Under the pieces are notes generated by a model that saw only the letters and a program-made list of their open reading frames with translations, was not told the DNA's origin and made no database searches. From positions 6,054,501-6,118,500 of the forward strand of contig NC_092323.1 in NCBI RefSeq assembly GCF_036785885.1: a stretch of DNA of 64,000 bases, given 5' to 3'. A program made the position numbers and the translations under genes. Origin of the DNA: Coffea arabica (Eukaryota > Streptophyta > Magnoliopsida > Gentianales > Rubiaceae). Shown here one piece after another: positions 1-64,000 of the stretch (positions are counted from its first letter, which is position 1; every line of letters starts with the position of its first letter).

Positions 1-565
1 GAAAAGAAGCAGTTCAAACAATATAGAGGCATTAAAACACACGTACTACGTGCAAAACAAGGGTATTCAAAGTGTTAAGCTCATTCTAAAGAATCCAATG
101 CACATAGTTACCAGATCTCAGCTATATTAGAAGTAGAAAGACTAAAGCAGTCTAAAGCATTGATTAACCCTGTAGGAAAAAAAAGAAGAAATTAGTTCAC
201 CCAAAAGCTCATTTACACTGAATTACTTGCCCCTAAACCCTAGAGTAATGTCTCTACGCCAATAGTTCCAAGTCTCGGAAATGGAAGCGAACAGAAAAAT
301 CATACTACATTCAGAAATTTATAACAAATTTCCACTAGACCATCTCAAATCGTAACAGAATTCCAAGAAATAGATGCATAATCAGGAATTTGACATTGAT
401 AAATTGAATAGAACAATATCGCAAGAGCAAGATTCACAAACCAAAACTGAAATTACCACCAAAACCCGCACAAAAGTTGACTATATTTAAAATTAACAAA
501 TAAAAAATTAGTGGTATGGAAATTTCTATTCTGAAAATAGAGAAAATTAGGGTTTTAGGGCATGC
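1..565 (-). other. Intron 1 of the MRG-like gene (continues off the left edge)
   Basis: AT-rich sequence downstream, on the minus strand, of the first MRG exon. I found no second exon matching the conserved MRG chromodomain continuation in any frame, so intron 1 probably spans the rest of the window edge and the remaining exons lie outside. Nothing else recognisable is seen here. Confidence 0.45.
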
Positions 566-703
566 CTTGGCTTCGTAAATTTTAGGGCCATGGTAAGCTA
601 AGACTTTTTCGCCTTCGGAGAACAGACAGGACTTCTTTGACTCCGGTACGTCGCCAGATGAGTTCTCGCCGTCGCTAGCTGAGTCATCCTTGGAACTCAC
701 CAT
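566..703 (-). CDS. MRG1/MRG2-like (MORF4-related) chromodomain protein, first coding exon only
   Basis: Forty-six codons starting MVSSKDDSASDGENSS and ending FSEGEKVLAYHGPKIYEAK. This acidic, serine-rich lead followed by F-S-E-G-E-x-V-L-A-Y-H-G-P is the signature start of plant MRG proteins, just before the chromo barrel that reads methylated H3K4/H3K36 and recruits histone acetyltransferase complexes in the nucleus. I chose the ATG at 703 because it gives the usual short MRG leader; an upstream in-frame ATG at 904 would add an unrelated tail. The family exon boundary normally falls right after E-A-K. Here that lysine codon is followed by GC rather than GT, so the intron may be GC-AG. The gene is partial because the window ends. 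Confidence 0.72.
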
Positions 704-1405
704 TCCCTTCTTCGTTTTACGCTTTTTCCCTATCAGATTTATATCTTGACTAGAAGGAACAAGAAAATATGGGGTTTTAGCAGGTGAGGTTGCTTGCTTC
801 AGTCCTTTGGCTGGGGGATAACCTAACGCCAAACAAGAGCGCTTGAGCGTCAGGTTTGGAATGGTTAGCCGCGGCGGCGTACGGTGGCGAATTAGCGAGT
901 ACAAATTTTACGTTTCCCACCTCTTTCTTGGTCCGTTCAATTGAGGCACGAGTGGGTAATCCCCGCGTCACGTGCGTGCTGTGCCTGTATGCGGTATGCC
1001 TCTATGTTGCTTTTCTACGGGTCTCCGCCCATGTTACATGTGCCAGTGGCTAAGGCTCACCCAGTGATAATAATAAACGGTTTGTATAGTGAACTCGTTA
1101 AAATGTATTTTCATATTAAAATTTTAGAAATATAAAATTAATTAAAAAATTATATAAATATAAAAGAAACACAGTAATTATTAGTGTGTATATACATGAT
1201 TGATTAGGTGAAATATAGGTGTATTAACAAAAATTATAGGGTACTTGTTAGAAAAATTTCTAGTCACCCGTTAGAAAAACACCTTAATAAAAAGATGTTA
1301 AAAATTATTAGAATTATTTTTTTGGTCAGACAATAGTAATAATTTAAAATAGTTAAATTGTTGTAATTTAAAAAATATTTTTTTTTTTTTGGAAAAGTGG
1401 TGGTT
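704..1405 (-). promoter_or_regulatory. Presumed 5' leader and promoter side of the MRG-like gene
   Basis: Sequence upstream of the MRG-like start. The first 250 bases are GC-richer than the surroundings, as in plant 5' leaders. Beyond about 1080 it becomes AT-rich spacer with no coding signal. No confident TATA box or transcription start could be fixed. Confidence 0.3.
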
Positions 1406-1582
1406 AATTCAATACATATGGATTTTTTTTTTAGAGGTGTCCCGCAGGGAGTGGATCTCGCAAACTATTCCCTACCCTCCACAACTTGCTAGCAGTAAGA
1501 TTCGAACCAGGAATCTAAGGCTCCATCTTCAGCAACCTCAACCACCAGACCAAGCCTCGGAGGGCAATTCAATACATACGGA
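1406..1582 (-). mobile_element. tRNA-derived SINE with 17-bp target-site duplication
   Basis: The 17-mer at 1406-1422 recurs at 1566-1582 with one mismatch. Between them lies about 143 bp. Read on the minus strand it starts with a Pol III A-box-like stretch (GGCTTGGTCTGGTGGTTGAG), has a B box (GGTTCGAATC) about 40 bases on, and ends in an A-run (the T-run at 1423-1432 on the plus strand). Order, size, tail and flanking duplication fit a complete tRNA-derived SINE. The single mismatch in the duplication suggests a fairly recent insertion. The SINE family was not identified. Confidence 0.8.
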
Positions 1583-3500
1583 ATGATTGTAGAAAAGTGA
1601 GTAATTAAAATAATGTAATTCTCTTTAGAAGTAAGGGCATATTAGACTATGTATTAAAGACATAATTTGTTTATCCCAAATTCCTCCCCCTCACTCTACG
1701 TTGGATTAGTCCCAATCTCCAACATAAATAAATAATAACAATGATTGATCTTTTATACATCAATAGTGTATACACTTTCAACCTTAGATGCATGATACAT
1801 AATTCGAATTTGAATTTGAAATTCAAATTTTGCATGTATCATATATCTAACCGTGATGGTGTATATATCGTCAGTGTATATAAGATTTACTCTAATAATA
1901 ATAAGATTTATTTGCAAATAAATAATTTTAATTCAAAAAAACTAAAATGCAAGGTGCAATAAATATGTCTATTAATATACTGAAATTTAAGTGTACTAAC
2001 AAATACTAATTGCACACCAGTTAAAGAAATCCATAATCAAAGTAAGATGACCATTTTGAACTTAAATTGTATGTACATAATTTGTTATAAACATCAATAG
2101 TACTTGTTAGGCTCACGAGTCTGAGAAAACTCTCCAAGCATGAGAGCATGCCTCGCCTGAAAGCTGACACACGCATTACAGATCCATACAGTTGACATCA
2201 AAATCAAAAGCCTTTGGCCTTCGGTGAACCTTAACTTGTGGAGAGAATTTCTTAACAATTTAGTGAAACAATTTTAAACAAAAAAAAAGACAGAGCAAAA
2301 GAAGAAGAATATGTTGTTTAACATGTACACATACAACAACAAAATAGGGAAAAGACAGATAGGAAAGGTCTGATGAAAAGAAATGCAGTTGCGCCAGAGT
2401 TTTTTTTTTTTTTTTTTTTGAAAAAAAAAGTGGCAGCGAGATCTTTGATTTTATCATGTCGCCTCATGCAGGTGTTTTTGAGTTGTACAATCTCCATGCA
2501 TTATGCCGCGGGGTTTACGAACGATTTACAATGGAAGAAATCATTTTTGTTCTTAAAAACTACTACTACCACACTAGAGTGTTAAGAAGCAATAAAGCTC
2601 GTGACAGAAAAATGCAAGCAAGCAACAGAGAGAATCATGCGATGCGAACTTGAACGCTAATGTTTTGATCTCCGGGCTTCTTTTTTTTTTTTTTTTTTGG
2701 GTCTGGCCGTCTGAGTCACAAGCCATTATCTCTAACTCCGCAATATGACTTTCGATGAACACCTTCAAAGTTACGTTTTAATCTTGTGGAGGAGATCAAC
2801 TTGAACTAGAAGGGAAGAAATAGTAGCGCTTTCACTCAATTCAATTATTTATCTATGTATAATTGTTCCACCGAAGATGGAGTCGGCGGTAATCTGCACA
2901 GTCGTATCATGTATGCATGCATATACATACATGTGCAGATAACATGGTTGGTACTGCTTCTGAGATGAATTATTCCCAGGGAATGTAGTTCATATTCACT
3001 CACCAATCACCATCGAGACTTAATTACTACTGTTGGTTGCTTCAGCCAGGGGAAGCATACCGCTAGTTCATGAGAAAAAAATCTACTACATGATCAGAAG
3101 TGGTGGGAAGAGAAATGCGTGCTTCTCTACCCTCCCTGTTCTGGTAATGGGTGAAAAGGAAAGAAACAAACTGGAAAAGGCAAGGAAAATCAGATTGCTC
3201 CTGCTTTTTCAGGAGATCAGGCACCAGAAAAAAATTGTTGGAATTCATGACTATGGTATTACTACGGACAGGGCAAATGTTCAAGTTCCCCTCTGGCGAC
3301 TGCTAATAAAGTATACTTTCCCACTGGCTACATCTAAAGTCAACGGTGCTGGAAAAGGTGAAGCGCACAGGGCAACTAACTACTAGCAAACTTGAAGAAA
3401 ACTCAATGATCTGACAAACACAAAATAGTTAAAAGGTGCATTATTGCTTTCAATCTTATTACCGACCGAAAATCCAGAGCGGAATGATAAGGTCCCACCC
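1583..3500. other. Intergenic spacer, no supported gene
   Basis: AT-rich spacer with long T-runs near 2401-2419 and 2682-2698. Short open frames here lack homology I recognise and are interrupted by homopolymers. The stretch at 2100-2260 is less AT-rich, but I cannot assign it. Confidence 0.4.
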
Positions 3501-3507
3501 TGAAAAG

Positions 3508-4000
3508 CTAATTCACCCGTCCTTGAGAAATTTATTCGACCATGACAAGTTCAAGATCTCGGGCACAACTGGCTTAGACCATAGAGATGCCATGCGCACC
3601 AGTTCCGCAGCTTCAACACCAAAAGCTGACGCTACATATTGAGCCAAGAGCTGGAGAGAATGACAAACACAAACATGAGAGGCATGTGGGCGATGCTGAT
3701 TCTATTAGTCTCTCTTCAATGCACATTTCTTCCATGTTATATTGACTCTAGAATTCTTCTTTCGACTTGTGCAGCAGGGAACGAGACTGCAAGCCCCGAA
3801 GTTCCCCGGGAATCTGCCAAGCTATGCCCATCTTCTGAACCATGGGAGAGCACGAGAAGCCCCTTTGGCATGAGATCCAGAATGCGTTCCCTCGCTTCTG
3901 GCCCAAATCGAAGGGGCAATGGGCACAAGTGAAATTTGTTTCTATTTGGAGTCTACCGACGAAAGATGATTTCCAGTTCCATTTCATAGAGTCCAACAAT
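3508..4000 (-). other. Unidentified exon-like stretch
   Basis: On the minus strand a polypyrimidine tract ending CTCCAG near 3655 is followed by an open frame reading LLAQYVASAFGVEAAELVRM and ending ...FLKDG plus a stop near 3508. A second open frame lies upstream at about 3740-3925 (containing ERILDLMPKGLLVLSHGSED). Both have balanced composition unlike the AT-rich surroundings and could be terminal exons of a gene or pseudogene. I do not recognise the family and could not join the two pieces confidently. Confidence 0.22.
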
Positions 4001-4464
4001 GCAACTGCTGCATGTTATACGCATTCCATCTTATGAATCAAGAAAATTCTTATCAAGTAACAGCCCTTATCCAGCAAGCAATTGCTGATGAGTCTTTTTT
4101 ATCTTTGTCACATTGCAATGGCGATTATCAGAACTAGATATTTGGGAACAATCCTTTTTTTTTTTTTTCTTTTGGGTTACAACCATGTATTAGCAGAAGT
4201 ATTCTTTTCGTTTTATCTCCATAAGAAGTCTCTAACTTTTTAGTCAAAGCTGTTAAAGAGATGCCAACACCAATATGCGGAATCTCATTACCTTCCTAAG
4301 AATTGCTAAACTAATTAATAAGCTTTTGGTAGCTCGACTTGCATTCCGCATCACAGAAAAATTTACTAATGCCATTACAGGAAGGATTCAAAATATTTCT
4401 CGAACAGGCAATAGATCTACGCGGATAAAACAAAGTAGACGGCAATCACATATAACTCACAACA

Positions 4465-5105
4465 TCATCTAGCATCATCCATCCATAGCTGAGAGAGCAC
4501 CTCGCTATCTAGTATTTGTGCTACTTTTGTCAGATGAGTACCTGAACCCATTTCATCTTCACTGATGGCAATGCTGTGAGAAGGCAAGCGACGAATTACT
4601 GGCAATGGCGAGTTGTATGAAATATCCGTATTGCCGTCTTCATGCGATTGTTCTGGAACTGCAGTGTGTTGAAGCTGCAATGCATGCTCAAGATCCCACA
4701 ACACGTCAACCATATTAGGCCTATTAACTTTACATTCTTTTAAACGCTTCTCAACAGTTTCCCCATATCTTCTCGATGAATTCCAGTTAATCTTACCAAG
4801 AGTAGAGGGTCAGCGATTTTGTGAAGTTCTCCTTTCGTTAGACAAGACATTCCCCAGTCAGCAAGGTTTACTTGCTGCCTGGGAAGTGAGTTATCAATGG
4901 CTGGCCTTGCACAAAGCACTTCAAGAAGTACAACGACAAAAGAATACGCATCAGATTTTTGAGTTAATTGAAGGCATCTAAAGTACTTCGAATCAAGATA
5001 ACCAAACCTGCCTTTCACCTCCGTACTGACATGGCTTTGATCAAGAGGACCAAATTGAAGGCATCTAATTAGGCCACCTCCGACACGTACAATAAGTACG
5101 TCCAA
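4465..5105 (-). pseudogene. CrRLK1L-type receptor kinase fragment (FERONIA/THESEUS/HERK family), decayed
   Basis: Two adjacent minus-strand frames give the C-terminal part of a plant malectin-like receptor kinase. The first covers the activation loop and subdomains VIII-X: SHVSTEVKGRFGYLD, then QKSDAYSFVVVLLEVLCARP, then QVNLADW. The second continues NMVDVLWDLEHALQLQ and a serine-rich tail. The family normally reads [44 protein letters not shown]. One frameshift separates the parts near 4768, the glycine of YSFGVV is lost, and the whole ectodomain, membrane span and kinase N-lobe are absent. It is a truncated relic without a partner gene in this window. Confidence 0.85.
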
Positions 5106-5252
5106 TTCAACGACTAATTAGTGCCTTTTAAAGTTTTAATTATAGATTGAGGCCACCACCTTTTTTTTTTGCTATATATATATATAGAAAATTAAAATTT
5201 AGCCGTCATATATAGAAAATTTAATATTTGGCTGTCGACATGTACTACTCTC

Positions 5253-5581
5253 ATGACTAGATTCCGGTAATAATTTGCCAAAACTAGTTAATTAGACTAA
5301 ATGTGCTTAAAAATTAAAACATTCAGTACTAAATTTGCTTTTGTCTAAACTTTAGGAACTAAAATTGTGGATCTGCAAATATTTGGTACCAAAACTTCAA
5401 TTTTCTCTTTCATCTAAGAAAGAATTGCAATTTTGATCCCAAATATTTCGAAAATGAGCCCTTTTAGTCTCCAAAGTTCTAAAAAAATAAATGTGATTCC
5501 AAATGTTTTAATCTCTAAACACATTTAATCTTATTAATTTATTTTTACCAATTGATATCGGAATCTAGTCACTTGCTATTA
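5253..5581. repeat. Long inverted repeat (foldback/MITE-like) with a third solo arm nearby
   Basis: The arm at about 5253-5357 (beginning TGACTAGATTCCGG) is matched in inverted orientation at about 5459-5573 (ending GGAATCTAGTCA), with diverged but alignable interiors of roughly 100 bp each. A further direct copy of the same module lies at about 5860-5957. The palindrome could be a foldback transposon or MITE. No clear target-site duplication was seen. Confidence 0.5.
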
Positions 5582-6257
5582 TGTATTGGCAGTTAATTTC
5601 TTAAAAAAGAATTTAAAAAACTTGAAATAAATATTGTTGACCATAATTTGTAGTAGAAAAGAACTAATTACTTGCATGACGATTGTTTGAGTAATTAACC
5701 TTTAATCCATAAATACAAAAATTCAATTGATAAAAAAAAGTTAAAGGCTAAGTAGTCATGTAACCAATATATGAGTAATTAGTCATATTTTATTATAGAT
5801 TATGGCTAAAAAAATTTTATTGATTTTTTTTTTTCAAAAATTAGTTATTGACACTTGACCATGATGCAGCAGTAATTGATAAAATTCGTCATTAGGACTA
5901 CATGTGCATATAAACTGAAATATTTGGGACTAGTTTTACTTTTATTCAAACTTTAGATCCGTAACTTTGGGTCCATGGCTTAGTTATTACCCATTGAAAA
6001 TTCAATAAACTATATGTTTTTTTTTTAGGAAAAATTCAATAAACTATTTTGATACCACTTTTACCCCCACACTTCCCATTGTATTTACCTCATTGCAGTA
6101 TTAAACAAATTAGATGACTTTCGTCAACTCAGATGGTAAAAGAAAGCCTGCTCCCTCTAAATCATCATCGTATTCTCAATTTCTCATTCTATCCCTCAAC
6201 TCCTTTCAACACCAGAAAGAGTATCAGCTGGGTCTTTCAGACTTCCCTTTCTTCACC

Positions 6258-7187
6258 ATGGTGGGACAGCCGACGGTGACCAAACCTAGCCGGAGCGATG
6301 AGGTGGTAGATGCAGATCAGCAACAACAGATCACCAACCAGGTCAGAGCCCACTTCGAGTCCCTGGCACCCAACCGACCCACCAAGCCCAATAGAAGCGA
6401 ATCGGATTCTACATCCACCCCACCAATAACATCCTACGTCCCTGATCAACACGGCTTCGCTGTCCCGGAGCTGGACAAGCTTATATCTCTTCAATCTCAA
6501 TCTCATGTCTGCTTCTTTCTCATGATTCCCCCCCCTCCGGGCGGCGGGCCTCTTCTATTTATGTCCTTTCAATTTTAATATTCAAATATTGAACAAAGAT
6601 GCATGATTTTTTTTTTTCTGTAGGCAACTTTATTTGGCACGAGCCCAGTGGTGCAAGAAGAGTTCATGGAGACCCATTACTATGAAGAATTGGATTCCGT
6701 TGACAAACAGCACCATAAGGTCCAGTCAATACACTGTTTGCCTTTCTTCAGAAGATCTTGTTTTGTAATAGCAAAATTTTTTTTTTTTGGGGTGTTAAAA
6801 AAGTGCAGTGACGATATTGCCTAAAGCTTAATTATAAGTGGTGCTTTATTGGCCAGACGGGAAGCGGTTTCATAAAGGTGGCGAGCGAGATCAACGGAAA
6901 TGATTATGATCTTCGGCTGGAGAATAATCACGGAGGAATTAGAGAGGTGGTTTTCAAAACCAACCCGGCAACGAACGAGTGGATTCCCAGCCTTGATAAC
7001 CATCAGGTGCGGTCGAGCTGAAATGCTATTGCTAATCAATTGACAAATCCGTAGAATTACGAAACATATACTATTAAAATTAATTAACGTTAGTACAACA
7101 CGGATTGGTATCTTATGTTGTTAACCTGTTGTTTTGACTTAGGTTGCATGCAAGTCTTCCAAACCCGACCGGAGTGAGAGCTCTTAG
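6258..7187 (+). CDS. MEE59: MEE59-like protein (maternal effect embryo arrest 59 family)
   Basis: Four exons join cleanly: 6258-6506, 6624-6719, 6857-7006 and 7143-7187, all with GT-AG introns in phase 0, giving 179 residues. The N-terminus MVGQPTVTKPSRSDEVVDAD and the following QQITNQVRAHF, RPTKPNRSE and ELDKLISLQSQS match what I recall of Arabidopsis MEE59, a small plant-specific protein whose mutant arrests embryo development; its biochemical role is unknown. Exon 3 encodes GSGFIKVASEINGNDYDLRL and the end reads CKSSKPDRSESS. I chose the ATG at 6258 rather than the in-frame ATG at 6114 because conservation starts at MVGQ. No signal peptide, membrane span or catalytic motif is visible. Confidence 0.85.
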
Positions 7188-7422
7188 ATGGTCTTGGATT
7201 GGTATCTGCCGTTGGATTCATCTTTTCACCCTGTTTATGATAATATTCATCTGCAATTCAGATTATTGCTATTATTATATACTACTATTATTGGAGAGAG
7301 ATTGTATGGATGAGACTTTTTCTTCTTTGTTTTTTTTTATTACTACCGGCGATGAACATTTGTGGACTGTGGAGTACAATAAATTCGAGGGCTTTCTTTC
7401 TTGGATTAATAAGGGAAAGGAG

Positions 7423-8455
7423 TAGAGGTGGCTCCCAATGGCCACCCATGCCGGTGGGGAATTTGGACGGGATGAGTATTGTAATTTGATATTGGGTTTA
7501 AAATGAGACAAATTTTAATTATATCCATTAATTGATGGGAAATTTTGGAAAATACTTGGTTATCCATTGGGTCCAAATATCTCACCAAAAAATTTAGTTT
7601 ATTCAAAAATTATCTCTAATAGTTTTTCTAGTCATACCAGCGAATATAATTTAGCAGTCTTCCTAGTCATTATCCACAAGAATTTTCAACGTTTCAGTTA
7701 GTTTAGACCTGCTATCCTTGGACAATGATGATGATAAATATTCAACATTCTAAGTGCCTTGGTCATCTTGATATCTGTTGGAATATGGTTATATATCTAT
7801 CTTTTTCTTTATTTGTTAATCCAATTTTTGGTGGGAATCCTGAGTATAAGGCACTTGCATGTTTTTTTTTCTTGTTAGCTATTTCCTTAACCATTTTGTT
7901 TTCATGCTTTTGAGGAAGTGAAAACATCAACTTCATATATGAATAAACCAAAATGTTCATTCTTTTGATTTAATCCAGGGAAAAGATATGTGTATTCTTA
8001 CCAAAATGTTATGTCTTTTTTAAGCAATTATTGATCATTCTAGAGCGTAAATCAATGTTATTCAGACTCGGTGGACTAATTCGATTACCCAATGCTACTA
8101 CTTGCTAACTCAAAGATCATTTTTTATGGTAATATGATTTTGTCGGAAATTGCATTACATTCCCTATTTGATGAAAAAATGAATTCATGAAAATATAAAT
8201 TCACAATAAGACTAACAAAATTTAATAAATAAAAAATATTAAAGTTATATAAAAAATAAAAAATGAATTAAAGGAAAAAATATATAGAAAATAGATTTGA
8301 ATATTGGGCAGGATTAATCTAAACTCATCCCAAAGTGATCCCGCCCAAGTTAGTCTTAAAATACATATGGGTAAGGTTGGATCCAAATCCATATGACTCG
8401 ATTCCATCTCAAACTCAAGTAAATTTGGTCCATCTCACCCATTTTGCCACCTCTA
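7423..8455. mobile_element. Non-autonomous hAT-type DNA transposon (about 1.03 kb)
   Basis: The ends form a 10-bp terminal inverted repeat, TAGAGGTGGC at 7423-7432 and GCCACCTCTA at 8446-8455. They are flanked by an 8-bp direct repeat, GAAAGGAG (7415-7422) and GGAAGGAG (8456-8463), seven of eight identical. Eight-base target duplications with TAGRGGTGGC-type ends are typical of hAT elements. The interior is AT-rich with no transposase frame, so it is a deletion derivative or MITE relying on a transposase elsewhere. Confidence 0.78.
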
Positions 8456-8463
8456 GGAAGGAG

Positions 8464-9760
8464 GTCTTGTACTGGTGTTGGCCTGGCGCATAGGGTGGTC
8501 GGTCGGTTTAGCATTGGATCTTTAACAATTTAATTCAGAGTTTTGATTGGAAAAGGATTATCGAGGAATAAATTGATTTGGCTGGAGGCATCCAAAGCTC
8601 AGCCATTGGAGGCCATGTGCAAAGATCGCCATATGATTAACAAGAAGGTTGTTTTACAAGCCTCCTCGTCGAGCACTTAATTTTTTTTTTGTTTCAAGGG
8701 TATAGGTAATAAATAGGTGCATTATGATTCAACAATAAACTAAATAGATGCTAGGCAATTTATGGGATGATATAGACGCCATTTTGATGAATAGTCTTCA
8801 ATTTTCATATATGGAGCAGCATGTTGAGCTTAACCATCTGAATGAGCTTGTGTTTGGGGTTCTTCATGATAACAATGCAGTTAAGTCTGAGAGTAAATTA
8901 TTTTTTTTTGGCAATGAATATTCAATTAAATTGTTTTTTTTTTTTTGTTACACCTTAACGTATACATTTGTTTCATATCATAACAAAAAAACTACTTCGA
9001 TTGGAAATTGAATTTTTTTAAAAAAACAAAAGTAAGAAGAAAGAAAAATGTCTAAAGAAAGGAAAGAGTAATTCCTTCCTCGAGCTCAAACTCAATCACG
9101 TGCTTTTGAGATTCTTACATGCTTTAAGGCGGTGACATAAAGATATGAAGTCCAAGCAAGTATCTCTCCAAGTCCCCATAATGTCATAGATTAGCTACTG
9201 TACATGAAAAATGATTACATATGTATGGATCATGTAGTCATTTTAGGCTAAAAAATAGTTAAAAATTTAGGTTGAAATTAAATTTTGTTAACTTAAATTT
9301 ATAAGGGATGTGAAGTTAATATTTTAAAAGCGAATGACTTATAAAAATTCATTTGGCGAATTTTCAGAGATGTTTCAAATGATTTTCCTTATTTAATAAT
9401 TCGTAAAAGTTTAAATTATTTTCACTAAAATTTTCTCAATTCAGGGTGGTTTATAACAATATGTGAAATTTATAGTACGGTTGTTCCATTTATTTTATGT
9501 GCTTATCTTGCAAATATGACAAATCTTTATACAAATATTTATTCAATTAATGGTGTGTACAAGTTTTACCATAAATTATTATACATACAATAATTGTGGA
9601 AAGAGCTACACATTATTCTTGTTCCAGAAACATAACAATACATTGGAAGGACTTTCTTCAATAAAGCCGGAAAAAAGAGAAAAAAGAAAAAAGGTGTAGT
9701 GACTTTTGTTTGCTTTCACTGCTACACCAAGTAAATTGAACATGTAATTACCAACAAACA

Positions 9761-9800
<40 letters not shown>

Positions 9801-10572
9801 AAATATATATTGAACATGTAATTGAATATTCTATCTTCTCCCCAAACAGGCAATCTAATCACACTTGTCGTCAAATTGGCCACCCCCACCAACACTTATT
9901 TGTTACTAAACGAAATTGAACTCTTGCTTATTGTCACGTATTTACCGATCCTCCACGACTATTTACGTCTCTTTATTAGTATTGGGTAATTAGTGGTTTA
10001 GATTTTTTTTCCTCCAAATTCCGAATCATACACTCAGAATTTTTCTAGTTTCGATTTACCGTCCTTTGAGTATAATTTTTATGGGTCATTGATGATGATG
10101 CAAACCATTCGAAACGACTAAGAAATCACTTGCATACACTGCAATAATAGCAAATGTCAAACATGCAAAACTAAACATTCTTATGTTTAATTATTTCTTA
10201 CTTGAGATGAATCCACTTTTTATTTTTTATTTTTTATTGTGTAAGTGGGAGTGTTCGAATCCGGATTTCCCATTTACACTTCTTCCCGTGCTTCACCCAA
10301 CTCATTCCCTTGAATGAATTCACTTGATTGTTGTTATTCTTCTGTAACCTTTAATTTTAAGTAATATAAGACTGACAATTTTTTCCTTTTTATTTTTAAG
10401 ACTTTTTTTTTTTAAAAAAAATTGCGCTTAATACTACTAACTACTAAGGACATTTTTATTTCTCTTTTCCTTTTACCGTCCAATTCCATCACTAGCCTAC
10501 TGAATTTTCTTTTGGCATCACCTTAATTTAATCTCCATACCATACCAGTGACTTCTTTGGCAGGAGGAAAAG
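8464..10572. other. Intergenic spacer
   Basis: AT-rich with no supported gene. It contains a segment at about 9241-9380 that recurs, diverged, at about 30100-30210, so it is part of a dispersed repeat. A B-box-like GTTCGAATCC lies near 10254 beside a T-rich tract and could be a degraded SINE. Confidence 0.4.
9761..9798. repeat. (AT)n microsatellite
   Basis: About 38 bases of almost pure AT dinucleotides. Confidence 0.95.
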
Positions 10573-10715
10573 TTAGGTTGTGTTTGGATTGCATTTTTCA
10601 TGGAAAAATTATTGTAGCGATTTGATGTATGTGAGGAAAAAAGTTAATAGAGAAATGTGATCACGGGAAACCACGTAATTTTTCGACGGAAAATCGCAAT
10701 CCAAACAAGGCCTAA
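10573..10715. mobile_element. MITE, copy 1 of a family with TTTGTTTGGAT-type ends
   Basis: Roughly 20-bp imperfect terminal inverted repeats: TTAGGTTGTGTTTGGATTGC on the left, and GCAATCCAAACAAGGCCTAA on the right in inverted orientation (about 17 of 20 pair). The element is 143 bp with no coding capacity. A related, more diverged copy lies at 56372-56513. The target-site duplication is not obvious. Confidence 0.65.
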
Positions 10716-11175
10716 TTATGGGAAAGTGAAAATAGCTAGGACTGTCTGTGACAAAGAAATTTGCAGAATAGGTTTTCTTTTCTTTTTTTTAAACACTTTG
10801 CGTTCTTTTTTTTTTATTATTATTTTTCCCCTTAGTCCGCAAAGCAAAATAAAATAATGTGTAGAATTTGGATAAGGAAGAGCACTGCTGCTATTCACGA
10901 CCCTCTGTGTTGTATCAGGACTCAGGGAGCTGTTTGGCTCAGCTGTTGAGAATATCTCCCTAAACGTCATCATCTTCCCTATTCTCTGCCTCCCCACTCC
11001 CTACCTCCCTCCCGTCGCGCCTCTGACGTAACGGCAAGAGCGTAACAGTTCACCTGAATTTTCTAACCGGCAAATAGCCACCAACTGTTATTTCCGCTGA
11101 AAACCAAGCCGCTTAGGTTTCACATGATCCTGAAGTAGCAACAGCATTGTCAACTTCGGGTGGGGCTCTGCTAGC

Positions 11176-14100
11176 ATGGCCTCCATCACCTCCGTTGAAT
11201 TGAATTATCTCATCTTTCGTTATCTCCAAGAGTCAGGTCTATATCTTTTCTCCCTACCTAGTTTAATGGAGCGTTTTCAGCATGCTAGGGTTTGTGTTTC
11301 TTTCTCTTTTTTTTCCCCGTTTTTCTTTTCTTTTCGGTGGGTTTTCTTTTCCTTTTGTAATGTCATGCATGTAATGCTGTTAATTTTTTCAATTATGGTT
11401 GGGTAAATGACGCCCACATTAAGCTTTTTGTAGTGAAATTTTGTGCTAAAGTTTCTGATTAGGGCATGTCTAGCTGTGGTTAGTATTTCTGGGAGGTCCA
11501 TTTGGGTTCACATCAAGAAAAGTAAAGAACTTTATTGTTAATTACCTATAATTTGATTTATTTTTGGGTTAATCTTTGAAAAGAGGATAAAAGAGGGGGG
11601 AAATAAAGGATTAGGCCTTAATTGACTGTTAATTCAGAGTGATTTACTATTGGTTGATAGGTACTGGCTGGGTCTTTTTTCCTTTTCACCCTTCTGAAAT
11701 GCTTGAGAAATTTCACGCATCCCTCCTCTGTCTGTGCCCAAAATGAGAAAAAAAATGGAAGATTGAGGAAAAGAGGTTTCTCTTTGCTAAGCTGGAACAT
11801 GTTATAGCTGAAGTGGAAATGGTGATGATAACTTATTTAAGCTATTGTAGTTTAGTTTTATCTTATTTTTTAAATGAAGACGGTGTTTTTTTAAAGCCCC
11901 GTAAAGTACTTTCACAAAGTAGCTTATTCTTTTCAGAATATCTAACATAGTAGTATCCTTTCAATTTGTTAACCAAGTTTTTCAAAATTGAATTTTCATA
12001 AGCAATCCTTACAGATACAATTTTTTCTTATATACGCTTGTGAGATAGAAATGGATTTCCAATCTATCAAACAACTTTTTTTTTCCTTATAGGATTTAAT
12101 GCAGCTGTGAGGGCTTTATGGCCATTATTGTATGCAGCTAGATGTATTGAGTGCTGATACCAGTCAAAGTGTTTGATCACTTAAATGTCCAAAAAGTGAT
12201 CTGCAATAACATTACAAAATTAATAGTAATGGTTTAATAATTACTTTTTAGTTTCCATTTAATATTGTTAAAAAAAAAATGTGTCATTTCGTCAGTTTTG
12301 GACTTGTTGTTTGTCATAGGAACACATCTTAAGGTGCTCAGACACAGTGTTGTTTGTAACTGTGAACAGTAAAATATCCTCACTGGATTTACATGTCAGG
12401 ATCTGTTGATCCATATTCCAGAGTCTTGTCGAGATGCATGGCATCAACCTAGTACAATTTACCAGGGCTCAGTTAGACAGGAGGAAACTGGTTACAATGC
12501 TAAATGACCAGAGGAATCTCTAGCATATTTTGAATTTAATAGCAAACCTTCTGCAGGGACCAAGAGATTGGATCTAACCGTAAGAAGAATATTTGGTATA
12601 AATAATTCACTTCTTGGTCACTAACCCCCTAAGTCACTATGACTGCCCCCGATCAGTGCAATGGGATAGCAAAATATAGTTCAGTTTTTTAAATTACATC
12701 TTATTATTTGTAGTTAGTGGGATCTACACTGAACAGGATCACTCTCTGCTATACACAATAGATGGCATGATTTTCCAGGAGCCAAGTTTGGGAAAAAGGT
12801 GGAACTTATTGATTATTTGAGTCAAGACAAAGAAGAATGTCCGTGTTGTTATTTTTTCTTCTTCTCATGGATTGCAATAGACGCTTCTTTCTCTCTTCTT
12901 GTCTGTACATTTTGTCACTTGTTATACTTTTTGGCAGGTTTTACTCATTCAGCTTTTGCTTTTGGGTATGAGGCATGTATCAACAAGTGCCAGATTGATG
13001 GCAGTTTGGTTCCACCTGGAGCACTTGTCACTTTTGTACAAAAAGGACTTCAGTACTTAGAGATGGAAGCAAACTTGAGTAATGTTAGGATTGCAGGATT
13101 GCACTGCACTTGTTTGTTTCTTTATCAATTCCTAATTTAAGTTGGATGGATCTATAAATGTGTCATTTTGGCTTGATATAGAATTTGTTTTAAGCCTGCA
13201 GGCTGACTCTGATGTGGATGAGGATTTTTCATTTCTACAACCTCTCGATCTCATCACAAAGGATGTTTATGAGTTGCGTCGTACAATAAAGGAGAGGAGA
13301 AAGAATGAACTGAAAAAAACAAAGGAGAAAGAATTGGATAAGCAACATGAAGAAGCACATGGGCTGGTGAAAGATAGGGAAAAACAAGTGAGGAAAAGAG
13401 AGCGTGAAAAGGAGACAGAGCGAACAGAAGAGAAGCCAAGAGAAAAGGAGCATAGCTATCACAATGACAAAGAGGTTGATACCAATCATGAAGACCAGAA
13501 AAATGTTAGAAATGAAGAAAATGGGGTTTCTGGGGGTAAAGCTGCATAAACTTCTTCATTTCCATTGGGTTTTGGGATTTTGCATGTTAATTTGATGTGG
13601 ATTTGATACTTGAAGACTAGTCAAGTGCATGTGATATCTTGATATTATATCTATGCTGCAACTTAGAGGCAAAATGTTGTAGTTTTCTCTTGCCTTTTCT
13701 CTTATATTTTCTTTGCTTAAAGATAGTTGCCTTGGCATTTTGTCGGGCCATGGTCACTTATTCGATACAGTCAGGGATCTATAGTTATTCATACTACGAT
13801 TTATGATTTTTCTGTACATTTTCTTTGCATAAAGATTGTTGCCTTGACATTTTCCGGTGCTGTGGTCACTGATTCAATCCTGCCATGGATGTATAGTTAT
13901 TCATACTACAATTTATGCTTTTGTGGAAATTTTCCTTTCAAATTGAACCTGGTAGATTGATCCATTTACTCACCTGGTGCGAGCCACATTTCTTAAATTA
14001 TACATGAAAGTTATATATATTTTACTTAGATGGTTAGTTTTTTATCTAATCTTTTTAAAAAATTTTATTTCTTTACCATGTCCTAGTATTTAACTTTAAT

Positions 14101-17100
14101 CCACATTCTGGCCTTGGATAAACGTTAATAATTAAATCATGGATTTGGATTGGCATCTTTCTTGTTCCAGACACGTCATCTCTTGCATGGTCAAAAATCT
14201 GTCCACACTAATTGATTAATTTTCTGTAATTCTTATCAAATAGAAAGGGATTCTGTTAGCACAATTAGGCAGTCAAATGTTAGTATTCAGGAAACTGTGC
14301 TTATATTAAATGCTTAGTTCCTGCTTAGGTTTGATTTTCATAGTTTGGATTCTTTCCCACCAATTGCTGTTTTCTGATGCTGGTCAATTATCTGTAAGTG
14401 ATTTTTCTCTGTGATTGGCTATTGGACCAGAACCAATGGAAATCTCTACCACCTCTACATCTCAAATTGTTGAACTTACTAGCTGTGATGTCACGATTTT
14501 GGAAGGCCACACTTCTGAGGTTTGTTATTTCCTGAATTTTTCATGTTTGCAATTTTACTATCTTGTTCTATATTTCTTTCATATCAGTCCTGGTGATTTT
14601 CTTCTTTGTAGGTCTGTGCTTGTGCATGGAGCCCGTCAGGTTCACTCCTTGCATCAGGGTGGGTCTTCATGTTTCAGAACTTGTATTGGAGTGACATGTT
14701 TGTCTTTATTTAAGTTCCTAATAATTCTCAAGTTGAATCAATTTTTGGTTAACTGGCTATATTGCTATAGTTGTCAGTTTGCTTCTAGGAGAAGGTTGTC
14801 ATTTGTATTCTATAGCTATGGCAGGGAAATGACAGTTAATTTTTGCTGATTTAGGTCATATTTTCAAGTAGTAGTTGCTGAATTAGGTCATCTTTTCATG
14901 TAGTAGTTTCTGAATTAGCTGTTTGTCTCCATGTTTAGTTGGCCTGCTTATAGTCACAAGGAACAAAATTGGTGAAGAAAATTTATCTTGGAAATATTGG
15001 TACTTAATTTGAAGACTTTTCTTGGGATTGGTTGTTTGTTTCAAACTAGGTGCTTGTATTCAAAGAAGAGTAACTAATTTTAACAGTATAGTGCCAATAA
15101 GAATTTAGAATATCAGGCAAATGCCTTACACTAGTTATACAGGGAAACTTTTTATTCGTTTGTTGGGGACTCCATAGTTAGACCCCCTTTAAGCAGTTTC
15201 TTAAATAAGTTCCTCCCTTTGTGAGTAACAGTTTTCAGCATAAACAGCTACTTGTACTGGCTTAGGAAATGATATTATAATGTAGTTACTTTTCAACTTT
15301 TGCTTGCAGGCATAAATTTACCTGTGTCTTTTTTGCAATTTCAGGTAAAATACTAGAGTTTGTTCTGTGTAGCTCTTAGCAAATTTTATTTGGTTGCACA
15401 GTGAGAGTCCAATTTTTACTGTTGATACTTATCGGCTGCACATCCACATTGGGGAAGTCCTATCTAGGCCATTCTTTTACAGCTATTCTGTGGCTTTCTA
15501 TTATCTTTTTTTTTTTGGATGAATATTTTCCAAATTTTAAAATTGTGTTTTCATTATCTTTCTCTTCTTGAAATAAATTGGGGTCAACTTAGCTTGGCAA
15601 ATAATCATCTAATTCATTAAACCAGAGTCTTTTCCTGTGTATACATAGGGTACCCTTTGCACAGCTGTAAGAATTATCATTGGTAACGGTAACAACCACA
15701 CTTGCAGTGTTCCGAGCCTCCTTATTGAAATTCTTCTTATGTTGTGGCTGATTGTTTTATGCAACCAGATCTGGAGATTCAACAGCGCGGATTTGGAGAA
15801 TTGGTGATGGGACCAATCAATCAAGTTCACAAAATGGTCCTGCTGGTGAAATAGTATTGCTGCATGTAAAAGCTAAAACAAATGAGAAAAGCAAAGATGT
15901 CACAGCTATTGATTGGAATGTGAGTATTAAATTTTTTTGGATTGGTTTCTCGTTATTGCTTAACATCCTATCAATTTAATTGATTACTTAATGCCCTGAG
16001 AAAGAGGAGTAATGCAAGCAAAGTAGGCACCACAGAGTGACTTTCAGGTCCAGGGATACCTTTTTATATCTTTATACTGGGTTAAAATCTCTCTGTCAAA
16101 TTAGACTAGTGATCTATTACATTTCTCTTAGAAGGGGTTGCTTTCAAGGGCACCTCCTGGTTGCTATCGGTTGGTGACTTATCTGGACTCATGATTATGT
16201 CTTTGGAAAGGCTTTACTGTCTGTAACTAAAAGCTTATATAAACCAAACAATCTTCTATTCCTTATTCCCACTTTAGCCTGTTCTTCACTTGTTTGTTCC
16301 TATATGCTCCAAACCTTCAAGACCTGGATTCTCATGCCTAAGTCAGTTTTCTGCTTTCATTCTTAGATTGATGGGACGCTGCTAGCAACAGGTTCTTATG
16401 ATGGGCAAGCTAGAATTTGGAGCACAGATGGTGAGATATTTGGCTGGTCCTTTTGTTATGTCATTGGTAGTGGAAATTATGCTCTTTATGTTGTTTTCTG
16501 TTCAAGATATTGCATTTAGAATTTTAGATTCTAATTTTGCCTTTCTGGAATTGTCTCAAGCTTATAGTAAGTGTACATAATCCTGCGCTTTCAGGTGAAC
16601 TGAAAAGTACTTTAACCAGACACAAGGGACCCATTTTCTCCTTGAAATGGAACAAGAAATGTGACTATATTGTTACTGGAAGCTGTGACAAGACTGCAGT
16701 TGTATGGGACGTAAAAACTGAGGGATTCAAACAACAGTTTGAGTTCCATTCAGGTGCTGTGTTGTTAATTTTGTCCTTGAGAAATCATTTCTTTGTGGAG
16801 CAGTTTTAGCATAATTGCCAACACCTTTAAATGTGTTTCTTTGTAGGCCCAATACTAGATGTTGACTGGAGAAATAATGTTTCTTTTGCAACCAGCTCCA
16901 CTGACCATATGATCTATGTGTGCAAGATTGGAGAGACTTCACCAATAAAAACCTTCTCTGATCATCAGGTTTGCACTCACAATTTGGGCCCCTGCAATTG
17001 TGAATTTGTTTTTCCTAGTTACTACAGGTCATGTTTGCATTTTATACAAATCTCAGACTTATTATCATTGTTGCAATGCCTAGAAAATCTTACAAAAGGT

Positions 17101-19703
17101 TCAAAGTTTGCCTAGCAGTTTCAGTTTTATAGTTGGGGCTTGCCAGTTTTGTTAGGCAATCTTAACTTTGGAAGTTTGTTTAGCTTTGCTCTTGTGGTAT
17201 TCTGATTGGACTGTGAGGTTTATCAGATGGAGGTAAGCGTAGCATAAAACTTTTGAAGAAGCTGATGCCTCTGCCTCGACAATTTTGATTTCAGGGTGAA
17301 GTTAATTGTCTCAAGTGGGATCCAACTGGTACGTTGTTGGCATCCTGCTCCGATGATGTCACTGCAAAGGTTTAATATGGCTCCCTTTTCCCTCGATAAA
17401 TGTGTTCTTTGCTTCCTCATTTGTCATGAAATTAGAAAGCTCTTCAACACAGTTAGAATATTTGTAGCCTCATTCTTTTCTGTAACCTTTAGTCGAGGGT
17501 CTTTTTTTTTTTGCTTAGGAATGGCACTGTCTTAAGTTATGATCCCATACAGCTAAGTAATATACATGCGTATTTCATGCGAAATGTGTGAGTTTATAAG
17601 TTCCCCAACAAAAATACACATAGACTTGCACGTTTTCTGTAAGATATTCCGATATTCTCTTCAACGGCGTGGGAGTCATATTGCAGATATGGAGCCTGAA
17701 GCAGGACAAGTGCATTCATGATTTTAAGGAACATGATAAAGTACTACTCTTTTTGAATTCTGCTAAAATTCACATTCTTTAGCTCTTGCATTCCATTTGA
17801 ATCTCATTTGTGTCATCTGTTAATTACAGGAGATATATACTATCAGATGGAGTCCCACCGGACCTGGCACAAATAATCCAAATCTGCCGTTATTGTTGGC
17901 AAGGTTGCTTTAAATGGTTATACTGTGCACTTGTAGCTTTTCATGATTTTCAATTATCAACTACGTTGTCTGATGCTGATGATTATTAACCGCAATGCAA
18001 TTTTAAAATAAGAAGCTCATGGAAATTGTTTTTCATTAGAAAGCATTTCCATTTAGTGCATCTGATTCTCTGTATTGCTGTGTCTCCTGAAACGCGCATC
18101 ACAGGGGGAATGCCCTTTTTAAAGTAGAAATTATGGGGTGCTTTTTTTAAAAGAATTTGGTGAAAATTTTAGTCAGGAAGCCTGATTTGGGCTCTTGAGT
18201 CCTGTTCCCTCTATTTGATGATTAATGGGCTTCCACCCTCAAATGCAAGTTTAGGACTTTTGCATTCACTCTGTCTGGTCAAGAGTGGTTTGATAAGATA
18301 CATTAGGCTTTTTATTTATTTATTTTAAATAATGGGACTTATATTTATCCTTTGGCATTGTTAACCATGTATTTATCCTTCGGCATTGTTAATCTGTCCA
18401 GAGTGAGATTACAGCTGGCATCTTTTCATGGATGGAGTGTAGTAAGGGGGATGCCATATAAAACTATTTTCATTTTTAAATGTTTAGGCATCCTGAGAAG
18501 GGCCTAAATTAAGATAAATCAGTTTATTTACTTGGTATTCGAATATGATTTATTGAAAAATAAAATTATCATTCATACACTAGAGTTAGTGGAATCGGAT
18601 CTTGGTCAAGGAATTGTTCCTTTGCAAGAAACATGCACTAGCTTCTGCAGACAGTAGATCAGTTTATGATTATATGAATGCCAACCTATTTTTTATATAT
18701 TATTTGACTTTTCTTTGTTTTTCTCCTTGTTTATATGTAATATGCTATTGGGCTAAGTAACTAGGTGAAGTGGTTTTAGGATGAAAAGTGCTATTTTTCT
18801 TGCAAAGACTTGTAGAATAAAATCTGCTCACCCATTCCCACCTGCAGTGCATCATTTGACTCAACAGTTAAGCTATGGGATGTTGAACAGGGGAGACTTC
18901 TCTGCAGCCTGACTGGTCACAGGTGCAAAACCTCTAAAATCTTTTGTCTGTTGCATTGTAGGTGCAGGCATTACAAAGCAGAATAGGGATTTAATGTTTT
19001 GTATCGCATAATCACATTGTTCTTTGGGTAGAGAGTTCACTAAATATCATGATAATTTAAGGAGAAATTTGGAACAATTACAATTTGTGTACCTAGAGGC
19101 AATTTACCTAGGTATAGAATCACTCAGGCTCTTTGCAGTTTATCTCACCTTCTGATCTAAAGCATGGGTATATAGTGCATGCCACTAACAGTCTGAATAT
19201 ATTGGAGATGTTTCTAAAGTATTAGTTTCTGACTTCCAGGGCTTGGATCAGTTACCTTCTAAATGTAAAACAAATTTCATCTTTATAAAATTGTTCAATT
19301 CTTGAAAGTTTTTGAGTTTTTAGAGATTAATTGTTACTAGCTTATTGATCTGATGAGTTTACCTTGTTTTAGAAATGCTCAAAGGTCTATGTGGGGGAAA
19401 CATCTTTGTTGATTCTTGCTTTTTGACCACATACTTGTGCATCTGGGTGTATAACTACAGCAGCATTTTGATTGGATTGGCAGGGAACCTGTGTACTCTG
19501 TTGCTTTTAGCCCAAATGGTGAGTACCTGGCCAGTGGCTCTCTTGACAAGAGTGTGCTCATTTGGTCCCTGAAAGAAAGCAAGATTATCAAAAGATATAC
19601 TGGCAATGGAGGCATATTCGAAGTCTGCTGGAACAAGGAAGGTGATAAAATTGCTGCTTGTTTTGCCAATAACGTAGTTTGCGTTTTGGATTTCAGAAGG
19701 TAG
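11176..19703 (+). CDS. HOS15: HOS15 / TBL1-type LisH-WD40 transcriptional co-repressor
   Basis: Fourteen exons join in frame with GT-AG introns: 11176-11236, 12938-13083, 13202-13535, 14431-14519, 14612-14658, 15769-15919, 16367-16430, 16595-16753, 16847-16968, 17295-17369, 17687-17740, 17830-17903, 18848-18922 and 19484-19703, giving 556 residues. Residues 5-38 are a LisH motif (SVELNYLIFRYLQESGFTHS). Residues about 90-165 are a Lys/Glu/Arg-rich coiled-coil linker, shorter than I recall for Arabidopsis HOS15. The rest is a run of WD40 repeats (DGTLLATGSYDGQARIWS, PVYSVAFSPNGEYLASGSLD) ending VCVLDFRR. Members act in nuclear histone-deacetylase co-repressor complexes and as ubiquitin-ligase receptors, with roles in cold response and flowering. 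The gene looks intact; intron 1 is 1.7 kb. Confidence 0.93.
13711..13935. repeat. Two-copy tandem repeat inside HOS15 intron 3
   Basis: A unit of about 113 bp starting CTTTGC is repeated once in direct orientation (about 13711 and 13824), with several mismatches. It lies wholly within the intron between exons 3 and 4, so coding is unaffected. Confidence 0.7.
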
Positions 19704-20734
19704 GATGAAGCATTTTTTAGATGATCTAATTCACAATTGAAAGTCATGGACATAGTCTGGAAGGGGGAAGAGTTTCACTGATTTCAAGGTTGATTTACCA
19801 TGTAGATGTGTGGTTTCATTGTCTAACCCAGAAACTGATATGCTCTGAGGTAATTGGCGAGCAGTCATGTACAGATTAGAGTGAACCATGAATAGTTAGT
19901 TAGAGAAGTTCCCTTGGATAGACTCTAAATTTTTTTTTTTAAATTTTAGCCTTTTAGGTCTAAATACTACTAGCTTTTTAGTTTCATTGGTTGTTGAAAA
20001 TTTAAAATTGCTCGTCATGTAGTTGGATGGATGTTTGTGCTGCAGAATTTGATTCATTTCATGTCTAATTCAAGATTAGAAAGCGTTGCAACCTTTACAT
20101 AAATCTGAAGTAGACATAGTTGATGAGCTTAGTCTATGTTGAGCTCTCACGTATGGTATAATTTTCTTTGTTGAACGCTTGGATAGATTCGGTCTATATA
20201 AATCTAGTGGCTCAAAATTTGTCACATTATCTCACCAACTTAACTCAAGTTCTGAAGACTTGACAAAGTATGGGTCACTAGACCTACAAGACTAGGTCTA
20301 TCCAAGGTTTTACCCTTTTCTGCTGTTCGCCATAAGTAAAAATGCTGACATTACAAGATTTGTCAATCTAAAGATATTCTGTTCTACCCCATCTTTTCTA
20401 TTATAAATATAAATCTAAAACCAAACCAGCAGCCTGCGGTGGCTGAGCTGTGATGTAAGACATCGAAGCTATAACCAGCTCCTTAGTGATTTTATTATCT
20501 TTCCGACTCACTACGCCTTGGTTGTGTACGTTATAGAAGACTAAAGTAAAATTCAGAACTAACAGGAGCGACTACCTACTATGGAAGTTCTACCGTCACT
20601 GTGAATATTGCAAATCTAAGTAGCAGGATTCAGGTGGTATGGATAATCCCATCCAGGCATGGTTTTCTCTGTTTCTCCTCAACTCCCACTGTATATTTGC
20701 ACCTGGGGAAACGATAACAGTTCTCAAAGGATCG
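19704..20734. other. Convergent 3' region between HOS15 and GT47-a
   Basis: Holds the 3' untranslated regions of two genes facing each other. No coding signal is visible beyond their stops. It marks the boundary between the single-copy genes and the GT47/TBL array. Confidence 0.5.
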
Positions 20735-22330
20735 TTACCTTGTCAGTACATTCTCATCATCTTCGTCATCTTTCCACTCTTCATTCCATATTTTTTCGTA
20801 CCTGAGCTTTCCCAGAACACCTTCAACGGCAATCTCAAAAGCATCTCCAATACTCTCTGACGGATCTTTAGGCCTAGCATACACAAGACTTGGTACAGTC
20901 TCGATCACTTTCTCTCTCATCTTCCTCACCTCCTCTTTGCTATACCCCTCCAACACTTTCCTTATCGACTTCCCTTTCCTCACGTCCTCATGGTCTATGT
21001 AGACCGAGTAACTCTTGGGTTTCCCCGGCAAGAACCATTGGTACTGATCATAAGCCGTTCTCTTCCAGAAAAACACCGGGATTGAACCTGCCACCATGCA
21101 ATCAAAAACCCCTCTCCTCGTATAGCTATCGCCTTTGGGCTGTAAACAGAAATGGGAACTCAAGGAAGCCTTCAACACCACCGACGAACCGTTGTTGCAG
21201 GGAGTCAGGGCGCAGTCCACAACATGGCAAGCCGTCGACTCGTTGTAGCAATAACTCAGCAGTAATGACCTAAAATCGTCGTCTAAGCTGCCGTGTGAGG
21301 CCCCGATGAACGTGAACAAACTGGTGCGGTTTTGTTTGCGCAGGAAGCTTTGCCATTGGAGGATCTGTTTCTTGGAGTGAGGGTGGAATCCAGTTGGGTA
21401 AGGTACGCTGATATCCAGGTCGATCCCGGGGGCTTTCTCCAGGTTGAAGCGCATGACTTTCTCCATCTCCGGCAAGTTGAGGAAGCTGGAGCCCCACTCT
21501 CTTCCCGGATCGGATAACCGGCGGAAATCCCATGTGATGCGGCCCAGCGTGATGAAATGATCCGAGCCCTTGTTCTTCTGCCAGTAGGTTTGGTTCTTGA
21601 CCCACTTGAGGAACATATTGCAATGCCAATCACGCTTGGCAGTGTCGTTGATCCAGAGGTACTTGGCAACCGCCAGTCCAGCGTAGAAGGGCATGTAGAA
21701 CGCCGTAGCAGACTCTGGCTCCCGAGTTCTGCACCTGTAGTTTAACATGCGGTAGTGAAAGATAAGTTCTAAAGAGAATTGGTTGGTACGGTACCAGGCC
21801 GGAACGAAATTATCCGGCAGAATTCCGGCGAGCTCAACGGCGTCTTTGCCGTAGCCGTCGTTGGGACCAATGCCGCATTGCCATCTCCACGGATGAAGAT
21901 CGTTGCATTCGGAAAGCACCAAGTCCTTGGTGAACATAGAAGGGATGTCGTAGATGTAGACCCTGCCGGACTGGCATTCCGGGTCATCGGGAATGGAAGG
22001 CCTGTTGCTGCGTTGGTCACGGACATCACTTTCGGTAGGGAAGCGATGCTGGATAAAATGGGGTTGGTTCGTTGCTGGGGGCTTAGGGGAAAGAGAGAGC
22101 GGTGCAGAACGAGTGATGAAAAGAATGAGAGCTTGGACAGAGAGAAAGGCGGCTAAGAGCCAGAATCGAGGGTTGGCAGAGATGTGGGTGTGGAGGAAAT
22201 TGAAGGTGGTGGCGTTCTTCATGGGAAGGTGGTGTTCAGGGGTTTTGGGTTTCTTTAAATTATGGAGGTCCGACGAATAAGATGATGATGATGATGATGA
22301 GATTGGGTTGTTGGAGCAGGCCGGAAGCAT
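20735..22330 (-). CDS. GT47-a: XLT2-like xyloglucan side-chain glycosyltransferase
   Basis: A single exon of 531 residues with the type II Golgi layout: short Ser-rich cytosolic tail, membrane anchor at about 56-73, Pro-rich stem, then an exostosin/GT47 domain from about 118. Family marks include GRVYIYDIP (122-130), RCRTREPESATAFYMPFYAG (199-218), GRITWDFRR (263-271), YPTGFHP (311-317) and LQPKGDSYTRR (396-406) before FDCMVAGSIPVFFW. The CRT-EPESATAFY block resembles XLT2 rather than MUR3. XLT2 adds galactose to the second xylosyl branch of xyloglucan; asterid relatives add arabinofuranose or beta-xylose, so the sugar donor cannot be read from sequence. It is the most diverged of the four GT47 genes here. 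Its Asp/Glu-rich tail (WKDDEDDENV) is unusual. Confidence 0.87.
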   Translation of the reverse strand: MLPACSNNPISSSSSSSYSSDLHNLKKPKTPEHHLPMKNATTFNFLHTHISANPRFWLLAAFLSVQALILFITRSAPLSLSPKPPATNQPHFIQHRFPTESDVRDQRSNRPSIPDDPECQSGRVYIYDIPSMFTKDLVLSECNDLHPWRWQCGIGPNDGYGKDAVELAGILPDNFVPAWYRTNQFSLELIFHYRMLNYRCRTREPESATAFYMPFYAGLAVAKYLWINDTAKRDWHCNMFLKWVKNQTYWQKNKGSDHFITLGRITWDFRRLSDPGREWGSSFLNLPEMEKVMRFNLEKAPGIDLDISVPYPTGFHPHSKKQILQWQSFLRKQNRTSLFTFIGASHGSLDDDFRSLLLSYCYNESTACHVVDCALTPCNNGSSVVLKASLSSHFCLQPKGDSYTRRGVFDCMVAGSIPVFFWKRTAYDQYQWFLPGKPKSYSVYIDHEDVRKGKSIRKVLEGYSKEEVRKMREKVIETVPSLVYARPKDPSESIGDAFEIAVEGVLGKLRYEKIWNEEWKDDEDDENVLTR

Positions 22331-23047
22331 TTTTCTTATAAATTTTTTTGGACGTGGTGGTGGGAAAGAAGTGGAAATGTTAGCAGGTATGGGAGCTACT
22401 GACTAGGGAGTGATTGAGGGCGGATGTGGGTTCTGATATCGTGAGGGAGGTTTCCACCGACAGAGACAAGGTATAGTTTTATTGGTTCATGCATTTGACG
22501 ATGCTCTACTACTTTGTCCAGCACACGTTAGTCGTCTAAAACTAAAAGATTTTAGGAAGATTTGGGGGTAAAGTGAAATGAAATGTGCTCATTCACCATT
22601 AATTATTCACCAGCAATGTCCCTCTCCCAACACCCCCAGTTTAACCTTCAATCACTACCCAGTGACTATGGTACTAGCAGGGTAAGTTTCCTTATTCGGA
22701 CTGATATTCTTTTATTAGAAATCGAAGGACTGGTGATTACCCCCTTTTTGTTCTTTTGCTTGGGCAATGAAAGGGAGGGAAGGAAACCCGCCGTAAAGAG
22801 CACGCAAGTCTTATCCTTTAGTAGTTATTTATTTATTTTTCTTGTTTTCTCAAATAGTCGTAAAATTTTTCTTAACAAGGGAACTTTAAACGAGGCTCCT
22901 CCTCCGAGTTGGTTCGGTTGGCGTTGGGATTGTCTAGTTAGATCTTGGTACCTTGTGGTCAGGTTTGATTCCTTCTGTCGTCTTGTATATTTTTTGGGTC
23001 GGGGTGCATATGCGCAGGAAAATTAGTTTGGTAAAAGGTTGGAACAC
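22331..23047. other. GT47-a promoter side and spacer, with a possible SINE remnant
   Basis: Upstream region of GT47-a. At about 22905-23035 (plus strand) an A-box-like and a B-box-like (GGTTTGATTCC) motif about 55 bases apart resemble a degraded tRNA-derived SINE. No tail or target duplication was found. Confidence 0.3.
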
Positions 23048-23220
23048 TAGGGTTTGTTTGGATTGGCTTTTATTTCTTCAAATATATTTGTTTACATCAT
23101 CATTACAATTTTCAATACACCTTTTTACCTTCTCAATTACCTTTTTATCTCACATACATCACATCATAAAAAGTGCTACAGTAAAAATATCTCAAATAAC
23201 TTACAATCCAAACAAACTAG
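23048..23220. mobile_element. MITE, copy 2 (TTTGTTTGGATT ends)
   Basis: Terminal inverted repeat GTTTGTTTGGATT on the left and AATCCAAACAAAC on the right. The interior contains TTTTATCTCACATACATCAC followed by CATCATAAAAAGTGCTACAG. The same interior occurs inverted in the element at 34179-34346, so both are copies of one family. CTAG borders both ends and may be a target duplication or part of the terminal repeat. Confidence 0.75.
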
Positions 23221-24246
23221 ACTGCCACCCTTGTCATCCATCTCGGGACTAAGTTTGTCCTTTTAAATCATCCGGTTGGTACTATATTTACTATCTCCTG
23301 TGCTGGCGCCACAGGATAGGACTTGTACTTGTTTGCAATTCTGTAGCTTCCAACGGATCTGGGGGAAATAGTAACTACTCCTGCTACTACTATAAGAAGT
23401 TAATGCACTATTCGAAAAGAAGACTTGACTTCGCCCGGTGGGCGGCGGCTGTGGGTTGACAAAGAAAATTCTGGAGCCCCGCTGATGAAGGCGTGAGTGC
23501 GTGGGGTGTTTCCCCTTTGGTCGACTCATTTCCTGAAATTATGGCTTAAAGTTTCCATTACAGATTACACTACCAAAATTCAGGAGGAATTAAAAAAAAT
23601 TTATTGTACTCCATCTTAAAAAACATCATGGACATGGACGTGGGCTTAAAAATACGTCCTCCTCTTCTCTGATACGCTGTTTGTTCAAAGCATTGAATGT
23701 TTACCACTTATCCCCACCACGCTCTTCTTTTCTTTCTTTTTCTGCTTTTGAGGCGCTCTGTATCTTTAACGTGAGTTGGAAAACTTTCATTAAAATGCAG
23801 ACGAAACATTCAAGTGTGATCTGCCTGAGGAAAAAGTTACCCATGGAGAAATTGTTTTTTGGCTGGAAATGATTTGTCAGAACAGAAAACATAACACCAC
23901 AGACCAACAGAAGAAGAATATTATTATGTGACGTTCGTTGAAGCACTAATTTAACCAAGCCTTCTGGAGCTTAAAAATTAAAAAAAAAAAAATTGACTTT
24001 CAAATGCAAAAGCTCGCGTGTCTTTTCTCTTTCAAATACTGGGTTGTAGCCCTGAGCTGATGATGAAGCCCAACAAAAAAGTCGGCCTCAAATTACGAAG
24101 GCTGACCATGGCCCAAAGTTCTCTAACGGGCTTGAGCTAAGTCTGCCCCAATAAGTATACATCTCCTGGTCATTTTTACATTTTTGTGAGCCTTCTGGAA
24201 CACTGGGCTTTACTCGCCGTCCATTGCCCGCCAAAGCTCTTTTTTC

Positions 24247-24278
<32 letters not shown>

Positions 24279-24541
24279 GCTGACACCAATGCAAAACTGA
24301 CATTCTTATTAACAGAAAAGTTACGAAGCCCTAGCTGAAACAGCTAACTTATGGGCATGGTACATTGTTCTAGTCGTTGAAATACAAATCGATGAGCGTG
24401 TTCGAATATGAGTATTTTTAAATTAATGTGATGTATGTAAAATAAAAAATATATTTATAATAAAAAAATCATGTACGTAAATTTGTGTACCTTGCTATCT
24501 TGAAATAGTGCCACGACGCTTTCATGGCCTTTGGAATATTA
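23221..24541. other. Intergenic spacer
   Basis: No supported gene. Contains an A-run at 24248-24272 and smaller homopolymers; the remaining open frames are short and low in complexity. Confidence 0.4.
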
Positions 24542-24760
24542 TTTGTAGCACCCCCTCAACGGCAATGTCGCAGGCATCTTTGGCGTCACTGCCCAATCCT
24601 TCGCTGGGAAAAGCATACACAAACCTGGGAATAAACTCTCAATTATCTTGTCCCTCATCCTCTTGATATCTTCTTCACTAAAACCCTCCCTCCAGCACTC
24701 TCCTTACTGAAGTCCCATCTCTCACCTCTTTCCGGTCTATGAACACAGAAAAGCTCAGGT
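24542..24760 (-). pseudogene. GT47 (XLT2-like) C-terminal fragment
   Basis: Matches the 3' coding end of GT47-b (37271-37490) almost base for base. Readable pieces are SFSVFIDRKEVRDGTSVRRV, EEDIKRMRDK, PRFVYAFPSEGLGSDAKDA and VEGVLQ. It begins inside the FIDRKEV region, so about three quarters of the gene (anchor, stem and most of the exostosin domain) is missing. Small indels in the CTCCAG and CTCAATTA stretches shift the frame. It sits immediately downstream of a LINE fragment and just before TBL-A, the same GT47-then-TBL order seen elsewhere in the array. Confidence 0.85.
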
Positions 24761-24789
24761 TTTGAACCATCTTTGGAGTTCCACACCAC

Positions 24790-25025
24790 CAGTTCTTGAA
24801 CTGGCATTTAGTAGAAAAAGTAAGGAACCTAATTCAAGGATTCCATAAAATCTAATGTGGTTCATGCCTGTAGAATTGGAAATGTCCCAGCTCATTTGCT
24901 CGCTAAGTTAGTTTTAAATTTCGAGAACAGATTTGTATGTTGGGATAATTTTCCACCCCCATTATAAAAGCTGCTAAAACTGACATGCATTAATGAAAGT
25001 TTTCTTTCCTTAGAAAAAAAAAAAA
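24790..25025 (+). mobile_element. 5'-truncated plant LINE 3' end (RNase H tail)
   Basis: A plus-strand frame reads DSIKSNVVHACRIGNVPAHL, then LAKLVLNFENRFVCWDNFPP, resembling the C-terminal RNase H-like domain of plant L1 LINE polyproteins, in which the R-x-G-N-x-x-A-H-x-L-A-K block is characteristic. One stop codon interrupts the frame after PPPL. The element ends in an A-run at 25013-25025. It abuts the GT47 fragment, so its arrival or a later rearrangement may have removed the 5' part of that gene. Confidence 0.6.
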
Positions 25026-25419
25026 CTGATATGCATTTTTTAACTTTTGAAAACCAAGAGGACTGCCAACATGCGGCGGCATCATACATGCACATACTTC
25101 TACACCCCAGGCCAATACCCTATTCACCGCTCTCTCGTCAACAGAGAGGATACTAACAAAAGTTACCATATGTATTTTGCTAATTTTAGATAAGTAAATA
25201 TACTAAGAAGAAAAAGTTCTAATTACCTGCATATTGTACTTGTGACTCTCATTTATTTCTAATTATTGACGTTTCGTATTTTTACTTTAGAAGTTATTAT
25301 TCTAGTCAAATTTTAGTAGTTTATTTGTTTAAAACATAGAATAATTATTTAATATTTTCTTAATTACTTTTGAATCTTTGTTTTGGAGTGTTTTAGTATT
25401 GTACTACTGGAATCTTTGA

Positions 25420-28400
25420 AGTAATAACGGCGTTATTCAATGTGTATCCACCGGATTGCCAACTTCGGACAAAGAGAAAGGAAAAAGGGAACCACCCACA
25501 GCTTTAAAAAGTAAAGGTAAATGAAAGCATTGATCATAAAATCAAAGGGATCCATATTGGAGTTGTCCAACTTTGAGACCTCAAACTTTAGACATCTTAG
25601 ATTCAAATATCCCTTCTTTTTTTCATTCAGCGACCGACAGAATGCTGCTAATTACGTAACTCCCTCCTTAATAACTCTAACAAAATATCATTCCACGAGT
25701 CGATCGGTCCAGGCAAACACCAATGCACACAATCTCTGGGCAACTCCAACTTCTGACCAGCCAAATGGCCATACACGCTGGGGTGACCATCCGGTCTCAG
25801 CAGCATAGCTTTCGTTGCATCAAATAACCTAAACCTCAATCCTGGTTTCCTTCTTCCTTCTTCCTGCGCAATTCTAAGTTCCTCTAATTGGATCTTGTAC
25901 AACTCTAAATTATATCCCTCTAAGACGGCTTCATTTCTCTTGTAAGGCCTGGTCCTAGGACAGTTTCCACCGCTATCCCAAGTTCCATTTTCAAAGTGTG
26001 AGGGGGCAAATGTCCTCAGAAATATTACACTCTTGAAATTTTGCAGGCTATTAATGGCTCTAAATGCTGTTCTCAAAGCCCTTTGATAGCTAAAGTATGC
26101 TGTCAAGCGAGTGACATTCTCCTGTGGACAATATTGGCAGCCGACCAAATTGCCCTTTTCGTAGAACATGGTTGGACGGAAGAACCAGTGGCCAGCGGAG
26201 ATGATAAAGTAGTCATATTCTTCAATTTTGGTCGTCCAATTTTCATCGAACTCGTCAAGATATAGACTAAAAGAGCGGGTCCTGTCCTTGGGACCAGTTA
26301 CCTCAACTGACCTTACCAAATAAGGAGCCCAAAAGATTGACATTCTAAAATTGTATCCTTGGTACTCCCAGTGCCTGTTCTCATCAGTTGACTTTGAAAT
26401 TTCTCGAGGATAAAGCACCTGGAAATAACGTGAAAAGATTTAATTTCTCCATCTGATCATAGGGAGAGAAGTTTAATTTACACAAAATCAAATGGGACAA
26501 CAATAAGTTTCTCTCCCCACCCCACACACACACACACAACAAAAAAAGGGTTTCCTTTTTGGGGGGTGTCTGTGAAACGCACTACATTTTTTTACTTGTA
26601 GTGAACTATGATAGCAATGATTTCTTTGATGTATGAAATTAGGTAGCACTTTAGCTTCAATGCTAATTAGGATTTCAGTACTAATACGTGTATATTATGC
26701 CAAAGGTGACATTGATGCATTTAATCTCAGTCGTAGAAGAATTCAGGGAAACTAGCAACAACCGATCAAATATTTTGCCTGCTGTCCACCAATCATCGTA
26801 AAGCCTCACAAACTTTTCTTTTAATTATTATTTTTATTTCCAGAGATCCTATCTTCTGATATTGATGAAAACAAGATGTAACAATGAGGTGATACTGGTG
26901 ATCTTGGACAATAAATTAGATCTCGGACAATACGTTGAATTAGCAAATTTTTTTAGAGGTGATAGTTAACTTACACTGGACAAGAGACACATCAATGACT
27001 GCAGGTGATTTCTTGCCACGGAGTCTCCGACAAAGGCAATAGACTTTCCCCTGACGAGTTGCAAGAATTGGCGTGGATCGAATATGGGCAGTTCGCAGCC
27101 GTCTGGTTTCCACCTCCATTTCAAGAACTCTATGTCAGGCCTTCCATATTTCATGCAATTCTGATGTTCTTGAATTCCATAACAAGAGTTGGTATAGTAC
27201 GGTGCCTCAGGGTTCGGAACCCACTCCCCTGAGAATAAGTCACAGTATTCTTCTTCTTGTGATCCCCGTGCTTCTATTTCTGCTGACTTTGTAACCTCAA
27301 CTTCCTCTCCCTTTAGTCTTGGTGGCTCCTCCTCGTCCGCTTTTGTTACTTTTTGGTCCTCTACTTCTGTTTCTCTGTGGTTACAGGGCTCAGAACCATC
27401 ATGCTCATTACGACATGCCTCCAAAAGGGCACCCGAAGGAGCAGTTGGCTTTACTGGTTCCTCCGCAGAATCAAACTCAGAAGGAAGTTTGGATGCTCTC
27501 TTCGTATGGAATTGTGTTGAAGGGGAATAAATGGAGATAACTGATAACAGAATAGTTAGGGCTACAACCGAGGCTATCTTTGGTATTTTTCTTCTAGTTT
27601 GATGTTTCCTTAGTGAATGCTCAATGGCTCGGAACTTCATTTTTAAGGAAAACTAATTAAGCCAGAGAAAGAGAGAATGAGGGAGAAGGAGCCACCAAGG
27701 AATTACACACAGCAGTAGATCAGATTCAGAAAGAACTTGTAGCCAACATTCCACTCGAGTTTTTAATAACGGCACGTATTGGAAGTGCCTCCACAAAACC
27801 AAATACAAATAATAAAACACGTATTAGCATGTGAGAGTTGGAGGTTTTTCTTACGCAGAGCATGTGAGACATAAGGAGCAGAAAACTGCAGAGCAGTGCA
27901 ATTCATAGTTATTTTCTCTGATTACACCCAGAAACAACAGTACAAGAAATAATTTTAGTAATGGAAGTTCTGCATTGACTCTGGCACAGTTGCGTATAGA
28001 TTAATACTGTACTTTAAAGTTGAAACTAGGAAATGATAAAGAATGCCTCGTATGCAGTGAATTCAGATCTGAATAAAAACTGGAAAATTGTGGACTATGG
28101 ACTGTGGAGCCATTATGTTTTCTTGGTATTAACAGTTGATGTTACTGCAACTGAAAGTATCACCAGCTTAACTCAAGCATCAATGTATACAAAGTTAAGA
28201 ACATGATTGCTACAACTTCAACGACTCCTCTTTTTTTCTTAACTTTTTTTTTTTTTAACTAACATATTGTACAACTCGGTAAACAAGCTTGGGCATCTTT
28301 TCAATGCTGAAACATGATAAAAGGGTTAGCTAAATGACCTATTTGTTAGTGGCGAAACATGGAAGAATTTAATGGTTAGATTTGAAAATTCCGAGTATCA

Positions 28401-28570
28401 GTTCCATGGTGAGAATATAACCGTACGAACAAAAAGCCAATTTAATCTGTCAGCAGGTTAGTATAACAGTCTTTAGATGTTACTTAATGGTTAGTAACAA
28501 AGAGTCATGCAAGATGAGCAATGATTAATGGAAGTCTTTAGATGTTTCTTTCAATTATGAACAGAATCGA
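25420..28570. repeat. Segmental duplication, copy 1 (paired with about 49170-52760)
   Basis: From about 25420 to 28570 the sequence aligns by eye, coding and non-coding alike, with 49170-52760 in the same orientation. It covers the 3' flank, both exons and the intron of TBL-A, and nearly 0.9 kb upstream. Differences are scattered substitutions, short indels, about 170 bp of extra 3' flank in copy 2 (about 49388-49550), and one MITE present only in copy 2. Confidence 0.85.
25648..27640 (-). CDS. TBL-A: AXY4-like polysaccharide (xyloglucan) O-acetyltransferase
   Basis: Two exons, 26975-27640 and 25648-26418, joined by a GTAAGT...CAG intron of 556 bp, give 478 residues. Layout: N-terminal anchor at about 22-38, acidic variable stem, then TBL (PMR5N) and DUF231 domains starting [20 protein letters not shown]. 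Catalytic GDS is at 205-207 ([10 protein letters not shown]) and DxxH at 451-454 ([12 protein letters not shown]). [20 protein letters not shown] resembles AXY4/TBL27 and its mannan-acetylating relatives TBL23-26 more than the xylan clade. AXY4 acetylates galactose on xyloglucan in the Golgi. Compared with TBL-C, a 16-bp deletion gives a shorter C-terminus (RRELRN), and the last codon of exon 1 is Ser instead of Arg. Both splice sites are intact. Confidence 0.87.
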
Positions 28571-28942
28571 TGCACATGCACATGCACATGCGCATAGAAA
28601 GTCAAATTTTAGTAGTTTAGTTATTTAAAATATGCAATAATTATTTAGTAGTTTCTTAATTACTAATTAGGCTTTGTTTGGATCTCCTGTTTTTGGAGTG
28701 TTTTTCAAAAACTAGTTTTTCAAATACAATAAAAGTTACAATAAAGTACTCTAAAAGATAATCTAAAAATTAGTTTAAATTTTTTTTAAAATTTTACCAA
28801 ATATCTCATAATAAAGTGCCAATAAAAAATATTTCAAAACATTTTCTAAAAATATTTCAAAATATACTCTAAAAACTCTGCTACAGCAAAGTTTTTCAAA
28901 AACACCCCCAAACAGCTAATCTAAAAACTCTGCTACACCAAA

Positions 28943-29083
28943 GTTATAGGGTATTTTAGTGTTGTATTAATGAGGTGAGAAGAGTGAGACAGAAAAATAT
29001 TTTAGTGTTGTACTCTATAAGTCTTTGTTATAGGGTATTTTAGTGTTGTATTAATGAGGTGAGAAGAGTGAGACAGAAAAAAA
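28943..29083. repeat. Direct repeat, 84-bp period
   Basis: About 56 bp beginning GTTATAGGGTATTTTAGTGT occurs at 28943 and again at 29027, essentially identical. The intervening part of the unit is partly related. The near-identity implies a recent duplication. Confidence 0.85.
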
Positions 29084-29489
29084 TTATTATGAAATGCTAG
29101 TAAGAGTTTCCATTGTTTATAAAGGTAATTTTGCTTTTTATATGTGCCAAATATGCTTTCATTATGTACTTTTTATATGCTAGCAGTATTGTAAAATTAA
29201 ATTTCCGCAAAACTAGGCAGTAAGCACTAATTGTCATCAACTAAAAGACTAGGAGTATTACTAAACGACTTCCAAAATATCACAAAACAATAAATGTCCT
29301 TCAAGTATAACCAGGGTCCATATAAATTACTACATATTTTCTATAGATATTTTTGAAAAATTCTACTGTAACCTTTGGTGCGTTGCAGTTTACTACTAAA
29401 AATGCACTCAAGATCATCATCCAACCCCCACTTTCTTTGTCAACTTTGTGAAATCAGAGTTTTGGTACTTAGTGTACCACTCATATCAA

Positions 29490-30075
29490 CACTAACAACA
29501 AAAACGTTTGACATGAATATTTCTTCCCTCTGTTTTACTGTACTTTTTTCCCCAGCGAGGACCCTGTTAAGCTAGCTTAAGTATCGAATGTATATTCAAC
29601 ACTTCAATCAAGAGGGAATGCTTTGAAAAGATAAGGAAATAAAAAGAAAAAAGAAAATGGCACTTGGGCATTTTAAGTACCTATTTTAATTGGCTAACCA
29701 AGAATTTTAAAAAATAAAAAAATAAAGGCTTTCGTATCCTTGGTCCCTAAAAAGGAAGCTTCAGCCAAATGTACTCAAAACTTTTTCCATTATTCTTGGA
29801 TTTCCTTTTTGAATAAAGGACGTATTGATCACTTAACTGTAGATCATGACCAATGACATCCGCAGTTAACAACATATTGGTTTACTCGACAGATGAGGGG
29901 AAAAAAAAGAAAAGAAAAATGCTCTAGAAAACGTCTAGAGAAAGGGAGGGCGAAGTAAACACACTACTATTAACGACCGCAAAAGTTACATCCATTTGTC
30001 TTAGTGGAATTATCTCTTTGGTACTGCCATGGCTGGCCAAATGTGGCAACTCTTTCTGTAAAATGAATTGCAGAA
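29490..30075. repeat. Relic of a GT47-TBL intergenic spacer
   Basis: About 29495-29580 resembles 42695-42765, just upstream of GT47-c. About 29820-30075 resembles 43965-44315, the 3' flank of TBL-B (shared ACTGTAGATCATGA, ATTATCTCTTTGGTA and TGGCTGGCCAA). The order is the same as in the intact spacer, yet neither a GT47 nor a TBL coding region remains beside it. It probably marks a lost GT47-TBL unit. Confidence 0.55.
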
Positions 30076-30249
30076 GGTATAGGCAAATATAAACTCGTCC
30101 AAAACTTAAGTTGAAGCTAAATTTTGTTAGCTTGAATTTGTAAGGGACGCAAAATTAACATTTTAAAAGTAAATGACTAAAAAATTCGTTTAGCAAAATA
30201 TAAGATACGTTTTTCCCACAAAATAACACAATAGTTTAGCAAGTGTATA

Positions 30250-30690
30250 TGGTTAGTCAACGATTGGGATGGGCCTAATGGTTAGAGGAAGGCTTTAGCA
30301 TTCTCTCTACTGTTAGATTCAGAATTCGAATTATGTATTTGATAGTTGGGCACCCAATAGCAAGAGCAGAGCACTTAGAGTTCATTTCACTGATAGATTC
30401 AGGATTCGAATCATGTACCTGACGTTTAGAGTGGAAAGGATATAAGGAGAGGTGGTAGAACTCAGATGTTAAAATTAAATATACTTTTGAGTGGAAAGTA
30501 TGTGAAGAGAGAGAGAGAGAAGAATTCAGGTATTAAAATATCTATTTAAATCTATCTTTATCGGATTTTTTTTTTAACTTGCAGGCATATGAAGTACTCA
30601 GTTTGGTTGAGTGGTGGATCGATTGTGAAGTCTACATATAAAAAGGAACGAGGTCCTACAATACAGATTTAAAAAAAAAAAAAAAAAGAA
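30250..30690 (+). repeat. tRNA-like SINE remnants (two candidate units)
   Basis: The first stretch (about 30260-30560) has A-box-like GGCCTAATGGTTAGAGG and two B-box-like copies (TTCAGAATTCGAATTATG, TTCAGGATTCGAATCATG) with an internally duplicated body. The second (about 30590-30686) has TTGGTTGAGTGGTGGA and ends in an 18-base A-run. No target duplications were found, so the boundaries are approximate. Confidence 0.4.
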
Positions 30691-30899
30691 GATAGTAAAG
30701 TGGTTTGACTCGATAATATTTGTTGCCAATCTTTACCTTTTTGTTACACTTTTACAGTTTTATTCATTCAATTCAATATGCCATCAAATTTGTCTAGTTC
30801 CTGCCCTCATTTTCTTTTAAAAATTCTGCATGTCCATTTTTCACGATGAATACTTACATGCTTTGAACAAGCTTTAACACGTCGATAATGGCAGTAACA

Positions 30900-33084
30900 T
30901 TCCAATACTTCAAAACACCCATTATTTCTAAGGAATGTGAACAAGCCTAACAAATGAAACTGGAGGCCAATTCCTTTAAACTGGAGGACAAAACCCAGCA
31001 CTATGGCCACTGGAATGATATACCCCAACGTTGACATTTGCCCCTAAATGCTGCCACCCACTTCCTTCCTCTTGCAATTCCTGAATCGACAGAGAAACTA
31101 TCAGGTTGTGTGCTTGATTATTGATCAAACCTTAACATAAAAGAAACAAGACAAGGCAAACCAGAAAGTGCTCCTTGAACGCCATCTATGACAACCAAAA
31201 GACACACCAGCGGAGTGAGCTCCTTGACTACTTCCTTCGCATCGCTTAATGCATATCCCAGAAAATGACGGCGGCAGAGGAGACTTGTTGCTGCAATGCT
31301 CACTTCTGCAATCGAAAATGCAATCGCTACCCAGACAGCAACTCGAGCTGCCTCTGGATTCTTAGCTCCCAGTTCATTTGAAACTCGAGTGCTACGAAAA
31401 CAAAAGAGTTGGGTCGATGTATTCTTTTTCTGAGGGCAATAACTCTGTATACAGAACTAAAATTAGAGCTGGAGGGAATCAAGGCAAACCTTGCAGCAGC
31501 ACAACAAAGAGAGTACGCTACATAGTAATGCAACGAAGTAATCGAGTGGCTGTTGGATCATTGGAAGGAGAACTAAGCATTAGTATCGAAAAAACTGGAG
31601 CTTCAATACTAACTAAATATAGGATAAATGTACTTCTAAAATGCGGAAAAATACCATATCGAAATCACTGTAGCTTCAAATGGGACATTTGACAGAAGTC
31701 CAGAAGGTAAAGCCAGTACTTCAAACTTCCACCATTCAAGACTGTAATCATCATGATAGTATTATAATCCATAAAAGATGATCAGGAACAATTTCTGCTC
31801 CTGGGAAGAAGGATCCAGAGAGTTACCATACCGTGACCGCTGAAGGGATAGCAACTTTGATGAACTCTCCCATGCTTAAGAAAGCATCTGTTGAGAAAGA
31901 AATACGGGTCTTTTCACATATAAAACAAGCAATATGACATTAAACCAATAGGATAACCCAAGTGCCAAGGCAGCTCCAGTATTCCCCAGTTTCAAGTAGA
32001 ACACGAAAGCCCAACAAACAGGCAAATGGAAACATAGTGCTGCAACTGAACTTAAGACCAGTGGGAGGATCAAATTCTGAGTCTGCAAGTAGCGAATCAG
32101 CGCTTGGAGAACAGCATAAGGAAATAATGCAGGAATGAGCCAAAATGCATATCCGCTAGCTTCGGCTGAAATCAAATGGTTTTGACCAGTGAAGATCAGT
32201 AGTTTGTCCAATAAGAGCCACAGTAGTGATATTGGTATGCAGACCATGATTAGAGATATGATGGCACCATAAGTATTCATCCCTAGCTTGTGGTAAAGCC
32301 CTGCTCCACCAGCTTGGCCACAGAGAGATTCCAATGCACTAGCCATTCCAAACTGCGTGGAAATCAATCGACTGTTGGATTAGCTCTGATACGATTTGCG
32401 CAAAAATCACAATTTCATAATGTAGAGTTGTGCAATAATTTAATTGTGACAATTGCATGGTTGCTTCTAATCTCATGTGAAAGATTGCGAGTTATAAGGA
32501 AATCATAGACAAGGGAACCACAATTTAGCTACATCAATGGTGGGATCCAGGTGCAAAGGGTACCTGCTTAAAATCATTTTACCAAAAGCTGTTAATAATC
32601 TCATCAGATTTAGCATTACAACAGAACCACTAAATTAAGCTTATAATCTACTAGCCTCCTGGACAAATGCCTACGCATTCTAATTCAAATTCAAAACAAG
32701 CCTTTACGAGTAATATCTTTATGAAAAACATCAGAAAAAACTAACAAACGACGCTGCATTAATACAGGATTACTTTAAAAGATTACTAATATTGCTACAG
32801 AAACCGATAGCTCTGGAAGATATCATAAGGAAAGAAGATATTACAAGGAGAGTGAAGCCGGTGACATCGGTAAGGTAAGTAGCAATTGATGTGCCAGAGA
32901 AGGAGTCTTCACCAAAATGTCCAACCATGATCATCGATGCAATCCGGGAGAAGTGCTGTGAAGCTGTCACCACCACCAAGGGCTATGCTATGCTGCCAAA
33001 CATCTTCAATTCTTGGAGAAATAAATCCCATCTTGGAACCACCCTTTTCCTCTGTGCCATATCTCCAAGCAGCGGTTCTTCCAT
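30900..33084 (-). pseudogene. DETOXIFICATION/MATE efflux transporter pseudogene
   Basis: Exons of a DTX-type MATE transporter are recognisable in order. Exon 1 is 32845-33084 (MEEPLLGD..., SRIASMIMVGHFGEDSFSGT, TGFTLL). Exon 2 runs from 32352 to about 31838 (FGMASALESLCGQAGGAG, PALFPYAVLQALIRYLQTQN, SMGEFIKVAIPSAVTV). A degenerate exon 3 ends at 31490. Exon 4 is 31162-31391 (STRVSNELGAKNPEAARVAV ... GVQGALSG), and the last exon lies at about 30900-31075 (SGWQHLGANVNVG, PVAIVLGFVLQFKG). Splice sites persist. There is an in-frame TAG at codon 34 of exon 1 (32983-32985), a short frame-shifting deletion after LLVLYVK in exon 2, loss of most of exon 3, and at least two shifts in the last exon. MATE proteins are vacuolar or plasma-membrane organic-cation/proton antiporters; this copy cannot work. 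Confidence 0.85.
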
Positions 33085-34178
33085 TCTCCAATGTATTCTT
33101 GCACTTGCAGTGACTTTTTTCAATCTGGTCTGTCAAAGAGACAGAGTGTGGCTTTCACTTGTACATTTACTTATACGTTGAACTAACACAGTGGATTCCG
33201 AAGAAGTTTATGAGTTATGATAGGTTGATGGGGTATTGAACTTGAACCACACTCTGTTGTCAGAGCAGGGGGAAGCAACAAAAGAAATTGTACAACTAGT
33301 TAGCTACTTAGCTCCCCATCGCTGGTTAGCTAACGTGCATGTGCCGGACTTGGAGCCAACCCTCGCAGTTGACTTTGAATAGCGTAGACAATTAATGTTG
33401 TGAGATTAAGAAAAAAACAAAGGTAAATAAAATACTAGGATAATTTAAGAAACCTCCCTTGGAAGTCGTTTTGACAAATTCAAGGAGCTCCTTTGAGGTT
33501 TTTATAATTACAGTTAACTCTCTTCATTAAATAAAATGACTAAAGCAACAATTATATACATCACTGGAAAGTAAAACAAAGGCTAAAGCCAACGGAACAA
33601 TTTAAAGCAACTCCCTCTCCTTTCTTTTGGTTCGTTGCCTCCAATTTTTCCCCACCAAAGTTCACCCCCTAACTTTCCTCTTCCTTTCTATCCCTTTATT
33701 TCTTATTCATTAAGCACCTATACCTTATTTTTTGCCAAGCACCTAACCCTAGAATATACTAAAATTTGTGATTTATTTCTATACACACCCAATTTCATAT
33801 GTAGTGCCATTGATTTATGGTTTATAGTATTTTATTGACAGAATCTTTAATTGGTGAGGCATAGATAATAAGCAAAAAGAAAAGAAAACTAGAATGGAAA
33901 TCCAGGCAGGAAAAGAGGGCTAGGGTGAAGAAAGGGCAAGAGGTTAGGCATGAATTCATGAAGATTTTTGTTGCATGAGATGAGAAGTAAGAGGATTATC
34001 AATCAATCCTTGCAGCTTGGATAGTTATAGGAAGCAACAAGTATTATTATTAGGGAGAAGTGGACCAGGGAGAAAAGCAGTGGCTTTTTCCAAGTTTCCG
34101 TGTTCAAGAAAGGAGTCCTTTGAGTTTTCCAAGGAAGGAAAACTTGGAAAGAGGCCAATTTGATGGTTGTGGAGCCAG
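33085..34178. other. Intergenic spacer
   Basis: Upstream of the MATE relic; AT-rich, no supported gene. Confidence 0.4.
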
Positions 34179-34346
34179 AGTTTGTTTGGATAAGAATTTA
34201 TTTGGATGATTTATTTGATCCAGTTACTGTAGCACTTTTTATGATGTGATGTATGTGAGATAAAAAGGTGATTGGGAAGATAAAAAGGTAATTGGGATTT
34301 GTGAGAATAAATTTTGCAAACCAAATACTCTCTATCCAAACAAACT
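34179..34346. mobile_element. MITE, copy 3 (inverted relative to copy 2)
   Basis: Terminal inverted repeats GAGTTTGTTTGGATA and TATCCAAACAAACTC (15 bp). The interior carries ACTGTAGCACTTTTTATGAT then GTGATGTATGTGAGATAAAA, the reverse complement of the interior at 23048-23220. A partial internal duplication (AGATAAAAAGGTRATTGGGA twice) is present. Confidence 0.78.
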
Positions 34347-37219
34347 CACTCGTGATGCTGATGGAGAGGGATTGTAGAATAGACTTGATGATCTAATGAT
34401 TTCGTTGCAGTTTTGGGAAGCAAAAGAGGTGGTGAATTTGTTGGGGAAATATATGACTAGAAAAATAATTAACACAAGGGATTTTTTAGGACATTCATAA
34501 TTCTTTCTTATGTTTTGTTACTTAAATAGTGAAAGCAAGGGGGTAATTGTAATTATGCAAATCTTAGGGGAGCTCCTTGAAATTATCGGAAATCTCAAGG
34601 GAAATTTCTGATATTATCCTAAAACACTGCTAGCATAGTACCATACGATACACAATAGATTAAACAATTTGGCAAAGTAAGCCTTGTGTGCCCATTTTGG
34701 CTTCGATTCTCTTTTCTCTCGTTTTCTTCAGCAAGCAAAATTTTCCCTCTACCATCACGTTTAGGAGAAATGTTGATTAATCAAATTGGCAGCGTCTGTA
34801 GGCGAGAAACGAAAAAATTTTGCATTGTTCAGATTGTTTGTTGACACTAGTTTATGAATTCAGTTAGCATAGGCAAGGTATATACGGATGCTATAAAATT
34901 TTAGATTTAGTGCTCCACGTGGCTTAAATGAGGAGTATGAAACCCAAATCGCAAGTATAACGGCCACAAAATAAAAGAAAGAAACCATCATCCTTTCCAA
35001 AGTCTTTGACGTCTTTGACCTCTGACCCAAAGAAAGTTTCTGTCCCAAAACTAATTAGCATATATACACGAGATATTGAGAGGGAAACTGCAAAATTCAA
35101 GAAGAAGTACTGAGCTGCAGAGTAGGACTAGCTCCCGAGAATTTATACCAATCAGCTCTTCACAAAGATTAAGTAGAGGGCTAGAAGAAATCAAGGAGGA
35201 GAAGCCAACTCTTTTCATTAAATTATATACTTAAGAGCGTCGGTAAAATGATGATTAATTAAGTTCGACAAATGTATTTGTTCATTGCGTAGGTTAACGG
35301 ATTGAAGGGTGTCAAATAAGAAGGCCAGGAAATTTGACAAAAGGAGGGGAAAAGATTTAATTCAGTTATATAAATTGTCTTGAGTTGCCATGGATAGCAA
35401 ATTTGTCTAAGGAATAAAGTTTAAAATTTTACATACTTCTTAACGGTGAAAAACAATTCAAATGGTAAAAAATAATGAGAAAACATCTTAAAATGCATGA
35501 TTTTATGTTTCATTTGATAATTCCTTGTTTTACAAGTCTAAAAAGTTATAAACAGGACATTAGTTGAAATACGTTCTCAAGAGAATCTACCGTCAAGAGA
35601 GTCTAATAGAAATCTGGTATTTCTTTTATTATTTGAAGTATTAATAATATTGTGTATTATTTATTTCTTCTCTTGTACATATATTTTGAATGATTAATTT
35701 ATCCCTTGAATTTATAACCCTACACGTAATTTATTATTGAAACCTTAAATTTAGATTCTACATGGGGTACATATGATACAAGGATACCGCGAAATGTTGC
35801 ACACTAAGGATTTTCAATTTCATGAAATTAGTCTTGTGGTCATTTTGTTTGTTTCTGTGACTTAATCATGGCGGCCAATTGCCTCAGTGTAAATCCACCA
35901 TTGTCCATCTGCGCACCGGCCCCCCTCCTTTTGACAAACCCAAGGCATCACTATTGCCGCCGCCGCCACGACGCATCCACACCATAGCTCGGACTAGGAG
36001 AACTACCATCTCTTCAGCCGCCACGCCATGCATGACTTCGACTTCGAGCAATATTTGTTCAATACTATGAAATATAAATGTGTCATATTAGTAGGCTTTA
36101 TATATCTAATGCTATTTAGAATCTTTTATTACAGTGTCTACATAGCATGCCTTTCATCTCTGTAAAAAACAAGAGAGAAAAACTAGACATTGTTTGAGTC
36201 TTGAAAATTAATCTAATCGATCGTTAATTTAATATTCAAAAAAGAATCAAATAATATCTACGTACAACTCGCACTAACAATTAATGTCCTTCAAGTTGGT
36301 GTACAAATATCGCACATGTGACATGCCCAACTAATTAGATGAATTGTTAAAAATTCTTGCTGAAAAATTCTTGTTGGGACAGCCTTCATAAGCCAATTAA
36401 TGTTATCATCTTATCCTCAAGATTTTTATATGTGTGGATCAATTTCGATATACATTGGTCAAATGGGTTATAACCATATTAAAACGTTTATTAATCTTAA
36501 AGAATTCAATACATTGGTTAGGAGAGACCACAAAAGGAGGTAAAGATGCGCTAGCTTGTAGCTTGTACCACCTAACCATATTTATGCTTTATTAAGTTAA
36601 GAAGACAAATGTTATTATTCTCACGACGCAAAGTTGTCTTGCATAATTAGCCAAAGAAAAAAGTGTTAGAAGGTGATTATAATGGTGAGGTGCGAAAATG
36701 ACAAGGTGCTTAAAGGTGATTGATTGTGATGTCCTGTACACTCGCCGTCCATTGTCTGCCACATTGTTCTGATCGTTGAAATACAAATAGATATTTCAGG
36801 CTACGCTTTCTATCATTTTCCATTCGGTGTACCACTACCATCCTCTTGTTCTAAACTCTTTTCCGCCTTAGTCTTAATAATCCTAAAGGATAAAACACAG
36901 CAGACCAAGGAGACAGGGCAAACGACAGTAGAATGACGATAGAAGTAATTTCCTACACAGAAAAAACAAAAATAAAAAGATCAAAAAGTTGAACAAATCA
37001 AGATGGCACTCCGGTTGGTGACTGTTGAAGACCGGCGGAGTTGAGCGTCTTTTTACGTTTCATCTCTGATCCTCTGCGCATCAATGAATGTCTACTGAAC
37101 TGAAAGACGTTTCTAGCAAACTATCCCACCAAGTCCTTAGTAACAGAAAGGAAAATCCAATTCTCCCGTCGAAACCAAAAACTGATAATGAAATCTCTGT
37201 CAAATTCCCTACGCTTCAT
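34347..37219. other. Intergenic spacer with one GC-rich open stretch
   Basis: Mostly AT-rich with no supported gene. At 35868-35987 (plus strand) a GC-rich 39-codon frame starts MAANCLSVNPPLSICAPAPL, which resembles the start of a plastid transit peptide. It stops in a proline- and arginine-rich run and no continuation was found, so it is at best a fragment of a gene. Confidence 0.35.
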
Positions 37220-38983
37220 TCATTGTCCCTGATATACTGTTCCGCCATGAAGCTTGGTTTTTTGGACTATTTTTTGTAGAACTCCCTCAACAGTTGTGTC
37301 GAAGGCATCTTTGGCATCATTCCCCAACCCTTCGCTAGGAAAAGCATACACAAACCTGGGAATAAGCTCAATTACCTTGTCCCTCATCCTCTTGATATCT
37401 TCCTTCCTAAAACCCTCCAACACTCTTCTTACTGAAGTCCCATTTCTGACCTCTTTCCGGTCTATGAACACCGAATAGCTCTCCGGCTCGCCCGACAAGA
37501 ACATCTCGTGCTGTCCCCGGAAACTGCCTTCCCAGAAAAACACCGGTATCGAACCGGACAACATGCAGTCGAACGTGGACTTCCTGGTATCCGAGTCACC
37601 CCTCGGCTGCAAGCAGAAGTCCGAGTGCAACAACGCTTCAAGAATCGTAGAAGAGCCATCGGAGCACGGGGTCTTGTCACAGTCCACGAGTTTGCACGCG
37701 TCCGCCTCGTTGCGACAATGATCCAATAGCAGAGTCCTAAAGTCGTTCTTGACCTTTCGACGCTTTGCTCCTACAAACGTGAATAGGCTCGTCCGGTTAC
37801 GACTCCCCGCGAATTGCTGCCATTGCTCAATCTCAGGAGCGGACCTGGGATGGAATCCCGTAGGATACGGATAGCTGATTTCCAGGGGGTCCCACCGGTG
37901 TCGTTCAACTGTCAGCCGTAACATATTTTTCATCAAGGGCATGAGAAGAAACCTGGTACCCCAGTCGTCGTCGGTTTTCCGTCTGAAATCCCACGTCATC
38001 CTCCCCAGCACGAGAAAATGATCCGAGCCGTTGGATCGCTTCCAGTAAGGTTGCTCCTTAACCCACTCGAGGAATCTCTCGCAGGGATAATCGCGCTCTG
38101 ATGCTGTGTAGTTGGTGAATAGATACTTGGAAACCGCTAGTCCAGCATAAAAGGGGACGTAGAAAGCCGTAGCGGATTCTGGCTCCATGGTTCTGCACTT
38201 GTAGTTTGACATCCGAGTGTGGTAGATGATCTCACCGGAGAACATGTCCGTCCACCACCATGATGGGGCGAGCTCCTGAGGGACAGTTCCCGCCAGGGTG
38301 GCAGCGGCGTTTGGGCCAAATCCATTGTTGGAGACCGCAGGGCATTTGGATTTCCAAGGATCTAAATCGTGACAATTGATCACTAGTTCCTTGTTAAAGA
38401 TGGGAGGAAGGTCGTATGCGTAAACCTTTCCGTATTTGCATTGTTCATGGTTATCATCTTGATCAGAAGGAGAAGCAAGCTGGTGACCTTCGATGGCTTG
38501 TTCTAGTGGTACTTGTTTCGTATTGTTATCACCATCTTCATGATCAGGAGGAGAACCCAGCTGGTGACTAACGTCATCTTTTGGTTTGTTCCCGTCCTCA
38601 ACAACTTCTTCCTGTGGTTGTTGTTTGGGTTGCTGTTGTTCTTGTACCACTACTTGTTCTTGTTGAATTTTATCATCATCAAGAGGAAGATCCAGCTGCT
38701 GAATGACCTGTGGCTGCTGCTGTTGTTCTTGTTGTAGATGGGTGGGCGGATATTGCTCATGTATCGGAGGAGGACTAGGACCACCACGAGTGGTGAGGAG
38801 GACTAGGAGGATAGAAAACTGGAAAAGAATGATCATAAGAAGCCATGCACAGTGGTAGAAAGAAACATAAGATTTCACCGATCTGAAAGTGTTTTTCAAA
38901 TTAATGGTGGTCTTCTTCATAGGGTGACTGTCAAGAATATTATGGCCTTTAACCGTTGATGAGGATTTGGAAAAGGGATTCAT
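37220..38983 (-). CDS. GT47-b: XLT2-like xyloglucan side-chain glycosyltransferase with an expanded Gln-rich stem
   Basis: A single exon of 587 residues. Membrane anchor at about 44-64 is followed by an unusually long, Gln/Asp/Glu-rich stem (about 70-182) containing two related segments (HQLGSPPDHEDGDNN and HQLASPSDQDDNHE). The exostosin domain then begins CKYGKVYAYDLPPIFNKELV. Diagnostic blocks are CRTMEPESATAFYVPFYAGL, GRMTWDFRR, YPYPTGFHPRS and LQPRGDSDTR (458-467) before FDCMLSGSIPVFFW. The catalytic domain is full length, so the enzyme is probably active in the Golgi on xyloglucan; the transferred sugar is uncertain. The fragment at 24.5 kb is its closest relative in the window. GT47-c lies about 1.7 kb upstream in the same orientation. 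Confidence 0.88.
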   Translation of the reverse strand: MNPFSKSSSTVKGHNILDSHPMKKTTINLKNTFRSVKSYVSFYHCAWLLMIILFQFSILLVLLTTRGGPSPPPIHEQYPPTHLQQEQQQQPQVIQQLDLPLDDDKIQQEQVVVQEQQQPKQQPQEEVVEDGNKPKDDVSHQLGSPPDHEDGDNNTKQVPLEQAIEGHQLASPSDQDDNHEQCKYGKVYAYDLPPIFNKELVINCHDLDPWKSKCPAVSNNGFGPNAAATLAGTVPQELAPSWWWTDMFSGEIIYHTRMSNYKCRTMEPESATAFYVPFYAGLAVSKYLFTNYTASERDYPCERFLEWVKEQPYWKRSNGSDHFLVLGRMTWDFRRKTDDDWGTRFLLMPLMKNMLRLTVERHRWDPLEISYPYPTGFHPRSAPEIEQWQQFAGSRNRTSLFTFVGAKRRKVKNDFRTLLLDHCRNEADACKLVDCDKTPCSDGSSTILEALLHSDFCLQPRGDSDTRKSTFDCMLSGSIPVFFWEGSFRGQHEMFLSGEPESYSVFIDRKEVRNGTSVRRVLEGFRKEDIKRMRDKVIELIPRFVYAFPSEGLGNDAKDAFDTTVEGVLQKIVQKTKLHGGTVYQGQ

Positions 38984-39482
38984 TCTGCCCGCCCCCGATC
39001 AATTAGAGTGGCTTGGCTTGATCTCTAGTACTGTTGCAGATGTATACATATGCAGGGATGCCCGAATATAATCTTTCTTTGCTTCATGTGTTAATTATAT
39101 GTAGCTGGGTAAAGCACTACAACTTCAATCATCATGATGTAGGGTCACTTCTTGTTAGATTTTGTTTTTAACAACCTTTTGCTGTTAGAATATTTGTCCT
39201 TACATATTGTTTTATTTGTGTGCGTAATGTACAGGAGTACATAACTATTTTAAAATTGTATAGTATATTTTAAATCTTCAAAGCCAATTAATCATAAACA
39301 GGTACGTGCTTTGCTAGGAATCTCTTTTGTTTAGGGGTGGCAGCAGTCAAGGTAAGGTCCGATATCCGAAGGTTAATCCAATTAAACGATTGAGGGGTAA
39401 TCCATTAAGATTTGATATTGACGAGCGCTTGACAACAAACAATCGGACAGGATTTGATAAGAGAACCCTAGGAACTCAATGT

Positions 39483-39527
<45 letters not shown>

Positions 39528-40718
39528 AACGTAAACACACATATACGTATACGTAAAAACACATGCCTCAACGTTATAGTCCAATGAAATATAATTTTAA
39601 CTCTATTGAAATTTAAAGTAATGTGTTAATTTAACATGTATATATGAATTATAGTTTGATGATAATTAATACCCTTTTTTTGAATTATTTAGATTAACGG
39701 GTAAAGGGTATCCAATCTATAATCCAAACCAGAAAGCAAGAGGGATTGATAATAATGGAGTTAAAACTCTAGGATTACACGATAGAACTTGACAAATGAT
39801 TTAGACATGATTTGATAAAAAAAAAAAAAAAAAAAAAATTAGAGGGCACCTAACCCGCTCCATTCTTACTTTCGTTAGTCTTCACCGACAATTTCAGCAC
39901 ACGGAATGTAAATGGTTGACATTGCTGAGTTTAGCTGAAATCCTACGCCACCGAAAAAAGGGAGAAAGGAAAAAAAAATGGGAGAAAAAGAAAGCTGTAT
40001 CGTTTCATTTCCATCCAGTAGCTAATATTTGAGTGATGCAAGTTCGGGCCGTGTCATGCGTTTGTTTACTTGTCAAATGAACGATGCACAATATGGACAA
40101 CATGAAAATGCTAAAGTCAGTTGCTTTCAATATTGGCTGGCTTAGATTTTCCTTTCTGTAGTAATCAAATACAGACTGAAGAATTTCGCTGGAGATGCGT
40201 AGCAGCTGAACTGGCAACGTCACAAATCAAGACCACCGAATCTCCCATCAAAGCTTTATGCACGAAATCAACGGCACTGGGAAAAAACGAGGAAGGATTC
40301 ATAGTTGGGAGATTTTTGTTTTCATATTCTCAAAGGAGTGACCAATCGACCTCTAATCTTCTTTCCCATTTGAAAATGGCACGCGTTGCTGAGTAGGTTA
40401 TGAATGAATACGTGTTCAATCAATCTAGAAACTAATGAAGGATTTAAAGGTATTGGAAGAAACTTGAGAATTGTTGAAAAAAAATATCTATCCCTTAAAA
40501 GCGAGTGTGATGTCTCTCATACATCCTTTTCTAAAATGGTTACAAATTCACTTTGAAAAAAGAGACAAAAAAATAAGTAATTGAACAAAACAATCAAAGT
40601 ATGTATGGGAGAAAAAGAAGAAAAAATAGAGCCGTGAGTTGCTGAGTGCAACCCCCCCCCCCCCGGCGGCGGGGGTCGTTGTCGTCCGTAGCCATCGACT
40701 TACTCTGGGAACGTGATC
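38984..40718. other. Spacer between GT47-b and GT47-c
   Basis: AT-rich. Contains the microsatellite at 39491-39522, an A-run near 39819-39838 and a C-run at 40652-40664 just downstream of GT47-c. No gene is supported. Confidence 0.45.
39491..39522. repeat. (AT)n microsatellite
   Basis: Sixteen AT dinucleotides. Confidence 0.95.
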
Positions 40719-42269
40719 TCATTCATGATACGGGTCCCGACCCGTATGGATTTTGGCAGTTTTTACTATTCTTCTTAGCACTTCCTCCACGCCTATGTCG
40801 AAGGCATCTTTGAGATTGCCCAACCCTCCCTCCGCAGCTGGAAAAGCGTACGAAATCCTCGGGATCATGTCAATCACTTTCTCCCTCATCCTCTTGACGT
40901 CTTCCCTGCTGTATCCCTCCAACACTTTCCTTATCGAAGTCCCGTTCCTCACTTTATTCCGGTGGATGAAGACCGAAAAGGACTCGGGTTGATCAGACAT
41001 GTACAGCTCGTACTGGCCCCCAATGGTTCCCTCCCAGAAAAAAACGGGTATGGAGCCGGCCAGCATGCAGTCGAACGTGGACCTCCTGGTGACCGAGTCC
41101 CCCCTGGGCTGCAGACAAAAGTCCGAGTCCAGAAAGGCCTCCAGGACCGAGGAAGCGCCGTCCAAGCATGGGGTCTTGGCACAGTCCACAGCTTTGCACG
41201 AATCCGACTCCTCGTAACACTGATCCAGCAACAAAGCCCTGAAATCGTTCTTGATATACCCGCGTTTTCCCCCAACAAACGTGAAGAGGCTCGACCGTTT
41301 ACGACTCCGAACAAATTCCTGCCACTGCCCAACTTCCGAGGTGGTCCGGGGATGGAATCCGGAGGGATAGGGTACGCTGACTTCCAGTGGGTCCCCAAGG
41401 CTCTTTTCTATCGTTAAGCGGAACATTTGTCTCATGAGGGGCATGAGGAGGAAGCTAGTCCCCCAGTCTCCATCGCGGGCCCGTCTAAAATCCCACGAAC
41501 TACGCCCCAGCATAAGAAAATGATCCGAACCGTTGGATCTCTTCCACTGCGGTTGGCCCTTGATCCACCGGAGCAAATTCTGGCACGGAGCATCGCGCTC
41601 TTTCGCAGTGTAGTTTGTGAACAGATACTTGGAAACCGCCAGCCCAGCGTAAAAGGGCACGTAGAATGCCGCAGCCGATTCTGGCTCCATGGTTCTGCAC
41701 CTGTAGGTGGAAATCCGAGCGTGAAAGATAATCTCGCCGGCGAAAAGGTCGGTCCAGTACCAAGCATGAGCGAGCTCTCGCGGGACCGTGCCGGCGAGCG
41801 TAGTGGCGTTTGGTCCGAACCCGTCGTTGGACACCGCCGCGCACTGGGATCTCCGGGGGTCTAAATCCTGGCAATTCTCCAGCAGTTTCTTGTTGAAAAT
41901 TGGAGGAAGGTCGTATACATAAACCCTTCCATACTTGCATTGTGCTCGGTCATCGGGATGCTGGGGAGGAACCAGCAGCTGTTGACTAACCTGTTCCGGC
42001 GGCGTCCCCTGGAGCTGGGGACGACGGACGGGCGACAATCGGTCGGCGGCTGTGGGAGGACTGGGAGCACGAGTGGTGGCAGTGAAGGCTAGGAAGATAC
42101 AAAATTCCAAGAGAAAAAGAATGAGGGCCCATGCGAATTGGTGGAAAGAAACATGGGAGCGGACAAAATTAAACGCCTTCTTGAAATCGAACGCAGTAAT
42201 AGTACGCTTGGGATTCCCATGGACACCGCGGTCCTTAACTTGTGACGAGGAATTGGAAAGGGGAAGCAT
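40719..42269 (-). CDS. GT47-c: XLT2-like xyloglucan side-chain glycosyltransferase
   Basis: A single exon of 516 residues with anchor at about 45-64, Pro-rich stem and a complete exostosin domain from CKYGRVYVYDLPPIFNKKLL. It shares CRTMEPESAAAFYVPFYAGL, GRSSWDFRRARDGDWG, VPYPSGFHPR and LQPRGDSVTR (386-395) with its neighbours. The coding DNA is clearly GC-richer than GT47-b or GT47-d, although the proteins are similar. The Thr of TWDFRR is Ser here. The start MLPLSNSSSQVKDRG is close to the N-termini of GT47-a and Arabidopsis XLT2 as I recall them, which supports the chosen ATG. The sugar donor cannot be inferred. Confidence 0.88.
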   Translation of the reverse strand: MLPLSNSSSQVKDRGVHGNPKRTITAFDFKKAFNFVRSHVSFHQFAWALILFLLEFCIFLAFTATTRAPSPPTAADRLSPVRRPQLQGTPPEQVSQQLLVPPQHPDDRAQCKYGRVYVYDLPPIFNKKLLENCQDLDPRRSQCAAVSNDGFGPNATTLAGTVPRELAHAWYWTDLFAGEIIFHARISTYRCRTMEPESAAAFYVPFYAGLAVSKYLFTNYTAKERDAPCQNLLRWIKGQPQWKRSNGSDHFLMLGRSSWDFRRARDGDWGTSFLLMPLMRQMFRLTIEKSLGDPLEVSVPYPSGFHPRTTSEVGQWQEFVRSRKRSSLFTFVGGKRGYIKNDFRALLLDQCYEESDSCKAVDCAKTPCLDGASSVLEAFLDSDFCLQPRGDSVTRRSTFDCMLAGSIPVFFWEGTIGGQYELYMSDQPESFSVFIHRNKVRNGTSIRKVLEGYSREDVKRMREKVIDMIPRISYAFPAAEGGLGNLKDAFDIGVEEVLRRIVKTAKIHTGRDPYHE

Positions 42270-44334
42270 TCTGCCCCGACTCTGATCTGAAGTGGTGGCT
42301 TTGGTCCTCTCTTTTGGCCTTCGTCTCGTCTTGGGAGTGCAAATTGCATATGCGTATGCTCGTGTTAGTTTGTTAAAACGTTAATCTCAACCGACGAGAC
42401 TAATTCTAGCGCAAACACCATCAAACCGAGCGTTGTCGGATGAATTAGAGAATGATACAAGTCTGTCTGCAACAACAGCAACTAGGGTCAATATTTGTGG
42501 ATTGCGTATAAAATTTGTGTTTGTACTGGGCATCGTATTACTATGTGCTTGCACCAATCGATTGTCCCCTTCATCTTCACTGTCGAATCGCGAGGGATTG
42601 ACATTTGTCACAAAATTACACCGTTTAGTTTAGGCGAAAGCAGGAAGCCACTGGCTGGAACGAGGCATCTTCTCGCCTCCTTTATAAAAGAACAACAAAG
42701 ACGTTCGATATGAATTGCTTCCTTTTATTTTATTCTTTCCCCCAATGATAACCCGGTTGAGCAAAATAAATCAAGCTTCCAGAAATTTGTTTTATTCGTA
42801 TTTTAGTAGTTTCTTTAGTGTCATGCTTTTAGTAATTTTTTTAGTTGAGTAATTGATATTTTATTAAACGGTTACTCGTGTGGTAATTTCTAATTGTTCA
42901 AGCATTGTCAGCCATAGATAGGCGGCTACTTGTTAAATACTATATAAATTACCAACTTGTTAGTTTCTTATTCTTCTTTCGTTTGAGATATTAAAGAAAT
43001 TATTGTCAGTAATTACGTTTATTCATCTCTTCTCTCCCATGTATTTTATTTTCTCCCATTAATTCTACAGCCTTGCACGTTAATATTATTAGAACTCATA
43101 AAAAATGTCATGCTAGGCATCAACTATATATTGATGAGTTGAGTTCTTCACTCAGGGAGCTGCTGACAAATGAGTGAAAATGAATATTAAAGAAAGAAAA
43201 GAACCAAAAAAAATGAATTCAATGATTTGAAAGAGAGAATGCAAAAAAGACTATCCTTTCCCTTATATTAAAAAACAAAAAAGGGCAATGACTATCCCCT
43301 GTCTTAATCGCGTACAATTTGGTTGTCCCTTGTTTCTTTTGTATGGAAAAGTCAAGTTGTTGCCAATTTCCAGATTCTCTATTTCCGAATACAGTTGGAT
43401 TTCGATTTCCCGGAAATATGATGTCGTGTTGCCCTAAGAACTTGTGATTTACTCTTTATCATCAAGTAATAATTTAGTTACACATCTTTTAACACCTAAT
43501 ATAATATGCCACCTACCAGACATTAATGGAACATGTGAAGAATCACAGGGCAAACAGATAGTCTGTAATGGATGGAAAAAGATGTGTAATTAGATTAAGT
43601 GCTAAGATGTTTGTCAAGTCAACAACAAATGAGTTATGGTTGAAAAGAACATGTATGATTAGATTAAGTGCTAAAATGCTTGTCAAGTCAACAACAAATG
43701 AGTTACTTCTTGCACCGAAGCTGATCAAGACAGCCATTAGTACTCCCCCCCCCCCCCCCCCCCCACCAAACAAAAAAAAAATCCTCTAGCAATAGAACCA
43801 ACACATTCTTTAGAAAATCAACAAATCATTTACAGCTAGAATCTGTGACGTTTAATAGAAGGAAGTGTTTCGGCCTTTATTCCCATGAGTGGATGCATGG
43901 GTGATCAATTAGCATCCATTGCTAATCGATTGCCTTTAATGAACATTTTTCTTATAATGGACGTGTATGTAAACTGAGGGTCGCACTGATCAGATAACTG
44001 TAGATCATGATCAGTGATTTTTATAACGTAGTGCACTGGAATTTCACGATTGTGAAAAAATTGCTATAGATGATACAAATCCAAGTCGCTGAACGGTATT
44101 GGTGTTTCCGATAGAGAAGTTTCCGATAGAGAAGGGAACAAACAATCTTTAAAGAACAGTTTAGAGAAAGAAGGAAAAAAAAAAAAACAGCACTATAAAC
44201 GATGGAAAAAATATGAATGTCTCCTTGAAATTATCTCTTTGGTATATGTGGCTGTAGCTGACTAGCTGTGGCTGGCCAATTGCGGCAACTGTTTCTGCGA
44301 AATGAAATCCAGGAATTATACCCAAATACTACTC
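42270..44334. other. Spacer between GT47-c and TBL-B
   Basis: No gene is supported. Parts resemble 29.5-30.1 kb. Contains the tandem repeat at 43583-43705 and a 20-base C-run at 43745-43764. Confidence 0.45.
43583..43705. repeat. Two-copy tandem repeat, 69-bp period
   Basis: The motif TAGATTAAGTGCTAARATGY followed by TTGTCAAGTCAACAACAAAT occurs at about 43591 and 43660 with few mismatches. It is directly followed by a long C-run. Confidence 0.85.
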
Positions 44335-46771
44335 CTATACCAATGATTTTCTTGCTTCCTCCCTTTCGATTAACTCTTGCAAGAAGTCATTCCACGTGTC
44401 AATGGGTCCAGGCAAACACCAATGCACGCAATCATTAGCCATTTTCTCATTTGGCCAGTGGCCATATTTACTTGGGTGACCATCCGGTCTTAGCAACATG
44501 GGCTGTGTTGCATCTAGCAACCTAAATTTCAAACCTCTCTTGCTTCCTTCTTCTTGTGCGATTCTGAGTTCCCGCTGTTGAATCTCGTACATTTCTACCA
44601 TGTAGTCCTCCAAGACAGCCTCATTCCTCTTATAAGGCATCGTTCTCACACAGTCTCCACCTTTGTCCCAAGATCCACCTTCGAAGTGTGACGGGGTAAT
44701 GGTCCTGAGGAATGTCACGCCCTTAAAATTTGCTAAGCTGTTAATGGCTCTGAAAGCAGTTCTGAAAGCTCTTTCATAGCTAAAGTTCATTCTCAAGTGA
44801 GCAACATTGTCCAGTTGACAGGCGAGGCAGCCAATCAGAGTGCGATTTTCATAGAAAATGGTTGGCCGGAAGAACCATTGGCCAGCTGAAATAACAATGT
44901 AGTCGTACCCTTCAACCTTTGTTGTCCAGTCCTCGTCAAACTCATCTAGATATAGATTGAAGGGGCGGGTGACGTCGTTGGGATCAGTTTTTTCTGACCT
45001 TACCAGATACGGAGCTGAAAAGATGGAAATATTGAAGTTATAATCCTTGTATACCCAATGCTGGTTCTCATCATTCCCAGTAGAAACATCCAGAGGATCA
45101 AGAACCTGGATATACACGAAAAGATGTTTAATCCCAACTTCCACAGAGCATAAACTAATGATGTTTTCCAGTTGGTTGGTTGATTAGCCAGGTATTTTCT
45201 TTGGGTTGAATTGTGTGAATGATACATTCTCAATGTTTACTCTGTCTCAGTCTTGGTAGAAGAAATCAATTCGAGCTTTTACTAGAAACAATCTGCCATC
45301 TAGACGATAGCCATCATCATCTCGAAAGTGCGTATTTCCTATTTACCATATTAGATGTAAAAAGAGATTATATAATCTTTCCGTTTCTTTTTGATATATA
45401 ATCAGAGTTATTAAACTTAGAATACTGAAGTGGATGGTCGACATTTCTAGATCCTGCCTTGCTAGCCTGACCCAGATTTGTAATTCAGATCATTTACGCA
45501 GGTGGTTCATTACAGCTCCTAGATGTAATCCTGACAAAATTAAGAAGAAAGATCCATGGACTACGGCAGCCAAATGTCTTGTATGGATAAGCTTCTAAAA
45601 TGTCAGAAGCCAGAAAAGGGATGCTAGCCAAGTCACTATATGTGATTTTACTAGAAGATCCTAAACTCCTCAGCCATTCAATTTGTTTCAAAAACCCAAA
45701 ATTAACCGGCAACTGCCTATCAAAGCCGCAACTTCCCAAGGAAATGCAATAAATCTTCAACAGTAGGTGCTGATTACCTTAACCGTTTTCACCGAACCAA
45801 AGGAATGCGACGAATATTCACTTTGAAGTCTTAATTAAACCGTATTGAAGCATTCAAAACCATTTGGGTGCCAGAACATGAGACATCGTCACCTGACAAG
45901 GATTAGGGACAACTACTAGGCCAAATGGACTTTAAATTCTAATGACCCCTTTCCGTTGAGATTAGCAGAAATGGCGACAGAAAAAGTTCTACTCATACTG
46001 AAAACAGTGAGGACCATTGGTTAAATAAAGACTAATTAAGAAGATCAGAGATCGTAATAGTGAACAGTTTGGGGAGGACTTAATTACCCTGGACAAGAGA
46101 CAGATCAATGACTGCATATGGTTCCTTGCGACAGAGTCTCCAATAAAGGCAATGGACTTTCCTCGGACCAGCTCCAAGAAATGGTTGGGATCGAAGATTG
46201 GCAGCACGCACCCGTCTGGTTTCCACCTCCATTTCAAGAAACCCGTGTCGGGTCTTGCGTATTTCAAGCAATTCTGATGGTCTTGAATCCTATAACAGGT
46301 GGCGTTGGTATAATATGGCGCCTCTGGGTTGGGAACCCATTCCCCTGAAAACAAATCACAGTAGTTTTCTTGAGTAGTACCTGTTGGATTCTGGGAATTT
46401 GTCCTGTTGTAACTATGATCAATCTGAGCAGGAGAGCTTGGGCTTGGAATTGATGAGGACGTGGTGCTGCCGGCAGCTGCTGTTTCTTGTGCTGCTTTTT
46501 GGCTTCCGGGCTCATCGCCGCCTAGAATTTCTTTGGACTTCGTTGTATCATTAGATTCCGGCCATTCGGGATCTTTAGGCCTCCTTATCGTTGACTCCTC
46601 GAGAGAAGGGGTTGCTTCAGATATTTCACCGAGCTTGTACCAGAATGAAGGAGGAGAATACACAGAAATGACAAGAGACAAAAGAATAGTTATGGCGATG
46701 AGGAAAGTGGCTACTTTAGGTATCCTTCTTAGCTTTAGCTGTAAGGAAAGCTCACCGGCTTGGCGTTTCAT
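44335..46771 (-). CDS. TBL-B: AXY4-like polysaccharide (xyloglucan) O-acetyltransferase
   Basis: Exons 46088-46771 and 44335-45105, with a GTAATT...CAG intron of 982 bp, give 484 residues. I chose the ATG at 46771 ([20 protein letters not shown]) over the upstream one at 46834, because the other TBLs here also begin shortly before a basic (R/K)-(R/K)-x-P-K-(I/V)-A motif. The anchor is at about 21-39, then a Ser/Thr/Pro-rich stem, then [20 protein letters not shown]. Catalytic GDS is at 211-213 ([10 protein letters not shown]) and DxxH at 453-456 (DCVHW). DNAxRPDT is altered to [14 protein letters not shown] (Ala for the usual Gly before RPD). Otherwise it is complete and probably active in the Golgi. 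Confidence 0.86.
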
Positions 46772-47998
46772 AACTTCAATGACGATAACACAACAGGAGG
46801 GGGGAAAATAAACGGTGCGACTCAACTTTTCCAAATATTGACTTTTCCTTTCCCCAATAAAGAGAAGGATTGGGAACAGAAGGAAGGCTTTGCGGCTTTT
46901 AGTTTTGGAGCTTCTTCTGGGTTTAAGTTTGTAAAAGCCGTAACTCTAACTTGGTTAGAAAAGGTCGAGAGGGGAACAGAAGGAAGGCTGCAGCAGTACA
47001 GGGGATATAAGGAATACTTACGAACTTCAATCTGCTCAAAAAAAAATACGAACTTCAACGAGACAGCACCACTAAAATTAAAGGCCTTCACTCGTACATG
47101 CTACAAAAGCAACAATTTGTCTTGCCATATATTAAATCAAGCCTAATAATTATAGTAGTTTCTATATTATATTATTGTTTAGCAGGTTTTAGGTCAAATT
47201 AAGTTTTTAATAATTTTATTATTTAGTAATTGAGTATTATACTAAGTAATTACTTACTTATTAAATTTGTTTCTTATTTATCAATTCATGTTGAATATAT
47301 ATATGTATATATATAATGTGTTAAAGTATTGTTTTCAGTTGAAAAGAGCAAAAGAGTTTTGATTGTTGTAAAGATATTTATTTATGTCGAGATCATGATT
47401 AATAAACTTCTCCGAGAGAGGAAGTATTGAGTTGAGTGGTAAATAGAAAAAAAAAACTATTTTCTCACATATGTTTATATGCATTAAATATCCTCTGCCG
47501 CTGCAAGAACAGACATGTTGAAACTTGAAACTCAAAACCATCCCCGTTTAGTCAAAGATGAAATTAGTGTGGCCATTTAAGCCGGGGTTCCCAAGTACTA
47601 CTCCAGCTTAAAATATGACTGCAAGTAAATACTACTACTACTAATAAAATTTTTGTCTACTTACTGCATACACATATTATTTGCCTGGCCGGCTCAAAAG
47701 TTAAACCCGCAGGATTCAAGAATGGAAACAAAAAATTTATAATTTTAGTGCAGCGTATCAAAGAATGGTTGTGCAGCATATAATTTTACTGTAGCATAAC
47801 TAGAGTAGTTAGCCACCACGTGCCTTATGGAATAGGAGGTTACCTCCTATCAAAATTGTTACTTACTGTCATTTTCCTTAAATTCATATGGGTGCATGAT
47901 GCACCATATGATTCGATGATTCCAATCAATTTTTCGTACCCTGTTGGGTTACTCCCAGAATAAATTAGAGTAGAAGTAGATATAGATGATAACAATTG

Positions 47999-48039
<41 letters not shown>

Positions 48040-49169
48040 AAGAATGGTTGTTCACCATCCATATGGCATTCACAAGTTCAGGTTCCTGTTACTATTATGA
48101 TTTATGATTTCAAAGGTAACCAAAAAAAAATGTATACATTGAATACAGACAATCCACAACCTTCCATTTATCGAACTCAACAGAATTCAACGGGCGAACG
48201 TGCCTAGAAAAGGTCGACAAGAATTTCTTTGTATCCGTACGTACGTGCGCATGTTTTAAGTTTTGCTGTCCTTGTAATTAGAAAGGTAAGAAAGAATAGG
48301 TAAAGCTTCTTCTCTAAGTCAAAACAAAACCATTTTTGCGGCGCGGCTCAACCATTCATTCATAACTGATTGGATTAGTTAGGCCTCGTATAATCGCCAA
48401 ATCCGTATATAGTTTCCAAGATCTCACCATAGCAATGTAATACAAAATCGACAAGCTTCGTTGGCAGATCAAATTCGAAGGGGCAAAAGAAAAAGGACAG
48501 GACATACCTAAAGCGATGCGGCGCCCCCAGGAAGAAGATGAATCGAGCAAAAAAATAGTAATCAATCGACTAAGCAGCTGCGAAGTGGGGGAAACAGCTA
48601 GCCCAGTCTCGCAGGAACAAGTCCGATGCTCAATGGCCGCCAATCCATCCAACAAGTCCTATGCACGAACGCCGGCGTATGCAGGCTGTTTTATTCTATG
48701 AAAGCCCTCTGACGAGGCCTAGGTACAAGTATCCTGCCGCTTTATCAGAGGAAGCCCAACCCCATGCCAAACAATAAATTATGATTTCTCTAATGTTTCA
48801 TCTCTGTCTCTCTCTCTCTCTCTAACTTGTATAAATAATAATAATCTTTCTGCACTCATAATTAACAAATAGGAGTATGTAAAATCATCCATAGTTGAAA
48901 ATTAGAAGGGCTGCAAAAGGTGTAATTAAAAGTTACAGACAATTACACACAATTACATACGACTCCAAACCTATATAGACAACTATGAACTACTAGTTTT
49001 CCTATAATTATTATTCTCTCTCTTGATTCCTATAATTTAGGTATTTTCACTCTCAATTCTACCCATGTTGTGTAAGTATTTTGACAAATCTTTAAAATAC
49101 CAAGCAATATAAAACAAGAATTAAGAGAGTTTTAATATGTCCTTTGACTTATCAAAGCCACTGGAATCC
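46772..49169. other. Spacer with microsatellite and one exon-like stretch
   Basis: Mostly AT-rich, with (AT)n at 48004-48038. On the minus strand, about 48510-48720 is GC-richer and ends at CATCGCTTTAG followed by GTATGT, a good splice-donor context. It could be a non-coding first exon of an unknown transcript; no coding partner was found. Confidence 0.35.
48004..48038. repeat. (AT)n microsatellite
   Basis: About 17 AT dinucleotides. Confidence 0.95.
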
Positions 49170-49575
49170 GTCAACTAATAACGGCATTATTCAATGTATA
49201 TACATCAGATTGCCAACTTCAGAGAAAGAGAAAGGAAAGGGGGAACCACCAACCACCTACGGCTTAAAAAGTAAAGATAAATGAAAGCATTGAACATAAA
49301 ATCAAAAAGAATCCATACAGGAGGTGACCAACTTTTGAGACCTCAAACCTTACACATCTTGAATTCAAATATCCCTTCTTCTTTTTTCCCGGCTTTTTAA
49401 GCCTACCCTCTCTGCTTGACCCCAAAAAAAAAAAAAAACCATACAGCTTCTGGCGGCATGGCTTTTGTCAATTTGTGCTCCCTAATGAATTCAATGACTG
49501 TAAGCAGTTTTTTCTTCTTTAAATCTTTCGATAATCAAATGTCATTTCATTCGGCGACCGACAGAATACTACTAA

Positions 49576-51885
49576 TTAGGTAACTGGTTTGTCTGATTCC
49601 TCCCTCCTTAATAACTCTAACAAAACATCATTCCACGAGTCGATCGGTCCAGGCAAACACCAATGCACACAATCTCTGGGCAACTCCAACTTCTGATCTG
49701 GCAAATGGCCATACACGCTGGGGTGACCATCCGGTCTCAGCAGCATAGCTTTCGTTGCATCAAATAACCTAAGCCTCAATCCTCGTTTCCTTCCTTCTTC
49801 CTGCGCAATTCTAAGTTCCTCTAATTGGATCTTGTACAACTCTAAATTATATCCCTCTAAGACGGCTTCATTTCTCTTGTAAGGCCTGGTCCTAGGACAG
49901 TTTCCACCGCTATCCCAAGTTCCATTTTCAAAGTGCGAGGGAGCAAAGGTCCTCAGAAATATTACACCCTTGAAATTTTGCAGACTATTAATGGCTCTAA
50001 ATGCTGTTCTGAAAGCCCTTTGATAGCTAAAATATGTTGTCAAGCGAGTGACATTCTCCCGTGGACAATATTGGCAGCCGACCAAATTGCCCTTTTCGTA
50101 GAACATGGTTGGTCGGAAGAACCAGTGGCCAGCGTTGATGATAACGTAGTCATATTCTTCAATTTTGGTTGTCCAATTTTCATCAAACTCGTCAAGATAT
50201 AGACTAAAAGAACGGGTCCTGTCCTGGGGACCAGTTATCTCAACTGACCTTACCAAATAAGGAGCCCAAAAGATTGACATTCTAAAATTGTATCCTTGGT
50301 ACTCCCATTGCCTGTTCTCATCAGTTGAATTTGAAATTTCTCGAGGATAAAGCACCTGGAAATAAAGTGAAAAGATTTAATTTCACCATCTGATCATAAC
50401 GAGAGAAATTAATTTACACAAAATCAAATGGGACAACAATAAGCTTCTCCTACACCCCCACACAACACACCCCCCCCCCCCCCAATTTAAAAAAAAAAGG
50501 CTTCCTTTTTAGGGTGTGTCTGTGTAACGTACTACATCCTTTACTTGTGTGTACTATGATAGCAATGATTTCTTTGATGTATGAAATTAGGTAGCACTTC
50601 AGGTTCGACATTAATTAGGATTTCAGTACCGATATGCATTATCTTATGCCAAAGGTGACATTAATGCATTTAGGGGTGCAAACGAATCGAGTCGAGTCGA
50701 GATTTGGTCCAATCGAGTCAAGCCTTGAGCTCGAGTTTGAGTTCGATAAAACTAAGGCAAGGCTCGAGCTCGAAAAAATAAAAATAACTATTTTTTTAAA
50801 ATAAATAAAATAATATTTTTTTCTTAATAAATAATAAAAATATTAAGGATATATATATAATTTTACTATTAAAATAAAAAATATATATATATATACTCAA
50901 GCTCGCGAGCTAATGAGCTTAATATTTTGAGCTTGACTCGAGCAGTGGCTCGATTCGTTTGCACCCCTAAATGCATTTAATCTCAGTTGCAAAAGAATTC
51001 AAGGGAACCAGTAACAACCGATCAAATATTTTGCTTGGTGTCCATCAATCATCGTAAAGCATCACAATCCTTTTTTTTCCTCCCTACAGATACAATCTTC
51101 TGATATTAATGAAAACAACAATGTAACAACGAGGTGATAGTGGCCATCTTGGACAATAATTTAGACCTCGGACAATATGCCGAATTAGCAAATATTTTTA
51201 GAGGTGACAGTGAACTTACCCTGGACAAGAGACACATCAATGACTGCAAGTGATTTCTTGCCACAGAGTCTCCGACAAAGGCAATAGACTTTCCCCTGAC
51301 AAGTTCCAAGAATTGGTGTGGGTCGAATATAGGCAGTTCACAGCCATCTGGTTTCCATCTCCATTTCAAGAACTCTATGTCAGGCCTTCCATATTTCATG
51401 CAATTCTGATGTTCTTGAATTCCATAACAAGAGTTGGTATAGTACGGTGCCTCAGGGTTCGGAACCCACTCCCCTGAGAATAAGTTGCAGTATTCTTCTT
51501 CTTGTGATCCATGTGCTTCTATTTCTGCTGATTTTGAAACCTCAACTTCCTCTCCCTTTAGGCTTGGTGGCTCCTCCTCATCCTCTTTTGTTACTTTTCG
51601 GTCCTCTACTTCACTTTCTCTGCGGTTACAGGGCTCAGAACCATCATGCTCATTACGACATGCCTCCAAAAGGACACCTGAAGAAGCAGTTGGCTTTACT
51701 GGTTCCTCCGCAGAATCAAACTCAGAAGGAAGTTTGGATGCTTTCTTCGTATTGAATTGTGTTGAAGGGGAATAAATGGAGATAACTGATAACAGAATAG
51801 TTAGGGCTACAACTGAGGCTATCTTTGGTATTTTTCTTCTAGTTTGATGTTTCCTTAGTGAATGCTCAATGGCTTGGAACTTCAT
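49576..51885 (-). CDS. TBL-C: AXY4-like polysaccharide (xyloglucan) O-acetyltransferase
   Basis: Exons 51220-51885 and 49576-50355 with a GTAAGT...CAG intron of 864 bp encode 481 residues, nearly identical to TBL-A. Anchor at about 22-38, acidic stem, [23 protein letters not shown] at 205-207 and DxxH at 450-453. The C-terminus [10 protein letters not shown] is the form shared with TBL-B and TBL-D (RREE/REE), so this copy keeps the ancestral end. The intron is longer than that of TBL-A because of a MITE. The two near-identical genes would be hard to tell apart with short reads. Confidence 0.88.
50470..50483. repeat. C-homopolymer in the TBL-C intron
   Basis: Fourteen C residues. The TBL-A intron has a CA-rich run at the same place, so this is a length-variable site. 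Confidence 0.9.
50671..50969. mobile_element. hAT-type MITE in the TBL-C intron
   Basis: Terminal inverted repeat TAGGGGTGCAAACGAATCG on the left and CGATTCGTTTGCACCCCTA on the right, flanked by a perfect 8-bp duplication AATGCATT (50663-50670 and 50970-50977). The element is 299 bp with repeated GAGCTCGAG-type words inside and no coding capacity. The TBL-A intron has the uninterrupted site near 26716-26725. Confidence 0.93.
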
Positions 51886-52760
51886 TTTTAAGGCCTTAAA
51901 GGAAAACTAATTAAGCCAGAGAAAGAGAGAATGAGGATGAAGGAGCCACCAAGGAACTACACACAGTAGTAGATCAGAAAGAACTTGTGGCCAACGTTCC
52001 TCTCGAGTTTTTAACAAAGGCACGTATTGGAAGTTCCTTCACAAAACCAAATCCAAATATAAAACACGTATTAGCAGGAGAGTTGGAGGTTTTTCTTACG
52101 CAGAGCATGTGAGACATAAGGAGCAGAAAACAGAGCAATGCAATTCATACTATTTTCTCTGCTTAAACCCAGAAACAACAGTAATACTTAATTTTAGTAA
52201 TGCAAGTTCTGCATTGCCTTGGCACAGTTGTGTATAGATTAATATTTTAAAGTTGAAACTAGGAAACAACAAAGAATGCCTCATATGTAGTCAATTCAGA
52301 TCTGAATAAAAAGTGGGAAATTGTGGACTATGGACTATGAAGCCGAAGCCATCATGTTCTAAAGTTATTCAACAGTTGATGTTACTGCAGCAGGGCTACT
52401 GAAAGTATCAACAGCCTAAGCATCAAAACATACAAAGTTAAGACCATGATTGCTGCAACTTCAACGACTCCTCTTTTTCTCTTAACTTTGCTTTTTCACT
52501 AACATCTTGAACAACTCATTAAACAAGCTTTAAGTATCTTTTAAATGCTGAAACATGATGAAAAGGTTAGCTAAATGACCTATGTGTTCATTGCAAAACA
52601 TGGAAGAATTTACTGGTTAGAGTTAAAATTCCAATTATCACTAGCATAACCAGTTCGATGGTGAGAATATAACCGTATGAACAAGAAGCCAACTCAATCT
52701 GTCAGCAAATCAAGGTTAGAATAACAGTCTTTAGATGTTATTGGTTAGTAACAGTAGTTA

Positions 52761-55700
52761 TGCAAGATGAGCAAAGATTAATTCCAACTAGCATGTCAAT
52801 ATTTGGGTTGGACTCTAGAGAGAACAACTTCTTAACGTGTTTCCACAGCCACATTGTCAGACAAACCTTCTTTGTGACTTGTGGTGGTAAGCATGTGCTT
52901 CTTATCTTCACGCCAACCAATAAGTATGAGTTTATTCATGTGAATCTTTCAAATGATTCACAGAGTTTCATCTTAGAAATACAAGTAGTTAAAAGATCAT
53001 TTTATCTTGGAATTTTATGTTCAATTTTCTCAAGAAAAAATATACCTTATTTCATTTTTGTCCATAAAACGACCAAAGTCAATATATATTCCAATTCCAA
53101 GTTGACGACCAGAGTCTTACTTATACATTATACAACCAAATCAATAACGAATTACTAGCAGTTAAACTCAAATTATTACAAGTATGACAAAACGAATCGA
53201 CCTAAACGAATTAAGTGTATACTGACAAGTCCAAATCCTCATTAAAATGTGGTACTGCCGTTGTTTTCTAAGTGTCAATCATGCAGTATGGTCGTAGTTT
53301 GGACGGTCCATTCAGTTTAGTCATCAGTCATCAAAGAAGGCAACAAATACTACCAAGCAGGAGTTATGCTCTACATTATCTCATGCACCAGTATACCGCA
53401 TAAAAATCATGATAACAGACATGACACTGGTGATGTATATGATAATCAAGATAATTACTACTCAATTAATTAACAGCATACAAAAGTGTCAGACCTAATC
53501 AGCAAAAAATGGAGTTACCTCCAAACTTCTCCTGAGCATTCCGCCTTCGGACCAGAATTCGTGCGATAAAGAGAGTCAATCGTGTATAGAGATGCACAGT
53601 TGAACAAGCTGTCATGTACTATGAAATTGTCAAGGGATGGAGAGGCAGAATGGCAGATCCAGTTTAAAGAGAAGTGAGGCTGGGCTGTGGCAGGTTATAG
53701 GAGAATTAGGACCCGCGGCAGCTTGTCAAGCAGAAACCGGCAGTAGAGTGGGTAATGGGGGAGGAGAGGAAGAAAATGTCCGGAAGGAAGAGGAGAAGAG
53801 CTCTGTACGAAGATGGTGATGAACTTTGGCTCTTAGCTTGCCTTGGTACTTGGCCCGGGTTCGGTGGTTTGTTCAAATGTGGGGCCATAGTACAAATGCA
53901 TGTGTCTGCTCCCACGACATCAGTGCACGACGCTTACCCATATATAACTAATTCTAAGCATTACAACTACCAATGTAACCATTACCATCCGAATAAATTA
54001 AGAAATTAAAGTTTGCTTTGACAATAAAAATTTTATATAAAATTCATTTATCATAAATATTACTCCACCTATTTTTTTATTGCACGCAAATCGAATCGAA
54101 TGTATTAAAAGCACTAGTAATAATTATAGTAGAGTCTCATATAATAAAATGCCAAAATACAACTTGCAATGCAGGTATAAATAATATGAATATATCTTAA
54201 TATCTAGATTTATTTAGTTTGTTTAAATATATTGCATAGTACAATTCTTACTAACTATTGTAGGAGATTCTAATCCAAAATTGCTTTGGTCGCCTACAAT
54301 ACATAAAGGTGGAGTTTTAGATTTGGTGTAAACATTTCTTTGTTTTGTCGTCATTTTTAAAATTTTCAATTTCGCCCTTCTAATTATGTAATTATATCAG
54401 TCGTGATTGCATATCATGCTAACTAACATAACTAAAATTAAACTTCACCCTTACTATGTAGGCATATGTCACCTACATAACTACCCATAAAACATTTTAA
54501 TCATCAAGTTAATTAAAATTTTATTAAAAAAACTATTAAAAATCAAACTTTTTTGTTTATAAAAGTTTTTTTACTAAATTCTTCCGAATAAAAAAACTAA
54601 TGTTTCTATTTTTCCAAAACGGTAAAGCTAATGTTTCTAAGCCATACAAACATGGAGTGTGTCCTTGCCTCCTTGGCACTTGTTTGAAACTAGGTGCTGG
54701 CTACTTTAGCAACGATGATTCAGCTCAACTTGAAAGTTTCCAGCTCAAGCTGTTCGAATAAGTAAACAAGTTTCTACGTACCCCACAATCTCAAGTATAT
54801 TACTATTTCCCCACTTCTAGTTTTTTTGAATATAACTTTATATAAAAAAAAAAGGCCGTAAAAGTTACCAAAAGCAACTAACTGACGAGGATATCAGTAG
54901 ATTATGGGGTATTTACTCTGAGTTTAAGGTCCATAGGGGTATCCTCTTGTCACCATTTGGCTTGATGGGTATTTCTTGTGGGTCCCCCTTAGATTGCTTT
55001 CTGGCCGATTTGCTGATGTTTGCTGCATGTCTCTCATTGTTTCGGTGTGTGTGTAATGTTTCGTTTCGGACAAAAAAAAAAAAGAAAAAGACGTGGACAT
55101 AAAATATATCTAAACATTATCAAAACTTCGGACATGTTTTCATGCTATTGTGCATGGTACATTTTTTGGGGTTAAATTTTGATAAACCTATAACCTCGTA
55201 GCATGCAAAATTAGTTCTTTTTAATAACAACCTACATTAAATAAGGATATTTTAGAGAAATTAAAAGATAACTATATTTTTTAATTGAAAAATGGATTAC
55301 AATTTGGGACAAATAAAAAAGGAAAACAGGACTATCAAAATGGGACGGAGGGAGTAGTTGCCAAATGTTCAAACTTTCTCCTCTTAAGGTCTTGCGTTTT
55401 AACTTTTAAGCATACTTTCTTTAAAAGTGAAATTTCAAATATTTGGAGCTGTTGTCAATTACTATTCTCTTATACATTACGAAGGGAAATCATCAAATTC
55501 ATAAGAATACATTACGAAGGGAAATAATTAAATTCATAATATTCTTTTAAGACTGGCCCACCCGTCCTTTTTATGACGATCTCTTCTGGTTGGTTTTTTG
55601 TCTGCATCGAACCAGAGGTCCGGGTGAACAGTAAAACCCCAACATAATGCCATTATTGCTTTCACTCAATGCATGGAAAGCAGTTCCCTACCACGTGCTT

Positions 55701-56371
55701 TCTATCAGCCCATTGTCTCCGTCTAGATGGCGACATGTTCTCTGCCGGATCCATATGTAGATAAATCAGATTTTTATTTTATATAAATATTGCATATGTT
55801 ACTCTTGGATTAGCTATTTTTGGAGATATTTTTGAAATATTTTTCTGTAATAATGAAGTTGAAAAACTTTTACAGTAGATGAGGTTATTTTTATGTTATT
55901 TTTTGTTTTTTTGGTGTTTTTTAAGGTTATTTTTTTATGTTTTTGGTGTTTTTGAAGTTATCTAAATTCTAAACCATAGATGATAGAACGCATTACAGTG
56001 CACTTTCTGGATTTAAGTGGTCTGCTATATCAAACACAAACGCCCTAAATTACCTCATTTAGATGCCAAACTTTATGAGTACTATTGAAGCAATTTCAAT
56101 TTTTCCTGCAAAACAGTACGAATAAGGCCACGCTCTTTTTCAAAAAAAAGGCTGGACCAGCCAACAAGCCAGTTTTTTAGCTACTTTAAACGAGATCTTG
56201 GGTTTTTTTTTTCCCCTTTCCCCCTCTCCCTGACAAGGATCCTTCACTAAAGTTTGCTATAAGGAATAGAAAACTTTAGGACTACTTAGTGCTTAATTAG
56301 CACGAGTAAAACTTCTGTTGCCTCAAATTCCATTCCACGGCGACGTAATACAAAGAGAAGGAAAAAATCAG
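52761..56371. other. Long spacer with one promoter-like region
   Basis: No coding gene is supported over 3.6 kb. The part at 53520-53905 is a candidate 5' leader (separate entry). The stretch at 54880-55090 is moderately GC-rich and ends in an A-run (55071-55082), which could be the tail of a retroposed sequence of unknown family. Confidence 0.4.
53520..53947 (-). promoter_or_regulatory. Candidate minus-strand promoter and first non-coding exon
   Basis: On the minus strand a TATA-like TTATATATGGG lies at about 53937-53947. It is followed by some 380 bp of CT-rich leader-like sequence that ends AGTTTGGAG at about 53522 and is followed by GTAACT, a plausible splice donor. The next gene downstream is TBL-C, 1.6 kb away, whose start is preceded by a pyrimidine tract and TTAATTAG that could serve as acceptor. 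This may be the distal promoter of TBL-C; no transcript evidence is available. Confidence 0.3.
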
Positions 56372-56513
56372 GGACATGTTTGAATTGCATTTTTCTGAAT
56401 TTTTTTGTAAAAAAATTATTATAACGATTTAATATATGTAATGTAAAAAAATGATTGCGAAATATATTCACGAAAAATATAGCAAATTTTCAATTTTTTC
56501 CAAACAAGGCCTT
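56372..56513. mobile_element. MITE, diverged relative of copy 1
   Basis: Starts GGGACATGTTTGAATTGCAT and ends CCAAACAAGGCC. It shares the order ATTGCATTTTTC, ATTATTRTARCGATTTRAT, then ACGRAAAA... with 10573-10715, but is more AT-rich and has more mismatches. Confidence 0.55.
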
Positions 56514-56876
56514 ATCACAAAGATCACCGACAGATCGTCCCTGCACTTTATTTAATGGTAATTGGCAGGTCTGTTTTTGGAAGCCTCCTCCTGCGTGTGC
56601 TTGGATGTTAGAAGATGAGCTCTAAGGACGAATAAAACCAAAGGTAGGCCCCTGAGATTATGCCAAATTGCGGCCTATCCAGCTGTGGCGTCCGGTTTGG
56701 TTGGGGCCAGAGGGGACTTTCTCTAAATCTCGTTTAGTTTTTCCTTTTCATTGGGCCAAGTTGGTTGGAGGGGGTCTCCAACCCCTTAATTCTCACAATT
56801 GAATTGAATTTTGCTAGGCAACAAAAGCACAACAGTTTAGTGGATATTCCCAATCTTAACTAAAAACTTTCTATTC

Positions 56877-57010
56877 CCGCAAGAGTTCGAGTTCCATGGT
56901 TATTGTGTTCGGGGGATGGGGCCTATTCTCTCGAACCGATGGGGGATTAGTCGGGTCCGATTTACCCGATGGCCCGGATACCCTTTCCGTCAGCCAAAAA
57001 AAAAAAAAAA
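56877..57010 (+). mobile_element. SINE-like retroposon with A-tail and target duplication
   Basis: AAACTTTCTATTC at 56864-56876 recurs as AAACTTCCTATTC at 57011-57023, after an A-run that begins near 56996. The body has a B-box-like AGAGTTCGAGTTCC and a GC-rich 3' part (GGGGGATTAGTCGGG, GGCCCGGATACC) reminiscent of dicot tRNA-derived SINEs. An A-box-like TTTAGTGGATA lies upstream of the left duplication, so either the copy is 5'-truncated or the true left boundary is further out. Confidence 0.55.
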
Positions 57011-57013
57011 AAA

Positions 57014-57887
57014 CTTCCTATTCATTCTTCCCTATGACATGATGAAGTAAAAGATATGTGAATTGATAAATTTTTTGTCTCTCATTTGGATCATGAATCT
57101 GATAGTAAACCATACACAATCAGGCCAACGTACAGGAATCAGAAAAGAAATTTGGATATTTACTGTATTTTACTTTTATCAACTTCTCATGGTTTGTGAT
57201 TAACACATTTGCAAGGTCCGATGTTGTATAGGGGGGGAGAGATAAATATACACACTAACAAATGTATAACGGGAGATTGCTATATACAACACAAACATAC
57301 ATACGTGTAGTCGAAGAGGAATAAATAACACACTACTAATGACACACAATAATAATACTCTTTAACTTTTTTATTCTTCTCAACTGAATATAATAATTAA
57401 ATGCCTTATATAACCTTGTATACAGTCAAAATAACTCGATGAATAAAGAACGACCATCTAGTACAATTTTCAACTATTATACAATAAATAGAAACATCTA
57501 AATAAGTAATATTCTTCTGGAAAAGTAATTATCTAATTTAATATTCAATTATTACATAACAAATAAAAAATCTAAAAGAAAATATTCGGCTTGATATATA
57601 TATAATGTGACAGCGCTATGTATTCCATGCTAATAACTTTTAAGATGACATGATGGATGCACCAAATTCCCAAAAGCTTGCGAGTTAATCATTAGGAACA
57701 TTTAAATGTTTTAGAGATTGGGAGGATTCAGGGGTATTTCATCGGTGCCCTTTTGTTTAAACTATTTTTGGTTGAAACTACTCTATATAACAGTAGTGTC
57801 ACGTAGAATATAGCTTAACTACTGAAGGAGCTTGTCTCCTCGAGTCCTCGTTGCAATAGGATCTGCGGCCTCACAATTTCTAGCTGG

Positions 57888-57922
<35 letters not shown>

Positions 57923-57978
57923 AAAGAAATCCCATCAAGTACAATAATTTATCCGGCCACAAGAATATTTGAAGAACC
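57014..57978 (+). promoter_or_regulatory. Spacer and promoter side of GT47-d
   Basis: AT-rich, no gene. An (AT)n tract at 57892-57916 ends 62 bases before the GT47-d start codon and may supply TATA elements. Confidence 0.35.
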
Positions 57979-59442
57979 ATGAAAATGCACCCCTTTGCCA
58001 AATTCTCATTATCGTCGTCTGGCACTAGTAGCAGCAGTAGTAGACGCAATTTTGTGGACAAACCCAAGAACCGTCGTGCATGGCTTTTCGTTGCTCTCGT
58101 CTTTCCTATTCTCATCCTCCTAATGTTCACCAGTGCTCCGAGGCAATATCTATCCATCCGTCGTCTGAAGCAACGTTTCCGAGCTCCGGCTGGTTCTGAG
58201 CAGTGCAAGTACGGCACCGTCTATGTATACGACCTTCCTCCATCCTTTAACAAGAAATTGTTAGACAACTGCCGCGCTATAGATCCGCAGAATTCACTTT
58301 GCGATGCTCTCTCTAACGATGGATTTGGCCCGAAAGCCACCGATCTCCAGGGAATCATCCCCGAGGATCTTACTCCCGCGTGGTACGCCACTAGCATGTT
58401 TGCCGGTGAAGTTATTTATCATACCAGGATCTCCAATTACAAGTGCAGAACCTACGACCCAGATTCTGCAGCAGCTTTTTACATACCCTTTTATGCGGGA
58501 TTAGCTATCGCCAAGTATCTGTACGCTAATCGCAGTATTGAGAGCGAGAGAGAATCGCAGGGCGAGAGCTTGGTCAAGTGGGTAACTGAGCAACCGTCTT
58601 GGAAGAGATCCAGCGGCGCTGATCACTTTATTATGCTGGGCAGAGTATCTGGGGATTTCAGGCCTGGGGATCATCACATGGATGCAAAATCGGGGTCGAG
58701 CTTCGTTCTCATGCCTCCTATCAGACAGACGCTAAGGCTGGCACTTGAACGAAGCCCCTGGGACCGCTACGAGATTGGGGTGCCGTATCCTACGGGATTT
58801 CATCCCAGGTCCAACGCTGAGCTTGAAAACTGGTTGAAATTCGTGAGAACTCGCAACCGGTCCAAGCTCTTCACATTTGTGGGAGGGAAAGAAAAGAGGT
58901 TGAAGGATGATTTCAGGGGTTTGTTGGTGGACCAGTGCCGCGACGAGTCTGACAGGTGCACAGTTGTGGACTGTTCGGAGACTCGGTGTTCCGATGGAAG
59001 CCCGGCAATTCTTGAACCCTTCCTGGACTCCAACTTCTGTTTGCAGCCCAGATCAGGTGATTCTTTCACGAGAAGATCCACATTTAATTGCATGCTGGCT
59101 GGTTCAATACCGGTTTTCTTCTGGAAAAGAAGCATCTTTGGTCAGTATGACTGGTTCCTGAGAGATGACCCCGAGCGGTTCTCGGTATTTATAGACGAGA
59201 AGCAAGTGAGAAACGGGACAATTTCTATTAGGAAAGTGTTGGAGGGATATGGCATTGAAGAGATTCAGATGATGAGGGAAAGGGTCACTAATCTGATACC
59301 TAGGTTTCTTTATGTTATGCCCGGTGATGATGAATACGATGATGGTGGTGTGGGGAAGTATACCATGAGAGATGCAGTTGATATAGCTGTTGAAGGGGTG
59401 CTGCGACGATTCAAGGAGCTAAGATTAGTCGAGCGACAATGA
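57979..59442 (+). CDS. GT47-d: XLT2-like glycosyltransferase with altered conserved residues, opposite strand
   Basis: A single exon of 487 residues. Ser-rich tail, anchor at about 34-51, almost no stem, exostosin domain from CKYGTVYVYDLPPSFNKKLL. The blocks CRTYDPDSAAAFYIPFYAGL, VPYPTGFHPRSN, SKLFTFVGGK and GSIPVFFW are present. Three features differ from the other copies: the conserved WDFRR is GDFRP, a Ser is inserted in the LQPRGDS loop (LQPRSGDSFTRR, from 355), and FDCMLAG is FNCMLAG. It is the only full-length GT47 on the plus strand. The frame is open, so the gene is expressed or only recently relaxed; altered or lost activity is possible. Confidence 0.85.
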   Translation: MKMHPFAKFSLSSSGTSSSSSRRNFVDKPKNRRAWLFVALVFPILILLMFTSAPRQYLSIRRLKQRFRAPAGSEQCKYGTVYVYDLPPSFNKKLLDNCRAIDPQNSLCDALSNDGFGPKATDLQGIIPEDLTPAWYATSMFAGEVIYHTRISNYKCRTYDPDSAAAFYIPFYAGLAIAKYLYANRSIESERESQGESLVKWVTEQPSWKRSSGADHFIMLGRVSGDFRPGDHHMDAKSGSSFVLMPPIRQTLRLALERSPWDRYEIGVPYPTGFHPRSNAELENWLKFVRTRNRSKLFTFVGGKEKRLKDDFRGLLVDQCRDESDRCTVVDCSETRCSDGSPAILEPFLDSNFCLQPRSGDSFTRRSTFNCMLAGSIPVFFWKRSIFGQYDWFLRDDPERFSVFIDEKQVRNGTISIRKVLEGYGIEEIQMMRERVTNLIPRFLYVMPGDDEYDDGGVGKYTMRDAVDIAVEGVLRRFKELRLVERQ

Positions 59443-59621
59443 GCGCAAACAAATTACCCGCCAAAGGCTCGAGACCTCAGTTCAAGGCCTGCAGTGGGTG
59501 ATTCTTCTGGGGTCCTCGTTTGCGTGGTTCAACAACAACAATTTTGCTGTTCGGACCTCTAATAAGGTCCGGTTGATGAATTCACAGCACCAGTGTATTG
59601 CTAATTGATTAACGCTGGAAA

Positions 59622-59830
59622 TTAATTGCTTGATTCAGAGGATCAGGCTTCATTAGTGTCGTAAGTATGCAAGTATTTATGTTGTCAACAAAAGTCAGTT
59701 TGTACTTGTGGATTAATTGAAGAAAAAATACCGTGATAAAAGAGTAAAATTTACTGTACGTAATAAGATGGAGGTATATTGATGATCTATTTGTATCCTC
59801 ATAGGAAACGCAAATATTCAAACCGTTGAA
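59622..59830 (+). repeat. GT47-d 3' flank, copy 1 of a direct repeat
   Basis: About 209 bp, starting TTAATTGCTTGATTCAGAGG and ending AAACCGTTGAA, is repeated at 60096-60299. The offset is 474 bp and mismatches are few. Confidence 0.88.
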
Positions 59831-60020
59831 TATTAGGTAAAACAACTATTATTTGCAGAGTTAGCTGCGGAACTTGGCTCCCTCTCAAGACACCACTTAC
59901 CGAAGTCGTCGGTAATGAAAGTTCCCACAAGTAAAAAAAAAAAATACTAGCGTGGTAGTGTCATAGTAATAGCTAGGAGCCAACCCATATGCAACTTCTA
60001 GAGCAGAGACGAGGGAAGAA

Positions 60021-60107
60021 ATGCAGCCCTTAGCCAGATTCATAACATCTAGACGGAATTTTCTCGACAAACCCAAGAACCGTCGTGCCTGGCTCTTAAT
60101 TGCTTGA
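60021..60107 (+). pseudogene. GT47 N-terminal remnant (28 codons) fused to the GT47-d 3' flank
   Basis: The frame MQPLARFITSRRNFLDKPKN followed by RRAWLLIA and a stop matches the first 40 residues of GT47-d (SRRNFVDKPKNRRAWLFVA) less an internal serine run. At the end of the match the sequence switches directly into the repeat that follows GT47-d. The bases TTGCT occur at both breakpoints, so the middle of a duplicated GT47 gene was probably deleted through short homology. The remaining 28-codon frame is open by chance. Confidence 0.85.
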
Positions 60108-60299
60108 TTCAGAGGATCAGGCTTCGTTAGTATCGTAAGTATGCAAGTATCTAAGTGGTCAACAAAGTCAGCTTGTACTTTTGGATTAATTGAAGAAAAA
60201 AATAACCATGATAAAAGATTAAAATTTAGTGTATGTAATAAGATGAAGGTATATTCTATTTGTATCCTCATAGGAAACACAAATATTCAAACCGTTGAA
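60096..60299 (+). repeat. GT47-d 3' flank, copy 2
   Basis: Second copy of the repeat at 59622-59830. It directly continues the GT47 N-terminal remnant. Confidence 0.88.
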
Positions 60300-60461
60300 C
60301 AAAATTGCTTCAAGGAGTCAAAAAAAAAAAAAAAGAAAAAAGCAAAGAGAAAAGGATAATGGAAGAAACAAATGCATGCTAGAAGTTTATTGCTGTCGCA
60401 GTAATAAAATTTTTGGGAGTACGTTTTGTGGGGAGAATCCCAAATGAATTCCTCAACTACT

Positions 60462-62855
60462 CTAGGTATACCTATATGATGATTTTTTTGTTTCCTCCCG
60501 TTTGATTAATTCTTGTAAGAAGTCATTCCATGCGTCGATCGGACCGGGCAAACACCAATGCTCGCAATCATTAGTCACTTTCTCAGTTGGCCAGTGACCG
60601 TATTTACTGGGGTGACCGTCTGGTCTCAGCGACATAGCCTGCGTTACATCAAATAATCGAAACCTTAAACCCCATTTGCTTCCTTCTTCTTGAGCAATTC
60701 TAAGTTCCTTCAATTGTATTTTGTGCAGTTCTGAGTTATAATCCGCCAAGACAGTCTCATTCCTGTTGAAGGGCCTCGTTCTCACACAATCTCCACCTTG
60801 GTCCCAAACCCCACCTTCAAAGTGCGACGGGGCAATGGTCCTAAGGATTGTTACACCCTTGAAGTTTGCTAAGCTGATAATTGCTCTGAAAGCTGTCCTG
60901 AAAGCTCTTTCATAACTAAAATTCATTGTGAACTGAGTAACATTGTCTTGTTTACAGGCCAGGCAGCCAATGAGGGTGCGATTTTCATAGAAATTGGTTG
61001 GCCTGAAGAACCATTGCCCAGCTGAGATGATAATGTAGTCATACGCTTGAACTTTTGTTGTCCAGCCATCATCAAACTCATCAAGATACAGATTGAAAGG
61101 GCGGGTTATATCGTTGGGATCAGTTCTTTCTGACCTTACCAGATAGGGAGCCCAGAACATGGAAACGTTGAAGTTATATTCCCTGTATACCCAGCGTCTA
61201 TTTTCGTCATTAGCAGTTGAAACATCCAGAGGATAAAGAACCTGAAAATACACGGATAAAAATTATATATTCCATTTGCAGCACAACATTTTCATCTTTA
61301 TTTCTTATTTTCCTTTTTTGTAGGGAATAATATACGGTGGACTGATGTTCAAGAACTGCAAAAAAGGGGTGGTAATTTGCCTCGGCCAGTTAACAATTAC
61401 TGTCAATCATCCCATAATTCGTTTTCTCATTCCATCATATCTTCGTTTTTTCTTGCTTTAGGAAGACATCAAATTGATTTAGTCAGTGGAAACACGGAAT
61501 CAGTTGATCCTTTTTTTTCTTTGTTGTTTTTAATACAATGAGTTTTGTTTTCGTGTAAATCCTGCGCTGCTAACTTACCCATTTTGAAGGAAGATGAAAT
61601 AAAAATAGGAAATATTTTGGGTTGGAGCACTAAGTTTTATGCTATTGTTCATAAAAGTTGTGCGCATCAAAGTTATAAGCACATTAAAAGTATAACTAAT
61701 GCAAATCTTTAGTGAACGACGCAAGTTTTACAACAAAACGGATTAACTTAATCTCGTGTGATGAGGGCAAGCAAAATTAAATTCCTCAAAAGGTGGAGCT
61801 TTAAATTTGATCACATATAAGCAAATTAAGCAAAAACAAAATGCACAGCAGAGCATAACCAATTCGGACTCATACGGCTGCTATTCTGCCTTGTCTTACT
61901 CAAGGAAGCCTGGAGGACCGTTCCTACCACACAAAGAAATTGTACAGATTGCAAGGAGATTTTTTTTATAAAAAAAAAAAAAAAAAAAGATAAAATCTGC
62001 AAGCATGGAGTAATCTGAACCAAAAATTTAGATAATGCAAGTATTTCACCAACAAATCAAACATGACTGAGCTAACATGATGAATGTGAAGATGGACTTT
62101 ACCCTCGACAAGAGGCACATCAATGACAACATGTGATTTCTTGCCAGAGAGTCTCCCACAAAGGCGATGGACTTTCCCCTAACCACTTCCAAAAACTGGT
62201 GCGGATCGAATATGGGCAGCTCGCATCCGTCTGGTTTCCACCTCCATTTCAAAAAGTTAGTATCGGGCCTTCCATATTTCATACAATTCTGATGATCATA
62301 AATTCCATAACACGTGGAGTTGGTATAATACGGTGCCTCCGGGTTGGGAACCCATTCCCCTGTAAACAGGTCGCAGCTTTCTTTATCTCCCAATTTGCTG
62401 TGGTCAATGCCGCCAGCAGGATTAGGAACTGGAGATACCCTCTTAGTTTGTTCCGGTGATCGTTGGATTGGAATTCTCGTTCTTCCCTCATTTTCGTCCC
62501 CTTGGCTTGGGCTTGGAGATGGAGCAGACCGCCTTTCAGAATTATTTCTATCCAATGTAGTCTGGGCAACTATCAAGTCACTCTTGATGGAGCTTGGTGG
62601 TTCGCTTGGCTCTATTTCCGGTGAATTTGCAGCCTCAGGTTCATCATCTTTTTCAGGTCTCCTTATCGATTCCCTGGGAGAATCAGAAGAAGGGACCGCT
62701 TGAGGTACATTCCCAGGATTATATAGTAGTGAAGGAGAATATACGCAAATAATAGTAGCAACGGATAAAGCAATGCTCAAGGCTACAAGAGAGGCTACCT
62801 TGGGTGCCTTTCTTCGTCTTTGATGCGCTGGAAGATCAAACATTTGAAGATTCAT
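60462..62855 (-). CDS. TBL-D: AXY4-like polysaccharide (xyloglucan) O-acetyltransferase
   Basis: Exons 62103-62855 and 60462-61241, with a GTAAAG...CAG intron of 861 bp, give 510 residues, the longest TBL here because of a longer Ser/Pro/Glu-rich stem (about 45-155). Anchor at about 21-40 after [14 protein letters not shown]. The domain starts [20 protein letters not shown]. Catalytic GDS is at 234-236 ([11 protein letters not shown]) and DxxH at 476-479 (DCEHW). The Val of DCVH is Glu here, which keeps the Asp and His but alters the pocket edge. The intact frame and splice sites suggest a working gene. It faces GT47-d tail to tail, with only the GT47 remnant between them. Confidence 0.87.
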
Positions 62856-64000
62856 TCAGGAGGCCTGGAAAGAAATCAAGCAAGAGCCAATGAGAGGAAT
62901 GGAGTGATCAGAATCACATATAAGTTTGTGCTGAAGATCTAAAACAATTGGTACTCCATACATGTAGTGTATATATATGCATAGAAAAATGGCACGGCAC
63001 GTGACTAAATGAGGAATGAGGAATGAAAATATGAAATATAGGTCGGGGTGAAACAAGATCGAATCCTAGTCCAATGCAATGGTACGATAAAAAGTTTCTT
63101 CTATGAGTATGACATGACGATGGAACAACTCTGCAAATCAAATGAACTTCAGTTTATATGCATGGTAAGATAGAAAACTGCGCGGTGTAATTAATAGAAA
63201 GCAGCTTCCGAATGGTTTGACCATTTATAAACTACAACTGGACAAGCTGGATGCTTTTCGTTTCCATTCGATCGAGTAGCATTCGAGGACTGGTTGTCAG
63301 TTTATATATATATTTTTAAAATGTTTAACGAACAAGTAGCTTTTCATGCAGAAAATAATCCCAATCACTTCTAAAATTTTATGTGGTCCGGGCGCTAACA
63401 AGTTGCAATTCCAAGTGTGTGAGATAGTAGTAATTAAACGTTCCATATGAATGTTGAATGTTTAATTGTGTTTATAAATGTAAAATAAGTCTCTAGTGCC
63501 AATTTTGTGAACATAATCATTAAACTTGCCCCTGGCCAAAAAACCCAAGCGACAGCACCATTGACGTCGTTGTTGCTTCATTCATGACATTCATGGAAAT
63601 TTAGGACCACCGTGATTGGATCCGTCAAAAAGCCATTTTTCTCTAAAAAAAAATTTATAGAGTTTTTCATGAGCACATTTTTTTTACGTCATATCCATCA
63701 AATCTCTATAGTAAATATTTCTAAAAAAAACCAAAAAACAACAATTCAAATGAAAAAGTTTCAGGAATAATAATACAACAGCCCAAACTTCAGTGTGAAC
63801 ATGTACCAAGAAAAATAGACGTCGAACTAAAAGTTTATAAAATAAGTGAACTTCTTCCTCTGTGGGTTTTTTTTTTTTCAAAGAAAGGATAAATGATGGG
63901 ACTCCAATAATCCCTGTCGAATAGGTACAAAAGTCATTGATAGAGTAGTAGTGTTTTATTGACCAAAGTGTACTTAGTTGCTTGGCTAAGTAGTGGAGTA
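62856..64000. other. Upstream region of TBL-D and right-edge spacer
   Basis: AT-rich sequence with no supported gene. The first few hundred bases presumably hold the TBL-D leader and promoter. Nothing recognisable lies near the right edge. Confidence 0.45.

Follow-up and report, generated by a model that had tools for sequence, protein, structure and literature searches.

Intermixed GT47 and TBL genes in the Coffea arabica genome: a probable composite array with likely XBT-type members

A 64,000-nucleotide stretch of the Coffea arabica genome (hereafter the window) carries a group of GT47 and TBL genes between 20.7 and 62.9 kb: four GT47 genes are intact and two are relics, and the four TBL genes, each of two exons, are all intact. 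This physical clustering is real, and the locus is probably a tandem array of composite make-up, belonging to an asterid (probably lamiid) nuclear genome and made of a local GT47-AIII family and a local TBL O-acetyltransferase family, whose mechanism of action we in part infer. Judged from its sequence, it most likely represents asterid GT47-AIII with subclade-c2 (XBT-type) genes, and not four galactosyltransferases. We favour this composite c2-type array because all eight gene models are intact, the donor pockets of GTc and GTd match coffee c2 enzymes at 14/14 positions, the coffee counterparts have close gene numbers, duplications are visible and Ka/Ks stays at 0.11-0.36.

The array holds eight intact genes of two unrelated families

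The genes, relics and interrupting gene pieces are as follows.

20735..22330, minus strand: GTa, GT47, 531 aa; Exostosin_GT47 (E 1.2e-61); pocket QF-RI-LE-Y-GDSYTRR
24504..24803, minus strand: GT47 relic 1, the 3' end of a GTb-like gene with broken frames; tblastn, 63.5% aa identity to GTb
25648..27640, minus strand: TBL1, 478 aa; exons 27640-26975 and 26418-25648; Pfam PMR5N and PC-Esterase; GDS and DCVH
30807..32982, minus strand: MATE transporter gene pieces, inside the array; Pfam MatE on ORFs 31876-32379 and 31118-31456
37220..38983, minus strand: GTb, GT47, 587 aa; Exostosin_GT47 domain; pocket MF-RM-VE-Y-GDSDTRK
40719..42269, minus strand: GTc, GT47, 516 aa; Exostosin_GT47 domain; pocket LF-RS-IE-Y-GDSVTRR
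44335..46771, minus strand: TBL2, 484 aa; exons 46771-46088 and 45105-44335, joined model; GDS and DCVH
49576..51885, minus strand: TBL3, 481 aa; exons 51885-51220 and 50355-49576; 92.7% aa identity to TBL1
57979..59442, plus strand: GTd, GT47, 487 aa; Exostosin_GT47 domain; pocket MF-RV-LE-Y-GDSFTRR
60018..60299, plus strand: GT47 relic 2, a tandem GTd copy that has lost its coding body; tblastn match from 60018
60462..62855, minus strand: TBL4, 510 aa; exons 62855-62103 and 61241-60462, joined model; GDS and DCEH

The first-pass annotation had counted four full-length GT47 genes, two GT47 remnants and four TBL genes over 42 kb, and this inventory holds: the four single-exon GT47 ORFs (20735-22402, 37220-38998 and 40719-42380 on the minus strand, 57973-59442 on the plus strand) all matched Pfam Exostosin_GT47 (E 1.2e-61 to 3.1e-69, model positions 2 to 290-292 of 293), all four TBL frames are open, and both relics could be traced. 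The physical clustering of two unrelated families of wall-polysaccharide enzymes was likewise borne out, all eight genes being intact and mixed. A hydrophobic stretch is present close to the N terminus of each of the eight products, which would be single-anchor Golgi enzymes. The window yielded no Rfam family at gathering thresholds, and no tRNA in a tRNA scan.

Gene order along the array is G g T G G T T G g T (G, GT47; g, GT47 relic; T, TBL). It contains 6 runs, where a random arrangement would give 5.8 (P 0.60 for at least 6), or 6 against 5.0 (P 0.37) if only intact genes are taken. The families are intermixed, as had been proposed, but they alternate no more than they would in a random mix, and the array is interrupted by the Pfam-matched MATE ORFs (the outer ORFs, 30807-31043, with no Pfam match, and 32770-32982, were assigned by eye).

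Interleaving no greater than random and the MATE pieces within the array both speak for a rival explanation, namely a chance neighbourhood enlarged by local duplication, in which the two families may act on different polymers and their proximity would carry no meaning. For instance, GTa may be a mannan β-galactosyltransferase (GT47-AIIIb), or the TBLs may be mannan O-acetyltransferases; tomato SlMBGT1 (GT47-AIIIb) acts on galactoglucomannan, and its subclade retains galactosyl-like donor residues. By a rough estimate that takes the 46 TBL genes of Arabidopsis, assumes 25,000 genes in all and uses the tomato count of about nine GT47-A genes, the chance of a TBL gene within three genes either side of a given locus is ~1%, so that over about nine GT47-A genes one chance GT47-A/TBL pair is not rare. 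Local duplication from one such pair would give the same picture, and clustering alone is not proof of function.

One donor pocket is galactosyltransferase-like and two match coffee c2 enzymes

At the 14 donor-pocket positions given by Wilson et al. 2023, we compared the GT47 genes with seven listed patterns taken from PMC10952531; the third and fourth of the five pocket regions, which have no residue numbers in the source text, were placed by sequence order. The GTa pocket agrees with MUR3 at 13/14 positions and with XLT2 at 12/14, and the XLT2-type pattern QF-RI-xE-Y-GDS[FY]TRR occurs in GTa and in none of GTb, GTc and GTd. Thus GTa looks galactosyltransferase-like, of GT47-AIII subclade a or b. 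The GTc pocket is identical at 14/14 to that of coffee CcXBT1, encoded by the c2 gene Cc07_g06550, and the GTd pocket at 14/14 to that of the c2 gene Cc07_g06570 (patterns from PMC10952531); for both, the runner-up among the seven patterns reaches 11/14. With two of the five regions placed by sequence order, the CcXBT1 pocket LF-RS-IE-Y-GDSVTRR is found in GTc alone, the other three GT47s sharing 9-10/14 of it. GTb agrees with any of the seven patterns at 10/14 positions at most.

We also considered whether GTa is dead owing to a Lys at its 'VLKAS' site, and dropped this idea; the site lies outside the pocket positions as placed here. MUR3 also carries Lys at the matching site.

AtXLT2, OsXLT2 and MUR3 are GT47-A enzymes like the array genes, and GTa shares 12-13 of 14 pocket residues with them, whereas the pockets of GTb, GTc and GTd differ at 3-5 of 14 positions. 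In the GT47-AIII c arabinofuranosyltransferases SlXST1/2 and VmXST1, M or L replaces Q at the first pocket position, as in GTb, GTc and GTd; however, these enzymes differ from the window genes at the second position (Y, against F) and in their GDG (against GDS). Because the GTc and GTd pockets equal those of coffee c2 enzymes and GTb matches no pattern above 10/14, four galactosyltransferases are disfavoured, and the earlier assignment of all four genes to the XLT2 type keeps pocket support in GTa (1/4).

Cc07_g06550 and Cc07_g06570 have close gene numbers on one coffee chromosome (PMC10952531). Of six coffee gene numbers, just these two GT47s occur in the papers searched, which gave nothing on what lies between or beside them, and the paper describing them does not mention TBL neighbours ('tbl' there stands for tBlastn). 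No Solyc numbers for XST1/2 appeared in the literature passages covered. By sequence, the PDB gave no match for GTb alone or for the GT47 alignment, the AlphaFold model of GTc (four-sequence alignment) had a mean pLDDT of 34.9, the GT47 alignment found no confirmed relative in genome contigs, and the search for GTc relatives found no plant GT47 in viral contigs or plasmids.

The TBL genes retain their catalytic motifs

Each of the four TBL genes has a GT..AG intron, and the exons join into open frames without internal stop. GDS and DxxH are retained in all four. TBL1 was scanned with Pfam, and TBL2-4 were recognised from their 59-93% identity to it. TBL2 carries Ser in SIFSAPYLV where the other three have Trp. 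AXY4/AXY4L (XGOAT; AtTBL22/AtTBL27), XyBAT and MOAT share the PMR5N and PC-Esterase domains (Pfam on TBL1 only) and the GDS and DxxH motifs with the window TBLs, which may belong to the group that acetylates side chains, backbone or mannan. Searched by sequence against the PDB, TBL exon 2 had ESKIMO1 as its sole match, a distant one (E 1.2e-12); TBL4 exon 2 had no confirmed relative in genome contigs, nor had the TBL exon-2 alignment in viral contigs.

The locus had been read as a biosynthetic gene cluster holding together XLT2-type galactosyltransferases and AXY4-type TBLs, the latter acetylating the newly added galactose. The galactosyltransferase-like pocket of GTa agrees with this, as does the fact that AXY4/AXY4L acetylate the galactose of xyloglucan (PMC11360243). 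Nevertheless, we find it highly unlikely, as only one of the four pockets is of galactosyl type, and two of the others are identical to coffee c2 enzymes. Moreover, recombinant AXY4/XGOAT enzymes acetylated fucosylated galactose only (PMC11360243), and fucose typically sits on the last (MUR3) side chain and is not carried by the middle galactose (2014 review), the one at the XLT2 position. The proposed step does not fit most of the array, and a CcXBT1-type side chain has no galactose.

The array has grown by local duplication

The duplicated segments are as follows.

25406..28529, no strand assigned: duplicated segment that takes in the gene, its upstream side and its 3' flank and pairs with 49160-52782; blastn, 84-91% nt identity in three pieces
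49160..52782, no strand assigned: duplicated segment, partner of 25406-28529; blastn

Growth of the array by local duplication is evident from sequence comparison, being visible in the TBL1/TBL3 block (84-91% nt), in relic 1, derived from a GTb-like gene, and in relic 2, derived from GTd. With a Ks of 0.10, TBL1/TBL3 is by its divergence a young copy of ~3 kb. In relic 1, nt 24530-24756 are 86% identical to 37261-37481 (227 bp, blastn), and a piece of the GTb 3' flank lies nearby at 24362-24393 (E 1.6e-4), with another at 24212-24233 at E 0.13 only. Relic 2 is the GTd 5' coding end fused to the GTd 3' flank, with the remaining coding body absent (58041-58095 pairs with 60050-60104 at 87% nt, and 59622-59830 with 60096-60299 at 89% nt).

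The remaining within-family pairs have Ks of about 1 or more. Ka/Ks is 0.11-0.36 in all 12 within-family pairs, the lowest value depending on a saturated Ks of 3.65. A tandem module, in which a TBL and a GT gene were copied as one unit, is out as a simple history, since the Ks values of the supposed partners disagree: 1.04 for TBL2/TBL4 against 2.26 for GTc/GTd, and 1.03 for GTb/GTc against 1.44 for TBL2/TBL3, all of them close to or beyond saturation. The most likely origin of the mixing is a single old pair of neighbouring genes, on which segmental duplication then acted repeatedly, together with deletion and one or more inversions. That old copies (Ks about 1 and above) are still linked and have low Ka/Ks, and that the coffee counterparts of GTc and GTd have close gene numbers, tells against a meaningless chance neighbourhood, which we rate as possible, if somewhat doubtful. 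Selection for keeping the two families together is possible.

A weak colinear trace links 29494-30089 with 42691-44328 (three pieces, E 0.007 to 9e-8). It could be what remains of a TBL2-like copy since lost; because a repeat that recurs at 9249-9375 adjoins its end, we left it out of the evidence.

Possible function of the array

The composite array that we prefer would have as its GT47 component one galactosyltransferase-like gene and c2-type genes matching coffee Cc07_g06550 and Cc07_g06570. Their products would add different sugars to O-2 of xyloglucan α-xylose, GTa presumably galactose and GTc β-xylose, and the TBL products might place acetyl on the same polymer class, at unbranched backbone glucose or on side chains. 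GT47-AIII has diversified in asterids, and its characterised enzymes mostly use xyloglucan side chains as substrate. CcXBT1 is a xyloglucan β-1,2-xylosyltransferase from coffee (PMC10952531).

A further proposal, compatible with the composite array and adding a claim of function to it, is a functional cluster in which the TBLs work with XBT/XST-type enzymes and acetylate either backbone glucose, which would yield XUGG-type xyloglucan, or the pentose side chain. Both families are intact and locally amplified; XUGG is present in kiwi fruit skin, and XUGG/XUG appeared on CcXBT1 overexpression in Arabidopsis. Solanaceae have backbone-acetylated XXGG xyloglucan with arabinose side chains (PMC11360243; 2014 review), and the acetyltransferase of side-chain arabinofuranose was still unidentified in a 2024 review (PMC11360243). 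Against it stand the Ks values, which disagree with module-wise co-duplication, and the β-xylose expected from GTc, which is not among the known acetylated xyloglucan residues (backbone Glc, side-chain Araf and Gal only; 2014 review). On balance, such a functional cluster seems rather unlikely.

Like plant metabolic gene clusters, the array sets enzyme genes that are not homologous, at least two of them, next to each other. Those clusters serve specialised metabolites, whereas the array consists of two families only and concerns a matrix polysaccharide. Among the matches listed, no title or abstract opening reports a GT47/TBL cluster. The widest interpretation is an asterid-specific, long-maintained cluster for a decorated hemicellulose, combining GT47-AIII enzymes of several donor specificities with dedicated TBLs, including the missing acetyltransferases of pentose-type or XXGG-type asterid xyloglucan; we hold this to be distinctly unlikely. 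In the lamiids that they examined, Wilson et al. did not find β-xylosylated xyloglucan.

If that interpretation were true, the side-chain sugar and the acetylation pattern would be inherited as one locus. An XBT-type gene among intact TBL genes offers concrete candidate enzyme pairs for co-expression. Conservation of this neighbourhood across asterids would make it an unusual example of clustered genes for a wall matrix polysaccharide; failing that, the locus would show that local duplication is able to mimic a biosynthetic cluster.

The array holds four GT47 and four TBL genes

The DNA of the window is of plant origin. Four GT47 genes (GTa-GTd), four TBL O-acetyltransferase genes (TBL1-TBL4) and two GT47 relics were found again, confirming the coordinates and counts of the first-pass annotation. 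The GT47 genes are all intronless, each with a near-complete Exostosin_GT47 model (Pfam).

GT47 genes and relics of the array
20735-22330, minus strand: GTa
37220-38983, minus strand: GTb
40719-42269, minus strand: GTc
57979-59442, plus strand: GTd
24504-24803, minus strand: relic 1, 3' end of a GTb-like gene, reading frames disrupted
60018-60299, plus strand: relic 2, a GTd copy with the coding body deleted

All TBL genes lie on the minus strand and have a single intron with GT..AG borders; when exons are joined in phase 0, TBL1-TBL4 yield open products of 478, 484, 481 and 510 amino acids, each retaining the GDS and DxxH motifs. The Pfam scan, run on TBL1 only, matched PMR5N and PC-Esterase, and TBL2-TBL4 were assigned as TBL by 59-93% identity to TBL1. 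A relaxed search revealed no additional relic beyond chance level (best leftover E 0.13).

Elsewhere, an ORF at 434-907 (minus) resembles by eye exon 1 of an MRG chromodomain gene, and a short ORF at 3630-3932 (plus) ends in SLASGPNRRGNGHK, which resembles the tail of PIP/IDA-type secreted signalling peptides; neither has a Pfam match. Two overlapping ORFs at 4465-5117 (minus) resemble by eye the kinase at the C terminus of a CrRLK1L receptor (Pfam match for neither), and since their frames differ they are probably a pseudogene. What is presumably a HOS15-type gene spans 11134-about 19800 (plus); Pfam places a WD40 domain at 16528-16809 and also a LisH domain, whose E of 3e-4 narrowly misses the curated cut-off. 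The end of this gene, judged by eye, lies about 1 kb before GTa. An inverted intergenic pair of about 110 bp (23119-23218 and 34289-34179, 83% identical) is likely a small repeat.

GTc and GTd share donor pockets with two coffee genes

The GT47 genes had been annotated as four XLT2-type galactosyltransferases. Here, we compared their 14 donor-pocket residues with the patterns of XLT2 (QF-RI-IE-Y-GDSFTRR), MUR3 (QF-RI-VE-Y-GDSYTRR), the arabinofuranosyltransferases SlXST1/2 (MY-RL-VE-Y-GDGFTRR and MY-RL-VE-Y-GDGLTRR) and VmXST1 (LY-RM-VE-Y-GDGFTRR), the coffee beta-1,2-xylosyltransferase CcXBT1 (Cc07_g06550; LF-RS-IE-Y-GDSVTRR) and Cc07_g06570 (MF-RV-LE-Y-GDSFTRR) (PMC10952531). The third and fourth regions, for which the text of that paper states no residue numbers, were placed by sequence order. 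GTc matched CcXBT1, and GTd Cc07_g06570, at 14/14 residues (next best pattern 11 in each case), while GTa reached 13/14 to MUR3 and 12/14 to XLT2, and GTb at most 10/14 to any listed pattern. Thus, the uniform XLT2 assignment is unsupported. The numbers of the two coffee genes are close, presumably with one gene between them if numbering steps by ten per gene. Two full matches to such closely numbered genes point to the same locus type.

CcXBT1 in Arabidopsis adds beta-1,2-xylose onto the second alpha-xylose of XXXG, and Cc07_g06570 left the mur3-3 phenotype apparently unchanged; GT47-AIII subclades b and c are asterid-specific, c2 being seen in lamiids (Wilson et al. 2023, PMC10952531). By this distribution, the window most likely derives from an asterid, probably a lamiid and perhaps a relative of coffee. 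GTa may be a xyloglucan galactosyltransferase or, if it belongs to subclade b, a glucomannan galactosyltransferase, since that subclade retains galactosyl-like donor residues (PMC11662442).

Candidate substrates of the TBL enzymes

In the literature, the acetylated xyloglucan units listed are backbone glucose, arabinofuranose and galactose only (PMC4844278, 2014). A review distinguishes XGOAT/AXY4, acting on fucosylated galactose, from XyBAT, which acetylates backbone glucose at O-6, and from the mannan enzymes MOAT, the side-chain arabinofuranose acetyltransferase being unidentified as of that review (PMC11360243, 2024). AtTBL19/20/21/22/27 are tied to xyloglucan and 23-26 to mannan (PMC12884326, 2026), and Arabidopsis has 46 TBLs, with GDS/DxxH required (PMC6110886, 2018). 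ESKIMO1 was the only plant TBL in our database searches. The RPDGHP wording of the window TBLs resembles that of the TBL19-27 group, which includes xyloglucan as well as mannan enzymes. TBL2 residue 258 (SIFSAPYLV) is Ser in place of the Trp common to the other three, a possible acceptor-site change. The proposal that the TBLs acetylate the galactose just added is without support for GTc, whose predicted product carries no galactose.

The array combines recent and apparently ancient copies

TBL1 and TBL3 lie within a duplicated segment (25406-28529 and 49160-52782; 84-91% nucleotide identity, three pieces) and show a Ks of 0.10 (simple Nei-Gojobori estimate). The TBL3 intron holds an AT-rich insert of about 300 bp (~50673-50970) with near-perfect inverted GGGGTGCAAACGAATCGAG-type ends; missing from the TBL1 intron, it is probably a short DNA transposon that arrived after the duplication. 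Relic 1 is 86% identical to GTb and retains one short supported piece of its 3' flank (24362-24393), and relic 2 is 87% identical to the GTd 5' coding end and 89% to its 3' flank. Judged by Ks, TBL2/TBL4 (1.04), GTb/GTc (1.03) and the remaining nine within-family pairs (1.33 and above, where the estimate saturates) are old copies. Ka/Ks was 0.11-0.36 in 12/12 comparisons, the lowest (GTa/GTb) resting on a saturated Ks of 3.65. These values indicate that local copying was partly recent and partly ancient, and that the intact genes are apparently under constraint.

The families had been described as alternating. They are indeed mixed, but not regularly: the ten GT/TBL items form 6 runs against a mean of 5.8 for random order. 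Counting only the eight intact genes, there are again 6 runs, where 5.0 are expected. Since separate tandem growth of two neighbours would have given two runs, at least some duplications carried genes or blocks past one another. Pieces of a MATE transporter gene, overlooked in the first-pass annotation, are located between TBL1 and GTb.

Such mixing can also arise if a GT47 and a TBL gene became neighbours by chance and duplication did the rest; by rough estimate (46 TBLs, assumed 25,000 genes), it is not unusual for one of some nine GT47-A genes to have a TBL nearby. The MATE pieces within the array and the disagreeing Ks of would-be GT/TBL module partners speak against more than chance, whereas two observations speak for it: old copies are still together with low Ka/Ks, and the coffee counterparts of GTc and GTd also lie close together. 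Of the functional cluster first proposed, the physical mixing of two families stands, with the enzyme identities corrected by the pocket match. No GT47/TBL cluster appeared in titles or abstract openings among the literature matches listed, subscription journals being mostly outside their scope. Tandem arrays are already known and this locus is a variant of them; its value lies in a concrete pairing, open to test, of one XBT-type enzyme and TBLs that may acetylate xyloglucan.
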